NCBI GenBank assembly: GCA_020053305.1
Contig: JAGVNJ010000020.1
Location: 1 to 42,294, forward strand
DNA length: 42,294 bases
Direction of reading: 5' to 3'
Origin: Candidatus Edwardsiibacteriota bacterium
GTDB lineage: Bacteria; Edwardsbacteria; AC1; EtOH8
In this document: positions 1 to 42,294 of the stretch, piece after piece
Position numbering within the stretch: position 1 is the first letter of the stretch
Layout of the letters: the number at the start of each line of letters is the position of its first letter
Notes under the pieces: model-generated
What the model saw: only the letters and a program-made list of their open reading frames with translations
What the model was told of the DNA's origin: nothing
Database searches by the model: none
Made by a program: the position numbers and the translations under genes

Positions 1-1
1 G

Positions 2-88
2 GGCCAAAAAGCGGCCAACGGGGTTTATCTGTACCAGATGACCGCCGGGGAATTCTCGGCCACCGGCAAGGTGATGATCATAAGGTAA
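2..88 (+). CDS. C-terminal fragment of a secreted protein with FlgD-like sorting tail (5' end outside window)
   Basis: The reading frame is open from base 2 and ends at TAA 86-88, encoding the last 28 residues of a protein that begins before the window. The visible residues (GQKAANGVYLYQMTAG, then a lysine and MIIR at the end) match the final strands of the FlgD-like Ig tail found at the ends of the next six secreted proteins (for example NGIYFYRMEASG and NGVYLYRLTAGS). In that family the tail acts as a type IX-style export or anchoring signal. It is therefore probably another secreted or surface protein. Its main domains cannot be seen. Confidence 0.8.
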   Translation, partial: GQKAANGVYLYQMTAGEFSATGKVMIIR

Positions 89-127
89 TATATATTCGGC
101 GATGGGTTAAAACCCATCGCCTGTCGT

Positions 128-185
128 CATCAAATCCCGCTAAAGGCGGGATTGGTGATGAATAGCGTCAGGATTCATCCTGACG
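128..185. repeat. Double-hairpin palindromic repeat, copy 1
   Basis: Bases 128-172 are identical to 234-278. The first hairpin is aatcccgc/gcgggatt with a 5-base loop, extended by flanking catca/tgatg. The second is cgtcagg (166-172) pairing with cctgacg (179-185). Past base 172 the two copies diverge in the loop and the downstream arm, so this copy has a shorter second stem (7 bp) than copy 2. The layout resembles REP/BIME-type extragenic palindromes; no matching transposase is in the window. Confidence 0.75.
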
Positions 186-233
186 AGGAATATGGTGGGG
201 CAAATGTCAAAATCGCATAGTCAGTTATATTTT

Positions 234-297
234 CATCAAATCCCGCTAAAGGCGGGATTGGTGATGAATAGCGTCAGGTTGAATCCTGACGCTATTC
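234..297. repeat. Double-hairpin palindromic repeat, copy 2
   Basis: This is the second copy of the repeat at 128-185. The first hairpin spans 234-266 (8 bp core plus catca/tgatg arms across a 2-base bulge). The second is a perfect 13 bp stem, gaatagcgtcagg (266-278) with cctgacgctattc (285-297). The two hairpins abut directly and share base 266. Copy 2 looks intact and copy 1 degenerate on its right side. Confidence 0.8.
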
Positions 298-321
298 AAG
301 CAATTAAAATCAATTATATCC

Positions 322-350
322 TTGACTTTTTGGCCTAAATATTCTAAAAT
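322..350 (+). promoter_or_regulatory. Sigma70-type promoter for the 388-3069 gene
   Basis: TTGACT (322-327) and TAAAAT (345-350) are separated by 17 bases, each matching consensus at five of six positions. The predicted start near 357 gives a leader of about 30 bases before ATG 388. The downstream gene pair is spaced by 12 bases and is probably transcribed together from here. Confidence 0.7.
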
Positions 351-387
351 AAAACATTATCAATTCAAATAAACAGGGAGTTTTATC

Positions 388-3069
388 ATGAAGCAAAAAT
401 TATGGTTAGCAATGGGCCTGGTCCTTTTGTTAAGCGCTACTTCGGTGTTATTTGCCAAACCAAGGCCCAAGGCCAAAGTAATGCCGTTCAAGGCGCCGCT
501 TGCGGCCAAGGCTACGGTGGACACGGTGTTCTTCGACAACTTTGAAACCGACACCATGGGCTGGGACACCATGGACATGGCCACTCAGGAACCCTATTGG
601 CATATCGACACCTACTCGCCGATAGGGGCCTTTGCCGGGCATCATTGGTGGTGCGGCACCAACGATTTTGCCGGGATCTGGCCGTTCTCGCCCGGATACG
701 GCAACGGCTGGGTGCAGATGCTCTACCCACCGGCCTTTGACCTGACTACGGTAGCCTCGGATTCCGTCCAACTGAAATTTTACCATTACTACAATATAGA
801 ACCGCGCGGCGGGGGGGATGACTGGGACTGCGTCAACCTGTGGGGCTCAACCGACGGAGGGGACAACTGGTTCATTATGCGCCCCGACACCATCCGTTCC
901 CAGGGCGGCGGTACGGCGGCCTATGATCTTAAAAAATCCTACGCCTGGACCTATACCGGCATGGTGCCCGACACCTTTCCGGTGCCGGGCTGGGGCGGCA
1001 CCAACGGGGCCTGGAAATATGTGGTCTTCGACCTGTCGCCCTACAAGGGCCAGAACGTAAACCTGCGTTTTGCCACGGTCAGCGATCCCCTGGAGTCGGA
1101 CGAGAACAGCACCACCGGGTATCACGGAGCCTGGTATATTGACAATATCTCGGTAGACACGGTTTACAACAGCGGCCAGCGGGGCCCGATCTTCTTTGAC
1201 GACTGCGAATCGGGCAACCTGGGCTGGACCGCCGGATCCAAACCGCCCAAGATCCACTGGCACAAGACCACGGCAAGGTCTTTCAGCCCCGTCACTTCCT
1301 GGTATTGCGGTGACGACAGCACCGGGCAATATTGGTGGGGCTATTCCGACGCCATTGTGTCGCCCCTGATAGACCTGACCCCGGTTCAGAACACCCAGCC
1401 CTGCTATGTGGACTTTAAGGTGTTTCCGCACCTGCCGGATGACGGCAGCGATGCCAATACCTATTGGGACTGCTATTCGGTGGATATCTCATCCGATAGC
1501 GGCAAGAGTTGGGCGGGCGTGACGCCGTATATTTATATCGATAACACCGCCGCCTGGGTTGATCAGTCCGTCATCGGGGTGCTGGATATAAGCAACTATA
1601 TCGGCAAAATAGTCAAGATCCGGATCGGCATGAGCTCCGATGGCGATTTCAATGTGGGCGAGGGCCTATACGTGGACGATTTTATCGTCACCGGCAAGAC
1701 CCGCGAGATACTGCCGCCTCCGGCCACCATTCTGCTGGTGGACAACGACGGCAATGCGGTCGACCTGGCCGCCAACTCCTGGACCAAATATATGGAGTCT
1801 TCCTTGGCCAATCTGGGATACCGCTACAGCGTAGCCGCCATCGGCACCAACAAGGTGATGACCCCCGGGTACCTGGAACAGTTCCCGGCGGTGATCTGGA
1901 ACCTGGGGTCCAATTTCGATTACCGCACCGGCCCCGGCTACCGGGCACTGACGGCCATTGACCAGGTAAACATCATGGCCTATCTGGACAACGGCGGCAA
2001 GCTGTGGATGTCCGGCCAGTATTACTTCTTCGCCAACGGCACCCAGCTGGACACCACGGTTCATCCCAACCTCTGGATGGATTACCTGCACTTGGCCCCG
2101 GAAAACGGCTGGGCGGCCACCACCAGCTACTGGGGATACGGACAGTCCGGCGATCCCATCGGCGACGGCCTGGCCGATTCGCTTTTGTACGACAGGCTTA
2201 ACGGCGGTTACTCCTGGACCGGTCCGGCCAAGGCCTATTCGCTTAATCCCGACACCCCCTCAGTTGATGTGTCAGGTTTTATGACCAATGATGACGGCTC
2301 TTTCAACGGCCTGCGTTACCAGGATGCCGGCTTGGGCTACAAATTAGTTTACACCGCATTTCCGTTCGAGGCGGTCTCGGAGCAGATAAAACGCGACACC
2401 CTGGCCTCCCGGATCATCCAGTGGATGCTGCCCGGCGTTCCGGAATACATGCCTCCGGCGGTTCCCACCGGATTGACGGCTGTTCAGCAGTTTGACAGCG
2501 TGATCTGCGCCTGGAACGCCAACAGCGAACCCGACCTGGCCGGCTACAATGTATACCGAGCCCTGCAGACAGGCCTGCCGGTGTGGGTCAAGATAGGGAC
2601 GGTTACCACCAATTCCTTTGTGGACAAGTTCATTGCCGATGGCGCTATCTATCACTACGCGGTGACCGCCTTTGACGATAAACTGCCGCCCAACCAAAGC
2701 GTCTTCTCCACCTGGTTCTATCTGCATGTAACTTCATGGAAGGGCGTGGAAGGGGAGCCGGTTGCCTCAACCCCCGGATACTTCAGCCTGGGCCAGAACA
2801 ATCCCAACCCCTTCAATCGTTCCACCAGCATCCAGCTGGCCCTGCCGGCCCAGAGCCGGATCAGGCTGGTTGTTTACAACATCACCGGTCAGCAGGTGAG
2901 AACCTTGGTTGATGACAACCTGAATTCCGGATATCACAATATTACCTGGAACGGGCGCGACCAGAGCGGGCAGTCGGTTGCCAATGGCATCTATTTCTAC
3001 CGGATGGAGGCTTCCGGAGCCAACGGGCAGAAGTTTGCCCAGACCAAACGTTTAAATCTGGTTAAATAA
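388..3069 (+). CDS. Secreted multidomain protein: two MAM/immune-inhibitor-like domains, amidotransferase-like domain, FnIII, FlgD-like sorting tail
   Basis: An 893-residue exported protein of unknown specific role. A signal peptide (MKQKLWLAMGLVLLLSATSV..., cleavage near residue 24) is followed by two related beta-sandwich domains at about 45-255 and 260-440. Both open with FFD(N/D)-type strands and close with YIDN or YVDD motifs, as in MAM/immune inhibitor A accessory domains. Residues about 447-680 begin ILLVDNDGN and resemble a type 1 glutamine-amidotransferase-like fold; the catalytic Cys-His-Glu triad of true enzymes was not identified. A fibronectin III domain lies near 690-780, then a VEGEP linker and a FlgD-like Ig tail (about 800-893, NPNPF motif). 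GGGAG upstream of ATG 388 supports the start. The next gene follows after 12 bases. Binding or surface-adhesion roles are inference. Confidence 0.85.
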   Translation: MKQKLWLAMGLVLLLSATSVLFAKPRPKAKVMPFKAPLAAKATVDTVFFDNFETDTMGWDTMDMATQEPYWHIDTYSPIGAFAGHHWWCGTNDFAGIWPFSPGYGNGWVQMLYPPAFDLTTVASDSVQLKFYHYYNIEPRGGGDDWDCVNLWGSTDGGDNWFIMRPDTIRSQGGGTAAYDLKKSYAWTYTGMVPDTFPVPGWGGTNGAWKYVVFDLSPYKGQNVNLRFATVSDPLESDENSTTGYHGAWYIDNISVDTVYNSGQRGPIFFDDCESGNLGWTAGSKPPKIHWHKTTARSFSPVTSWYCGDDSTGQYWWGYSDAIVSPLIDLTPVQNTQPCYVDFKVFPHLPDDGSDANTYWDCYSVDISSDSGKSWAGVTPYIYIDNTAAWVDQSVIGVLDISNYIGKIVKIRIGMSSDGDFNVGEGLYVDDFIVTGKTREILPPPATILLVDNDGNAVDLAANSWTKYMESSLANLGYRYSVAAIGTNKVMTPGYLEQFPAVIWNLGSNFDYRTGPGYRALTAIDQVNIMAYLDNGGKLWMSGQYYFFANGTQLDTTVHPNLWMDYLHLAPENGWAATTSYWGYGQSGDPIGDGLADSLLYDRLNGGYSWTGPAKAYSLNPDTPSVDVSGFMTNDDGSFNGLRYQDAGLGYKLVYTAFPFEAVSEQIKRDTLASRIIQWMLPGVPEYMPPAVPTGLTAVQQFDSVICAWNANSEPDLAGYNVYRALQTGLPVWVKIGTVTTNSFVDKFIADGAIYHYAVTAFDDKLPPNQSVFSTWFYLHVTSWKGVEGEPVASTPGYFSLGQNNPNPFNRSTSIQLALPAQSRIRLVVYNITGQQVRTLVDDNLNSGYHNITWNGRDQSGQSVANGIYFYRMEASGANGQKFAQTKRLNLVK

Positions 3070-3081
3070 GGAGAGGCATAA

Positions 3082-5460
3082 ATGCGTAAATTCATATTAT
3101 TAACCGCCCTTCTGACTTTGGCTGTTGTTGCTGTCAATGCAGCGCCCCCGTCAGTTACCCTGACCACCATCTGGCCTGATACTTCCTATGCCGGGCCGTA
3201 CACCGTAAGGACGGTGATAAAATGCCCTGACGGAGTTGGCTATGTCGGCTTGGGCTTCAAATACAATCCCACCGACGGGCCGTGGTACTGGTACTATGGC
3301 GGTTGGCTCGATCCCAACGATGACTGGATAGAGGAATACACCCAGGTGGGCGACACCTTCTATTTTGACATCCCGGCCATACCGGTGGGATTGGAAACCC
3401 CGGTTGAGATCGGCTATTCCGTATATGCGGAAAATGCTTCCACCGGCGATTATGTTGAGTCTCCGGGAAACAACGACTACTACAGCTTCATCAACACGAT
3501 CTATTCCCCGGCTTACAGCAATGTCAGCGCCCTGAAGGACACTTTTTTCACCGGGCCCTTCGTGGTTAAAACCAACCTAAGCACGGTCTACGGCGACTCG
3601 ATCAAGGATGATTTCATCTACAGCGACATCGCCGGAGGAGTCAACTATCCCCGGGACAGCGTGGCCGGAGGGTTCTACTATTACAGCATGCCCCGTCACG
3701 GCGGCGCCACGCTGACCCCCATCAATGTTAACTGGTTCATGACGGCCTACGACACCATGGGCAACTGGGCCCAGTACCCCACCAAGCGCGACACCATGAA
3801 CCGTTTCCGGATCATCGATCCCTGGTCATACAACACTAAATTGATCTCCAACACCGACCAGCTGGGGCCGTTTCCGGTGTGGACCAGCTTCAAAAGCGAA
3901 GGAAATATCGCCAACGACTCCCTGTGGATATTCCAGTCCGGCTGGGTTCCCTATCCCCGGGACAGCATGGCCGGGGGCGTCTATTATTACACCATTCCGG
4001 CCCAGAGTCTGCCGGTGGTCAATCCGGTTAGCGTTATCTGGCACATCAAGGCCGGCGATGACCTGACCGGGAACTACAGCTACCAGCCGATCACCGCGCC
4101 TCTTACCAATAACGAATTCCGGATATTCGACTGGACCCCGCCCCAGGTAAGCAATACCACCGCCTGGAAGGATACCTCTTTTACCGGGCCGTTCCCGGTG
4201 TACACCCAGGTGAAAGATACCTCCGGCGTATCACAGGTCAGGCTTTATTACCGGGTAAAACCGTTCACCACCAGCGACACCAGCTGGAGCTACCTGCCGA
4301 TGTCCCTTACCGGCAGCCCCGACCAATATAAGGCCTCGATACCGCCCCAGTACCCCGGCACCATGGTCCAGTATTATGTCAGCGGCCGGGACGGGGCTTT
4401 GGACCAGGCCGGCCAGCCCATCTGGAATACCGGCTATTACCCGGCCGGCGGATCGCTGACCCCCTGGCATTTCTTTGTGGGCGATCACCAGCATAAGATT
4501 CTGTTGGTCAATGATGCGCTGCCGGCCAATGATTACGGGAACTATTATACCACCTGCATGGACACCACTGGGGTAATCTACGGCTACTGGGACAACCGCA
4601 AGGCCAATGTTCTTTCAGCGCTCAACCATTTCAACGTGCTTATCTGGTTCACCGGCGATGACAGCCTGACCACCCTGACCCAGGCCGAAAGGGACAGCCT
4701 GTCGGCATTTCTGGACCGGGGAGGGAATCTTTTATTATCCTCCAAAAACCTGGGACAGAATGTCAGCGATACGGCGGTTTTCTATAACAGCTATCTCAAG
4801 GCCGATTTTGATGTCGCAACAGTTGCTGTGTCGTATATAAATTCCATAGGGCAGACAGCCCTTCCGATAAGTCATGGGTTAGCAGATACTTTAGGCATCC
4901 TGCTTACAGGGACAGCCGGTAACTATAGATCAATGGATAGAATATTCCCCTTAACGGGCGCAGAATCGGTTTTCAATTTCAGAACGATCGGCGGTTCTAG
5001 CGTAATAAGGTGTTCTACCAGTGTATATAAGGCAGTATTAAGTTCCGTTCCCTTAGAGGCAGTCGGAGCAAATACTCCGGGCAAACTGTCCCGCACTGAA
5101 TTCATTGCCAGAGTACTCAGGTGGTTTGGTGTTCCGGCCTTCTACAAGGTGGAGGGGGAGCCGGAGGCGCTGGCCTACGGTAAATTAGCCATTCTCAACC
5201 AGGCCAGGCCCAACCCGTTTACCACCAGCACCTCGATCTCCTATATTCTGCCCAATGCTTCCCGGGTGGCCTTGAAGGTCTATAACATTTTGGGGCAGGA
5301 GATTGCTTCCCTTTATGACGGAGATCAGACTGCCGGGATGCATGAAGCCTCCTGGAACGGTCTTGACCACAGCGGAAGGAAAGTGTCCAACGGTGTCTAT
5401 CTCTACCGCCTGACCGCCGGGAGCCAGAGCCTGACCAAGAAGATGGTAAAGATAAGATAG
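3082..5460 (+). CDS. Secreted protein with four Ig-like repeats, amidotransferase-like domain and FlgD-like sorting tail
   Basis: A 792-residue exported protein with signal peptide MRKFILLTALLTLAVVAVNAA. Four diverged beta-sandwich repeats start near residues 25, 147, 253 and 359, each marked by a D(T/Q)..(T/A)GP(F/Y).V strand; two also share RDS(V/M)AGG(F/V)YYY. From about 470, HKILLVNDALP opens an amidotransferase-like domain like that of the preceding protein, containing LDRGGNLLLSSKN. A VEGEPE linker precedes the FlgD-like tail (about 705-792, NPF motif, ending KKMVKIR). AGGAG lies just upstream of ATG 3082. The segment coding about residues 577-675 (4810-5110) is richer in A/T than its surroundings. 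It is probably co-transcribed with the upstream gene; the function is unknown. Confidence 0.83.
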   Translation: MRKFILLTALLTLAVVAVNAAPPSVTLTTIWPDTSYAGPYTVRTVIKCPDGVGYVGLGFKYNPTDGPWYWYYGGWLDPNDDWIEEYTQVGDTFYFDIPAIPVGLETPVEIGYSVYAENASTGDYVESPGNNDYYSFINTIYSPAYSNVSALKDTFFTGPFVVKTNLSTVYGDSIKDDFIYSDIAGGVNYPRDSVAGGFYYYSMPRHGGATLTPINVNWFMTAYDTMGNWAQYPTKRDTMNRFRIIDPWSYNTKLISNTDQLGPFPVWTSFKSEGNIANDSLWIFQSGWVPYPRDSMAGGVYYYTIPAQSLPVVNPVSVIWHIKAGDDLTGNYSYQPITAPLTNNEFRIFDWTPPQVSNTTAWKDTSFTGPFPVYTQVKDTSGVSQVRLYYRVKPFTTSDTSWSYLPMSLTGSPDQYKASIPPQYPGTMVQYYVSGRDGALDQAGQPIWNTGYYPAGGSLTPWHFFVGDHQHKILLVNDALPANDYGNYYTTCMDTTGVIYGYWDNRKANVLSALNHFNVLIWFTGDDSLTTLTQAERDSLSAFLDRGGNLLLSSKNLGQNVSDTAVFYNSYLKADFDVATVAVSYINSIGQTALPISHGLADTLGILLTGTAGNYRSMDRIFPLTGAESVFNFRTIGGSSVIRCSTSVYKAVLSSVPLEAVGANTPGKLSRTEFIARVLRWFGVPAFYKVEGEPEALAYGKLAILNQARPNPFTTSTSISYILPNASRVALKVYNILGQEIASLYDGDQTAGMHEASWNGLDHSGRKVSNGVYLYRLTAGSQSLTKKMVKIR

Positions 5461-5478
5461 CGTAAATAGTTCTCATTG

Positions 5479-5509
5479 AAAATCCACAGATTACACAGAT
5501 TTTCACAGA
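5479..5509. repeat. CACAGA-type short intergenic repeat
   Basis: CACAGA occurs three times (5485, 5494, 5504), and aaaatc (5479-5484) pairs with gatttt (5498-5503). From memory, similar strings occur between genes of many unrelated bacteria; that could not be searched here. Confidence 0.55.
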
Positions 5510-5627
5510 ATGACCCATTTATAACTTCTTGGTAACCAAAAATTAACAGTCTGCGTTAATAGTTCGGATAACGCTCACTACAACGTCTGTAGCTAATGGG
5601 TTTTTCAGGGGCAACTAAATACCGAAT

Positions 5628-5660
5628 AAAATGGCAGGGTGCAAGCCCTGCCATTTTTTC
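5628..5660 (+). terminator. Rho-independent terminator
   Basis: The stem aaaatggcaggg (5628-5639) pairs with ccctgccatttt (5646-5657) around a 6-base loop and runs into a T tract. It lies 170 bases after the 3082-5460 stop codon and likely ends that transcript. Confidence 0.75.
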
Positions 5661-5931
5661 ATATTTTATAATTTATGTGCAATAAATACATTATTGTAAA
5701 GCCATAATGATCAAAAACTTACGGTATGCATATATTTATGATGTAATGTTTGCGTTAATTTATGTAAAAGTTGGAAAAAGAAATTATATGTTTATGATAA
5801 AAATTTTGTAACACACTAAATAACAATAAGTTAAATTATTGGGTTATATGCCATGGCGGCATATATATTGCATGTGTATTGTGTAATAGCGTAAAAATCC
5901 AAAATAAATAAAAAAATAAAAGGAGTAAAAA

Positions 5932-8900
5932 ATGGCTAGAAAAACCAGCGTATGGTTAACCGGCTTGGCGCTGGCCGCGGCTCTGGTAAGCATCTCCCTG
6001 ATAGGCCTGAAAGATGTGGCGGCCTACAAGGCGGATTTCAGCCCCAGCAAAGCCTCACAGCAAAATATTGCCAAGCCCCAGGTGGAGGACCAGGTTAAAA
6101 CCGATGACGGCGTTCCGAAATTCGCCGGCGAAAACAAAATAACGGTGGATGTCCAGCCTTACGCCAATGCCGGCGTCATTGAGTTCTCCAACGGCTACAA
6201 GATCAACACCAGCCAGGGCGAACCCAAGCTTCCGTCCGACCTGAGATACGATTCACCCAAGGGCGACGAGCCGGCCTATTACATCGTTCAATTCAACGGA
6301 CCGGTGCAGGAGGCCTGGCGCAAGGGCCTGGAGAAGGCCGGGGCCGAGGTGATGTTCTACCTGCCCAACTACGCCTTTGTGGTCCGGATGAACGAGGCCA
6401 TCAGGGGCAATATCACCGCCGCCAAGGGCGAGGTCAAATGGACCGGGCTCTATCAGCCGGCCTACAAAATATCCCCCCGGCTGGCTGCCAATGCCAAGGG
6501 CGGAAAGATTCGGGCCTCCATCAGCCTGTTCAGCCCGGAGGATGTGAATTCGGCGATCAGCCAGATAGAGGCCGTCACCGGGCACAAAATATTCTACAAA
6601 TCCTCCTTCGAATGGGAACCGGGCAAGTTCAACAAGAAGATATTTGTTGATATCAGCTTAGACAAGCTTAGCGCCTTAGCCAACATCAGGGGCGTTTCCT
6701 GGATGGAGCCGATGCCGGTGTTCAAAATCTCCAACACCAACACCCAGGTTACCATGCAGAACGGCGTCCTCACCGCCAACGCCAGGCCTTTTTGGGTTTT
6801 GGGCATCAGCGGCGAGGGCCAGATAATCCAGAATTTGGACACCGGCTGCGCCGAGGCCAACGAATACTTCCAGCACTCCTCCAACCGCAAATCGGCCTGG
6901 TACTGGGACAACACCCACCGCAAGGTGGTGGGCCAGCAGCCGGGAGCCCGGGCCGACGAGATCGAACTGGGCTGGGCCGCCGGCACCATGTCAAAGTGGG
7001 GCGACGAATTGGCCAACAGCTACCACGGCACCCATACCGCCGGCAGCAATTGCGGCAATGACAGCTCGATTTTAACCGGCACCGCCGAGGGGATGGCCAA
7101 GCATGCCAAGCTGCTGTTTATTGACGGCGGCGGCGACTCCGGCTCGGTGTTCGGCACCTGGGACATCAACCGGGTGGGCTCCTGGGGCTGGGACAGCGCC
7201 TTCAAATACATCAGCCAGCGGGCCTACATCTCCTCCAACTCCTGGGGCAGCGATGACGGGGGCACTTACAGCAGCAGTTCCATGGAGTCCGACCAGTTCA
7301 TGTGGAGCCACAAGGACTATCTGTGGGTGTTCGCCAACGGCAATACCGGAATCGAAGCGGTGCCGCTGTCCAAGGCCGGCTCTCCGGCCACCTGCAAGAA
7401 CGGGGTGGCGGTGGGGGCCCTGGCGGCCGCCGGGGCCAGCGGGCTGGGCGGGGCCAACACCAAGGCCACCTTCTCCAGCTGGGGAAGATTGCTGGACGGA
7501 CGCTTAAGCCCCACGGTCAGCGCTCCTGGCACCAACATCATATCGGCCGACGGCGACGGGGCCGGCACCAGAACCATGAGCGGCACCTCCATGGCCTGTC
7601 CGATCGTGGCCGGTAGCACCGCCATGCTCCGGCAGTACTTTACCGAGGGCTGGTATCCCACCGGAACCAAGATAGCCGCCAACGGCTTCACCCCCTCGGC
7701 CGCCCTAATGAAGGCCACCCTGGCCATCAGCGGCGACAGCACCACCAGCTGGTGCGGCTCCTTCGTGCCGGACTCCCTGTTCGGCTGGGGGAGGGTCAAC
7801 TTAGACACCGCCCTGTTCTTGTCCGGCAACCAGGTCAAGCTGTTAGTCAACGACAACCGCACCGGGGTCAATACCGGCGAGGCCATCGAATACCTGCTTA
7901 ACATACCCACCGGCGCCACCGGGCTTAAGATATCACTTACCTGGACCGACTACCCCGGCAGCACCACCGCGGCCAAGGCCTTGGTAAACGACCTGGACTT
8001 AGACGCCTACAATCCCGCGGCCGCCCGCTACCGCGGCAACCGCTACGGCTCCGTCCTGCCCAGGCAGTCGGTTACCACCGCCACCGACAACGATAATATT
8101 GACATTTTGGAGGGCATCAAGGTGGTTGCCCCGGCAGTCGGTACCTGGAGGATCAGGGTCACCGGCAAGAACGTGGCCATGGGGCCGCAGCCCTTTGCCT
8201 TGGTGATCACCTATAGGACCGCCCTCCCGGCCATGGGCAAGGTTTATTTAGATAAAAACTCCTACGACACCCCCATCGGCGGCGGGGTGGGCGATACCCT
8301 GCGGATAGAGATTCACGATCCCAACAATGTTCTGGCCTCCAACAATGTGGCGGTGTGGGCCAAGTTCGTGGAGACCCAGCCGGAAACGGTGTCCTGCGTC
8401 AAGGTGGGCGACGGGCTGTTCCGGGGCAAGATAGCCCTGTTCAACGGCAACCCGTTGCACGCCGACGGCCGTCTGAGCGTGGACTATCTCGATTCCGTCA
8501 GGGTGGTGTATGTGGACGCCAGCCCGGCCGGGACCGACACCGCCTACGCCAGCATCAACGGGGGCTCATTCACCATCACCAATGTCCGGGCCGGCGACAC
8601 CCAGCCCCCGGTGGGGACCATGAAGCTGATCATGTGGAACACCTCGCAGAACACCACCAGCCGGGTCTATTATGGCCTGACCACCGCCCTGGGCAGCACC
8701 GTCGGGGTGGATACCCCCTTAATGATCAACAACACCGTTAAACTGACCGGGCTGGCCGCCAACCAGATATACTATTACGATGTGGAATCCAAGGATGCCA
8801 ACGGCAATACCCTGCGGGACGACAACGCCGGCCGCCACTATATGTTCAGCACCGGCGGCGGCAGCGGGCTCAACGATATCCTGATCTGGATGTGGGACGA

Positions 8901-10926
8901 TAACGCGTATGCCAACTCCTTCATCCATGGCGACTACCTGACCTATGCCCTGCAGCAGGGCGGTTGGAGCTACGACTGGTGGTCCAGCCAGCTGCAGGGG
9001 CCGCTTACAAGCGCAAAATTAAAAACCTATAAAGCTGTGTTTGTGCAGGTAGCCCAGGATGGGCCGTCGGGCGGAAATTATCCTGCCTTCACCACTGCCC
9101 AGCGCGACACCCTGAAGGCCTATCACGATGCCGGCGCACGATTCGCTGTCACCGGCAACGACATCGGCTGGGATACTTGGAGGAACCAGGCGGCCGGGCC
9201 GGATCTGCAGGCCGACACCATCTTCTGCCGCAACTACCTGCACTTCAGCTACGTCGGCGACCACATAGTTGAAAACAGCGCCCTCACCATTTACGGCGTT
9301 ACCGGGGATCCCATCTCCGGCGCCTACACCGGCGGGGTCAGCCACACCAGCTGGAGAGCCGGAGCCTGCGGCGACAGCGTCAGAAATTCCCATTATTTGC
9401 CGGGCTATACCGGCGCGGCCGGGACCGGCAGCCCGGTGTGGGATTTCCCGGGCACCACCCTGGATACCTGCGGAGTCAAGTGGCAATCCACCAATCCCAT
9501 GGGCACGCCGGGCAACGGGGTGTGGGGCGGCTACCAGACCAGGACGGTTTTCAACGCCTTTGAGATCACCCAGTTGGAAGCGGCAATTTCCAATAGCGCC
9601 ATCCGCACCGATATATTGAACAAGATGTTCATCTGGCTGATCGGCCACGACCACCCCTACGACACCATCCAGACCCCGGTGGCCGGCCAGGTCTATACCG
9701 GCGACGCCATTCCCATCGCTTGGCGGGCCTATGCCAAGGGCGGGGCCACCATCGACACCACCTGGGTGGAATATTCCAACAACGAAGGGGCCAGTTGGAA
9801 TACCCTGCTTAAGACCACTTCTCTGGTTGCTTCGCCATATACTTGGGACATCACCACCCGGGAGAACGGCAGCAAGTATCAGGTGCGGGTCAGGGTCCAG
9901 GACAAGGGTCTTTATCCGGCCATGAGCGGCTTTGATACGGTGGGCAACTTCACCATCCAGCGGGTGGGCAACGACTTCACCGGGCCGGTAATCGTTCCCG
10001 GAACCATAAAATTCGCCCGCAACCCGGTGGGCAACCAGACCGGCAACGGCTTGATTGTATACTGCGACGCCTCCGATTCCAGCACCGGGCTTTCCGGCAT
10101 AGGCGCAGTCAGATGCTCGGTCCGGGTGGGCGCCAGCTCCTATATAGGCAACCTTTCTCCCACCGATGGCTCATGGGGCGGCGTTTATGAGAAGGCTCAC
10201 GGCGGTATTTCAACTTTCAATTGGGCTCCGGGCACCTATACCGTCCACTTAAGGGCTCAGGACAATTCGACGGCCAAATCTGTCAACAACTGGGGGGCTT
10301 GGTCCACTACCACCCTGACGGTTCTAAGCGGCATCAGCACCCCCGGCGCGGTCTCGCTCTCTTTCTTCAACCATCTGGTCTCCACCCAGGGTGTAACCCT
10401 CAAGTGGGCCACCCAGTCCGAGCTGGAATCCAAGCTTTGGGAAATAGAGAGAAGCGCATCGGCCGCCGGACCGTATGTCAAAATCGCCGAAAAGGAGGCC
10501 CGGGGAACCACCAACCAGCCGACCGAATACGAATACTTTGATGTTTCGGTTGCTCCTCAGAGGGTTTACTATTACCAGCTGGTGGAGGTATCCCGGAGCG
10601 GAGACCGGACGCCATACGGGCCGCTGGAGGTCAAAACCCTGGGGCCGGCGTCCTTTGCCCTGGGGGCTCCCATACCCAATCCGTTCTCCGGCCAGGCCGA
10701 GATCAGATTCCAACTGCCGGTTGCATCAAATGTCAGCCTGAAGATCTACAACATCACCGGACAGCTGGTCAATACCCTGGTCAGCGAGGCCAGGCCGGCC
10801 GGCTATTATTCGGTCCCCTGGAACGGCAAGAATGATAAGGGCCAAACCATGTCCAACGGGGTATATTTCTACTCGCTGGAGGCCGGGAGCTTCAAAGCCA
10901 CCAAGAAGATCACCCTTATCAAGTAG
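5932..10926 (+). CDS. Subtilisin-family (S8) secreted serine protease with amidotransferase-like domain and FlgD-like sorting tail
   Basis: A 1664-residue exported endopeptidase. After a signal peptide (about 1-32), a prodomain occupies about 65-260 (PAYYIVQFNG and YAFVVRM resemble fervidolysin-type propeptides). The S8 domain (about 285-620) has the full set of active-site residues: Asp303 (NLDTGC), His365 (HGTHTAG), Asn471 (FANGNTG, oxyanion hole) and Ser553 (GTSMAC). A jelly-roll-like domain (about 645-760, LVNDLDLDAY) follows, then an Ig-like segment, an FnIII-like domain near 890-980, an amidotransferase-like domain near 985-1240 (DILIWMWDDN), Ig-like modules, a further FnIII-like module (about 1480-1575) and a FlgD-like tail (about 1580-1664). 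AAAGGAG 6 bases before ATG 5932 fixes the start. It is probably exported, activated by prodomain removal, and used for extracellular protein degradation. Confidence 0.93.
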   Translation: MARKTSVWLTGLALAAALVSISLIGLKDVAAYKADFSPSKASQQNIAKPQVEDQVKTDDGVPKFAGENKITVDVQPYANAGVIEFSNGYKINTSQGEPKLPSDLRYDSPKGDEPAYYIVQFNGPVQEAWRKGLEKAGAEVMFYLPNYAFVVRMNEAIRGNITAAKGEVKWTGLYQPAYKISPRLAANAKGGKIRASISLFSPEDVNSAISQIEAVTGHKIFYKSSFEWEPGKFNKKIFVDISLDKLSALANIRGVSWMEPMPVFKISNTNTQVTMQNGVLTANARPFWVLGISGEGQIIQNLDTGCAEANEYFQHSSNRKSAWYWDNTHRKVVGQQPGARADEIELGWAAGTMSKWGDELANSYHGTHTAGSNCGNDSSILTGTAEGMAKHAKLLFIDGGGDSGSVFGTWDINRVGSWGWDSAFKYISQRAYISSNSWGSDDGGTYSSSSMESDQFMWSHKDYLWVFANGNTGIEAVPLSKAGSPATCKNGVAVGALAAAGASGLGGANTKATFSSWGRLLDGRLSPTVSAPGTNIISADGDGAGTRTMSGTSMACPIVAGSTAMLRQYFTEGWYPTGTKIAANGFTPSAALMKATLAISGDSTTSWCGSFVPDSLFGWGRVNLDTALFLSGNQVKLLVNDNRTGVNTGEAIEYLLNIPTGATGLKISLTWTDYPGSTTAAKALVNDLDLDAYNPAAARYRGNRYGSVLPRQSVTTATDNDNIDILEGIKVVAPAVGTWRIRVTGKNVAMGPQPFALVITYRTALPAMGKVYLDKNSYDTPIGGGVGDTLRIEIHDPNNVLASNNVAVWAKFVETQPETVSCVKVGDGLFRGKIALFNGNPLHADGRLSVDYLDSVRVVYVDASPAGTDTAYASINGGSFTITNVRAGDTQPPVGTMKLIMWNTSQNTTSRVYYGLTTALGSTVGVDTPLMINNTVKLTGLAANQIYYYDVESKDANGNTLRDDNAGRHYMFSTGGGSGLNDILIWMWDDNAYANSFIHGDYLTYALQQGGWSYDWWSSQLQGPLTSAKLKTYKAVFVQVAQDGPSGGNYPAFTTAQRDTLKAYHDAGARFAVTGNDIGWDTWRNQAAGPDLQADTIFCRNYLHFSYVGDHIVENSALTIYGVTGDPISGAYTGGVSHTSWRAGACGDSVRNSHYLPGYTGAAGTGSPVWDFPGTTLDTCGVKWQSTNPMGTPGNGVWGGYQTRTVFNAFEITQLEAAISNSAIRTDILNKMFIWLIGHDHPYDTIQTPVAGQVYTGDAIPIAWRAYAKGGATIDTTWVEYSNNEGASWNTLLKTTSLVASPYTWDITTRENGSKYQVRVRVQDKGLYPAMSGFDTVGNFTIQRVGNDFTGPVIVPGTIKFARNPVGNQTGNGLIVYCDASDSSTGLSGIGAVRCSVRVGASSYIGNLSPTDGSWGGVYEKAHGGISTFNWAPGTYTVHLRAQDNSTAKSVNNWGAWSTTTLTVLSGISTPGAVSLSFFNHLVSTQGVTLKWATQSELESKLWEIERSASAAGPYVKIAEKEARGTTNQPTEYEYFDVSVAPQRVYYYQLVEVSRSGDRTPYGPLEVKTLGPASFALGAPIPNPFSGQAEIRFQLPVASNVSLKIYNITGQLVNTLVSEARPAGYYSVPWNGKNDKGQTMSNGVYFYSLEAGSFKATKKITLIK

Positions 10927-10941
10927 TCATTCTTAACCTGA

Positions 10942-10979
10942 AATTGACGCCCCTGACGGCAGGGGCGTCAATTCGTTTT
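10942..10979 (+). terminator. Terminator of the S8 protease gene
   Basis: A perfect 14 bp stem, aattgacgcccctg (10942-10955) with caggggcgtcaatt (10960-10973), has a 4-base loop. It is followed by cgtttt and begins 16 bases after the stop codon. Confidence 0.8.
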
Positions 10980-11245
10980 GGCGCATTGATAGATTGAGAC
11001 CTCAGCGAAACCAACCAGTGAAAGCCTGACGTTGGCCGAGTAGCTGGCATTTCGATACGTTTACACTACTCAATGTCCAGCTGTATCGAGGCCAACGTCA
11101 GGCAGGCGCTCGGCGGATAGTTTCGCAGAAATTTCAGTGTTTGTATAACAGATAATTATAACGTTGAATCCGGGAAATCATGTCAATCCTGTCCAATTTG
11201 GTTCTGGGCTTGTCCAGGTTATGAAGCCGGAAAGCAAGGAAACTG
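10980..11245. other. Gene-free spacer with a long inverted repeat
   Basis: No coding region is seen between the protease terminator and the promoter at 11246. It holds the long inverted repeat at 11005-11126, an AT-rich stretch, and tcaatcctgtcc near 11183-11194, which resembles one arm of the repeat at 30875-30943. Confidence 0.6.
11005..11126. repeat. Long interrupted inverted repeat (about 120 bases)
   Basis: The outer arms gcgaaac (11005-11011) and gtttcgc (11120-11126) enclose a perfect 14 bp stem, gcctgacgttggcc (11024-11037) with ggccaacgtcaggc (11090-11103). Inside it, agctgg (11042-11047) can pair with ccagct (11077-11082); alternatively tcgatac can pair with gtatcga. The nested layout suggests a miniature mobile element or a structured RNA rather than a simple terminator. 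No ORF or target-site duplication was recognised. Confidence 0.65.
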
Positions 11246-11275
11246 TTGACATTTACCGGCGTTATGCCTTATACT
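11246..11275 (+). promoter_or_regulatory. Sigma70-type promoter for the 11320-15528 gene
   Basis: TTGACA (11246-11251) and TATACT (11270-11275) are separated by 18 bases. The predicted start near 11282 leaves a short leader with GGAGGG just before ATG 11320. Confidence 0.75.
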
Positions 11276-11319
11276 AAAGACAGTTATCAAAACGTCCATC
11301 AATAATTTCGGAGGGACCC

Positions 11320-14300
11320 ATGAGAAAATTTTGGTGCATAGCATTCATACTATCCCTGGCAGCCGGCTGGGGACTGGCCCAGTCCGACAGGGCCACCATC
11401 AATGCTGGAGCGTTGAAAACCGACCTGCTGTCGAACAATCTGATGGGGGATACCACCGCCTCCCGGTACCTTCCGGCCGGGTTCTTTCCCTATCACGAGC
11501 ATAAAGCTCTTCTGAAGCTGGGCAGCCTGTGGCTGGGAGGATCCATCGACAATAAGAAACACTTCGGGGTCAGCGCCGGATATATTGATGGAGGCGGCAA
11601 GATCGGCAGCGAATGGAATAACGACGGCAACCTGATATCAGCCGATATTCCGGGCGCGGTTTCGCCCTTGGAAATTTCAGCCGGCTTCGGGGACACCAGC
11701 CATGCCGCCAATCAGGGAATCAAGCTGGGCATCAAGGCCGGCCTGACGGTGCATCAGTGGAGCTATTCGCCGGTAGACAAGTTTTATATCCTGAACTATA
11801 AGCTGGAGAACGTGGGGGGCGAAAAGGTGGACAGCCTGTATGCCGGGCTTTACCATCTGCCCACTGTTTTCCGGGATGCCGTCAGTAACTCCTCCAACCT
11901 TGATTTCTGCGGTTTCGACAGCTCGCCCGATCCGGTCAACGGGGTAAGCCGGGACCTGCTGTGGATCACGGCCGATTCGGTCTCCTGCTCCAACAGTTAC
12001 GGGATCGACCCCCAATTTCTGGGCATCAGATTGTTGCAGGCAGTTGATCCGGCGGGCAGTTCTGCCGGGCTGAACGGGGCTTCCAGCTGGTTCGGTCTGA
12101 GAATGGAACCCTACAGCGACGACGATCCCCTGAACCCCTACAGCAAATATTTTTACCTGAGCCGGAACAGATCGGATGTGGCCGATGTTCAAAAAATAAA
12201 TGCTCCGGTAACCACTTTCGACACCCTCACCCTTGATTTCTTCGGGCAGGTTATCACTGATGTAGAAGGGGTATGGGATGTTAACGACACCAACCATCTG
12301 GGCCTGAACTATTACACCGGAGGATCGTTTGACGCCGAAAGGGGCCTGATCCATCTGGGAACGTCCAAAGCCGACAGACTGGCGCTTATCAACAGCGAGG
12401 AGAGCTGGCCCTGGGACACTTTGACCCTGGCAGTCTCGGTGACCCCGGTGGCCTCGGTGTCCGGGGTATACGATAATCCCCTTGATACCGGCATCAATTA
12501 TTATTCCGGGGGCAGCTTTGTGGCGTCCACTGGGACGATCACCCTGGGCACCCCCTATTACGGCGGCGCCCAGTTGTATGTGGATTATTATTATAAAATC
12601 AACAATGTGGCCGTTTCCTACAACTATTATTTCAACAAGGTCATCACCACCCCCTGGGACAACCTGACCCTGCAGATAAATCCGTATGCCGTTCAGTTCA
12701 TTGAGGGGGTCTACTGGGCCAAGGACAGTTCCTGCGCCGGAACCAATTATTTCACCGGAGGGTCATTTGACCGGTCCAGCGGGATGATCAGCCTGGGTAT
12801 GGCCATCGATGATGACACCATGACAGCGAACAATTATTATACACTGACCCATGATGCCGGCTGGGGGCCTTCTGCTGATCTAATTGCAGTAGATTGGATA
12901 GACCCCGCAAAAATTACTGAGATCTTGTCAGTTTACGACGCTACCAGCACTGATCGCTATCCGGGTGGCAGCTATGATCCGTTTACTGGTTTGATAACTC
13001 TGGGAAATCCTTTTCCGGATACCACTTATAACGAGGTGTGGATAAATTATCGGTATCTATCCACTCCGAACGTCTGGGTGAAAAACTACAAGCCGGAACT
13101 TTCGACCAAGAATGTCCTGGCCTCGGTCGGCCCCTGGACCATGGATCCGGGCGATACGGCCCGGGCGGTCTTTGCCGTGGTGGCGGGAAACACATTATCC
13201 GAACTTCAGGCCGCCGCGGATTCAGCTCTTTATATCTGGAACAATCCATCAGCCACTATTTCGGCCCTGGCCGGATCGGTTTCCGGTATGGTGGAAAGGA
13301 CCGCCGGAAGGGGGCCGGTCTCCGGGGCCAAAGTAGTGGCCTATCAAGGGGTGGCGCCCATTGACTCGGGCTATGCGGATAACAACGGACGGTATTTCAT
13401 CAGCAATATCTCCGGCGGACTTTACGACTCGCTGGTGGCCTCGGCGGTGAATTATCTGCCTGCCAGCTTGAGTAATGTTACCGTTACCAATGAGCAGAAT
13501 AATGGAGGAAATAACTTGACCCTGGTATCCTCCCGGGCCGACCTGTCGGGCAGCATCGTCCGGGCCGATGGGATCACTCCGGTAAAGATGGCTCGGGTCG
13601 ATATCCGGGGCGCCAATATTGATTCCGCATTTTCCGATGTTTTCGGCTATTATCAGTTTTCCGGTTTGAAAATCACCGCCGGGGACACCCTGATCTTTAC
13701 TGCCCCTTACTGCCTGACCGACACGGTGCCCGGCATCATCTTGGCCGAGGATTCCGCTTCGGCCTGCAACCATACCATGCATTCCCTGACCGGCTGGATA
13801 GACGGCCTGATAACCAAGCTGGACGGCATCACTCCGATCGCCGGGGCGTCGGTCAAAGCCGCCAGACCGGCCGATACCGTTTCCACCATAACCGGAGGGG
13901 ACGGCAGATATAGCCTGGGCGGACTGTCCGCAGATAATTACAGTATTCTGGTTTCCGCCAGCTGGTTTGCCTCCGATTCGATAAGTGGTATAGCTTTGGC
14001 GGCCGACTCCACGGCCCAGGCGAACCTGTCTCTCAAGCAGGCCAACAATATTTCCAGCCTGATATGGCAGAAGAAATCTACCATGCCTTCCTGGCGATAT
14101 GGCTCGGCCTCGGCTATGGCCGGCGGAAAGATCTACTTATTTGGCGGGCGCGATTATCTGGGCGCAACCAATACCGTTTTTTGCTACGATCCGGCAGCCG
14201 ACACTTCCCGGGGCGATCCCTGGAATAGTCTGGCCGATATGCCGATTGCCCGTTATGGACTGGGAGCGGCTGCGGTGGGGGATACCATCATCTATGTGAT

Positions 14301-15528
14301 CGGCGGCTACGACAACGACAGCCTGCCGTTGTCGGCCATTCAGGCCTACCTGCCGGCTTCAAACAGTTGGGTAACCGGGCTGGCCAGTATGCCTACTCCC
14401 AGGGCGTTTCTGGGAGTGGCTAGCATTTCTGACAGTATTTATGCGGTTGGTGGCTTGAATTCAAGCATCGCTGGTTTGTGTACTGTAGAAGTATATTTAC
14501 CCCAAAGCAACAGCTGGGTTACAGTAAAATCACTTTTTGGCGGAGCATCGTGGGGTCGGGCGGGTATGGGTTTAGTATCCGTTGACAGTTTTGGGGTTAA
14601 AAGAATTCACTCGGTGGGTGGGCAAAGACTGGGTGGAGCTTATTTGAATATTCACAATAAATATAACCCGATTACTAACGCTTGGATTAGTCGCTCAACC
14701 GTTCCCTGGTATATTGCCTTCGGCACTGCTGTAAATCTGAACGATTCGTTATATATTATTGGCGGTCGTAATGATGGTGGTTTCTCTAACAAAGTAGGTG
14801 TTTATAATAATTTTGCCAATACTTGGGCTACAGCCACAGATTATCCTTCAGTTTCAGCCTACCCCTCTTCTATGGCGATGGATTCCGTGGGTATCTGGGT
14901 TTTAGGCGGCAAAACGGCCGATACGTATATTTCCGATGAAATATATTTCGGCTACAAGGCGGGCGGGATAACCGGCCTGTGCAATACCACCACCAACGGT
15001 CCGGTGATAGGCGCTTTGGTCAGCGCCATCTCCGGCTCAAAGGTTAAAAACACCGAAGCTACCGATAATAGCGGCTACTATACTTTGGCCGGACTGGAGC
15101 CGGGCACATACGATGTCCGCATCTACAAAGCCGGGGTGATGGACACCGTTATATCCCAGGTGGTGGTCCGTTGGGGCAAGGTCACTAATGCACCAACCGT
15201 TACCGGTGTGGCTGGCGGCAAACCAAGCGCGGTGATTTCAACTTTCGCGTTGCATCCGGCGTATCCCAATCCGGCCAGAGGGGTCTGCAATATCAATTAT
15301 CAAATACCGTCCAATTCCAGAGTGGAGCTTGCAATATACAATGTCCTGGGCCAAAAGGTAAAAACCTTGGTTTCGGGCAACAAATCTGCCGGCAATTATT
15401 CAATCAAGTGGGCAGGAGACGACAGCCGGGGCCAGAAGGTCGCCAATGGCATTTATATTTACAGATTGCAGATGAACTCCGGAATGGAAAATAAAACCGC
15501 CACCAAAAAGCTGGTGCTGCTCAGGTAG
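11320..15528 (+). CDS. Secreted repeat protein: four NYY.GGSF repeats, carboxypeptidase-regulatory-like domains, Kelch propeller, FlgD-like sorting tail
   Basis: A 1402-residue exported protein of unknown function. Signal peptide MRKFWCIAFILSLAAGWGLAQ. Residues about 300-600 hold four copies of a 60-85-residue repeat with the core NYY.GGSFD..TG.I.LG (cores near 327, 389, 473 and 544), often preceded by W.WD.LTL and GVY; I do not recognise it as a named family. Four carboxypeptidase-regulatory-like beta-sandwiches follow (about 652-730, 740-815, 826-900 and 1215-1290; G.YY..GL pattern). A Kelch-type propeller (about 915-1215) contains YLFGGRD, YVIGGYD, YAVGGLN, YIIGGRN and WVLGGK strands. The FlgD-like tail is about 1310-1402. 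The stretch coding much of the Kelch part (14420-14900) is visibly A/T-richer. GGAGGG supports the start. Surface display or carbohydrate/protein binding is inference. Confidence 0.85.
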   Translation: MRKFWCIAFILSLAAGWGLAQSDRATINAGALKTDLLSNNLMGDTTASRYLPAGFFPYHEHKALLKLGSLWLGGSIDNKKHFGVSAGYIDGGGKIGSEWNNDGNLISADIPGAVSPLEISAGFGDTSHAANQGIKLGIKAGLTVHQWSYSPVDKFYILNYKLENVGGEKVDSLYAGLYHLPTVFRDAVSNSSNLDFCGFDSSPDPVNGVSRDLLWITADSVSCSNSYGIDPQFLGIRLLQAVDPAGSSAGLNGASSWFGLRMEPYSDDDPLNPYSKYFYLSRNRSDVADVQKINAPVTTFDTLTLDFFGQVITDVEGVWDVNDTNHLGLNYYTGGSFDAERGLIHLGTSKADRLALINSEESWPWDTLTLAVSVTPVASVSGVYDNPLDTGINYYSGGSFVASTGTITLGTPYYGGAQLYVDYYYKINNVAVSYNYYFNKVITTPWDNLTLQINPYAVQFIEGVYWAKDSSCAGTNYFTGGSFDRSSGMISLGMAIDDDTMTANNYYTLTHDAGWGPSADLIAVDWIDPAKITEILSVYDATSTDRYPGGSYDPFTGLITLGNPFPDTTYNEVWINYRYLSTPNVWVKNYKPELSTKNVLASVGPWTMDPGDTARAVFAVVAGNTLSELQAAADSALYIWNNPSATISALAGSVSGMVERTAGRGPVSGAKVVAYQGVAPIDSGYADNNGRYFISNISGGLYDSLVASAVNYLPASLSNVTVTNEQNNGGNNLTLVSSRADLSGSIVRADGITPVKMARVDIRGANIDSAFSDVFGYYQFSGLKITAGDTLIFTAPYCLTDTVPGIILAEDSASACNHTMHSLTGWIDGLITKLDGITPIAGASVKAARPADTVSTITGGDGRYSLGGLSADNYSILVSASWFASDSISGIALAADSTAQANLSLKQANNISSLIWQKKSTMPSWRYGSASAMAGGKIYLFGGRDYLGATNTVFCYDPAADTSRGDPWNSLADMPIARYGLGAAAVGDTIIYVIGGYDNDSLPLSAIQAYLPASNSWVTGLASMPTPRAFLGVASISDSIYAVGGLNSSIAGLCTVEVYLPQSNSWVTVKSLFGGASWGRAGMGLVSVDSFGVKRIHSVGGQRLGGAYLNIHNKYNPITNAWISRSTVPWYIAFGTAVNLNDSLYIIGGRNDGGFSNKVGVYNNFANTWATATDYPSVSAYPSSMAMDSVGIWVLGGKTADTYISDEIYFGYKAGGITGLCNTTTNGPVIGALVSAISGSKVKNTEATDNSGYYTLAGLEPGTYDVRIYKAGVMDTVISQVVVRWGKVTNAPTVTGVAGGKPSAVISTFALHPAYPNPARGVCNINYQIPSNSRVELAIYNVLGQKVKTLVSGNKSAGNYSIKWAGDDSRGQKVANGIYIYRLQMNSGMENKTATKKLVLLR

Positions 15529-15537
15529 AGTTTCAGG

Positions 15538-15574
15538 GCGCCGTATAAAAATATTTTTATACGGCGCTTTTTTT
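15538..15574 (+). terminator. Strong Rho-independent terminator
   Basis: The stem gcgccgtataaaa (15538-15550) pairs with ttttatacggcgc (15555-15567) around an atat loop and is followed by seven T. It starts 10 bases after the stop of the Kelch-domain gene. Confidence 0.92.
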
Positions 15575-15576
15575 AC

Positions 15577-15605
15577 TTGACAAATTTAGAACTTTAAGAT
15601 AACAT
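15577..15605 (+). promoter_or_regulatory. Sigma70-type promoter for the 15784-17313 gene
   Basis: TTGACA (15577-15582), a 17-base spacer, then TAACAT (15600-15605), directly after the previous terminator. The predicted start near 15612 implies an unusually long leader of about 170 bases. Confidence 0.65.
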
Positions 15606-15611
15606 AATAAA

Positions 15612-15783
15612 AAATGAGGGGACGCACTATAGCCAGTTAAATGTCAGTATCAAAAGTCATCTTTGCTTTAAACGGTGATCTTATGGATACTGGCTATACT
15701 GAAAGAATACAGTGATATGAAGCCGGTATCCAAATGATACCGGCTTCATTAATTCTATCAATCACGAAATCAGGACGGTATTT
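15612..15783 (+). promoter_or_regulatory. Structured 5' leader with two strong hairpins
   Basis: Within the predicted leader, tatagccagt (15628-15637) pairs with actggctata (15689-15698). An alternative, overlapping pairing joins cagtatc (15645-15651) to gatactg (15686-15692). Downstream, tgaagccggtatc (15718-15730) pairs perfectly with gataccggcttca (15736-15748); no long T tract follows. Mutually exclusive stems are a feature of regulatory leaders, but no known riboswitch class is recognised and this could instead be a palindromic repeat. Confidence 0.45.
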
Positions 15784-17313
15784 ATGAAGAAAATAAAATT
15801 TTATTTGGCGGCTGGTTGGTCAATGTTTATTTTGTCCGGCAGCCTATATGCTCAAAACTGGACGGCCGACAGCAACCTGACCAATTCCGCCGGCGGGTCC
15901 TACACCGCAAGCAACAACAGCCACAGCCTGGCCGTTTTCCAGAACCGGATATATCTGGTCTGGTACGATTTCTATTCAAGCCCGAACAACATGGGCTGCC
16001 AGGTCAGATTCAAGCGACACGACGGGGGCGCCTGGTCGGCCGACACCACGGTCGGTTTGATCGGCAACACCAGGCTCAACAACTGGTATCCCTCCTGTGC
16101 CGCGGACGCTGCGGGAAATTTCCACCTAGTGTGGGAGACCAACGAGTTCACCACCGATATAGAGAACTTTGAGATTGCCTATCGCAGGTACGGCAGCAAT
16201 TACTGGACGGGAACCACCAGGCTTACCGCCAGTTCCGGTCCGTCATCCAACCCCACGATCGCCGTTGCCGGGGACGGCCGCCTGTTTGTCATATGGCAGG
16301 ATAAAAGGGGCGGCCTTTATCGGATATATTATAAAATATACTCCGGCTCCAGCTGGGGCACGGAGGGCATTCTGGGGGAGAATGTTGATTATTGCGGAAT
16401 GCCGAGCGTGGCCACCTGCCAGGGACTGCCGGCGGCGGTCTGGGAGGACTTCAGTTCCGGGACTTTTCAGGTGCGGTTCCGCAAAATGTCCGCCGGCGGC
16501 TGGGAGTCCGACAGCCTTATCAGCCACAGTCCCCAGGGGGCTTTCAGCCCGGCCATAGCCGCCGATAATTCGGGCAACATCCATGTGGCCTGGCAGGATT
16601 GGTCGCTTAACAGCTCAAAGATATGCTACCGGAAGTATTCCACCCTGTCGGGGAATTGGGGCCAGGAAATAGTTCTCAGTGGCGCCGCTTTCCGGACGGA
16701 GATCCCGGTCATAGTCTGCCGGGACAGTTTGGTGGATGTTTTTTGGGCGGATGACCGCAGCGGCTACTACGAGATATACCGCCGCCAATCCGCCAACGAC
16801 AACTGGGGGCCGGATGAGCAGCTGACCGACCAGAGGGCATCGGCGGTATTGCCTTCGGTGGCTGCCGATTCCCGGGGAAATATGCATCTGGTCTGGACCG
16901 GAGATCAGCCGATAGTAAATAAAAGCCCCGATATATTCATTAAAAGCCTGTTTATAGATCCCTGGCCGCCGAAAGATGGAGACCTGACCGGCAGTGATGC
17001 CAAACCCCGGTGCAACATAATTACTTTCCCCAATCCGACCTCGGACCGTTCGATCCTGAAATATTCGATCGCTTCCCCGGCCGGCAGCCTGTCGCGCCAA
17101 ATCCCGGCATCATATAATTGCAGGATGGATGTCTACAATGTCGCCGGGCAGCTGGTCAATACGCTGTTCACGGGCAATTTGTCCGAAGGGGAGCACTTCC
17201 TAGAATGGAACGGCAGGGACCGGGCCGGCCAGAAAGTGCCCAGCGGCATTTATTTTGCCAAAGTGACGACAGGGACGGCCGCTTCGGTGGCAAAAATAAT
17301 GGTAGTGAGGTAA
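15784..17313 (+). CDS. Secreted beta-propeller (sialidase/Asp-box-like) protein with FlgD-like sorting tail
   Basis: A 509-residue exported protein. Signal peptide MKKIKFYLAAGWSMFILSGSLYAQ, then about 370 residues of repeated beta-propeller blades. The blades are marked by recurring strands such as FHLVWETN, LFVIWQDKRGG, IHVAWQDWS, VDVFWADDRSG and MHLVWTGDQ, resembling sialidase-superfamily or BNR-like propellers. No sialidase catalytic set was identified, so a binding role is as likely as an enzymatic one. The C-terminal tail (about 415-509; FPNPTSD, then WNGRDRAGQKV and SGIYFAK) belongs to the family shared with its neighbours. The next gene begins 4 bases after the stop, so the propeller, C25 peptidase and PorV-like genes probably form one operon. 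Confidence 0.85.
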   Translation: MKKIKFYLAAGWSMFILSGSLYAQNWTADSNLTNSAGGSYTASNNSHSLAVFQNRIYLVWYDFYSSPNNMGCQVRFKRHDGGAWSADTTVGLIGNTRLNNWYPSCAADAAGNFHLVWETNEFTTDIENFEIAYRRYGSNYWTGTTRLTASSGPSSNPTIAVAGDGRLFVIWQDKRGGLYRIYYKIYSGSSWGTEGILGENVDYCGMPSVATCQGLPAAVWEDFSSGTFQVRFRKMSAGGWESDSLISHSPQGAFSPAIAADNSGNIHVAWQDWSLNSSKICYRKYSTLSGNWGQEIVLSGAAFRTEIPVIVCRDSLVDVFWADDRSGYYEIYRRQSANDNWGPDEQLTDQRASAVLPSVAADSRGNMHLVWTGDQPIVNKSPDIFIKSLFIDPWPPKDGDLTGSDAKPRCNIITFPNPTSDRSILKYSIASPAGSLSRQIPASYNCRMDVYNVAGQLVNTLFTGNLSEGEHFLEWNGRDRAGQKVPSGIYFAKVTTGTAASVAKIMVVR

Positions 17314-17317
17314 AGGA

Positions 17318-20300
17318 ATGAAAAAGCACATAGCGATCATCTCGGCCATCCTTTATTTTTCGACGGCGGCTCTGGCCGATGTTGACGTAATCAAATCCGA
17401 TGAGTCCGGCATGGTCATTGAGTTCGGGGCGGGGAATATAAAAACCTCTCCGGTGGTTGCCGGCAATAAAACCTATCACCGAGTATCGGTGGAGGGCTGC
17501 CTCAATACCATTGACTGCGGGAAGCCTGCTTTGCCGCAGTACAGCGTAATGCTGGCGGTACCTTACAATGCTTCGGCAATCATCACCCGGATTGAGATGC
17601 TGGACAAGGAATATATTCCCATTGTCCCCCTTCCCAGCCCGGCCCCGGCCGAAATGGCCGAGGGCTTTGTGATTGACCAGGCCATATATTCCGGGAGGGC
17701 CCAGTACCCCTCTCAGGCGGCCGGCTTGAGCAACCCGGGCTGGGCCGGGAACACCAAGGTGTCGACGGCAACAATTTTCCCGGTCGTTTTCGATCCGGCC
17801 AATGCCCGGGTGATCTTCAGCCGGAGGATCAGGGTCACCATTGAATATAAAATAATTGGGACCTATCCTCAGGGAGGTCGGCCGGCCCAAAGCCAGATAG
17901 ACAGGGTTTTGCTTGGAGCCGTAGCCAACCCCCAACAAGCTGAAAAATGGGGCTACCGGGCTTTGTCCAAGGCCGGCCAAATATCTTGTGATACCATGCC
18001 GTATAAGATGTTTATCAAAAACGACGGCATCTATAAAATAGGCTATAACGACCTCCTGGCCGGGGGAATAAATCCCGATCTGACGGACCCCCGGTCGTTG
18101 AAAATAATCCATAAGGGCCGGGAGGTCGCCCTGTATTTTAAAGGACAGTCGGACGGGGTTTTCGATCCCGATGATTATTTTGAATTTTACGGGCAGGCCG
18201 GCCGAGGGGACTCCACCTATTACCATCAGTTTTCCAATGCCAATGTGTATTACCTGTCTTTGACCGGATCATTCGGCGCCCGAATGACGGAGGAGGACGG
18301 AACCCCGGTTATATCGGGTGTGAATCCGGCCAGCCATTTTTCGGAGACACTCCATTTTGAAAAGGACAGCCTGTTTTACCGGCTGAGCAGCTGGAACAGC
18401 GATCAGCAGGATCGGTGGTTCTGGAAAAGGGTGGATTACCCGGGAAGCGCGGCTATAAGTCTCGACATTCCCTCCCCGTATATTTCTTCCGGGGACAGCT
18501 TCATCATCAAGGGCAGCCTCCACGGGATCACCACAGACTGGCATCATGTTCAACTTCTGCTGAACGGGTATTTGATAGCCGACCTCACCTGGTATGAGCA
18601 GACCGAAAAAGAATTCATTGCCAGATTCCCGGCGACAGCAGTCATTAACGGGGCCAATAGTTTGACGGTCAGACACGACACCACTTCCACTTCCACTACC
18701 AGCAACAAGATACTGATCAACTGGTTTGAGATAGACTATAAAAGGAGCTTCAATGCTCCCGCCGGCAATCTGACTTTCATCTCCGATGCGAAAGTCAGCG
18801 ATTCCCTGGTGCAGTACACCATAACCGGATTGCCGACCTACACAACCGAGGTTTATAAGCTGGGTGCAAGCAAGATCGTAGGCTCGACGATAACCCCGGG
18901 GCCCAGCGGCCTGGACTATAACCTGTCCTTTCAGGACAGGATATACGGCAATGAAAAATATATGGTTATCCGGAGCGATAATAAAAGAAAACTTTCTTCG
19001 GGGGATCTGGTGCCGAACAACCCGTCAAACTTAAGGGATCCGGCATTCGTCGGCACCAGATATGTCGTCATAACGTCGGATGAGCTGAGGGCCTCGGCAG
19101 AGAAGATGGTCCAGGCCCGGAGATCAAAATATCCCAATGCGGTTTATGCACTGACAACCGATATCTATGATGAGTTCAACGATGGAATACCATCGGACAG
19201 GGCAATCAGGGATTATCTTAAGTACGCATTTGACAACTGGTCAATCCAGCCGGAATATGTCTTATTGTTGGGCGACGGCAGCTACGACCCCCGGAATGTC
19301 ATCGGGAACAGCAAGCGCGACCAGGCGCCGGTCCATCTCACCAGGACGGACTATTACGGAGGGGTAGCCGATGATGATTATTTTGTTAGGGTCAATGGCG
19401 ATGATTTTCTGCCTGATATTTCAATAGGAAGGCTGCCGGTAAACTCCAACCAGGAATTTACCATTTGGGAAAACAAAAGGCAGTTGTATGACCAACGGTT
19501 GTTCCTGGACCGGTGGCATAAGGACATCCTTTTTGTTGCCGGCTGGCCCCTCAATATTGAGGATAATTTTTACAGTCCTAGCGATAAACTGGCGGCCATG
19601 GTTTCCCCGGTATACGATATAGCCAAGGTATATCACGGTTCCGCCTTTCAGAACAAGGAGGACCTGATAAACCGCCTAAACCAGGGAGTGGCGGTAGCGG
19701 TGTTTTACGGGCATGGCGGGGCGCAGCTGTGGTCCCACGGGAGCTTCTTTTGGTATTATGATGTTCCCCGGCTGAATAACTGGGGGCGGTGGCCCCTGAT
19801 AGGGTCTTTTACCTGTAATTCAGGCGCTTTTGAGAGCCCCTTATATATCTCCCTAAGCGAATCTTTCATTTTCAACAACGGAGGGGCCATCGGGGTATAT
19901 GCCAGCAGCGGAGCTTCTTACGGGGACAGCATCACCGGCTGTGCTTTGGAAAATACCTTTATGGATGCCTGGGACAGGAAGGGATTCCGGAATATCGGCG
20001 ACATTGCGTTGTCTTCTAAATACAGCCTGGCCGGAGGACTGCCGCCATCCGGCCAATCCCTGGATATGCTGGTAAGCTATAATCTGCTGGGCGATCCGGC
20101 TGTCCGGCTGGCCCTTCCGGATACCGGGTTGAAAATTGAAATATCGCAGACGGCTGTTTTACCAGGCGATTCCACCCAGGTAAAAATAACCGGGCCTTTT
20201 GGTTCCGGCCTGGCGGTGATTTCTTTATATGACGCTGGCCGGAGAATTGTTCTCCAGAATGCCTTCTCCGCCTCGGCGGGGCAGGCTCAAACTTACATTA

Positions 20301-22117
20301 CCATTCCCGATTCGGCTCTTCCCGGCCAGGCTTACTTGAAAATTTATTTGAAGGATGATAATTCCGATTGGGTGGCAGTGGAGTATTTGGGCATAAGCCG
20401 GCCGGCCATATCAGGAATCAAGATAATTCCTTCCGCCCCCACCGATATCGACAGCATACAAATCACCGGGATCGTCCAGAGCCTTTCGGGTCTCGATTCG
20501 GTGTGGTGCCGATGGCACTGGGGAAGCTACAACGATACCACCGACACCGGAGGCGTTTTTAAGCAGGCCCTGATGTCCCTGTCCGGAGATTCTGTCAGGC
20601 TGAACAACGGACTGTACCTGACCGGGTTGGAGGGAAACTACCCTCCTCTATCCGAATTCTATCTGGTCTTCCGTATTTCGGCCCAGGATACCTTAGGCAA
20701 TATCACGACCGGACGCTGGGAAAGACACAAGATACTGCGCCGGGCCGATCTGACTTCCTCCAGTCAGGCTCAGGGATCGGTTTACCTGGGCGGCAAGAGG
20801 GTGTTGAGCATAAGCGCCTCAATCAAAAACCAAGGGGATATCTATGCCGATTCGATCCCGGTATTTTTCTATCGCTCGGGCGACGATTCCCTATTGGGTT
20901 CCGGCATTATCGACACTATAGCCGCCAGGAAGGAAAAGAAGCTAACCATGCCATGGACGATTGAGGGGGAGTTCACCCAGCTATATTACCGGATAGACCC
21001 ACTCCGGACTCTGGCGCTGCCGTATCCCCAGGAAGATACTACCAACGATAATTCAGTGGCCTATTGGGTGCCCTCCCAGGATTTCTATTATTATCAATTG
21101 GATATGAGGGGCACCAATCAGGACACGCTTGATTATTACTCAAACATCAGGGCCGTTTTCCCTGATTCCTGCCTGCAAGACAGCGCGGTGGCCATTATCG
21201 GCCGGAAGTTGTATGATATAAACAGTATCGCCCAGTCCGGCTTGATCCCCTTTGACAGCCTGGGGCAGGTTTATTTTGTGGGACTGACGGATTCCTCCCG
21301 GACTTTTGATAACGGTCGGGAGCTTTGGGTGTCACTCAAGCTGGATAATATCGACAGCACTACCGATTTGCACAACCTTAAACTCTTCAGGCATGACGAT
21401 ATAACCGGAATGTGGCAACTGATCCCCTCGCTGATTGACAGCAACTATATCTCCGGATTTTCTTCTCAGCCCGGAACATTTATTGCCATGTATTCAACGG
21501 ACACCACCGGACCGCAGATAACCGCCAAGGTGGACCAGCGGGCGGTAGGCTGGGGGCAGGTTATCAGCGTTCCCGATCCCCAATATTCGGTCATGATCGA
21601 GGACCGGGATGGGATAAATATCGATTCAATATGGCTTAAATTGGATAACCAGATTGTGAACAAGTCAGATTACAGCCTGACAATTAATCCTGATAAAAGT
21701 CACAGTGTTCAGCTGGTATATTCCGCCAAACTGGAAAATGGAAGGCATAGCCTGGAAGTTGGAGCGGCTGATAATTTGGGCAACAAATCCTCTCTCAAAA
21801 TATTCAATGATGTAAAAATAGAATTCTCTCTTAAAGAAATCGCAAATTATCCAAACCCGGTTGACGGTGATGTTACGACCTTCTATTTCTATGTGGGCGA
21901 TGTGGCCGACAGATACGAGCTCAAGATATACACTGTTGCGGGAAGGCTGCTGAAAACCTTCAAAGGGGGGGTGACCTCCGGGGTGCGCACTTTTGAATGG
22001 GATCTGTGCGATGAGAACGGAAGGGGCATAGCCAATGGGGTTTATTTTTATAAATTTACTGTTTCCCAGAACGGAAATGTTCAGGAGAAGACCGGAAAGA
22101 TGGCGGTTCTCCGATAA
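17318..22117 (+). CDS. Gingipain-family (C25) cysteine peptidase, PorU-like, with FlgD-like C-terminal domain
   Basis: A 1599-residue exported protein. Signal peptide MKKHIAIISAILYFSTAALA, then a gingipain-propeptide-like region to about residue 190. A segment typical of long C25 proteins follows (YKMFIKNDGIYKIGYNDL, DPRSLKI, DYFEFYGQ). The C25 catalytic domain spans about 575-930 (VLLLGDGSYDPRN to NLLGDPAVRL), with candidate catalytic His799 (FYGHGGA) and Cys833 (GSFTCNSGAF). Their spacing of 34 is close to the 33 of RgpB. Ig/CARDB-like modules follow and a FlgD-like tail ends the protein (about 1507-1599). In type IX secretion, PorU is a C25-type sortase with its own C-terminal domain, encoded next to porV. 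The next gene here is PorV-like, so a sortase role is plausible; an ordinary secreted gingipain-like protease is the alternative. Confidence 0.88.
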   Translation: MKKHIAIISAILYFSTAALADVDVIKSDESGMVIEFGAGNIKTSPVVAGNKTYHRVSVEGCLNTIDCGKPALPQYSVMLAVPYNASAIITRIEMLDKEYIPIVPLPSPAPAEMAEGFVIDQAIYSGRAQYPSQAAGLSNPGWAGNTKVSTATIFPVVFDPANARVIFSRRIRVTIEYKIIGTYPQGGRPAQSQIDRVLLGAVANPQQAEKWGYRALSKAGQISCDTMPYKMFIKNDGIYKIGYNDLLAGGINPDLTDPRSLKIIHKGREVALYFKGQSDGVFDPDDYFEFYGQAGRGDSTYYHQFSNANVYYLSLTGSFGARMTEEDGTPVISGVNPASHFSETLHFEKDSLFYRLSSWNSDQQDRWFWKRVDYPGSAAISLDIPSPYISSGDSFIIKGSLHGITTDWHHVQLLLNGYLIADLTWYEQTEKEFIARFPATAVINGANSLTVRHDTTSTSTTSNKILINWFEIDYKRSFNAPAGNLTFISDAKVSDSLVQYTITGLPTYTTEVYKLGASKIVGSTITPGPSGLDYNLSFQDRIYGNEKYMVIRSDNKRKLSSGDLVPNNPSNLRDPAFVGTRYVVITSDELRASAEKMVQARRSKYPNAVYALTTDIYDEFNDGIPSDRAIRDYLKYAFDNWSIQPEYVLLLGDGSYDPRNVIGNSKRDQAPVHLTRTDYYGGVADDDYFVRVNGDDFLPDISIGRLPVNSNQEFTIWENKRQLYDQRLFLDRWHKDILFVAGWPLNIEDNFYSPSDKLAAMVSPVYDIAKVYHGSAFQNKEDLINRLNQGVAVAVFYGHGGAQLWSHGSFFWYYDVPRLNNWGRWPLIGSFTCNSGAFESPLYISLSESFIFNNGGAIGVYASSGASYGDSITGCALENTFMDAWDRKGFRNIGDIALSSKYSLAGGLPPSGQSLDMLVSYNLLGDPAVRLALPDTGLKIEISQTAVLPGDSTQVKITGPFGSGLAVISLYDAGRRIVLQNAFSASAGQAQTYITIPDSALPGQAYLKIYLKDDNSDWVAVEYLGISRPAISGIKIIPSAPTDIDSIQITGIVQSLSGLDSVWCRWHWGSYNDTTDTGGVFKQALMSLSGDSVRLNNGLYLTGLEGNYPPLSEFYLVFRISAQDTLGNITTGRWERHKILRRADLTSSSQAQGSVYLGGKRVLSISASIKNQGDIYADSIPVFFYRSGDDSLLGSGIIDTIAARKEKKLTMPWTIEGEFTQLYYRIDPLRTLALPYPQEDTTNDNSVAYWVPSQDFYYYQLDMRGTNQDTLDYYSNIRAVFPDSCLQDSAVAIIGRKLYDINSIAQSGLIPFDSLGQVYFVGLTDSSRTFDNGRELWVSLKLDNIDSTTDLHNLKLFRHDDITGMWQLIPSLIDSNYISGFSSQPGTFIAMYSTDTTGPQITAKVDQRAVGWGQVISVPDPQYSVMIEDRDGINIDSIWLKLDNQIVNKSDYSLTINPDKSHSVQLVYSAKLENGRHSLEVGAADNLGNKSSLKIFNDVKIEFSLKEIANYPNPVDGDVTTFYFYVGDVADRYELKIYTVAGRLLKTFKGGVTSGVRTFEWDLCDENGRGIANGVYFYKFTVSQNGNVQEKTGKMAVLR

Positions 22118-22148
22118 CCATCCAATGAAAACCTTAATTGGTGTTGAA

Positions 22149-23147
22149 ATGAAAAGGTTCGTTTTAATTACCCTGATTATATGGGGTTTCAGCGACATAG
22201 ATGCCAGGGCGGAAAACTACGGGGGGGAATTCCTCAATCTGCCAGTGGGCCCCAAAGCCATGGGTATGGGGGGGGCCTTCGGCCCGGTGGCCGATGACGC
22301 CAGCGCCTTATACTGGAATCCGGCCGGACTGGGCAGGCTGAAGACCCCCGAGATAATGCTGGCGCACACTGTCTTATTTGCCAACTTGGCCAGCCATGAC
22401 TATCTGGCCATTATCTGGCCAATGAACAGAAAAATAACAGTCGGGGCCGGCTGGATCAGACTGGGGGTTGATGATATCCCCAGGTTTTCATATACAGTGG
22501 GAACACCATCTATCGGCTCTTTCGGCGATAATGAAAACGCTTTTCTTTTTTCCGCCGGCGCGTCGTTTGACAAGATCACCTTTGGCAAGCCCTGGAAAAT
22601 TCATCCGGGTGGCAGCCTCAAGTTAATCTATAATAAACTGGATGACAGACAGGCAACCGGACTGGGGGTGGATGCCGGAATTTTAATCGATATTAACCTG
22701 GCAGAATGGTTCATCCGCCGGGCCGAATCCCGGCCTTTGATGGGCATGCTTCCGGTAGCGATCGAGAATTCCAATTTGGGAATGTTTACCCTGAGCGCCG
22801 TAGTCCAGGATGTCGGAGGCACCAGTATATCCTGGAACACGGTCAGGCAGCACAGCGATGTTCGCCCGGCAATATACAAAATGGGCCTGGCCTATCGGCA
22901 GCCGGTGAACATATTCAGAAGCACCGTGACTCTTGCCTGGGAGGGATCGACCGAGAATTATCAAAAGGGAAGGCTGGGGACAGAACTGAAATACAGGAAT
23001 ATACTGGCTTTTCGGGCCGGGCGGGAACAATCCCAGCCAACCTTCGGGGCCGGATTATCCATCTGGCGGTTCAAGGTTGATTATGCCTATAACAGTCATG
23101 ATCTGGGCAACACCCACCGGGTGGGAGGAAGTTATAAGATGAAGTGA
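22149..23147 (+). CDS. PorV/PorQ-family outer-membrane protein
   Basis: A 332-residue protein with signal peptide MKRFVLITLIIWGFSDIDARA followed directly by the family signature (FLNLPVGPKAMGMGGA, then DDASALYWNPAGL). The rest shows alternating amphipathic strands expected of an outer-membrane beta-barrel. PorV (LptO) works with PorU in Bacteroidetes to receive type IX cargo at the outer membrane; related PorQ-like proteins also exist. I place the start at ATG 22149 because it gives a clean signal peptide. ATG 22125 and an upstream frame opening at 22035, overlapping the previous gene, are possible but lack a Shine-Dalgarno site or signal-peptide logic. It lies 31 bases after the C25 gene and is probably co-transcribed with it. 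Confidence 0.85.
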   Translation: MKRFVLITLIIWGFSDIDARAENYGGEFLNLPVGPKAMGMGGAFGPVADDASALYWNPAGLGRLKTPEIMLAHTVLFANLASHDYLAIIWPMNRKITVGAGWIRLGVDDIPRFSYTVGTPSIGSFGDNENAFLFSAGASFDKITFGKPWKIHPGGSLKLIYNKLDDRQATGLGVDAGILIDINLAEWFIRRAESRPLMGMLPVAIENSNLGMFTLSAVVQDVGGTSISWNTVRQHSDVRPAIYKMGLAYRQPVNIFRSTVTLAWEGSTENYQKGRLGTELKYRNILAFRAGREQSQPTFGAGLSIWRFKVDYAYNSHDLGNTHRVGGSYKMK

Positions 23148-23178
23148 ATACGGTGTTAACCTGCGATTATTTTGTATC

Positions 23179-23215
23179 AGCGAGGCGGATAATTATTCCA
23201 CCTCGCTTTGCTTTG
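23179..23215 (+). terminator. Probable terminator after the PorV-like gene
   Basis: agcgaggcgg (23179-23188) pairs with ccacctcgct (23198-23207) with one mismatch and a 9-base loop. It is followed by a short T-rich run and starts 32 bases after the stop codon. Confidence 0.55.
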
Positions 23216-23225
23216 AAAATATTTC

Positions 23226-23254
23226 TTGCCTGATGGTAAAATATAGGTTATCAT
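23226..23254 (+). promoter_or_regulatory. Promoter for the LPS-core/DNA-repair operon
   Basis: TTGCCT (23226-23231) and TATCAT (23249-23254) are separated by 17 bases. The predicted start near 23261 gives a leader of about 20 bases with AGAGGG before ATG 23284. Confidence 0.55.
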
Positions 23255-23283
23255 ACTGTTAAATGCAATTACAGAGGGTGTGC

Positions 23284-23826
23284 ATGCCGGTAAAAACTGT
23301 GTTCATGGACCGGGACGGGACCATTAATGTTGACACCAATTACGTCAATTCCCTCCAACAGCTAAGTTTGTTGCCAAACTCCGGACGGGCCATCAAACTG
23401 CTCAATGAGGGAAATTATAAAGTTGTGGTGGTCAGCAACCAGTCGGGAGTAGCCCGGGGATATCTGAACCTTAAAACACTGGGCGCCATTCACCGGAAAT
23501 TGCGGCGGCTGCTCAAGAGGGAGGGGGCGGTTCTGGATGCCATCTATTATTGTCCTTACCACCCTGATGAAAAGACCCCCTGTCGCAAGCCCGATATCGG
23601 GATGGCCCGGCAGGCTGAAAAAGACCTGAAGATCAGCCTCAAGAAATCATACATGATCGGCGACAGCCGGGCCGATATAGAGTTCGGGAACAATATCGGA
23701 GCCAAGACCATTCTGGTGCTTACCGGCCAGACCAGGGGAAGCGAACCCTGGCTGAAAAAATATAAAATCGACTGCGTGGCTGATGACCTGTTGGGGGCGG
23801 CCCTGTGGATAACCAGCGACAGGTAA
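23284..23826 (+). CDS. gmhB: D-glycero-D-manno-heptose-1,7-bisphosphate 7-phosphatase-like HAD phosphatase
   Basis: A 180-residue cytoplasmic HAD-superfamily phosphatase that removes the 7-phosphate from heptose bisphosphate on the way to ADP-heptose for LPS core. The nucleophile motif is FMDRDGT (Asp9, Asp11), with VVVSNQSG and GDSRADIEFG as the second and later HAD motifs. ATG 23284 is chosen because GAGGG precedes it at good spacing and the motif then begins at the usual position; an upstream non-ATG start at 23263 is less likely. The zinc-loop region reads CPYHPDEKTPCRKP: compared with the usual C.H...C.C pattern only two cysteines remain and the histidine is shifted by one residue. Histidinol phosphatase is the alternative within this family, but the following glycosyltransferases favour GmhB. 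Confidence 0.85.
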   Translation: MPVKTVFMDRDGTINVDTNYVNSLQQLSLLPNSGRAIKLLNEGNYKVVVVSNQSGVARGYLNLKTLGAIHRKLRRLLKREGAVLDAIYYCPYHPDEKTPCRKPDIGMARQAEKDLKISLKKSYMIGDSRADIEFGNNIGAKTILVLTGQTRGSEPWLKKYKIDCVADDLLGAALWITSDR

Positions 23827-23829
23827 ATT

Positions 23830-24576
23830 ATGAACAATATCACAGCAATAATAATCTCCAGGAACGAAGAGCATAGTATCTCCCAGGCCATAGCCAGCCT
23901 GAAAGGCTTTTCGGAAATTATCGTTATGGATTCAGGCAGCACCGATAAAACCGTTGAGACAGCAAAATCTTTGGGGGCCTTGGTATATCAGACCGATTGG
24001 CCCGGCTATGCCCGGCAGCGTCAGAGGGCCATCTTGAAGGCAACTAACGAGTGGGTGCTATTTCTGGATGCCGACGAGGCGCTGGATGATAAGCTGAAAC
24101 AGGAGATTGGAAGAATATCCCCGGCCGATCCGGCCAGAGGGTATTTTATTAAACGGGACAATTATTTCATCGGGCAAAAGATAATCCACTCCCGGTGGGG
24201 CAACGATTGGCAGCTAAGGTTGTTCCATAAGGGATCAGCCAGCATACCGGAGGTCTATATTCACGAAGGAGTGTTAATAAACGGTCCGACCGGGAGGCTG
24301 GTCAGCGGCTGTATAAAACACCATACGGTTCCGAATCTTTCCCGATATTTGGAAAAGATCAATGAATATACCTCCCTGGAGGCCAAACAGAAGATCCGGG
24401 AGGGTCGCCGGTTTTCATCTTTCAGGTTGCTGTGGGAGCCGCTGGCGGAGTTTTGGAAACTGTATATTGTCCTCCAGGGGTGGCGCGAGGGTATCCGGGG
24501 CTTGGCCATAGCCGCCTTGTCGGCCTTGGGGCGTTTTGTGGTGACGGCCAAGATCAGGGAGGCCGGAAGTGGATAA
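23830..24576 (+). CDS. Family 2 glycosyltransferase (WaaE/KdtX-like), first of three
   Basis: A 248-residue GT-A enzyme that probably adds a sugar to the LPS/LOS core at the cytoplasmic face of the inner membrane. The N-terminal half is a classic family 2 domain (AIIISRNEE, VMDSGSTDKT) with the metal-binding motif DAD in FLDADEAL. The C-terminal half (LWEPLAEFWKLYIVLQGWREG) is like WaaE/KdtX core glucosyltransferases. It begins 3 bases after gmhB and overlaps the next gene by 8 bases. Donor and acceptor cannot be read from the sequence. Confidence 0.88.
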   Translation: MNNITAIIISRNEEHSISQAIASLKGFSEIIVMDSGSTDKTVETAKSLGALVYQTDWPGYARQRQRAILKATNEWVLFLDADEALDDKLKQEIGRISPADPARGYFIKRDNYFIGQKIIHSRWGNDWQLRLFHKGSASIPEVYIHEGVLINGPTGRLVSGCIKHHTVPNLSRYLEKINEYTSLEAKQKIREGRRFSSFRLLWEPLAEFWKLYIVLQGWREGIRGLAIAALSALGRFVVTAKIREAGSG

Positions 24577-25399
24577 AATATCGGTAATGCTCAATACCTA
24601 TAACGGCGGGCAGAAACTGGTCAGCTGTTTGGAATCGGTCAAATGGGCCGACGAGATAGTGGTGATAGATTCCGGCAGCAGCGACGGCTCGGTGGAACTC
24701 ATCAAGAAGTATACCGACAATTATTTCCACAATCAGTGGCCCGGCTATCTGGCCCAGCGGGAATTTGGCATGCAGCGCTGCTCAGGGGAATGGATATTGA
24801 TCCTGGACCAGGACGAGTATGTGACCGAAGAGTTGAAGGGCAAGCTGCTGGACATGTGTAAAAACCCGGGCGATTATCAGGAATACAACGCCGGGTGGAT
24901 CAGAAGGATCGAACATTTCTGGGGCAAGCAAATCAATTACGGCAACTATAATCCCAGTTCCCAGCCCCGCCTTGCCCGGAGGGGGAAATGCCGCTGGACG
25001 GGATTCGCCCACACCTGGATGGAGGTGGAGGGCGGGGAGAAAAAGATTCTCAGGATCAAAGAACCTCTATGGCACGATGCCTATAACACCCCTTTTGATT
25101 ATTTCAACAAGATAAACCGTTATTCCGAACTGGATGTGGAGGAGCGCCTGCCCAAGGGATACAACCCCAGCCTGGCACGGGTAATATTTTCCCCATTGGG
25201 GATGTGGTGGAAATGCTTCATTGTCCATAAGGGATACCGGGACGGGGCTCACGGTTATATGAATGCCACCTCCATGATGGCCTATTGGTTCTTCCGACTT
25301 TCCAAGGTCTGGCACCGCCGGTGGCTGGAGAAGAATCGGCCCGATACCTGGGAAGCCTACCGGAAGAAAGCCGCTAAAGACCGGGACGGTGGGTCATGA
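24569..25399 (+). CDS. Family 2 glycosyltransferase (WaaE/KdtX-like), second of three
   Basis: A 276-residue paralogue of its neighbours. The family 2 fold is shown by VMLNTYNGG, VVIDSGSSDGS and WPGYLAQREFG, with DQD in place of DAD as the DxD motif (ILDQDEYV). Its C-terminal part (LGMWWKCFIVHKGYRDG) matches the WaaE-like tail and ends in a basic extension. It starts at GTG 24569, inside the end of the previous gene, with GGAGG a few bases upstream, and shares an ATGA stop/start overlap with the next gene, so translation is probably coupled. Likely role: sugar addition to the LPS core. Confidence 0.88.
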   Translation: MDKISVMLNTYNGGQKLVSCLESVKWADEIVVIDSGSSDGSVELIKKYTDNYFHNQWPGYLAQREFGMQRCSGEWILILDQDEYVTEELKGKLLDMCKNPGDYQEYNAGWIRRIEHFWGKQINYGNYNPSSQPRLARRGKCRWTGFAHTWMEVEGGEKKILRIKEPLWHDAYNTPFDYFNKINRYSELDVEERLPKGYNPSLARVIFSPLGMWWKCFIVHKGYRDGAHGYMNATSMMAYWFFRLSKVWHRRWLEKNRPDTWEAYRKKAAKDRDGGS

Positions 25400-26160
25400 G
25401 GATATCGGCTACGGTGATCACTAAAAATGAGGGAAGCAATATCGAACGGTGCTTAGCCGCATTGGATTTTGTCGATGAGATAGTGGTGGTTGATGCCGAA
25501 AGTACGGACCGTACGGTGGAGTTGGCCAGGAAATATACCGAGCGGGTCTACATCAATCCATGGCCGGGACATATCCAGCAGAAGAATCATGCCATAGAAT
25601 TGGCGCAGGGCGAATGGATCCTTTCCATAGACGCCGATGAGGTAATCACTCCGGATCTGAGACAGGAGATCCTGGCTGTCAAGAATAATCGTGATCAGGC
25701 CATAGACGGTTATTATATTCCCCGCCGATCCAATTTTATCGGAAGATGGATAACCCACTGCGGATGGTCTCCCGATTACCATCTTCGATTGTTCCTGAAG
25801 AGCAAGGGGCGGTTTGGCGGCATGAACCCGCACGATATAGTTGTTTTGAAGGGGGCTGCGGAATATTTCAGGCAGCCCATGTTGCATTACACCTATCCAT
25901 CGTTAGAGATATATTTATCTCGACTGAACAGCTACACCACCATTGCCGCCAAGGAACTGAAGAGCCGGGGAAAAAGTTTCAAGCTGCGCCATATAATACT
26001 GTCGCCTCTGGCCACTTTCATTAAAATGTATGTGATCAAAGCCGGGTTCCGGGACGGATGGGAGGGATTTATGTTGTGCGTTCTTTCGTCATATTACGTG
26101 CTGGTAAAATATCTGAAGCTTTGGGAACTGAACCTTGGGGAGATACCCGGTGAAGATTAA
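25396..26160 (+). CDS. Family 2 glycosyltransferase (WaaE/KdtX-like), third of three
   Basis: A 254-residue paralogue with SATVITKNEG, VVVDAESTDRT, WPGHIQQKNHAIE and DxD motif SIDADEVIT. The tail LSPLATFIKMYVIKAGFRDG again matches WaaE/KdtX-like core glycosyltransferases. It starts in an ATGA overlap with the preceding gene, and its last bases overlap the GTG start of the following glycosyltransferase. Three adjacent enzymes of one family suggest duplication followed by specialisation for successive core sugars; that is inference. Confidence 0.88.
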   Translation: MRISATVITKNEGSNIERCLAALDFVDEIVVVDAESTDRTVELARKYTERVYINPWPGHIQQKNHAIELAQGEWILSIDADEVITPDLRQEILAVKNNRDQAIDGYYIPRRSNFIGRWITHCGWSPDYHLRLFLKSKGRFGGMNPHDIVVLKGAAEYFRQPMLHYTYPSLEIYLSRLNSYTTIAAKELKSRGKSFKLRHIILSPLATFIKMYVIKAGFRDGWEGFMLCVLSSYYVLVKYLKLWELNLGEIPGED

Positions 26161-27259
26161 GATTGCGCATATCTGCAGTTCGGCTTCCTGGGGCGGCATG
26201 GAGATGATAGTAGCCCGCCTGGCCTATTTGCAGAAAGCCCGCGGTTATGAGGTAATGGTTGTTTCGGGTAAAGATACTCCACTGTCCGCGAAATGTCAGG
26301 ATCTTGGCATTGATAACCAACCGATCATTGCCAACAGCTTTTTGGGCTTGAGCGGCTTTCCCTGTTTTCTGAAATATGTAAAAAAGACCGAACCCGATAT
26401 AATTCATGTCCACTATTCAAAGGATCTCAACCTGGCTGTGCCGGTTAAACATTTAACCGGGGGAAAGATCGTTTTTACCAAACATCTGGGATCCTATATC
26501 AAAAAAAATGATCCCTGGCACCAGTTTGTGTATCGAGGGGTTGACCGGGCTACGGCTATCTCCCGCCTTATAAAAAACAATCTGATCGAAACGACCCCTC
26601 TGACCGAGAAGAAGGTCGACATTGTTTATCTGGGAACGGATACGGACCGATTCAAGCCCGATCCCGCCCAAAGGGACTCCGTCCGAAAGGAAATGGAGAT
26701 ATCCGATGCTTCGATCCTGATCGGAATGATGGGCCGGATATCCTATGGCAAGGGGTATGAGGATTTTATCGAGATGGCTCAAACCTTAACCGAAAAGAAG
26801 ATAGAATTCCTTTTTATCGGCGGACACAGCAAGAATGAAGATGATTATGGGAATAAAATCGAAAGGAATATTAAGGGTAAACTGAGTCTCAGGGCCCATC
26901 TGACCGGATTTAAAGATGACCGGGAGAGGTATCTGCAGGCCCTGGATATATTTATATTTCCCTCTTATGCCGAATCCTTCGGCCTGGCACTGACCGAGGC
27001 CATGGCCTGCGGGTTGCCCTGTGTGGCTTACGGCAAGGACGGGGTACTGGATATCATAGAAGACGGTAAGGACGGCCTGCTGGCCGAAGTAAAGAACGTA
27101 AAAGACCTGATCCAAAAAACAAACATTCTTTGCAATGACGAGGGCTTGAGGATCAAACTGGGCAGGGCCGGTCGAGAAAAGGTGATCAATGAATTTTCGG
27201 ACTCGCAGATGTTACAGGGTTTTGAACGGACCTATAAAATCGCAATGGGCGAACAATGA
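26150..27259 (+). CDS. Family 4 glycosyltransferase
   Basis: A 369-residue GT-B retaining glycosyltransferase. The N-terminal domain begins KIAHICSSASWGGMEM, typical of family 4; the C-terminal domain has GRISYGKGYEDF and the nucleotide-sugar E(x7)E motif in AESFGLALTEAMACG. GTG 26150 is preferred as the start because GGGGAGA lies 6 bases upstream; a TTG at 26135 is in frame but has no such site. It overlaps the previous gene by 11 bases and shares an ATGA overlap with the heptosyltransferase gene. It probably transfers a sugar onto LPS/LOS core or a related surface glycan. Confidence 0.87.
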   Translation: MKIKIAHICSSASWGGMEMIVARLAYLQKARGYEVMVVSGKDTPLSAKCQDLGIDNQPIIANSFLGLSGFPCFLKYVKKTEPDIIHVHYSKDLNLAVPVKHLTGGKIVFTKHLGSYIKKNDPWHQFVYRGVDRATAISRLIKNNLIETTPLTEKKVDIVYLGTDTDRFKPDPAQRDSVRKEMEISDASILIGMMGRISYGKGYEDFIEMAQTLTEKKIEFLFIGGHSKNEDDYGNKIERNIKGKLSLRAHLTGFKDDRERYLQALDIFIFPSYAESFGLALTEAMACGLPCVAYGKDGVLDIIEDGKDGLLAEVKNVKDLIQKTNILCNDEGLRIKLGRAGREKVINEFSDSQMLQGFERTYKIAMGEQ

Positions 27260-28275
27260 AGCTTAAGGCCGATAATATATTGGTCCTCAGGATGAGCGGC
27301 GTGGGGGATGTGCTGTGGACCACCCCCTTTTTGGCTAATCTTAGAAGGGGCTATCCGTCAGCCCACATCTCCTATATAGCCAAAGATTTCTGTGCCCCGG
27401 TGTTGTATAATAATCAGGATGTTGATGAGGTAGTGATATTTAAAAAAGATAAAATCTTCAAACAGTTATCGTTCCTAAGAAATCTCAGAAAGTCCGGATA
27501 CGATCTGACCATAGACCTGGTGGGGACGCCTCGGACGGCTATCCAGTCTGTCATCTCCGGGGCAAGGAACAGGATCGGCTTTGATTTCGGATACCGGAGA
27601 TTCTTTTACAATCATCTGTTGAATGCCAGGGCTGCAAACTATGGCCATGAGGTAGAGTTCAATCTTTCGGTGCTGGAATACTTGGGGGTTCCGGCATCAC
27701 GAAAAGACCTGGTCTTCAATCTGACGGATGAGGAAAAGAAATACCGGCAGGGCATATACAGGTCTTTAGCTTTAGACGGAGGCCGTATTGTCGGCATGAT
27801 CCCCACCGGAGGGTGGGCCTGCAAGCGCTGGCCAATTGATAATTATATAGCTGTGGCCAACGCCATATTATCCGGGCCCAATAATAAAATACTGCTATTC
27901 TGGGGGAGCCCTTCGGAAGAAGCCGATGCAAAAACCATTTTAGCAGCCTGCCCCTCGTCAAAGCTGATCCCCAAAACCAGCCTGCGGCAGATGGCTGCAT
28001 TGCTGGCCGGCTGTGACCTGGTAATAGGCAATGATTCCGGCCCTCTACATATAGCCACCGCCTTCAAGATCCCGGTGATCTCTTTTTACGGGCCGACCGT
28101 TCCCAAGAGCCAGGGCCCCTGGGGTCAGGGGCACGTTGTGCTTCAGGACAAGCAGCTGGGATGTCTGGGATGCAACAGGATGGACTGCCGGGACCCCAAA
28201 TGTATGGCCGGGATCCATCCCGACAAGGTCATCAAGGAAGCAGAAAGATTGCTGGGGCGTGTTAAAAAATCTTAA
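27256..28275 (+). CDS. Family 9 glycosyltransferase (ADP-heptose:LPS heptosyltransferase-like)
   Basis: A 339-residue GT-B enzyme of the WaaC/WaaF group, which transfers heptose from ADP-heptose to inner-core LPS. Seen in the sequence: the N-terminal NILVLRMSGVGDVLWTTPF, the mid-domain MIPTGGWACKRWP, and the C-terminal GNDSGPLHIATAF with YGPT, all conserved in family 9. A Cys-rich stretch (CLGCNRMDCRDPKCM, near residues 305-320) is common in the heptosyltransferase II group. The presence of gmhB in the same operon supports heptose as the donor. The end overlaps the endonuclease III-like gene by 17 bases. Confidence 0.9.
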   Translation: MKLKADNILVLRMSGVGDVLWTTPFLANLRRGYPSAHISYIAKDFCAPVLYNNQDVDEVVIFKKDKIFKQLSFLRNLRKSGYDLTIDLVGTPRTAIQSVISGARNRIGFDFGYRRFFYNHLLNARAANYGHEVEFNLSVLEYLGVPASRKDLVFNLTDEEKKYRQGIYRSLALDGGRIVGMIPTGGWACKRWPIDNYIAVANAILSGPNNKILLFWGSPSEEADAKTILAACPSSKLIPKTSLRQMAALLAGCDLVIGNDSGPLHIATAFKIPVISFYGPTVPKSQGPWGQGHVVLQDKQLGCLGCNRMDCRDPKCMAGIHPDKVIKEAERLLGRVKKS

Positions 28276-28939
28276 GCCGCTGATCGGCAAAATCGAGGGA
28301 ATGCTCAGCCGGCGTTACGGGCACCCTAAATGGAGCACTTCCCGCCCCTTGATGGATGTCCTAGTGGAGACCATATTATCCCAGAACACCAGCGACAGCA
28401 ACAGCCGCCGGGCATTCCTCTCCTTGAAAAAGAAGTATCCCCGCTGGGATGCAGTGGCCGGGGCTGATATCAAGAGCATTGCCCTGGCCATCAGGTCCGG
28501 CGGATTGGCAAATATCAAATCGCGAAGGATCAAGGAACTGATATCATTCATCGTTGGGAAGCGGGGTCATGCTGGACTGGAATTCCTGAAGAAGATGCCG
28601 CGGGAGGAGGCCTATCAGTACCTGCTGGCGATCAAGGGGGTGGGCCCCAAAACCGCCGCCTGCACCCTGCTTTTCGGGGCCGGGATCCCGGTCTATCCGG
28701 TGGATACCCATATCTACCGAATCTCCTGCCGGCTGGGCTGGGTGAAAAGGAAAGAGGACCGGGAAAGTTTCCAGGAGCGCTTTCGCAAACTTGTCCCGGA
28801 TAAGATGGCCTACTCCCTGCATCTCAATTTGATTGAGCACGGCAGAAGGATCTGCCATCCCCGGAAACCGGAATGTCCCGGATGCTGTTTAATTAAGGTA
28901 TGTAACTGGAAGGAGAAAATCCATGATGCGAAACATTAA
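28259..28939 (+). CDS. Endonuclease III-like DNA glycosylase
   Basis: A 226-residue HhH-GPD glycosylase for base-excision repair, probably removing oxidised pyrimidines and nicking abasic sites. The helix-hairpin-helix KGVGPKTA carries Lys131 and the VDTH motif carries Asp149; their spacing of 18 equals Lys120-Asp138 of E. coli Nth. The 4Fe-4S loop has Cys199, 206, 209 and 215 in C-x6-C-x2-C-x5-C spacing. Start choice is uncertain: GTG 28259 keeps the first helix and overlaps the heptosyltransferase by 17 bases; ATG 28301 would shorten it by 14 residues; a TTG at 28136 is unlikely. Its placement inside an LPS-core operon is unusual. A related archaeal-type HhH glycosylase is the main alternative to nth proper. 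Confidence 0.88.
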   Translation: MLKNLKPLIGKIEGMLSRRYGHPKWSTSRPLMDVLVETILSQNTSDSNSRRAFLSLKKKYPRWDAVAGADIKSIALAIRSGGLANIKSRRIKELISFIVGKRGHAGLEFLKKMPREEAYQYLLAIKGVGPKTAACTLLFGAGIPVYPVDTHIYRISCRLGWVKRKEDRESFQERFRKLVPDKMAYSLHLNLIEHGRRICHPRKPECPGCCLIKVCNWKEKIHDAKH

Positions 28940-29642
28940 CGCCGATGTGATGGGCTTACTGATCGCAGGCTTGATCCTGGGATGCAATGCACAGCCGAAG
29001 AGAACCGATTTTCAGGCCCAGAAACCGGTGGTAATAAACATCCTGGCGGACAGCTCCAGGCCACCAACGGCCAGGGACAGCGCTAAACCTGTGGAGAAGC
29101 CCGATTCGCTTAAATACGGCTTCCAGATCCAATTTTCAGGGCAGGGCGAGTTTCATTTCTATGACGAGGATGACCGGCATACCGGGCCGGCCACCCCGGG
29201 GGAATATCTGCCCATCGTGGAGGCTCTTCTAAAGCAACCCAATCTGCACGAGCAGGAGAGAGCCGGCCTGGAGAATATCAAAGCTAAGATAACCCGCACT
29301 GGAAGCGCCGCCGAGTTCGCCACCACCCGGAAGATACCAAACTTGTATTACCAGAAGAACAGCGACGGCAGCTTGACGGCGGAATTCAAAGGGGCCGGGG
29401 AGATCACTTTGCGCATCAGGCCCGGCGACAGCGGCCCCCTTAAAATCTCCCTAAAGATATGGAACGATAAATCGATGAAAAATGCCGCCTATGATGTCCC
29501 CCAGGGCATCGGCCGGAGCGGCCAGCTGGCGGTATCGGCCTTGATGGACGATTTTGTGATATCATGGGATGTCAACGGCGACGGCAAGGACGACAGCGAG
29601 CTGGAACCCCAAAAGCTTGACAGCTCGGCGGTGGCAAACTAA
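28923..29642 (+). CDS. Hypothetical lipoprotein
   Basis: A 239-residue protein with a lipoprotein signal (MMRNINADVMGLLIAGLILGC, lipobox ILGC with Cys21 lipidated), so it is probably anchored in a membrane facing the periplasm. A charged, proline-containing linker follows. The rest (about 65-239) is predicted soluble; ITLRIRPGDSGPLKISLKIW looks like beta structure, and an acidic C-terminal DVNGDGKDDSELE resembles a single calcium-binding dockerin- or EF-hand-like loop. I do not recognise the family. AAGGAG at 28910-28915 supports the start, which overlaps the end of the glycosylase gene by 17 bases. Confidence 0.75.
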   Translation: MMRNINADVMGLLIAGLILGCNAQPKRTDFQAQKPVVINILADSSRPPTARDSAKPVEKPDSLKYGFQIQFSGQGEFHFYDEDDRHTGPATPGEYLPIVEALLKQPNLHEQERAGLENIKAKITRTGSAAEFATTRKIPNLYYQKNSDGSLTAEFKGAGEITLRIRPGDSGPLKISLKIWNDKSMKNAAYDVPQGIGRSGQLAVSALMDDFVISWDVNGDGKDDSELEPQKLDSSAVAN

Positions 29643-29657
29643 GCGAGGAATACGTCA

Positions 29658-30824
29658 ATGCCCAGGCTGATTGCCCATGTGGATATGGACTGCTTCTTCG
29701 CGGCGGTTGAAGTGCTGGATGATCCGTCTTTAAGGGGCCGGCCGGTGATAGTTGGGGCCGATCCCCAAGGGGGCAAGGGGCGGGGCGTGGTGTCGGCGGC
29801 GTCATATGAGGCCAGGAAATTCGGAGTGCATTCGGCCATGCCGGTATCCAGGGCTTTTGCTTTGTGTCCCCAAGGGGTATTCCTGCCGGGACGGATGGGA
29901 CGATACTCGGAGATATCCGGTAAAATCATGGAAATACTGAAAGGCTTCACTCCCCAGATCGAACAGATCTCGGTGGATGAAGCCTTTTTGGATCTTAGCG
30001 GCTGCCAGCGTCTTTTCGGGGAACCCCGGGAGATCGCCCGGAAAATAAAGACTGCCATAAAATCCCGACTTTCTCTTACCGCTTCGGTCGGCATGGGATC
30101 CAATAAACTGGTGGCCAAGATCGCCTCCGATTTGCAGAAACCTGATGGTCTGGTGATAGTGCCCAGTGGAGAAGAGAAAGAATTTTTGGCATTGATGCCT
30201 TCGGGAAAATTATGGGGCGTTGGGCCAAAGACGGCGGACCGGTTAAAACAGATGGGGCTTGAAACCATCGGCCAGCTGGCCGAATATGATCCTAAAAGAC
30301 TGGAGACTGTTTTCGGCAAAATGGGGACCTACCTTCATGAACGGGCCAATGCTATTGACAACGATGCTGTCAGCCAGGGATATCAAGTCAAATCCATGGG
30401 ACGAGAGCACACTTACGACGAGGATACCGGCAGCAAAGAAGATATTCACAGAATGCTTTTGACCCTGTCTGAACAGGTGGCCGCTTCCCTGAGGGCCGAA
30501 GGGGTAAAAGGACGTACTATCACCCTCAAACTGAGGTACCAAGACTTCGAGACCCATACCTACGGCCGGACTCTAGAAACCGCAGTTGACAACGCCATCG
30601 AGATCAATGCCATAGCCCGAATGCTTTTCGACAAGAACTGGCAGACCTTTCGCAAGATCAGGCTGATAGGGGTTTCGGCCTCCAATCTGAACCAGGGAGA
30701 GGACCAATTGGGCTTGTTCGACGATCCCAAAAAGAAGATCAAGAATGAGAAGCTGGACAAAGCAGTGGATGAAATAAGGGAGAGATACGGCAGAAAGGCC
30801 GTCAAACGGGCGGGGGAGATGTAG
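29658..30824 (+). CDS. dinB: DNA polymerase IV (Y family)
   Basis: A 388-residue translesion polymerase. The palm motifs HVDMDCFFAAVE (Asp9, Asp11; steric-gate Phe14) and SVDEAFLD (Asp107, Glu108) are intact, followed by the finger motif SYEARKFGV and the HhH segment WGVGPKTADRL. The little-finger domain runs to about 345, and a QLGLFD motif near the C-terminus is the usual beta-clamp-binding peptide. GAGGA upstream of ATG 29658 fits. It is the last gene of the operon, 15 bases after the lipoprotein gene. No LexA-type operator is visible immediately upstream, so it probably follows the operon promoter unless an internal promoter exists. Confidence 0.95.
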   Translation: MPRLIAHVDMDCFFAAVEVLDDPSLRGRPVIVGADPQGGKGRGVVSAASYEARKFGVHSAMPVSRAFALCPQGVFLPGRMGRYSEISGKIMEILKGFTPQIEQISVDEAFLDLSGCQRLFGEPREIARKIKTAIKSRLSLTASVGMGSNKLVAKIASDLQKPDGLVIVPSGEEKEFLALMPSGKLWGVGPKTADRLKQMGLETIGQLAEYDPKRLETVFGKMGTYLHERANAIDNDAVSQGYQVKSMGREHTYDEDTGSKEDIHRMLLTLSEQVAASLRAEGVKGRTITLKLRYQDFETHTYGRTLETAVDNAIEINAIARMLFDKNWQTFRKIRLIGVSASNLNQGEDQLGLFDDPKKKIKNEKLDKAVDEIRERYGRKAVKRAGEM

Positions 30825-30874
30825 CTCGATCAACGGACAAGCACTGTTTGAAAGCGATTAAATAAAGGCTTTTC

Positions 30875-30943
30875 GACAGGATTTACAGGATAATCATTTT
30901 AAATATATGAAAATATAATCCGTCAAGTCTGGTTAATCCTGTC
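30875..30943. repeat. GACAGGAT-type intergenic inverted repeat
   Basis: gacaggat (30875-30882) and a second near-copy tacaggat (30884-30891) face atcctgtc (30936-30943). The AT-rich centre is about 45 bases. The right arm touches the stop codon of the ROK-kinase gene. The dinB and kinase genes converge here; no canonical terminator was identified, and this repeat may serve as one. Confidence 0.5.
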
Positions 30944-31902
30944 TAATTGATTTCGGGGTTGTCAGATTTGGCGGAATATCTATAGGCTAAGATCGCCGCC
31001 CCAACAGCTCCGGCTGCGGGACCGAGTTTAGCCGTTCTTATTTTCAAGCCTTTGGCATTATAGGGCATCGCTCTTTTAAGCATCTCCTGCTTGGCTGGGT
31101 CAATCAAAAGCTTTCCGGTCTGGATCACTCCGCCGCCCAGCACGATCATCTGGGGATTGAAGATGTTGGCAATGCTGGCCAGAGCGGTGCCCAGTATCTT
31201 CCCGGTCTCGGAGAGTGTTTTTATAGCGGCGGGATCTTTGCTTTTTGCCAGCTTCGATATCTGGGCTACGGTAACTGCCGCATCGCTATGAGAGTGTTGG
31301 CGGAACCTTTGGATTATGGCATCGGTTCCTATCATTGCTTCCAGACAACCATGATTGCCGCACTTGCATAAAGGGCCATCCATCTTGACCGTCATGTGCC
31401 CCAGCTCGCCCGCCCCGCCGTGGGCTCCGGTCACCAGCCGGCCGCCGATAATTATCCCCCCGCCCACCCCGGTGCCGATGGCCAGCCCCACCACCTCGGA
31501 ATATCCTTTGGCCGCCCCTATGGCATATTCCGCGGCCACCAGACAGTTGACGTCATTTTCTATCAGGACCGGCAGATCACCCCGGGGCATTTTGTTTCGG
31601 ATCAATTTCAGCAGGGGAACCGATCCCTGCCATCCGGGAAGATTGGGGGAGTTACGCACAATGCCGTTCTCCACCAGACCGGCCGAGCCGATGCCCAGGG
31701 CTGTTACCCGACGCCTTGATTTCTCCACGGCGGCCAGATTGTCCTTGATCGAAGAAACGATATTGTCGACCACCCGGGCGACGCCCGATCCGGCTTGGGT
31801 CGGTATCTGGCCTTGAAAGATGATCTTATTGAGGACCGGATCGAATATAACGGATTTGATATTGGTTCCGCCCAGGTCCAGTCCCAGAATTGCTTTTCTC
31901 AT
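30943..31902 (-). CDS. ROK-family sugar kinase (glucokinase-like)
   Basis: A 319-residue cytoplasmic kinase, probably phosphorylating glucose or an amino sugar with ATP. Motifs: GLDLGGTNIK (phosphate loop near residues 7-16), catalytic ENDVNC, GTGVGGGIIIGG, and the ROK zinc site GELGHMTV plus CKCGNHGCLE (Cys179, 181, 186). ATG at 31902 is chosen, although GGGAAGG is only 2 bases upstream; a TTG at 31917 would add five residues. There is no helix-turn-helix N-terminus, so it is a kinase rather than a ROK repressor. It stands alone, divergent from valS. Confidence 0.9.
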   Translation of the reverse strand: MRKAILGLDLGGTNIKSVIFDPVLNKIIFQGQIPTQAGSGVARVVDNIVSSIKDNLAAVEKSRRRVTALGIGSAGLVENGIVRNSPNLPGWQGSVPLLKLIRNKMPRGDLPVLIENDVNCLVAAEYAIGAAKGYSEVVGLAIGTGVGGGIIIGGRLVTGAHGGAGELGHMTVKMDGPLCKCGNHGCLEAMIGTDAIIQRFRQHSHSDAAVTVAQISKLAKSKDPAAIKTLSETGKILGTALASIANIFNPQMIVLGGGVIQTGKLLIDPAKQEMLKRAMPYNAKGLKIRTAKLGPAAGAVGAAILAYRYSAKSDNPEIN

Positions 31903-31997
31903 GGCCTTCCCATCCAATATGTTTTTAAAAGAGTATCATAACCGTGCAATAATATCAAGCGGATATTGTGGCACCAGCCATGTTCGGCCTTTTTAAC

Positions 31998-32027
31998 TTG
32001 ACTTGAATATTTTATTTAAGGTAAAAT
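31998..32027 (+). promoter_or_regulatory. Sigma70-type promoter for valS
   Basis: TTGACT (31998-32003) and TAAAAT (32022-32027) are 18 bases apart. The predicted start near 32034 leaves a leader of about 85 bases. It contains a CCGGGAACCCCCCGAC-like GC-rich stretch but no recognisable T-box, so no tRNA-sensing control is claimed. Confidence 0.7.
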
Positions 32028-32117
32028 GATAACCTGGTGATGAATTACGGCAACCGGGAACCCCCCGACATTCAGTAATTGCCGGGGTTTCGATATTTAA
32101 ATCAAAGATTGGATAAT

Positions 32118-34748
32118 ATGGGAAAGATACCTGAAAAATACGATTTTGCCGAGATAGAAAAAAAACTTCTGCGGCGCTGGCTGGATGAGAAAATATTCCA
32201 CTGGGATGAAAGCCGGGGAAGAGAAGAGACCTTCGTGGTAGACACCCCGCCGCCTACAGTAAGCGGTTCTCTGCATGTGGGCTCGGCTTTCGGTTATATC
32301 CAGCAGGACGTGATCGTCCGCCAGAAAAGGATGAAGGGGTTGAATATATTTTACCCCATGGGCTGGGATGACAACGGGCTTCCCACCGAACGGCGGGTGC
32401 AGAATTTCTACAACGTCCGCTGTAACACTCACCTGCCTTACCTGCCGGGATTCATTCCGAAGAACGATAAAAAGTCCCGACCCGAGGAGATCAACCGGGA
32501 CAATTTTATCGAACTATGCCACAATGTTACCGGGGAGGACGAAAAGGTCTTCAAAGCCCTGTGGCAGCACCTGGGCCTGTCCATTGACTGGCGGCTGGAA
32601 TACGCTACAATCGATGACCTTTGCCGGAAGACCTCGCAGTTATCTTTCGCCAAGCTCTTTAGAGATGGCCATGTCTACTCGAGGTTCGCTCCTCATTTAT
32701 GGGATGTGGATTTTCAGACCGCCGTATCGCAAGCCGAGGTGGAGGATAAAAATTTACCGGGATTTTTCCATAATATTAGATTTGGGGTGGAGGGTGATTC
32801 GACCGGCTCATCACAAGCGGCATCATTTGTTATCGCTACCACCAGGCCGGAATTGCTGGCCTCCTGCGTGGCGGTGATCGCCCATCCCGATGATGAAAGG
32901 TACAAAGCGTTATTCGGCAAAAAAGCGGTCACCCCGCTGTTCCGTGTCCCGGTGCCGATCATTGCCAACGACAAGGCCGATCCGGAAAAGGGCACCGGGA
33001 TCCTGATGGTCTGTACCTTTGGCGACATCATGGATGTCGAGTGGTGGCGACAGTACAAGCTTCCACTCAGACAGACCATAGGCCGCAACGGCCGGATGAT
33101 GCCGGTTCAGTTCGGCACGCAGGGTTGGGAAAGCCTGAATGTCGACCAGGCCAATGAATTCTATGGACAGATCTCCGGCAAGAACATCAAGCCGGCGCAG
33201 GCAGCCGTGGTGGAACTGCTGCGCTCTCCGGCCGGGGAGGCCATCCCTGGCATGGGAATTCCCCTAACCGCCGAGCCAAAGCCCATCGATCATCCGGTAA
33301 AGATGTATGAGAAGGGCGAGCGCCCGCTGGAGATAATTCCCACCCGCCAGTGGTACATCCGGATAATGGATAAGAAAGAGGCCCTGATAGAGCAGGGCAA
33401 CAAGATCCAATGGCATCCCGATTTTATGAAAGTCCGTTATGAGAATTGGGTACAGGGATTGAACCAGGACTGGTGCGTCAGTCGCCAACGGTATTTCGGG
33501 GTGCCGTTCCCTGTCTGGTACAAACTGGATCTAGAAGGAAATCCCGATTACGAGAATCCCATTCTGGCCGATGAAAAAATACTGCCCATCGACCCCCAGT
33601 CGCACCCCGCCCCGGGATTCGATGAAAGCCAGAGGGACAAGCCCAACGGCTTTACCGGAGACCCCGATGTCATGGACACCTGGGCCACCAGTTCCATGAC
33701 CCCGCAGATCGCCAGCCACTGGGCGCTTGATGACGGAAGGCACCAAAAGGTCTTTCCCATGGACATCCGGCCGCAGGGGCCGGAGATCATCCGTACCTGG
33801 GCCTTCTACACCATTGTCAAGGCCTATCTCCATGAGAATCAGATCCCTTGGCATAACGTGCTGGTGAACGGCTGGATATTGGACCCCGATCGAAAGAAGA
33901 TGTCAAAGAGCCATGGCCAAGCGATAACACCGGAACACCTGTTACAGCAGTATTCCTCGGACGGCGTCCGCTACTGGTCGGCCAAGGCCCGCTTGGGGGT
34001 GGATACCGCCTACGACGAGGCTTTATTCGCCAACGGAAAACGGCTGGTCACAAAATTATATAATGCTTCCAAATTCGTATCCGGGCATCTTCTAAACCAG
34101 GAGCTGTCATCACTTACCCCGGACAGGATCACTGAGGAACTGGACCGCAGTTTCATCAATCACCTGCTACAGGTTGTCAACAAAGCAGGACGACATTTCG
34201 ATAATTTCGAATATGCCGATGCTTTGCAGTGTACCGAATCGTTCTTCTGGGAGAAGTTCTGTGATAATTATCTGGAACTGGTCAAGGTTCGCTCCTATCA
34301 TGATGAGATGACTCCGGGGAAGATCTCGGCCCTGGCCACCCTGAAATTCACCCTGTCGCTATTGCTGCGGCTGTTCGCCCCGTTCATTCCCTTCTTCACC
34401 GAGGAGGCCTGGGGCTGGATATTCGCCTCGGAGCAAGGCCGAAACAAATCGATACACACTTCGGCCTGGCCCGAGGAGAAGGAATTCTCCGGCATAACAA
34501 AGCCCGGAGTAAATGATGCCTTCGGGGCGGCCATGGAGGTCCTGGCCGCGGTCCGCAAGGCCAAGAGCGAAGCCAAGGTCAGCGTCAAGACCCCGCTGAA
34601 ATCGCTGAAGATCAGAGGAAGCGCCGAAGATATGAAGGTGCTGAAACTGGTCTGGGAAGACTTGCTGGGCACGGTGGGCGCGCAGGAGGCCGAGGCCATT
34701 GAAGGACAAGTGGAAGGCGGGAAGTTCGAGGTCAAGGCAGAGATCTAA
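32118..34748 (+). CDS. valS: Valyl-tRNA synthetase
   Basis: An 876-residue class I aminoacyl-tRNA synthetase charging tRNA-Val. The HIGH-type motif is HVGS (53-56, in SGSLHVGSAF) and KMSKS is at 594-598. GWDDNGLPTERRVQ is characteristic of ValS rather than IleS or LeuS. An editing (CP1) domain lies between about 220 and 420 (TTRPELL, HPDDERY). The anticodon-binding domain follows KMSKS. The C-terminal end stops soon after a short alpha/beta segment, without the coiled-coil tRNA arm of the E. coli enzyme; short ValS forms of this kind are known in some phyla. ATG 32118 is chosen over an upstream TTG at 32079. A Shine-Dalgarno site is weak. Confidence 0.95.
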   Translation: MGKIPEKYDFAEIEKKLLRRWLDEKIFHWDESRGREETFVVDTPPPTVSGSLHVGSAFGYIQQDVIVRQKRMKGLNIFYPMGWDDNGLPTERRVQNFYNVRCNTHLPYLPGFIPKNDKKSRPEEINRDNFIELCHNVTGEDEKVFKALWQHLGLSIDWRLEYATIDDLCRKTSQLSFAKLFRDGHVYSRFAPHLWDVDFQTAVSQAEVEDKNLPGFFHNIRFGVEGDSTGSSQAASFVIATTRPELLASCVAVIAHPDDERYKALFGKKAVTPLFRVPVPIIANDKADPEKGTGILMVCTFGDIMDVEWWRQYKLPLRQTIGRNGRMMPVQFGTQGWESLNVDQANEFYGQISGKNIKPAQAAVVELLRSPAGEAIPGMGIPLTAEPKPIDHPVKMYEKGERPLEIIPTRQWYIRIMDKKEALIEQGNKIQWHPDFMKVRYENWVQGLNQDWCVSRQRYFGVPFPVWYKLDLEGNPDYENPILADEKILPIDPQSHPAPGFDESQRDKPNGFTGDPDVMDTWATSSMTPQIASHWALDDGRHQKVFPMDIRPQGPEIIRTWAFYTIVKAYLHENQIPWHNVLVNGWILDPDRKKMSKSHGQAITPEHLLQQYSSDGVRYWSAKARLGVDTAYDEALFANGKRLVTKLYNASKFVSGHLLNQELSSLTPDRITEELDRSFINHLLQVVNKAGRHFDNFEYADALQCTESFFWEKFCDNYLELVKVRSYHDEMTPGKISALATLKFTLSLLLRLFAPFIPFFTEEAWGWIFASEQGRNKSIHTSAWPEEKEFSGITKPGVNDAFGAAMEVLAAVRKAKSEAKVSVKTPLKSLKIRGSAEDMKVLKLVWEDLLGTVGAQEAEAIEGQVEGGKFEVKAEI

Positions 34749-34994
34749 GCAGAGTTTGTTTATAAATTGGAAAAACAACAAAAACGAAAAGATAATTATA
34801 AATAACCCAGCCGTTTACGGCTGGGCAAAGCGGATAAAGAACAATGAAAAGGCCGTTAACGGCCTTACGAGGGGGATTATTTCCGTTTTTTATCAAGCCC
34901 AGGCCTGAAGGCCTGGGCTAAGGAAATAATTTCGTGGCGCCGCTATTGAAAATCTATAGTTTATAAACGGAACTCTAACCATAAAGGAGCTCAA
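34749..34994. other. Palindrome-rich spacer between valS and the CsgG-like gene
   Basis: This 246-base spacer contains no gene. It carries three short GC-rich palindromes in a row (34806-34825, 34849-34866, 34896-34919), the last inside an outer stem (34876-34930). The ribosome site AAAGGAG for the next gene is at its right end. No convincing promoter was found. Confidence 0.65.
34806..34930. repeat. Array of three different short palindromes
   Basis: cccagccgt/acggctggg (34806-34825, 2-base loop); aaggccgttaacggcctt (34849-34866, a perfect self-complementary 18-mer); and agcccaggcc/ggcctgggct (34896-34919, tgaa loop). The third sits inside attatttcc (34876-34884) pairing with ggaaataat (34922-34930). 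They share style with the palindromes at 98-297 and may help end valS transcription, although T tracts are short. Confidence 0.65.
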
Positions 34995-36611
34995 ATGAAA
35001 AAGGCGGCGCTGGTTGTTGGTCTGTGTCTTTTATTGACTGGCTTAGCCATGGGCGGTACACAAAAAACCACTATCTCGGTGATGGACCTCAATACCTCCT
35101 CGGGACTTTCGCAGAAGGAGCTGTCCCTGCTGACCGACAAGCTGCTGAACAGTCTGGTGGAATACCGGGTTTATGATGTGGTGGAAAGATCAAAAAGAGA
35201 TGAAATCCTCAAAGAACAGGGATTCCAGATGACCGGGGCCTGCAGCGAAGCCTCCTGCCTGGTTGAGGTCGGGCAGTTGTTGGGGGCCCAGAAGATGATC
35301 GGCGGCACCATCGGAAAATTAGGCGCTATCTATGTGGTCGAATTGCGAATGATTGACATCCAGACCGGCGGTATAGACCTGTCTTTTTCCCGCAATTACG
35401 GAAAGATCGCCGACCTGCTGACCGCCATGAAGGAGGCAGCCGAGATATTCTCCTCCTGGAAGCCGGGGGCCGGCCAATCCGCCAAGCCGGGCGGGCTTTT
35501 TGTGATCACCGAGCCAGATGGGGCCAAGATATTAGTGGACGGCAAGGAACATACCGGCCTGACCCCGAATCTGATATATCCCCTGTCCGAGGGGCTGCAC
35601 CAGATTTCGCTGGTGAAGGAAGGCTACAGCCTGTTCTCCACCAGCCGATTAGTAAGCGTCGGAAAGGTAGACACGGTAAACGCGCCCTTGATGAGTTTGG
35701 CCGGAAAATTAAAGATCAAGACCGACCCGGCCGGGGCCCAGCTTTACCTGAACAAGAAATATCAGGGAATTGTTACGGAACAGGGCATGACCATCGAGGA
35801 TCTGACGGACTCGCTGTATCAGATAAAGGCCGTTAAGTGGGGGTATAAAACTTATAATGCGAAATTGATCCCCAATCCAGGCCGGGAGACAAAGATGGAC
35901 GCCAGAATGCCGCTGCGGCGCTGGAAGATGATCCCTTTTTCAGTGGATTATATAAAAAACCTGTCCGCTACCACCGAGGAAGCTGTCACGCTGGAAATAT
36001 ATCCATCGGCCTCGGCCACTACAGTTACTAATGCTGATTTTGTTGGCAGCGGATTTGGGGGTACAGCTGGGGTTGGTTTTGCATTCAACCGGAACATAAC
36101 CCTGGGGCTATTGTACCAGTTCCGGGTCTATCCGGGGGCAATTGAAAAGGAAAATCACATAGCGGAACCGGGAGACACCACGCAGGTATATGAACAACTG
36201 CATATTAATTTTCTTTCCCATTCGCCGATCCTAACGTTGGCGGTCGCGGTGCCCTGGGGTCGGTTGGAGCCTTACGGCGAGTTCAGGTATGGCGGAATTT
36301 CGGCCAAATCCGAAGTGGAGTACAGGCGTGATAATTTATTGGGCACTGTTACTCAAAATTGGACGATCGTAAGTTCAGACACAGTAAAAACGGATACAAA
36401 AATAGACTACAAAACTCTGCAGGCCGGCGGAGGTATTTTGTGCTGGCTGCGGCCGGATCGGGAGGCCCTTAGGGTTTATTGGATGTACAGCAGAGACAGT
36501 TTCACTGATTTTTCGCTGCCGGAGGATTCATCCTTTCCCTGGGTGGTGGGAGACGCTGACCTGTCTTCTTCTGGCCTTATGTTCGGCTGGGGTTTAACGG
36601 TTCATTTTTAA
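34995..36611 (+). CDS. CsgG-like/PEGA-domain envelope protein with predicted outer-membrane barrel
   Basis: A 538-residue exported protein. Signal peptide MKKAALVVGLCLLLTGLAMGG. Residues about 25-155 resemble the CsgG/LpoB-type fold (ISVMDLNTSSGLSQKELSLL, YDVVERSKRDEILKEQGFQ, LGAQKMIGGTIGKLG). Two PEGA domains follow at about 168-235 (VITEPDGAKILVDGK) and 238-305 (KIKTDPAGAQLYLNKK). From about 310 to the end, alternating strands (GVGFAFNRNITLGLLYQFRV, and a terminal GLMFGWGLTVHF ending in Phe) look like an outer-membrane beta-barrel. AAAGGAG before ATG 34995 fixes the start. Likely an outer-membrane protein with a periplasmic wall-facing part; cargo and role unknown. The 36300-36420 stretch is A/T-richer. 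Confidence 0.8.
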   Translation: MKKAALVVGLCLLLTGLAMGGTQKTTISVMDLNTSSGLSQKELSLLTDKLLNSLVEYRVYDVVERSKRDEILKEQGFQMTGACSEASCLVEVGQLLGAQKMIGGTIGKLGAIYVVELRMIDIQTGGIDLSFSRNYGKIADLLTAMKEAAEIFSSWKPGAGQSAKPGGLFVITEPDGAKILVDGKEHTGLTPNLIYPLSEGLHQISLVKEGYSLFSTSRLVSVGKVDTVNAPLMSLAGKLKIKTDPAGAQLYLNKKYQGIVTEQGMTIEDLTDSLYQIKAVKWGYKTYNAKLIPNPGRETKMDARMPLRRWKMIPFSVDYIKNLSATTEEAVTLEIYPSASATTVTNADFVGSGFGGTAGVGFAFNRNITLGLLYQFRVYPGAIEKENHIAEPGDTTQVYEQLHINFLSHSPILTLAVAVPWGRLEPYGEFRYGGISAKSEVEYRRDNLLGTVTQNWTIVSSDTVKTDTKIDYKTLQAGGGILCWLRPDREALRVYWMYSRDSFTDFSLPEDSSFPWVVGDADLSSSGLMFGWGLTVHF

Positions 36612-36634
36612 TACATCGTAAACCGGATAACAGA

Positions 36635-36665
36635 AAAGCCCCGATGATGAACTCATCGGGGCTTT
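36635..36665. terminator. Bidirectional terminator
   Basis: A perfect 13 bp stem, aaagccccgatga (36635-36647) with tcatcggggcttt (36653-36665), has a 5-base loop and A/T on both flanks. It lies between two convergent genes and can serve both. Confidence 0.85.
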
Positions 36666-36682
36666 GATAATATGGCGGAATA

Positions 36683-37324
36683 TTACTCCGCAACAGCCAG
36701 TCTTTGTCCGGAGTTTAGCAGATTTCTGGAAAGCCATCTGAATACGGCGGCCAGGCCGTTGAATATATGAAGCGAAAGAAGGCCGATGCCCAGGCCGATG
36801 GCCGTCAAACTAAGGGCTTGGGGCATGGTGCTGATGGCCCCCCAAGGCAGTTCGTAATCCACGAATCTGTAGATGAATGGGGCAACTATCAGCACCCCGG
36901 AAACGGCGGTCAGAGTGATGGTAACGATAAAGGAGATAAGGCCTAAGGGGGTTTTAAGCAACAGGTAGACCAGCCCTTTCCAGGTGTATTTGCTGGATAG
37001 CCGGGAGGTGATCCAATTCCGGAAACCGCTGGCCTCGGACCATCTGGCCGGGCTGTCATGTTCGACCTTCTCTTTCAACAACCATCGGGCCTGAAGACCC
37101 TCAAATCTGGCAAACAATCTCCACGAGAACATGGTCAGTAACAGGAAGGGCAGGCCGATGAAGAAATAAAGCAGGCCCAGGCCGATGGAGAATCCGATGA
37201 TCAGATATACAAAATAGAAGATTCCCAGGGGAAAGGCCAGCAAAAGGTACAGGATATTCAGATACGAACCGGGCTTTAGGAACACCCCTAATACGTTTTT
37301 CAGGCCTGTCAATAGGTCTTTCAT
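36683..37324 (-). CDS. Membrane protein resembling the putative sensor domain of histidine kinases
   Basis: A 213-residue inner-membrane protein. About four hydrophobic segments are visible in two pairs: near 20-65 (LNILYLLLAFPLGIFYFVYL, then LGLLYFFIGLPFLLL) and near 120-195 (YLLLKTPLGLISFIVT, then a last helix LSLTAIGLGIGLLSLHIF). The L..FPLGI.YF pattern and the paired layout resemble the putative sensor domain at the N-terminus of some two-component kinases, but here there is no kinase domain and the protein ends soon after the last helix. AAGGAG precedes the ATG on the minus strand. Function is unknown; membrane sensing is only inference. Confidence 0.75.
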   Translation of the reverse strand: MKDLLTGLKNVLGVFLKPGSYLNILYLLLAFPLGIFYFVYLIIGFSIGLGLLYFFIGLPFLLLTMFSWRLFARFEGLQARWLLKEKVEHDSPARWSEASGFRNWITSRLSSKYTWKGLVYLLLKTPLGLISFIVTITLTAVSGVLIVAPFIYRFVDYELPWGAISTMPQALSLTAIGLGIGLLSLHIFNGLAAVFRWLSRNLLNSGQRLAVAE

Positions 37325-37475
37325 GATCGTCTCCTTTTCCGTTGATATTCACCCTAAACTACGGATCATCGGTGGGAAAGTTACATATTATTTCAAACCA
37401 ATAGAAGAGATATCTCAATATGCTAACTACCGTATTGTTTTAAGTTTTGGCTTCTATAAACCGAAGCCTTATCTC

Positions 37476-37504
37476 TTGACAAAAGGCCTTAAAATTTGTA
37501 TACT
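37476..37504 (+). promoter_or_regulatory. Near-consensus sigma70 promoter
   Basis: TTGACA (37476-37481), exactly 17 bases, then TATACT (37499-37504). The predicted start near 37511 is 17 bases before ATG 37528, giving a very short leader that still includes AAAGGA. Confidence 0.85.
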
Positions 37505-37527
37505 TACCAATCTAATTAAAGGATATT

Positions 37528-37821
37528 ATGGCAAAGAAAACAGACAGAAGGCCGGTCGCCAGACAGGAGGGAGCCAGGAAGGAACCCGCCCAAGAGACCC
37601 CCATCGGCTTTACCAGGATAAATTATATTTTGTTCGCCGCCGCCGCCGGGCTGATACTGTTGGGTTTCCTGTTCCTGTCCAGTCCTGTTTTTGGCGGTGG
37701 TTTCCCATTCGTCCATCCCTTTAAGGGCGGGGTCAACGGATGGCTTACCATGAACGCGGCCCCGGTGCTGCTGGTGCTGGGATACTGCGTGGTGATCCCG
37801 ATCGCGATCATAAAGAAATAA
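37528..37821 (+). CDS. Small two-helix membrane protein, DUF3098-like
   Basis: A 97-residue protein with a basic, disordered N-terminus (MAKKTDRRPVARQEG). Two transmembrane helices follow, near residues 31-52 (NYILFAAAAGLILLGFLFL) and 74-94 (APVLLVLGYCVVIPIAIIKK), joined by a Gly/Phe-rich loop. The NY-x-L...GF-x-L pattern is like DUF3098 proteins of Bacteroidetes; that match is from memory. AAAGGA upstream and a near-consensus promoter argue that it is a real, well-expressed gene. Function is unknown. Confidence 0.8.
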   Translation: MAKKTDRRPVARQEGARKEPAQETPIGFTRINYILFAAAAGLILLGFLFLSSPVFGGGFPFVHPFKGGVNGWLTMNAAPVLLVLGYCVVIPIAIIKK

Positions 37822-37841
37822 TTCTATAATAAAAATTTAGG

Positions 37842-37891
37842 ACCACGGTCTAGCGGATGCAGTAAAAATCTGCAAAGGCTCCTACCGTGGT
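37842..37891 (+). promoter_or_regulatory. Elongated hairpin just upstream of pdxJ
   Basis: accacggt (37842-37849) pairs with accgtggt (37884-37891); inside, agc/gct and tgcag/ctgca add further stems. It sits 20 bases after the small membrane-protein gene and ends 12 bases before the pdxJ ATG. It could be a weak terminator (only three T follow), a leader that affects pdxJ ribosome access, or a palindromic repeat. Confidence 0.45.
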
Positions 37892-37903
37892 TTATTGTTG
37901 GGT

Positions 37904-38623
37904 ATGGAAAGAATCAGACTGGGCGTAAATATTGACCACGTGGCTACCCTGAGGCAGGCTAGAAAGGCCCTTCAGCCGGATCCGGTCTGGGCCGCGGCCG
38001 CGGCTACCCTGGCCGGGGCCGACGGCATCACGGTGCATCTGCGCTCCGATCGCCGGCATATCCAGGATCGGGACGTTCAATTGCTTCGCCAGACCGTCAA
38101 CACCCATCTCAACGTGGAACTGGCGGCCGATGACGAAATGGTCGGCTTGATGATCGATATCGTACCGGATGCGGTGTGCCTGGTGCCGGAGAATCCCAAT
38201 GAAATAACCACCGAGGGCGGGCTGGATCTGCAAAAGGCCGGGGATCGGGTGGCTAGGGCGGCCACACAGCTGAAGGCGGCCGGGATATCGGTGACCTGCT
38301 TCATCGAGCCGGATGACAAACAGGTCAAACTGGCCCGAAAACTGGGGGCCGATTCCATAGAGATCAACACCAACGCTTTTTCCCTGGCCCGGGGGGATCG
38401 GATAAAAAAGGAGACCGCCCGGGTGGCCCAGGCCGCCAAGCTGGCCCAAAAACTGGGCCTGGATGTGCACGCCGGGCACGGGCTTGATTATTTCAACCTG
38501 CTTCCCATGATCGGGATCCCCCAGATAACCGAGCTGAACATCGGGCATGCCATCATCGCCCGGGCGGTGCTGGTGGGCCTGGATAAGGCGGTTCGTGACA
38601 TGAAAGCACTTTTGGAAAGGTAG
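37904..38623 (+). CDS. pdxJ: Pyridoxine 5'-phosphate synthase
   Basis: A 239-residue cytoplasmic TIM-barrel enzyme that condenses 1-deoxyxylulose 5-phosphate with 3-amino-2-oxopropyl phosphate to form pyridoxine 5'-phosphate in the DXP-dependent vitamin B6 pathway. Signatures: RLGVNIDHVATLRQAR, GADGITVHLRSDRRHIQD, SVTCFIEPD and GHGLDYFNL, all expected for PdxJ. ATG 37904 gives the usual N-terminus; in-frame TTG codons at 37895 and 37898 are less likely. There is no good Shine-Dalgarno site, and a hairpin ends 12 bases upstream. The ddl gene follows after 2 bases, so the two are probably co-transcribed. No other B6 gene is in the window. Confidence 0.95.
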   Translation: MERIRLGVNIDHVATLRQARKALQPDPVWAAAAATLAGADGITVHLRSDRRHIQDRDVQLLRQTVNTHLNVELAADDEMVGLMIDIVPDAVCLVPENPNEITTEGGLDLQKAGDRVARAATQLKAAGISVTCFIEPDDKQVKLARKLGADSIEINTNAFSLARGDRIKKETARVAQAAKLAQKLGLDVHAGHGLDYFNLLPMIGIPQITELNIGHAIIARAVLVGLDKAVRDMKALLER

Positions 38624-38625
38624 CC

Positions 38626-39582
38626 ATGCCGGTTGGCAGCATCAAGAAAAAATTCGCCGATAAAAAGATCGGGGTCCTAATGGGGGGGCGTTCCGGGGAG
38701 CGGGAAATATCTCTGCGCTCCGGCAGGAACGTTCTGGCCGCCCTGAAAAGGCAGGGATTCAAAGCGGTGGGCATCGATGTGGGAACCGATGTGGCCAAAA
38801 AGTTGACGGCCCAAAAGATAGAGGTGGCCTTCATCATTCTGCACGGCAAATACGGGGAGGATGGCACCATTCAGGGGCTTCTGGAGATGATGGACATTCC
38901 CTATACCGGGTCGGGGGTGCTGGCTTCGGCCCTGGCCATGCACAAGGGCTACAGCAAAAAAATATTCAAGGAGCAGGGGATCCCCACCCCGGATTATTTA
39001 TGGATTGCCCGGGGCGACGATCCGGCCAAAACCGCCCAGCAGGCCCAGGACGATCTGGGACTGCCGCTGATCATCAAGCCGCTGGAGGAGGGCTCTTCCA
39101 TCGGGGTGTCCGTCGTCAAAAACCACCGGGATGCCGTATCGGGTTTCAAGAAACTGCACCGCAAATACGGCGGGCTGATCGCCGAGCGGCTCATAACCGG
39201 CATGAACATCACCACCGGTATTCTGGGCAACGGGCGCAAGGCCAAAGCCCTGCCGATCCTGGAGCTGGTGCCCAAAAACGAATTTTACGATTTCCAGGCC
39301 AAATATACCAAGGGGATGACCGAGTTCATCATCCCGGCCCGCCTGCCGGGCAGCCTGTACCGCCGGGCCCAGGAGACGGCCCTGGCCGCCCATCACGCTT
39401 TGGGCTGCCACGGCTGGTCGCGGGTGGATGCCATAGTGGACCGGGCCGGCACCCCGTACATCCTGGAGGTCAACACCCTGCCGGGGATGACCGACCTGTC
39501 CGATCTGCCGGCCGAGGCCCAGGTGGCCGGGATGGGCTACGATGAGGTGGTGCTGACCATACTGGACAGCGCAAAAATCTGA
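38626..39582 (+). CDS. ddl: D-alanine--D-alanine ligase
   Basis: A 318-residue ATP-grasp ligase that makes D-Ala-D-Ala for peptidoglycan in the cytoplasm. Seen: N-terminal VLMGGRSGEREISLRSG, HGKYGEDGTIQGLLE, the ATP-grasp lysine region LPLIIKPLEEGSSIGVS, and the metal-binding end ILEVNTLPGMTDLS. Length and motif order are normal for Ddl. The serine-containing EEGSSIGV loop and the SDLPAEA end match the usual D-Ala-D-Ala rather than D-Ala-D-Lac type, as far as can be judged by eye. GGAAAGG at the end of pdxJ serves as the ribosome site for ATG 38626. Confidence 0.96.
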   Translation: MPVGSIKKKFADKKIGVLMGGRSGEREISLRSGRNVLAALKRQGFKAVGIDVGTDVAKKLTAQKIEVAFIILHGKYGEDGTIQGLLEMMDIPYTGSGVLASALAMHKGYSKKIFKEQGIPTPDYLWIARGDDPAKTAQQAQDDLGLPLIIKPLEEGSSIGVSVVKNHRDAVSGFKKLHRKYGGLIAERLITGMNITTGILGNGRKAKALPILELVPKNEFYDFQAKYTKGMTEFIIPARLPGSLYRRAQETALAAHHALGCHGWSRVDAIVDRAGTPYILEVNTLPGMTDLSDLPAEAQVAGMGYDEVVLTILDSAKI

Positions 39583-39612
39583 ACTATATACACCAAGCCC
39601 CTGAGAGACAAA

Positions 39613-39703
39613 CCACTGAAACACGGAACTACTGAAAATATCCCAAAAACCTTAAAACCTATCTTGTCCATAAATATTATTCCGAAAATCCAGTGTTTCC
39701 GTG
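39613..39703. repeat. CACGGAA-type intergenic inverted repeat
   Basis: cacggaactactg (39622-39634) is imperfectly complementary to cagtgtttccgtg (39691-39703), around an AT-rich centre. A CCACTG lead-in precedes the left arm. It lies between ddl and rpmF and is similar in build to the elements at 5479 and 30875. Confidence 0.5.
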
Positions 39704-39777
39704 GGTAAAAACATTTTAATAAAAATCCCATACCGTAATAAACAACAATCACATAAAGACATTAGGAGGAAACCAAC

Positions 39778-39960
39778 ATGCCAGTCCCCAAGAGGAAACA
39801 TTCCAATTCGCGCACCGGGAAACGCCGGGCCAACTGGAAGCTGACCGCCCCCAACCTGGTGAAGTGTTCCCACTGCCACCAGTCCCGCATGCCGCACCGG
39901 GCCTGCCCCTATTGCGGATACTACGGCGGCCGGGAGATCGTCAGCATCAAAGAAGTTTAA
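39778..39960 (+). CDS. rpmF: 50S ribosomal protein L32
   Basis: A 60-residue ribosomal protein of the large subunit. The N-terminus MPVPKRKHSNSRTGKRRANW is typical of L32. Two CxxC pairs (CSHC and CPYC) form the zinc-ribbon variant. AGGAGG upstream of ATG 39778 is one of the strongest ribosome sites in the window, in keeping with a highly expressed gene. The order rpmF-plsX-fabH is conserved in many bacteria. The DUF177 (yceD) gene often found before rpmF is absent here; ddl and a repeat lie upstream. Confidence 0.97.
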   Translation: MPVPKRKHSNSRTGKRRANWKLTAPNLVKCSHCHQSRMPHRACPYCGYYGGREIVSIKEV

Positions 39961-39980
39961 TCATTTATTGAAATAATAAG

Positions 39981-41171
39981 ATGGTACCCAAGGCTAAAAA
40001 TCCCGGGGCCAGGCCGGCGGATGCCGGGCATTCCGTCGACAAACGGAGCCGCAGCAAAAAGGCCAAGGAGATAACCACCGGCGGCAAGCTGGGATTGGAG
40101 AACCTGTCGGATGGAGGCCATGCCGGGCCGATCCGGATAGTGGTGGACGCCATGGGCGGCGACAACGGAGTGGTGCCCAACATCCTGGGGGCCATCGAGG
40201 CCGCCAGGATAGGCCGGGGCAAGTTTCAAGTGCTGCTGGTGGGCGATATTGTGGCCATTAAGACCGAGCTGGCGGCCGGCGTGGGGGAGAAGGAATACCA
40301 AGAGGAGGACCTGGAGAAATACGGGGTGAAGCTGGTGCATGCCTCCCAGAGGATAGAGATGCACGAAACCCCCACCGAGGCCCTGCGCAACAAGCGCGAT
40401 TCCTCCATCTCGGTCGGCCTGCGCCTGCAGAAGAAGGGGGAAGCCGAGGGCTTCATCTCGGCCGGCAACACCGGGGCGGTGATGGGCGCCTCGCTTTTCG
40501 AGCTGGGGCGGATCGAGGGGGTCTCCCGCCCGGCCATCGCCACTTTCATGCCCACCGAGCTGGGCGGCTGCATCGTGGTGGATGCCGGGGCCAACCCCGA
40601 CTGCAAGCCCCACTATCTGCTGCAGTTTGGCATGATGGGGGCCTCCTTCGCTCACTACGTCTTCGAAAAGCCCAACCCCAAGGTGGGCCTGCTTTCGGTG
40701 GGCGAGGAGGCGTCCAAGGGCGATGAGCTGACCCTGAAATCCCACCTGCTGCTGTCGGAGAGCGGTTTGAACTTCATCGGCAACATCGAGGGCAAGGACA
40801 TCCTCAAGGGCACCGCCGACGTGGTGGTCTGCGACGGGTTCGTGGGCAACGTCATCCTTAAATTCGCCGAAAGCGTGGTCCGGATGTTCTACGGTTCCAT
40901 CAAGCGCTACGTATACACCAATATCTTCGGCAAGATCGGGGCCCTGCTGTTAAAGCCCGCCCTGAAGAAATTCGCCAAGGATCTGGATTACGAGGAATAC
41001 GGAGGGGCCCCTTTACTGGGGGTCAACGGGGTGTGCATCATCTGCCACGGACGTTCTACAGCCAAGGCCATCAAGAACGCCGTTCTGGTGGCCCACCGCT
41101 GCGTCTCTCACCGGGTGAACGACCATATCAAGGAACAGCTGTCCAACAATGCGAAGGAAAGCAAGAAATGA
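39981..41171 (+). CDS. plsX: Phosphate acyltransferase PlsX
   Basis: A 396-residue enzyme that converts acyl-ACP to acyl-phosphate, feeding PlsY in membrane phospholipid synthesis. The family signature IRIVVDAMGGDNG appears near residues 51-63 instead of the usual first few residues; AGNTGAVMGAS and VVVDAGANPDCKP follow as expected. The first 50 residues are rich in Lys, Arg and Gly and look disordered. Either this is a genuine extension or translation starts later at a non-ATG codon (TTG near 40097 is a candidate). No clear Shine-Dalgarno site precedes ATG 39981. The last four bases overlap fabH (ATGA), implying coupled translation. Confidence 0.94.
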   Translation: MVPKAKNPGARPADAGHSVDKRSRSKKAKEITTGGKLGLENLSDGGHAGPIRIVVDAMGGDNGVVPNILGAIEAARIGRGKFQVLLVGDIVAIKTELAAGVGEKEYQEEDLEKYGVKLVHASQRIEMHETPTEALRNKRDSSISVGLRLQKKGEAEGFISAGNTGAVMGASLFELGRIEGVSRPAIATFMPTELGGCIVVDAGANPDCKPHYLLQFGMMGASFAHYVFEKPNPKVGLLSVGEEASKGDELTLKSHLLLSESGLNFIGNIEGKDILKGTADVVVCDGFVGNVILKFAESVVRMFYGSIKRYVYTNIFGKIGALLLKPALKKFAKDLDYEEYGGAPLLGVNGVCIICHGRSTAKAIKNAVLVAHRCVSHRVNDHIKEQLSNNAKESKK

Positions 41172-42148
41172 AACATGTGGCCATACTGGGGACCGGGCAT
41201 TTCGTTCCCGAGAAGATAATGACCAACGCCGATCTGGAGAAGATCGTCGAAACCACCGATGAATGGATAACCCAGCGCAGCGGCATCAAGGAGCGGCATG
41301 TGGCTGACGAGAAGACACCCACCTCCAAATTATGCATCGAGGCGGGCCGCCGGGCGCTGGAATCGGCCGGGATAAAGCCCGAGGAATTGGATTTCATCAT
41401 AATAGGAACCATCACCCCCGACATGATGTTCCCCTCCACCGCCTGCCTGGTCCAGGCGGCCCTAGGGGCCAAGCAGGCCGCGGCCTTCGATCTTTCGGCC
41501 GGCTGCACCGGGTTCATCTACGGGCTGGAGCTGGCCCGCTCCCTGATCATCGCCGACCCCAAAAGAAAGATACTGGTGATCGGGGCCGAGGAACTGACCA
41601 AGATCACCGATTGGACCGACCGGGGCACCTGCGTGCTGTTCGGCGACGGGGCCGGGGCGGCGGTGCTGGGTGCGGTGGATGAAGACCGGGGGATCCTGGG
41701 AACCTACCTGGGAGCCGACGGCAACCTGGGAGATCTTCTTTTCATGCCCGGCGGAGGCTCGCTCAACCCGGCCAGCCACCAAACGGTGGATGAGAAAATG
41801 CACGTGGTAAAGATGGCCGGCAACAAGGTGTTTCCCCATGCCGTCCGCAACATGCTGGAAGCGTCGATGAAGGCCATGGAGAGCGCCGGGGTAACCAAGG
41901 ATCAGCTGAATCTGCTGATACCGCACCAGGCCAACATCCGCATCATCGAGGCCATCGCCGAGCGGCTGGACGCCGGGAACGAGAAGATCTACATCAATAT
42001 CCAGAAATACGGCAACACCTCGGCGGCTTCCATTCCCATTGCCTTGGACGAGGCGGTGCGGGAGGGCCGGATCAAGAAGGGCGACCTGGTGATGCTGGTG
42101 GCCTTCGGGGCAGGGTTCACCTGGGGAGCGGTGCTGATCAGATGGTAA
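41168..42148 (+). CDS. fabH: 3-oxoacyl-ACP synthase III (beta-ketoacyl-ACP synthase III)
   Basis: A 326-residue condensing enzyme that starts fatty acid synthesis by joining acetyl-CoA or a branched acyl-CoA with malonyl-ACP. The catalytic triad is complete: Cys113 (DLSAGCTGF), His253 (IPHQANIR) and Asn283 (YGNTSAAS); spacing matches FabH. The N-terminus HVAILGTGHFVPEKIMTN and the C-terminus GFTWGAVLIRW are typical. ATG 41168 lies inside the plsX stop (ATGA); a longer upstream frame opening at 41033 is only plsX read in another frame. Other fab genes usually follow and may lie beyond the window. Confidence 0.96.
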   Translation: MKHVAILGTGHFVPEKIMTNADLEKIVETTDEWITQRSGIKERHVADEKTPTSKLCIEAGRRALESAGIKPEELDFIIIGTITPDMMFPSTACLVQAALGAKQAAAFDLSAGCTGFIYGLELARSLIIADPKRKILVIGAEELTKITDWTDRGTCVLFGDGAGAAVLGAVDEDRGILGTYLGADGNLGDLLFMPGGGSLNPASHQTVDEKMHVVKMAGNKVFPHAVRNMLEASMKAMESAGVTKDQLNLLIPHQANIRIIEAIAERLDAGNEKIYINIQKYGNTSAASIPIALDEAVREGRIKKGDLVMLVAFGAGFTWGAVLIRW

Positions 42149-42195
42149 GTGAGAAATTGGGATATTGAATTCAGAAGATAGAATATAGAAGTCCG

Positions 42196-42215
42196 GTCAT
42201 TGCGACTTCAATGAC
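42196..42215. other. Small hairpin downstream of fabH
   Basis: gtcattg (42196-42202) pairs with caatgac (42209-42215) around a 6-base loop, without a T tract. The remaining 42149-42294 stretch shows no gene or other recognisable signal. Confidence 0.35.
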
Positions 42216-42294
42216 AAAGTGAAAGTGTTTTTGATCCCAGATAAGTTGGATTCACTGAACGGTATCCCTTGATGTATGGTGTTCTTGATTGGAC

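Follow-up and report, generated by a model that had tools for sequence, protein, structure and literature searches.

A conserved block of genes with type IX-like sorting tails in Candidatus Edwardsbacteria, probably closed by a PorU-like sortase and a PorV-like shuttle of its own

In Porphyromonas gingivalis and Flavobacterium johnsoniae, the C-terminal domains (CTDs) of proteins exported by the type IX secretion system (T9SS) cross SprA and are collected by PorV; PorU cleaves the cargo and joins it to A-LPS, which is presented by PorZ (PMC8545088, PMC12618676). The system was still called exclusive to Bacteroidota in 2025 (PMC12618676) and other FCB phyla were allowed for it in 2024 (PMC11285876).

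The window, i.e., the whole stretch of DNA analysed here, is the entire contig C26 (42,294 nt) of genome G000 (assembly GCA_020053305.1; 2.59 Mb, 99% complete). The named records with an orthologous locus belong to Candidatus Edwardsbacteria/UBP2. A preliminary description of the window had compared its tails with type IX export signals of Bacteroidetes; the host, Candidatus Edwardsbacteria, lies outside Bacteroidetes. The presence of seven consecutive genes with a common sorting tail, reported in the same description, was confirmed; six of them are complete plus-strand open reading frames (genes 2–7) with tails assigned by profile models, and of the remaining one (gene 1), cut off by the end of the contig, 28 residues are left, with a tail assigned by alignment. 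The VEGEP linker noted in two genes was found in genes 2 and 3. Gene 1 is the end of gene C, which is located on contig C4 together with genes A and B. The coordinates of all features are collected in Table 1. The 300-bp gap between genes 1 and 2 contains two 59-bp direct repeats with hairpins (positions 127–298; AATCCCGCTAAAGGCGGGATT and GTCAGG...CCTGAC), and no exact copy of the repeat core was present in the 209 loci examined.

Table 1. Features of the window and of the adjoining part of gene C (positions refer to the window unless contig C4 is given).
Feature	Position	Strand	Details
Gene 1/C, C-terminal stub, 28 aa + stop	2..88	+	bases 2–85 code the last 28 residues; remainder on C4:9074-11680
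Gene C, contig C4 portion: M14 zinc carboxypeptidase, fn3-like module and sorting tail	C4:9074-11680		PF00246 191 bits
Gene 2: 893-aa predicted secreted protein, InhA-like MAM domains, VEGEP linker, sorting tail	388..3069	+	
Gene 2 sorting tail	2785..3066	+	FlgD_ig 42.2 bits, TIGR04183 27.3 bits
Gene 3: 792-aa predicted secreted protein, VEGEP linker, sorting tail	3082..5460	+	
Gene 3 sorting tail	5173..5457	+	TIGR04183 43.2 bits
Gene 4: 1664-aa S8 subtilase, fn3-like module, sorting tail	5932..10926	+	PF00082 105 bits, FlgD_ig 47.3 bits
Gene 4 sorting tail; Ig-like beta-sandwich model, pLDDT 88	10639..10923	+	TIGR04183 33.6 bits
Gene 5: 1402 aa, carboxypeptidase-regulatory-like repeats, kelch repeats, sorting tail	11320..15528	+	
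Gene 5 sorting tail	15241..15525	+	TIGR04183 40.7 bits
Gene 6: 509-aa probable beta-propeller (repeat pattern), sorting tail	15784..17313	+	4 bp upstream of gene 7
Gene 6 sorting tail	17026..17310	+	FlgD_ig 44.5 bits, TIGR04183 32.0 bits
Gene 7: 1599-aa PorU-like C25 peptidase, C25 propeptide domain, own C-terminal sorting-type domain	17318..22117	+	PF01364 235 bits, PF08126 54 bits, NF033707 319 bits
Gene 7 C25 catalytic domain	19061..20110	+	His799 19712-19714, Cys833 19814-19816
Gene 7 sorting-type C-terminal domain	21830..22114	+	FlgD_ig 28.0 bits, TIGR04183 34.0 bits
PorV-like outer-membrane barrel, 332 aa	22149..23147	+	likely start 22149, ORF open from 22035; NF052325 112 bits, NF033709 78 bits
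HAD phosphatase (GmhB-like), three GT2, one GT4 and one GT9 (heptosyltransferase) genes, tight series	23263..28275	+	

All six complete genes scored above the cut-off of TIGR04183 (T9SS type A sorting, 23 bits). Of the two models proposed for the tails in the preliminary description, FlgD_ig (PF13860) matched six of six genes above its cut-off (28.0–47.3 bits), but PF18962 (Por_Secre_tail, cut-off of 27 bits) recognized only three, with genes 3, 4 and 5 above the threshold (27.1, 32.1 and 34.8 bits, respectively) and genes 2, 6 and 7 below it (20.8, 24.7 and 14.6 bits, respectively). A profile built from 13 tails and compared with the PDB had the PorU CTD as its top match; the T9SS substrate CTD 8glj was aligned over the full length and FlgD in the middle only. 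In the fold search with the modelled tail of gene 4, the CTDs of PorU and PorZ were found among the top matches together with FlgD and other Ig-like domains, and fold alone therefore cannot separate T9SS from FlgD. The two are told apart by the position of the tail, its entry motif, the TIGR04183 match and the SprA and PorU encoded in the genome. The proteins of the window have hydrophobic N-termini by sequence, and a simple hydrophobicity rule indicated a signal peptide in 49 of 60 tailed proteins of G000. The T9SS reading of the tails is thus supported by TIGR04183, the sequence profile, the predicted fold, the signal peptides and the two T9SS proteins encoded in the genome, and the tails are best described as putative type A-like sorting domains.

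In G000, the SprA/Sov translocon was identified in an ORF of contig C8 (358 bits, cut-off of 200) and the canonical PorU on contig C57 (619 bits with NF033707, cut-off of 420), where it adjoins a PorV-family gene. The latter gene (L061:7816-10290) encodes 824 aa, with the match to the family split into positions 3–42 and 48–325 by an in-frame insert of about 490 residues. Five tailed C25 peptidases are present in G000, on contigs C57, C26, C28, C23 and C4, and a PorV-family gene is located near those on C57, C26 and C28. The GldL model reached only 15 bits, which is under its cut-off, and the GldM model gave no match in any genome searched, the intended positive controls included. As GldM thus failed to match even the positive controls, a T9SS without a motor is not claimed, and the T9SS of G000 is treated as putative.

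The seven genes had been taken for plain cargo genes, which does not hold for the last of them, as gene 7 encodes a homologue of PorU-type sortases and is accompanied by a PorV-like partner. The assignment of gene 7 to the C25 family is based on the PF01364 match and on the catalytic residues H799 and C833, neither of which varies among 10 orthologues of 39–87% identity. PorU (6za2) is the closest PDB structure. The scores of the protein with NF033707 (PorU; 319 bits) and NF052324 (PorU2; 201 bits) lie below the equivalog cut-offs of 420 and 450, and its placement relative to PorU and to the other group of about 1600-aa proteins was not settled by the C25 protein tree, a quick one with long branches. 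The PorV-like gene begins 31 bp after gene 7. Its product has PorV 6h3i as the sole PDB profile match and PorV 8gl6_F and 6h3i_F at the top of the fold search, in agreement with a FadL-like barrel of the PorV type, and scores 77.8 bits with NF033709 (PorV/PorQ family, cut-off of 90) and 111.8 bits with NF052325 (PorV2, cut-off of 325). As both proteins stay under every curated equivalog cut-off, the names PorU and PorV are used for them as statements of homology. A search of the available literature for PorU2 gave no paper.

Among 54 FCB-group loci examined, most had a PorV-like gene directly 3' of the C25 gene. The partners tested at these loci were mostly under the curated cut-offs, with that of L130 barely reaching the PorV-family value. 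Judged from these sequence comparisons, gene 7 and the PorV-like gene constitute a predicted second sortase-shuttle set besides the canonical PorU/PorV on contig C57, and such sets appear to recur across FCB candidate phyla. Outside the family to which G000 belongs, the pair usually occurs without a long upstream cargo block. In KSB1-type genomes (L108, L110, L113, L115 and L134), a tailed gene of about 1060 aa is located directly 5' of the PorU-like/PorV-like pair; this arrangement is possibly a one-cargo version of the block.

Gene 6 lies directly 5' of gene 7 in G001, G002, G003, G006 and G009 as well as in the window, and its product is a possible PorZ counterpart. The link to PorZ is no more than a lead: the match to NF052228 (27 bits) covers the tail alone and the PDB profile search gave only FlgD. 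The HAD and glycosyltransferase genes located downstream of the pair may be the source of a surface glycan anchor.

The last 82 bases of contig C4 (11,680 bp) are identical to the start of the window. This contig contributes C25 peptidase A, S8 subtilase B and M14 carboxypeptidase C, all three tailed, so that the two contigs, with a join that rests on the 82-bp overlap and synteny, would give an uninterrupted series of nine tailed genes, for the most part in the same order in related genomes. In G003 (nine contigs), A, B, C and genes 2–7 are found in the same order with one untailed ORF of 453 aa between C and gene 2, and the congener G002 (10 contigs) is organized likewise with an ORF of 632 aa at this position. 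In G006, representing another genus, genes 2–7 and those encoding the PorV-like protein and the HAD phosphatase follow in order. The order of these eight genes is kept in G002, G003 and G006 and partly in G001 and G009; it is retained across genera at about 40% protein identity. Within G000, seven of the 65 FlgD_ig tails lie at most 600 bp from a contig end (contigs C4, C10, C38, C50, C52, C60 and C75), compared with 3.6% expected, which would fit an assembly interrupted by tails of nearly identical sequence.

The side-by-side location of the tailed genes had been considered unusual. When gene positions were randomized over the 65 tails of the 2.59-Mb genome, no run of six was obtained in 20,000 trials, the longest being five; on a stricter distance basis, at least six tails fell within 19.1 kb in 136 of 20,000 trials. 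Close tail pairs across G000 were not significantly enriched (13 observed, 9.0 +/- 2.6 expected). The run is therefore real, exceptional and conserved, but clustering of tails as a genome-wide property is unsupported.

The preliminary description had also raised the possibility of tails being exchanged between neighbours. Among the six complete genes of the window no exchange was detected, and general tail exchange was rejected: in a tree comprising 39 tail sequences of five genomes, the tails of genes 2–7 group by gene and not by genome, the rows of the distant G006 being poorly placed. A clear exchange was nevertheless found for the pair B/C, which includes the truncated gene 1. The bodies of B and C are 25% identical in G000 and 22% in G002, whereas the last 175 residues are 97% and 99% identical, respectively. 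At the DNA level, the shared tracts comprise 535 bp at 96% in G000 and 552 bp at 99.3% in G002; in both genomes they start in the fn3-like module and reach the stop codon or extend slightly beyond it, and the bodies have no DNA match. In G001 and G003, the tails of B and C remain distinct (79% and 77%, respectively). The switch point lies inside one gene: compared with its G001 orthologue, C of G000 shows 87–98% identity before the module and 57–92% inside it, whereas the corresponding values against B of G000 are 33–46% and 88–100%. At sites informative for donor versus orthologue, C follows B at a ratio of 92:11 in G000 and 155:3 in G002. Two independent B-to-C gene conversions, one in each of these genomes, are the simplest account, and a similar but shorter stretch is present at the 3' end in G001. 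The linker-plus-tail unit accordingly acts like a module open to exchange, with that of the subtilase having overwritten the one of the adjacent carboxypeptidase in at least two genomes. A search of the available literature for T9SS combined with gene conversion gave no paper.

Several other tailed genes of G000 were inspected in this context. A related module occurs on an unrelated protein on contig C41 (66% over 98 aa ahead of the tail). Contigs C38 and C75 share 586 bp at 91%, both beginning inside a tail module with the bodies absent. In a tailed gene on contig C11 (L063:4290-6750), an in-frame TGA stands where the tail has its conserved Trp (GGYTIN*DRKNN) and the reading frame continues unbroken past it; a neighbour 0.5 kb upstream carries an 84%-identical tail. 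The neighbouring genes on contig C44 were dismissed as a case of tail exchange, their bodies being about 60% alike, as in ordinary duplication.

Three other explanations have to be weighed against these results. The tails might be FlgD-like Ig domains serving surface adhesion or assembly with no role in export, as suggested by the high rank of FlgD structures in the profile and fold searches and the PF18962 scores under the cut-off in genes 2, 6 and 7. Such a reading is improbable given that TIGR04183 is passed by all six genes, SprA and PorU are encoded in the genome, the domain is strictly C-terminal in each of genes 2–7 and the part with the PNP entry motif has no FlgD match. Moreover, of the FlgD hook-cap protein the Ig part alone matches, and the FlgD N-terminal family was not reported in the tailed proteins. 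Less probable still is the origin of the identical B/C tails in a recent duplication or assembly collapse instead of gene conversion. The contig break of G000 falls exactly in the repeated tail, and the excess of tails within 600 bp of contig ends fits the same explanation; however, the bodies of B and C belong to different peptidase families (S8 and M14), about 20 sites distinguish the two copies in G000, the 10-contig assembly of G002 shows the pattern again with a different sequence, and the orthologous C of G001 and G003 retains its own tail.

A much stronger competitor, falling just short of an even prospect, holds that the pair and the cargo are mere neighbours, that all tailed proteins use the PorU/PorV of contig C57 or both pairs alike, and that the block is an ancestral arrangement with no functional specificity. 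The existence of a canonical PorU/PorV, the location of most of the 65 tails elsewhere in G000, the diversity of the tails of genes 2–7, which track gene ancestry, and the occurrence of the pair without a block in other FCB phyla are all in line with it, but the spacing of 4 bp between genes 6 and 7 and 31 bp between gene 7 and the PorV-like gene, as well as the gene order preserved between genera despite the divergence of the proteins, speak against it. Taken together, the data make it probable that the locus is a conserved type IX cargo block of Candidatus Edwardsbacteria with a PorU-like sortase and a PorV-like shuttle of its own at the end.

In such a block, the signal peptide would take each tailed protein to the periplasm, the type A-like tail would pass through SprA and the PorV-like shuttle would collect the protein. 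The PorU-like C25 sortase would cut off the tail and anchor the protein to a glycolipid of the cell surface, in whose synthesis the downstream glycosyltransferases may take part, and the product of gene 6, probably a tailed propeller, might act like PorZ. The pair would in this way service the adjacent cargo. A further-reaching proposal, rather unlikely on the present data, is that a second, unnamed sortase-shuttle pair with a wide distribution among FCB candidate phyla serves a cargo set of its own encoded next to it, and that recombination keeps the neighbouring tails alike and thereby matched to the pair. If this were true, the export address would evolve apart from the enzymes carrying it. 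The repeated overwriting of an export tail by that of a neighbour provides a natural experiment on the spread of a signal between unrelated enzymes. More generally, a candidate phylum is described with a translocon, a canonical sortase, about 65 proteins with such tails and, in addition, another sortase-shuttle pair missed by the curated models, which raises the question of whether a second PorU/PorV-type pair means cargo specialisation.

Compared with the type A CTD cargo of Bacteroidota (TIGR04183), the proteins described here are alike in the C-terminal Ig-like tail, the signal peptide, the peptidase or adhesin bodies and the SprA and PorU of the genome. They differ in the Edwardsbacteria host, in tails scoring higher with FlgD_ig than with PF18962, in the long conserved cargo block adjoining a sortase gene and in the motor genes, not detected in a search that had no working positive control. 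The PorU-PorV-PorQ-PorZ attachment complex (PMC8545088) is resembled by the C25 domain with His and Cys, the CTD of the peptidase itself and the adjacent PorV-family barrel, with 6za2 and 6h3i/8gl6 as the nearest solved structures; in contrast, the peptidase has about 1600 aa, the scores are below the cut-offs of NF033707, NF052324, NF033709 and NF052325, and the pair exists besides a canonical PorU. Genetic linkage of cargo to a shuttle gene is also known for the type B CTD substrates of Flavobacterium johnsoniae and their cognate PorP/SprF shuttles (PMC12618676), whereas the locus studied here combines type A-like tails, a PorV-like shuttle with a sortase and many cargo genes. Finally, C-terminal modules are likewise moved by recombination between surface-protein genes in the gingipain/haemagglutinin rearrangement of Porphyromonas gingivalis (PMC5266723); that case mostly concerns adhesin domains and alleles of different strains, whereas here it is the export tail itself, carried by unrelated peptidases within one genome.

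Follow-up and report, generated by a model that had tools for sequence, protein, structure and literature searches.

The attachment complex of P. gingivalis is known experimentally and consists of PorU, PorV, PorQ and PorZ (PMC5562754; PMC8545088). Within it, PorZ is made up of two seven-bladed propellers and an uncleaved tail and brings A-LPS to PorU (PMC8545088). The T9SS was found in no clade except Bacteroidetes by Abby et al. 2016 (PMC4793230), and another account limits it to the Fibrobacteres-Bacteroidetes-Chlorobi superphylum (PMC11205867). Our literature search turned up no relevant paper on PorU2, PorV2 or T9SS genes in Edwardsbacteria.

Machinery of this kind is usually described only from Bacteroidetes; Edwardsbacteria carry the ordinary copy and a second set. 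The second set lies in the stretch of 42,294 nucleotides analysed here (the window), which is an entire contig of a genome of 2.59 Mb in 77 contigs (99% complete). For comparison we sampled ten Edwardsbacterota genomes from four genera, and absences in genomes rest on profile searches throughout. We think it reasonably likely that the window set serves a T9SS-like export route as a second attachment complex, working beside the canonical pair in Edwardsbacterota; its products would probably cut exported proteins and fix them to the cell surface.

The C25 protein and its PorV-like neighbour

The central gene (17318..22117, + strand) encodes a protein of 1599 residues that ORF, profile, tree and fold identify as a C25 cysteine peptidase related to PorU and PorU2, which we call window-type. 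It opens with a Propeptide_C25-like domain at residues 21-177 (17378..17848, + strand; Pfam PF08126, 54.3 bits), followed by the catalytic region at residues 582-931 (19061..20110, + strand; Pfam PF01364 Peptidase_C25, 234.6 bits), and closes with a type A or FlgD-like C-terminal tail at residues 1511-1589 (21848..22084, + strand; TIGR04183, 34 bits against a cut-off of 23; FlgD_ig). His799 lies within YGHGG and Cys833 within SFTCNSG. Both residues are invariant in an alignment of 20 Edwardsbacterota C25 proteins, and they align with the dyad region of P. gingivalis PorU and with gingipain. The original prediction of a 1599-residue C25 protein with this dyad and its own tail is thus borne out by the ORF, the Peptidase_C25 and TIGR04183 matches and the dyad alignment together. 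The source genome encodes five C25 proteins. A single-sequence scan of genome contigs with the whole protein gave no matches, and an alignment of 19 C25 domains was used for that search.

PorU is the best NCBIfam match of the window protein (NF033707), at 319.4 bits, below the cut-off of 420, the best stretch spanning profile positions 8-743 of 1095; the score against PorU2 (NF052324) is 200.6 bits, below its cut-off of 450. By sequence, the protein scores 72 bits to PorU versus 28 to gingipain. With a predicted structure of 1161 residues and moderate confidence (pLDDT 74, pTM 0.57; domain orientation unused), Foldseek placed dimeric latent PorU (6za2) first, over about 1100 columns at an E value of 2.9e-35, and gingipain second at 5.1e-19. 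We also scored the tail on profiles built from external PorU tails and local cargo tails. The two profiles fit it equally (mean PorU-minus-cargo score +0.5); canonical PorU tails score +13 toward the PorU profile, and cargo tails average -43 in a leave-one-out comparison, with overlap from a few atypical ones. On these scores the tail leans toward that of the machinery (a sortase) rather than that of cargo.

The next gene (22149..23147, + strand) encodes a 332-residue outer-membrane barrel of the PorV/PorV2 family, assigned from profiles, a homologue-supported start, fold and tree. Its longest ORF begins at 22035; homologues favour the ATG at 22149, and with this start the gap to the C25 gene is exactly 31 bases, in keeping with the spacing first proposed. 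The barrel scores 111.8 bits against PorV2 (NF052325, cut-off 325) and 77.8 bits against PorV_fam (NF033709, the PorV/PorQ family, cut-off 90), which a Zixibacteria relative exceeds at 103.9 bits. Its AlphaFold model (pLDDT 82.7) has a FadL-like predicted fold nearest to PorV: the top two PDB matches are the T9SS PorV chains 8gl6_F and 6h3i_F (TM-scores of 0.68 and 0.67), the best being PorV from the SprA complex, and FadL and TodX rank behind them. The same two genes are adjacent, once per genome, in all ten Edwardsbacterota genomes, down to 40% identity, so their arrangement is not due to chance.

In our main tree of 91 C25 domains, a canonical PorU clade (support 100/99) unites P. gingivalis PorU with proteins of Bacteroidota, Ignavibacteria, Zixibacteria and Gemmatimonadota and with a second Edwardsbacterota protein, encoded on contig C57, and leaves the window protein outside. 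The window-type clade comprises Edwardsbacterota and Caldifarciminota (WOR-3) sequences, two Zixibacteria proteins and one from Calditrichota; curated PorU2 and its relatives make up a third. Window type and PorU2 form a single clade at 95/86 with long-branch paralogs left out, a node that falls to 39/80 with them in, and the window protein is sister to PorU2 rather than inside it. The outer limits of the window type are not firm, as the group split in a quick tree once a further Calditrichota sequence, left unlabelled, was added. The barrel tree independently agrees and is congruent: window barrels group with PorV2 and with the barrels of Zixibacteria and WOR-3 in a single clade (99/99), where the window barrels are sister to PorV2, not within it, and a canonical PorV clade (100/99) holds an 824-residue Edwardsbacterota protein. 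A place among gingipains had been named beforehand as an outcome against the prediction; in the C25 tree RgpB groups with Chloroflexota and Acidobacteriota C25 proteins, away from the window protein. We rejected a gingipain identity for the latter on its lower sequence similarity, different tree position and weaker fold match.

Two further observations concern relatives of these proteins. Related C25 proteins occur in Chloroflexota MAGs (L082-L084, L087, L089, L091, L093, L094, L102, L104), and the one such genome searched for SprA (G013) gave no match. The source genome also encodes a PorV2-like barrel on contig C14 (L027:7297-10628), which scores 154.9 bits to NF052325, groups with PorV2 in the tree and is preceded by a 763-residue protein with no Pfam or NCBIfam match.

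The pairing could also be read in terms of transport. The C25 protein would then be an ordinary secreted protease, used as gingipains are, and the barrel its private shuttle, as with PorP/SprF-like proteins and their type B cargo. A gingipain-type prodomain joined to a tail would suit such a protease, several other PorV-family genes of the genome adjoin tailed proteins, and type B signals have known paired shuttles (PMC12618676). Against this stand the protein's occurrence once in each genome of the phylum, along with conserved partners, the full-length PorU-type architecture and the tree position apart from RgpB; the tail is nearer to the sortase than to cargo tails, and the canonical PorU encoded in this genome has the prodomain too (74.9 bits). 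We therefore regard this reading as unlikely, though the best placed of the alternatives.

A tailed propeller and polysaccharide genes

A gene that ends 4 bp short of the C25 gene (15784..17313, + strand) encodes a 509-residue protein with a signal peptide, a beta-propeller of about seven blade repeats as read from the alignment, and a type A tail at residues 415-507 recognised by tail profiles. In Edwardsbacterota (where a contig end truncates it in L062 and L033) and in two WOR-3 genomes, an ortholog immediately precedes the C25 gene; none lies beside the Zixibacteria pair. Sequence similarity to PorZ is confined to the tail. Propeller, C25 protein and barrel form a three-gene set conserved in Edwardsbacterota and WOR-3, and the likeness of the propeller to PorZ is one of layout.

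Farther upstream (388..15528, + strand), four exported proteins of 893, 792, 1664 (a subtilase) and 1402 (with kelch repeats) residues bear TIGR04183/FlgD_ig tails and are possible substrates. The suggestion that the pair sits next to its likely cargo gains no support here: the immediate upstream neighbour is the propeller, a conserved member of the set, and the other tailed neighbours are among the genome's 66. Elsewhere in the genome, five more PorV-family genes adjoin or lie near tail-bearing proteins (L020, L024, L025, L026, L028), suggesting a family of dedicated shuttles.

Downstream of the barrel lie a gene for a GmhB-type heptose bisphosphate phosphatase (23263..23826, + strand; HAD-IIIA; NF006506, 172 bits, cut-off 178), syntenic in two genera, and a run of glycosyltransferase genes assigned by Pfam and NCBIfam (23830..28275, + strand): three GT2, one GT4 and one heptosyltransferase-like GT9. 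A second genus shares synteny over parts of this polysaccharide run. The WOR-3 pair sits among GT4, GT2, Wzx-like and Wzy-like genes, and of the Zixibacteria window-type genes one lies by an epimerase, Wza and Wzz and the other by GmhA and CpsB/CapC; polysaccharide genes thus flank window-type loci in three phyla. Around the C57 PorU and at two PorU loci of Zixibacteria, the neighbours are genes such as those for prepilin peptidase, a radical-SAM protein, RecG and aconitase. In a tblastn count, polysaccharide genes lay within 6 kb of 7/10 PorU2 loci versus 6/57 canonical PorU loci (p = 0.0002, an optimistic value since related PorU2 loci share synteny and the counts are phylogenetically non-independent). 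The window-type count of 5/5 is circular, the queries having been taken from those loci, and was left out of the test.

Cleavage need not entail anchoring. The C25 protein might strip tails and release its cargo to the medium, with the glycan genes nearby by coincidence, a reading that draws on the fact that no transpeptidation-specific residue is known and that the canonical PorU of the genome is already available for anchoring. It has to contend with the conserved propeller partner and with the recurrence of polysaccharide neighbours across the window-type and PorU2 clade, and we give it somewhat less credence than the private shuttle.

The canonical pair, the export route and a proposed role

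The canonical PorU of the source genome, on contig C57, matches NF033707 over its full length at 618.6 bits (cut-off 420), and about 34 bp after it comes a PorV-family gene of 824 codons. This pair occurs once per genome and always adjacent in 10/10 Edwardsbacterota genomes. The window C25 protein is not this organism's PorU, and the identification of the window pair as the phylum's porU-porV was dropped: that pair is on C57, and the window pair falls in a separate clade by PorU2/PorV2. That the window pair is nevertheless the canonical one, merely diverged, as its top NCBIfam match to PorU (319 bits) and a PorV neighbour 31 bp downstream might suggest, is very improbable, unless the C57 pair is inactive, given a C57 PorU above the curated cut-off, with its PorV and orthologs in 10/10 genomes, and given that the C57 protein and not the window protein lies inside the PorU clade (100/99).

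The genomes of Zixibacteria, WOR-3 and Calditrichota that bear window-type genes also encode a canonical PorU. A Zixibacteria genome has a canonical PorU/PorV pair besides its window-type genes. Two WOR-3 genomes and one from Calditrichota encode PorU-like proteins, one accompanied by a PorV; measured by path length in a quick tree, these proteins lie closest to canonical PorU. Because carriers in all three groups also have canonical PorU or PorU-like proteins, we take the window type to be a second system and not a replacement.

Several features of the canonical locus are worth recording. The PorV beside canonical PorU is about 820-850 residues long in Edwardsbacterota (L019:9816-12290 on contig C57; L067-L070, L072-L075) and 729 in one Zixibacteria genome (L149:12325-14514); these long proteins match PorV at both ends and carry an insertion of about 490 residues with no Pfam match. 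The canonical pair is followed by a conserved gene for an inactivated, M6-like metalloprotease that bears a tail and FG-GAP repeats (L019:6518-9778, with equivalents in other genomes; 405.6 bits to NF052323, cut-off 600), and the next gene is DUF5683-like. Many SprA genomes also encode a protein of about 1000-1280 residues of which a short stretch matches positions 595-690 of the SprA model; in Edwardsbacterota this protein lies near canonical PorU (L019:1236-4661).

SprA/Sov is encoded on contig C8 of the source genome (358-360 bits, cut-off 200), exceeds the cut-off in 10/10 Edwardsbacterota genomes and is matched in 36/38 FCB genomes sampled, in 35 of them over the cut-off. With the 66 type A (T9SS) tail matches of the source genome, this sustains the view of a PorU-like and PorV-like module outside Bacteroidetes. 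Lack of any SprA/Sov translocon had likewise been named beforehand as an outcome against the prediction, and it was not what we observed. Within the window we identified no T9SS genes beyond the attachment set. The search proposed for the translocon and motor succeeded for SprA/Sov; PorL, PorM and PorN gave no GldL, GldM or GldN profile matches. More widely, GldM, GldM_1st and GldN profiles found no PorM/PorN-type motor-ring proteins in about 25 non-Bacteroidota genomes: GldN was found in 7/9 genomes labelled Bacteroidota and 0/25 others, and PorM (two profiles) and PorN only in Bacteroidota-type genomes. The GldM and GldN profiles are effective in Bacteroidota yet miss a Bacteroidales MAG (G035) with a clear SprA, so a diverged motor may be present. 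Across a candidate phylum and its relatives, SprA, PorU and PorV occur together with type A tails by the dozen but without detectable PorM/PorN, which puts the power source of export in question.

For the second attachment complex that we favour, we propose a route modelled on Bacteroidota, in which proteins with type A tails would leave by Sec and then SprA/Sov. The PorV-like barrel would keep them at the outer membrane, and the C25 enzyme, staying on the surface via its own PorU-like tail, would cut the cargo tail with Cys833 and His799 and link the resulting C-terminus to a surface glycolipid. By analogy of layout with PorZ in P. gingivalis, the tailed propeller may present the glycan. The set would act alongside the canonical C57 PorU/PorV, not in its place, and because it works beside that pair it probably serves another class of cargo or another glycan. 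More tentatively, several FCB-related phyla may share a T9SS-like export without the PorLM/KN motor and ring, and each cell may run two attachment complexes in parallel, of which the second (tailed propeller, window-type C25 sortase and PorV2-like barrel) would fix separate proteins to a different glycan made by neighbouring genes. A second conserved sortase-barrel pair by polysaccharide genes predicts two C-terminal anchors, and the uncharacterised PorU2/PorV2 families gain genomic context.

Comparison with known systems

The closest described counterparts are PorU2 and PorV2 (NF052324 and NF052325), families annotated as putative in Bacteroidota. They are sister to the window proteins in both trees and share with them a long, tailed C25 protein whose N-terminal part is of the PorU type, an adjacent PorV-family barrel and a PorU also in the genome. 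The window pair differs in scoring far under both cut-offs and in gene order, the C25 gene preceding the barrel, whereas PorV2 precedes PorU2 in Bacteroidota. Propeptide_C25 is present in the window protein and absent from the PorU2 proteins examined, and the propeller partner, unlike in PorU2/PorV2, accompanies the window type, in Edwardsbacterota and WOR-3 only.

With canonical PorU/PorV, whose PorU strips type A tails and attaches cargo to A-LPS, the window pair shares the catalytic dyad, a prodomain-type N-terminus, a tail, a barrel neighbour and a PorV-like predicted fold, but it forms a separate clade, scores under the PorU cut-off and has the true pair elsewhere in its genome. The window protein shares with the gingipains RgpB and Kgp the C25 catalytic fold and a prodomain; it is closer to PorU by sequence and fold and takes a different position in the tree. 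In its components the window set resembles the P. gingivalis PorU:PorV:PorQ:PorZ complex, with a sortase-like C25 protein, a PorV/Q-type barrel and a tailed beta-propeller encoded by three adjacent genes. It differs in having one propeller instead of the two of PorZ, to which it is similar in the tail only, and a single barrel in the locus.
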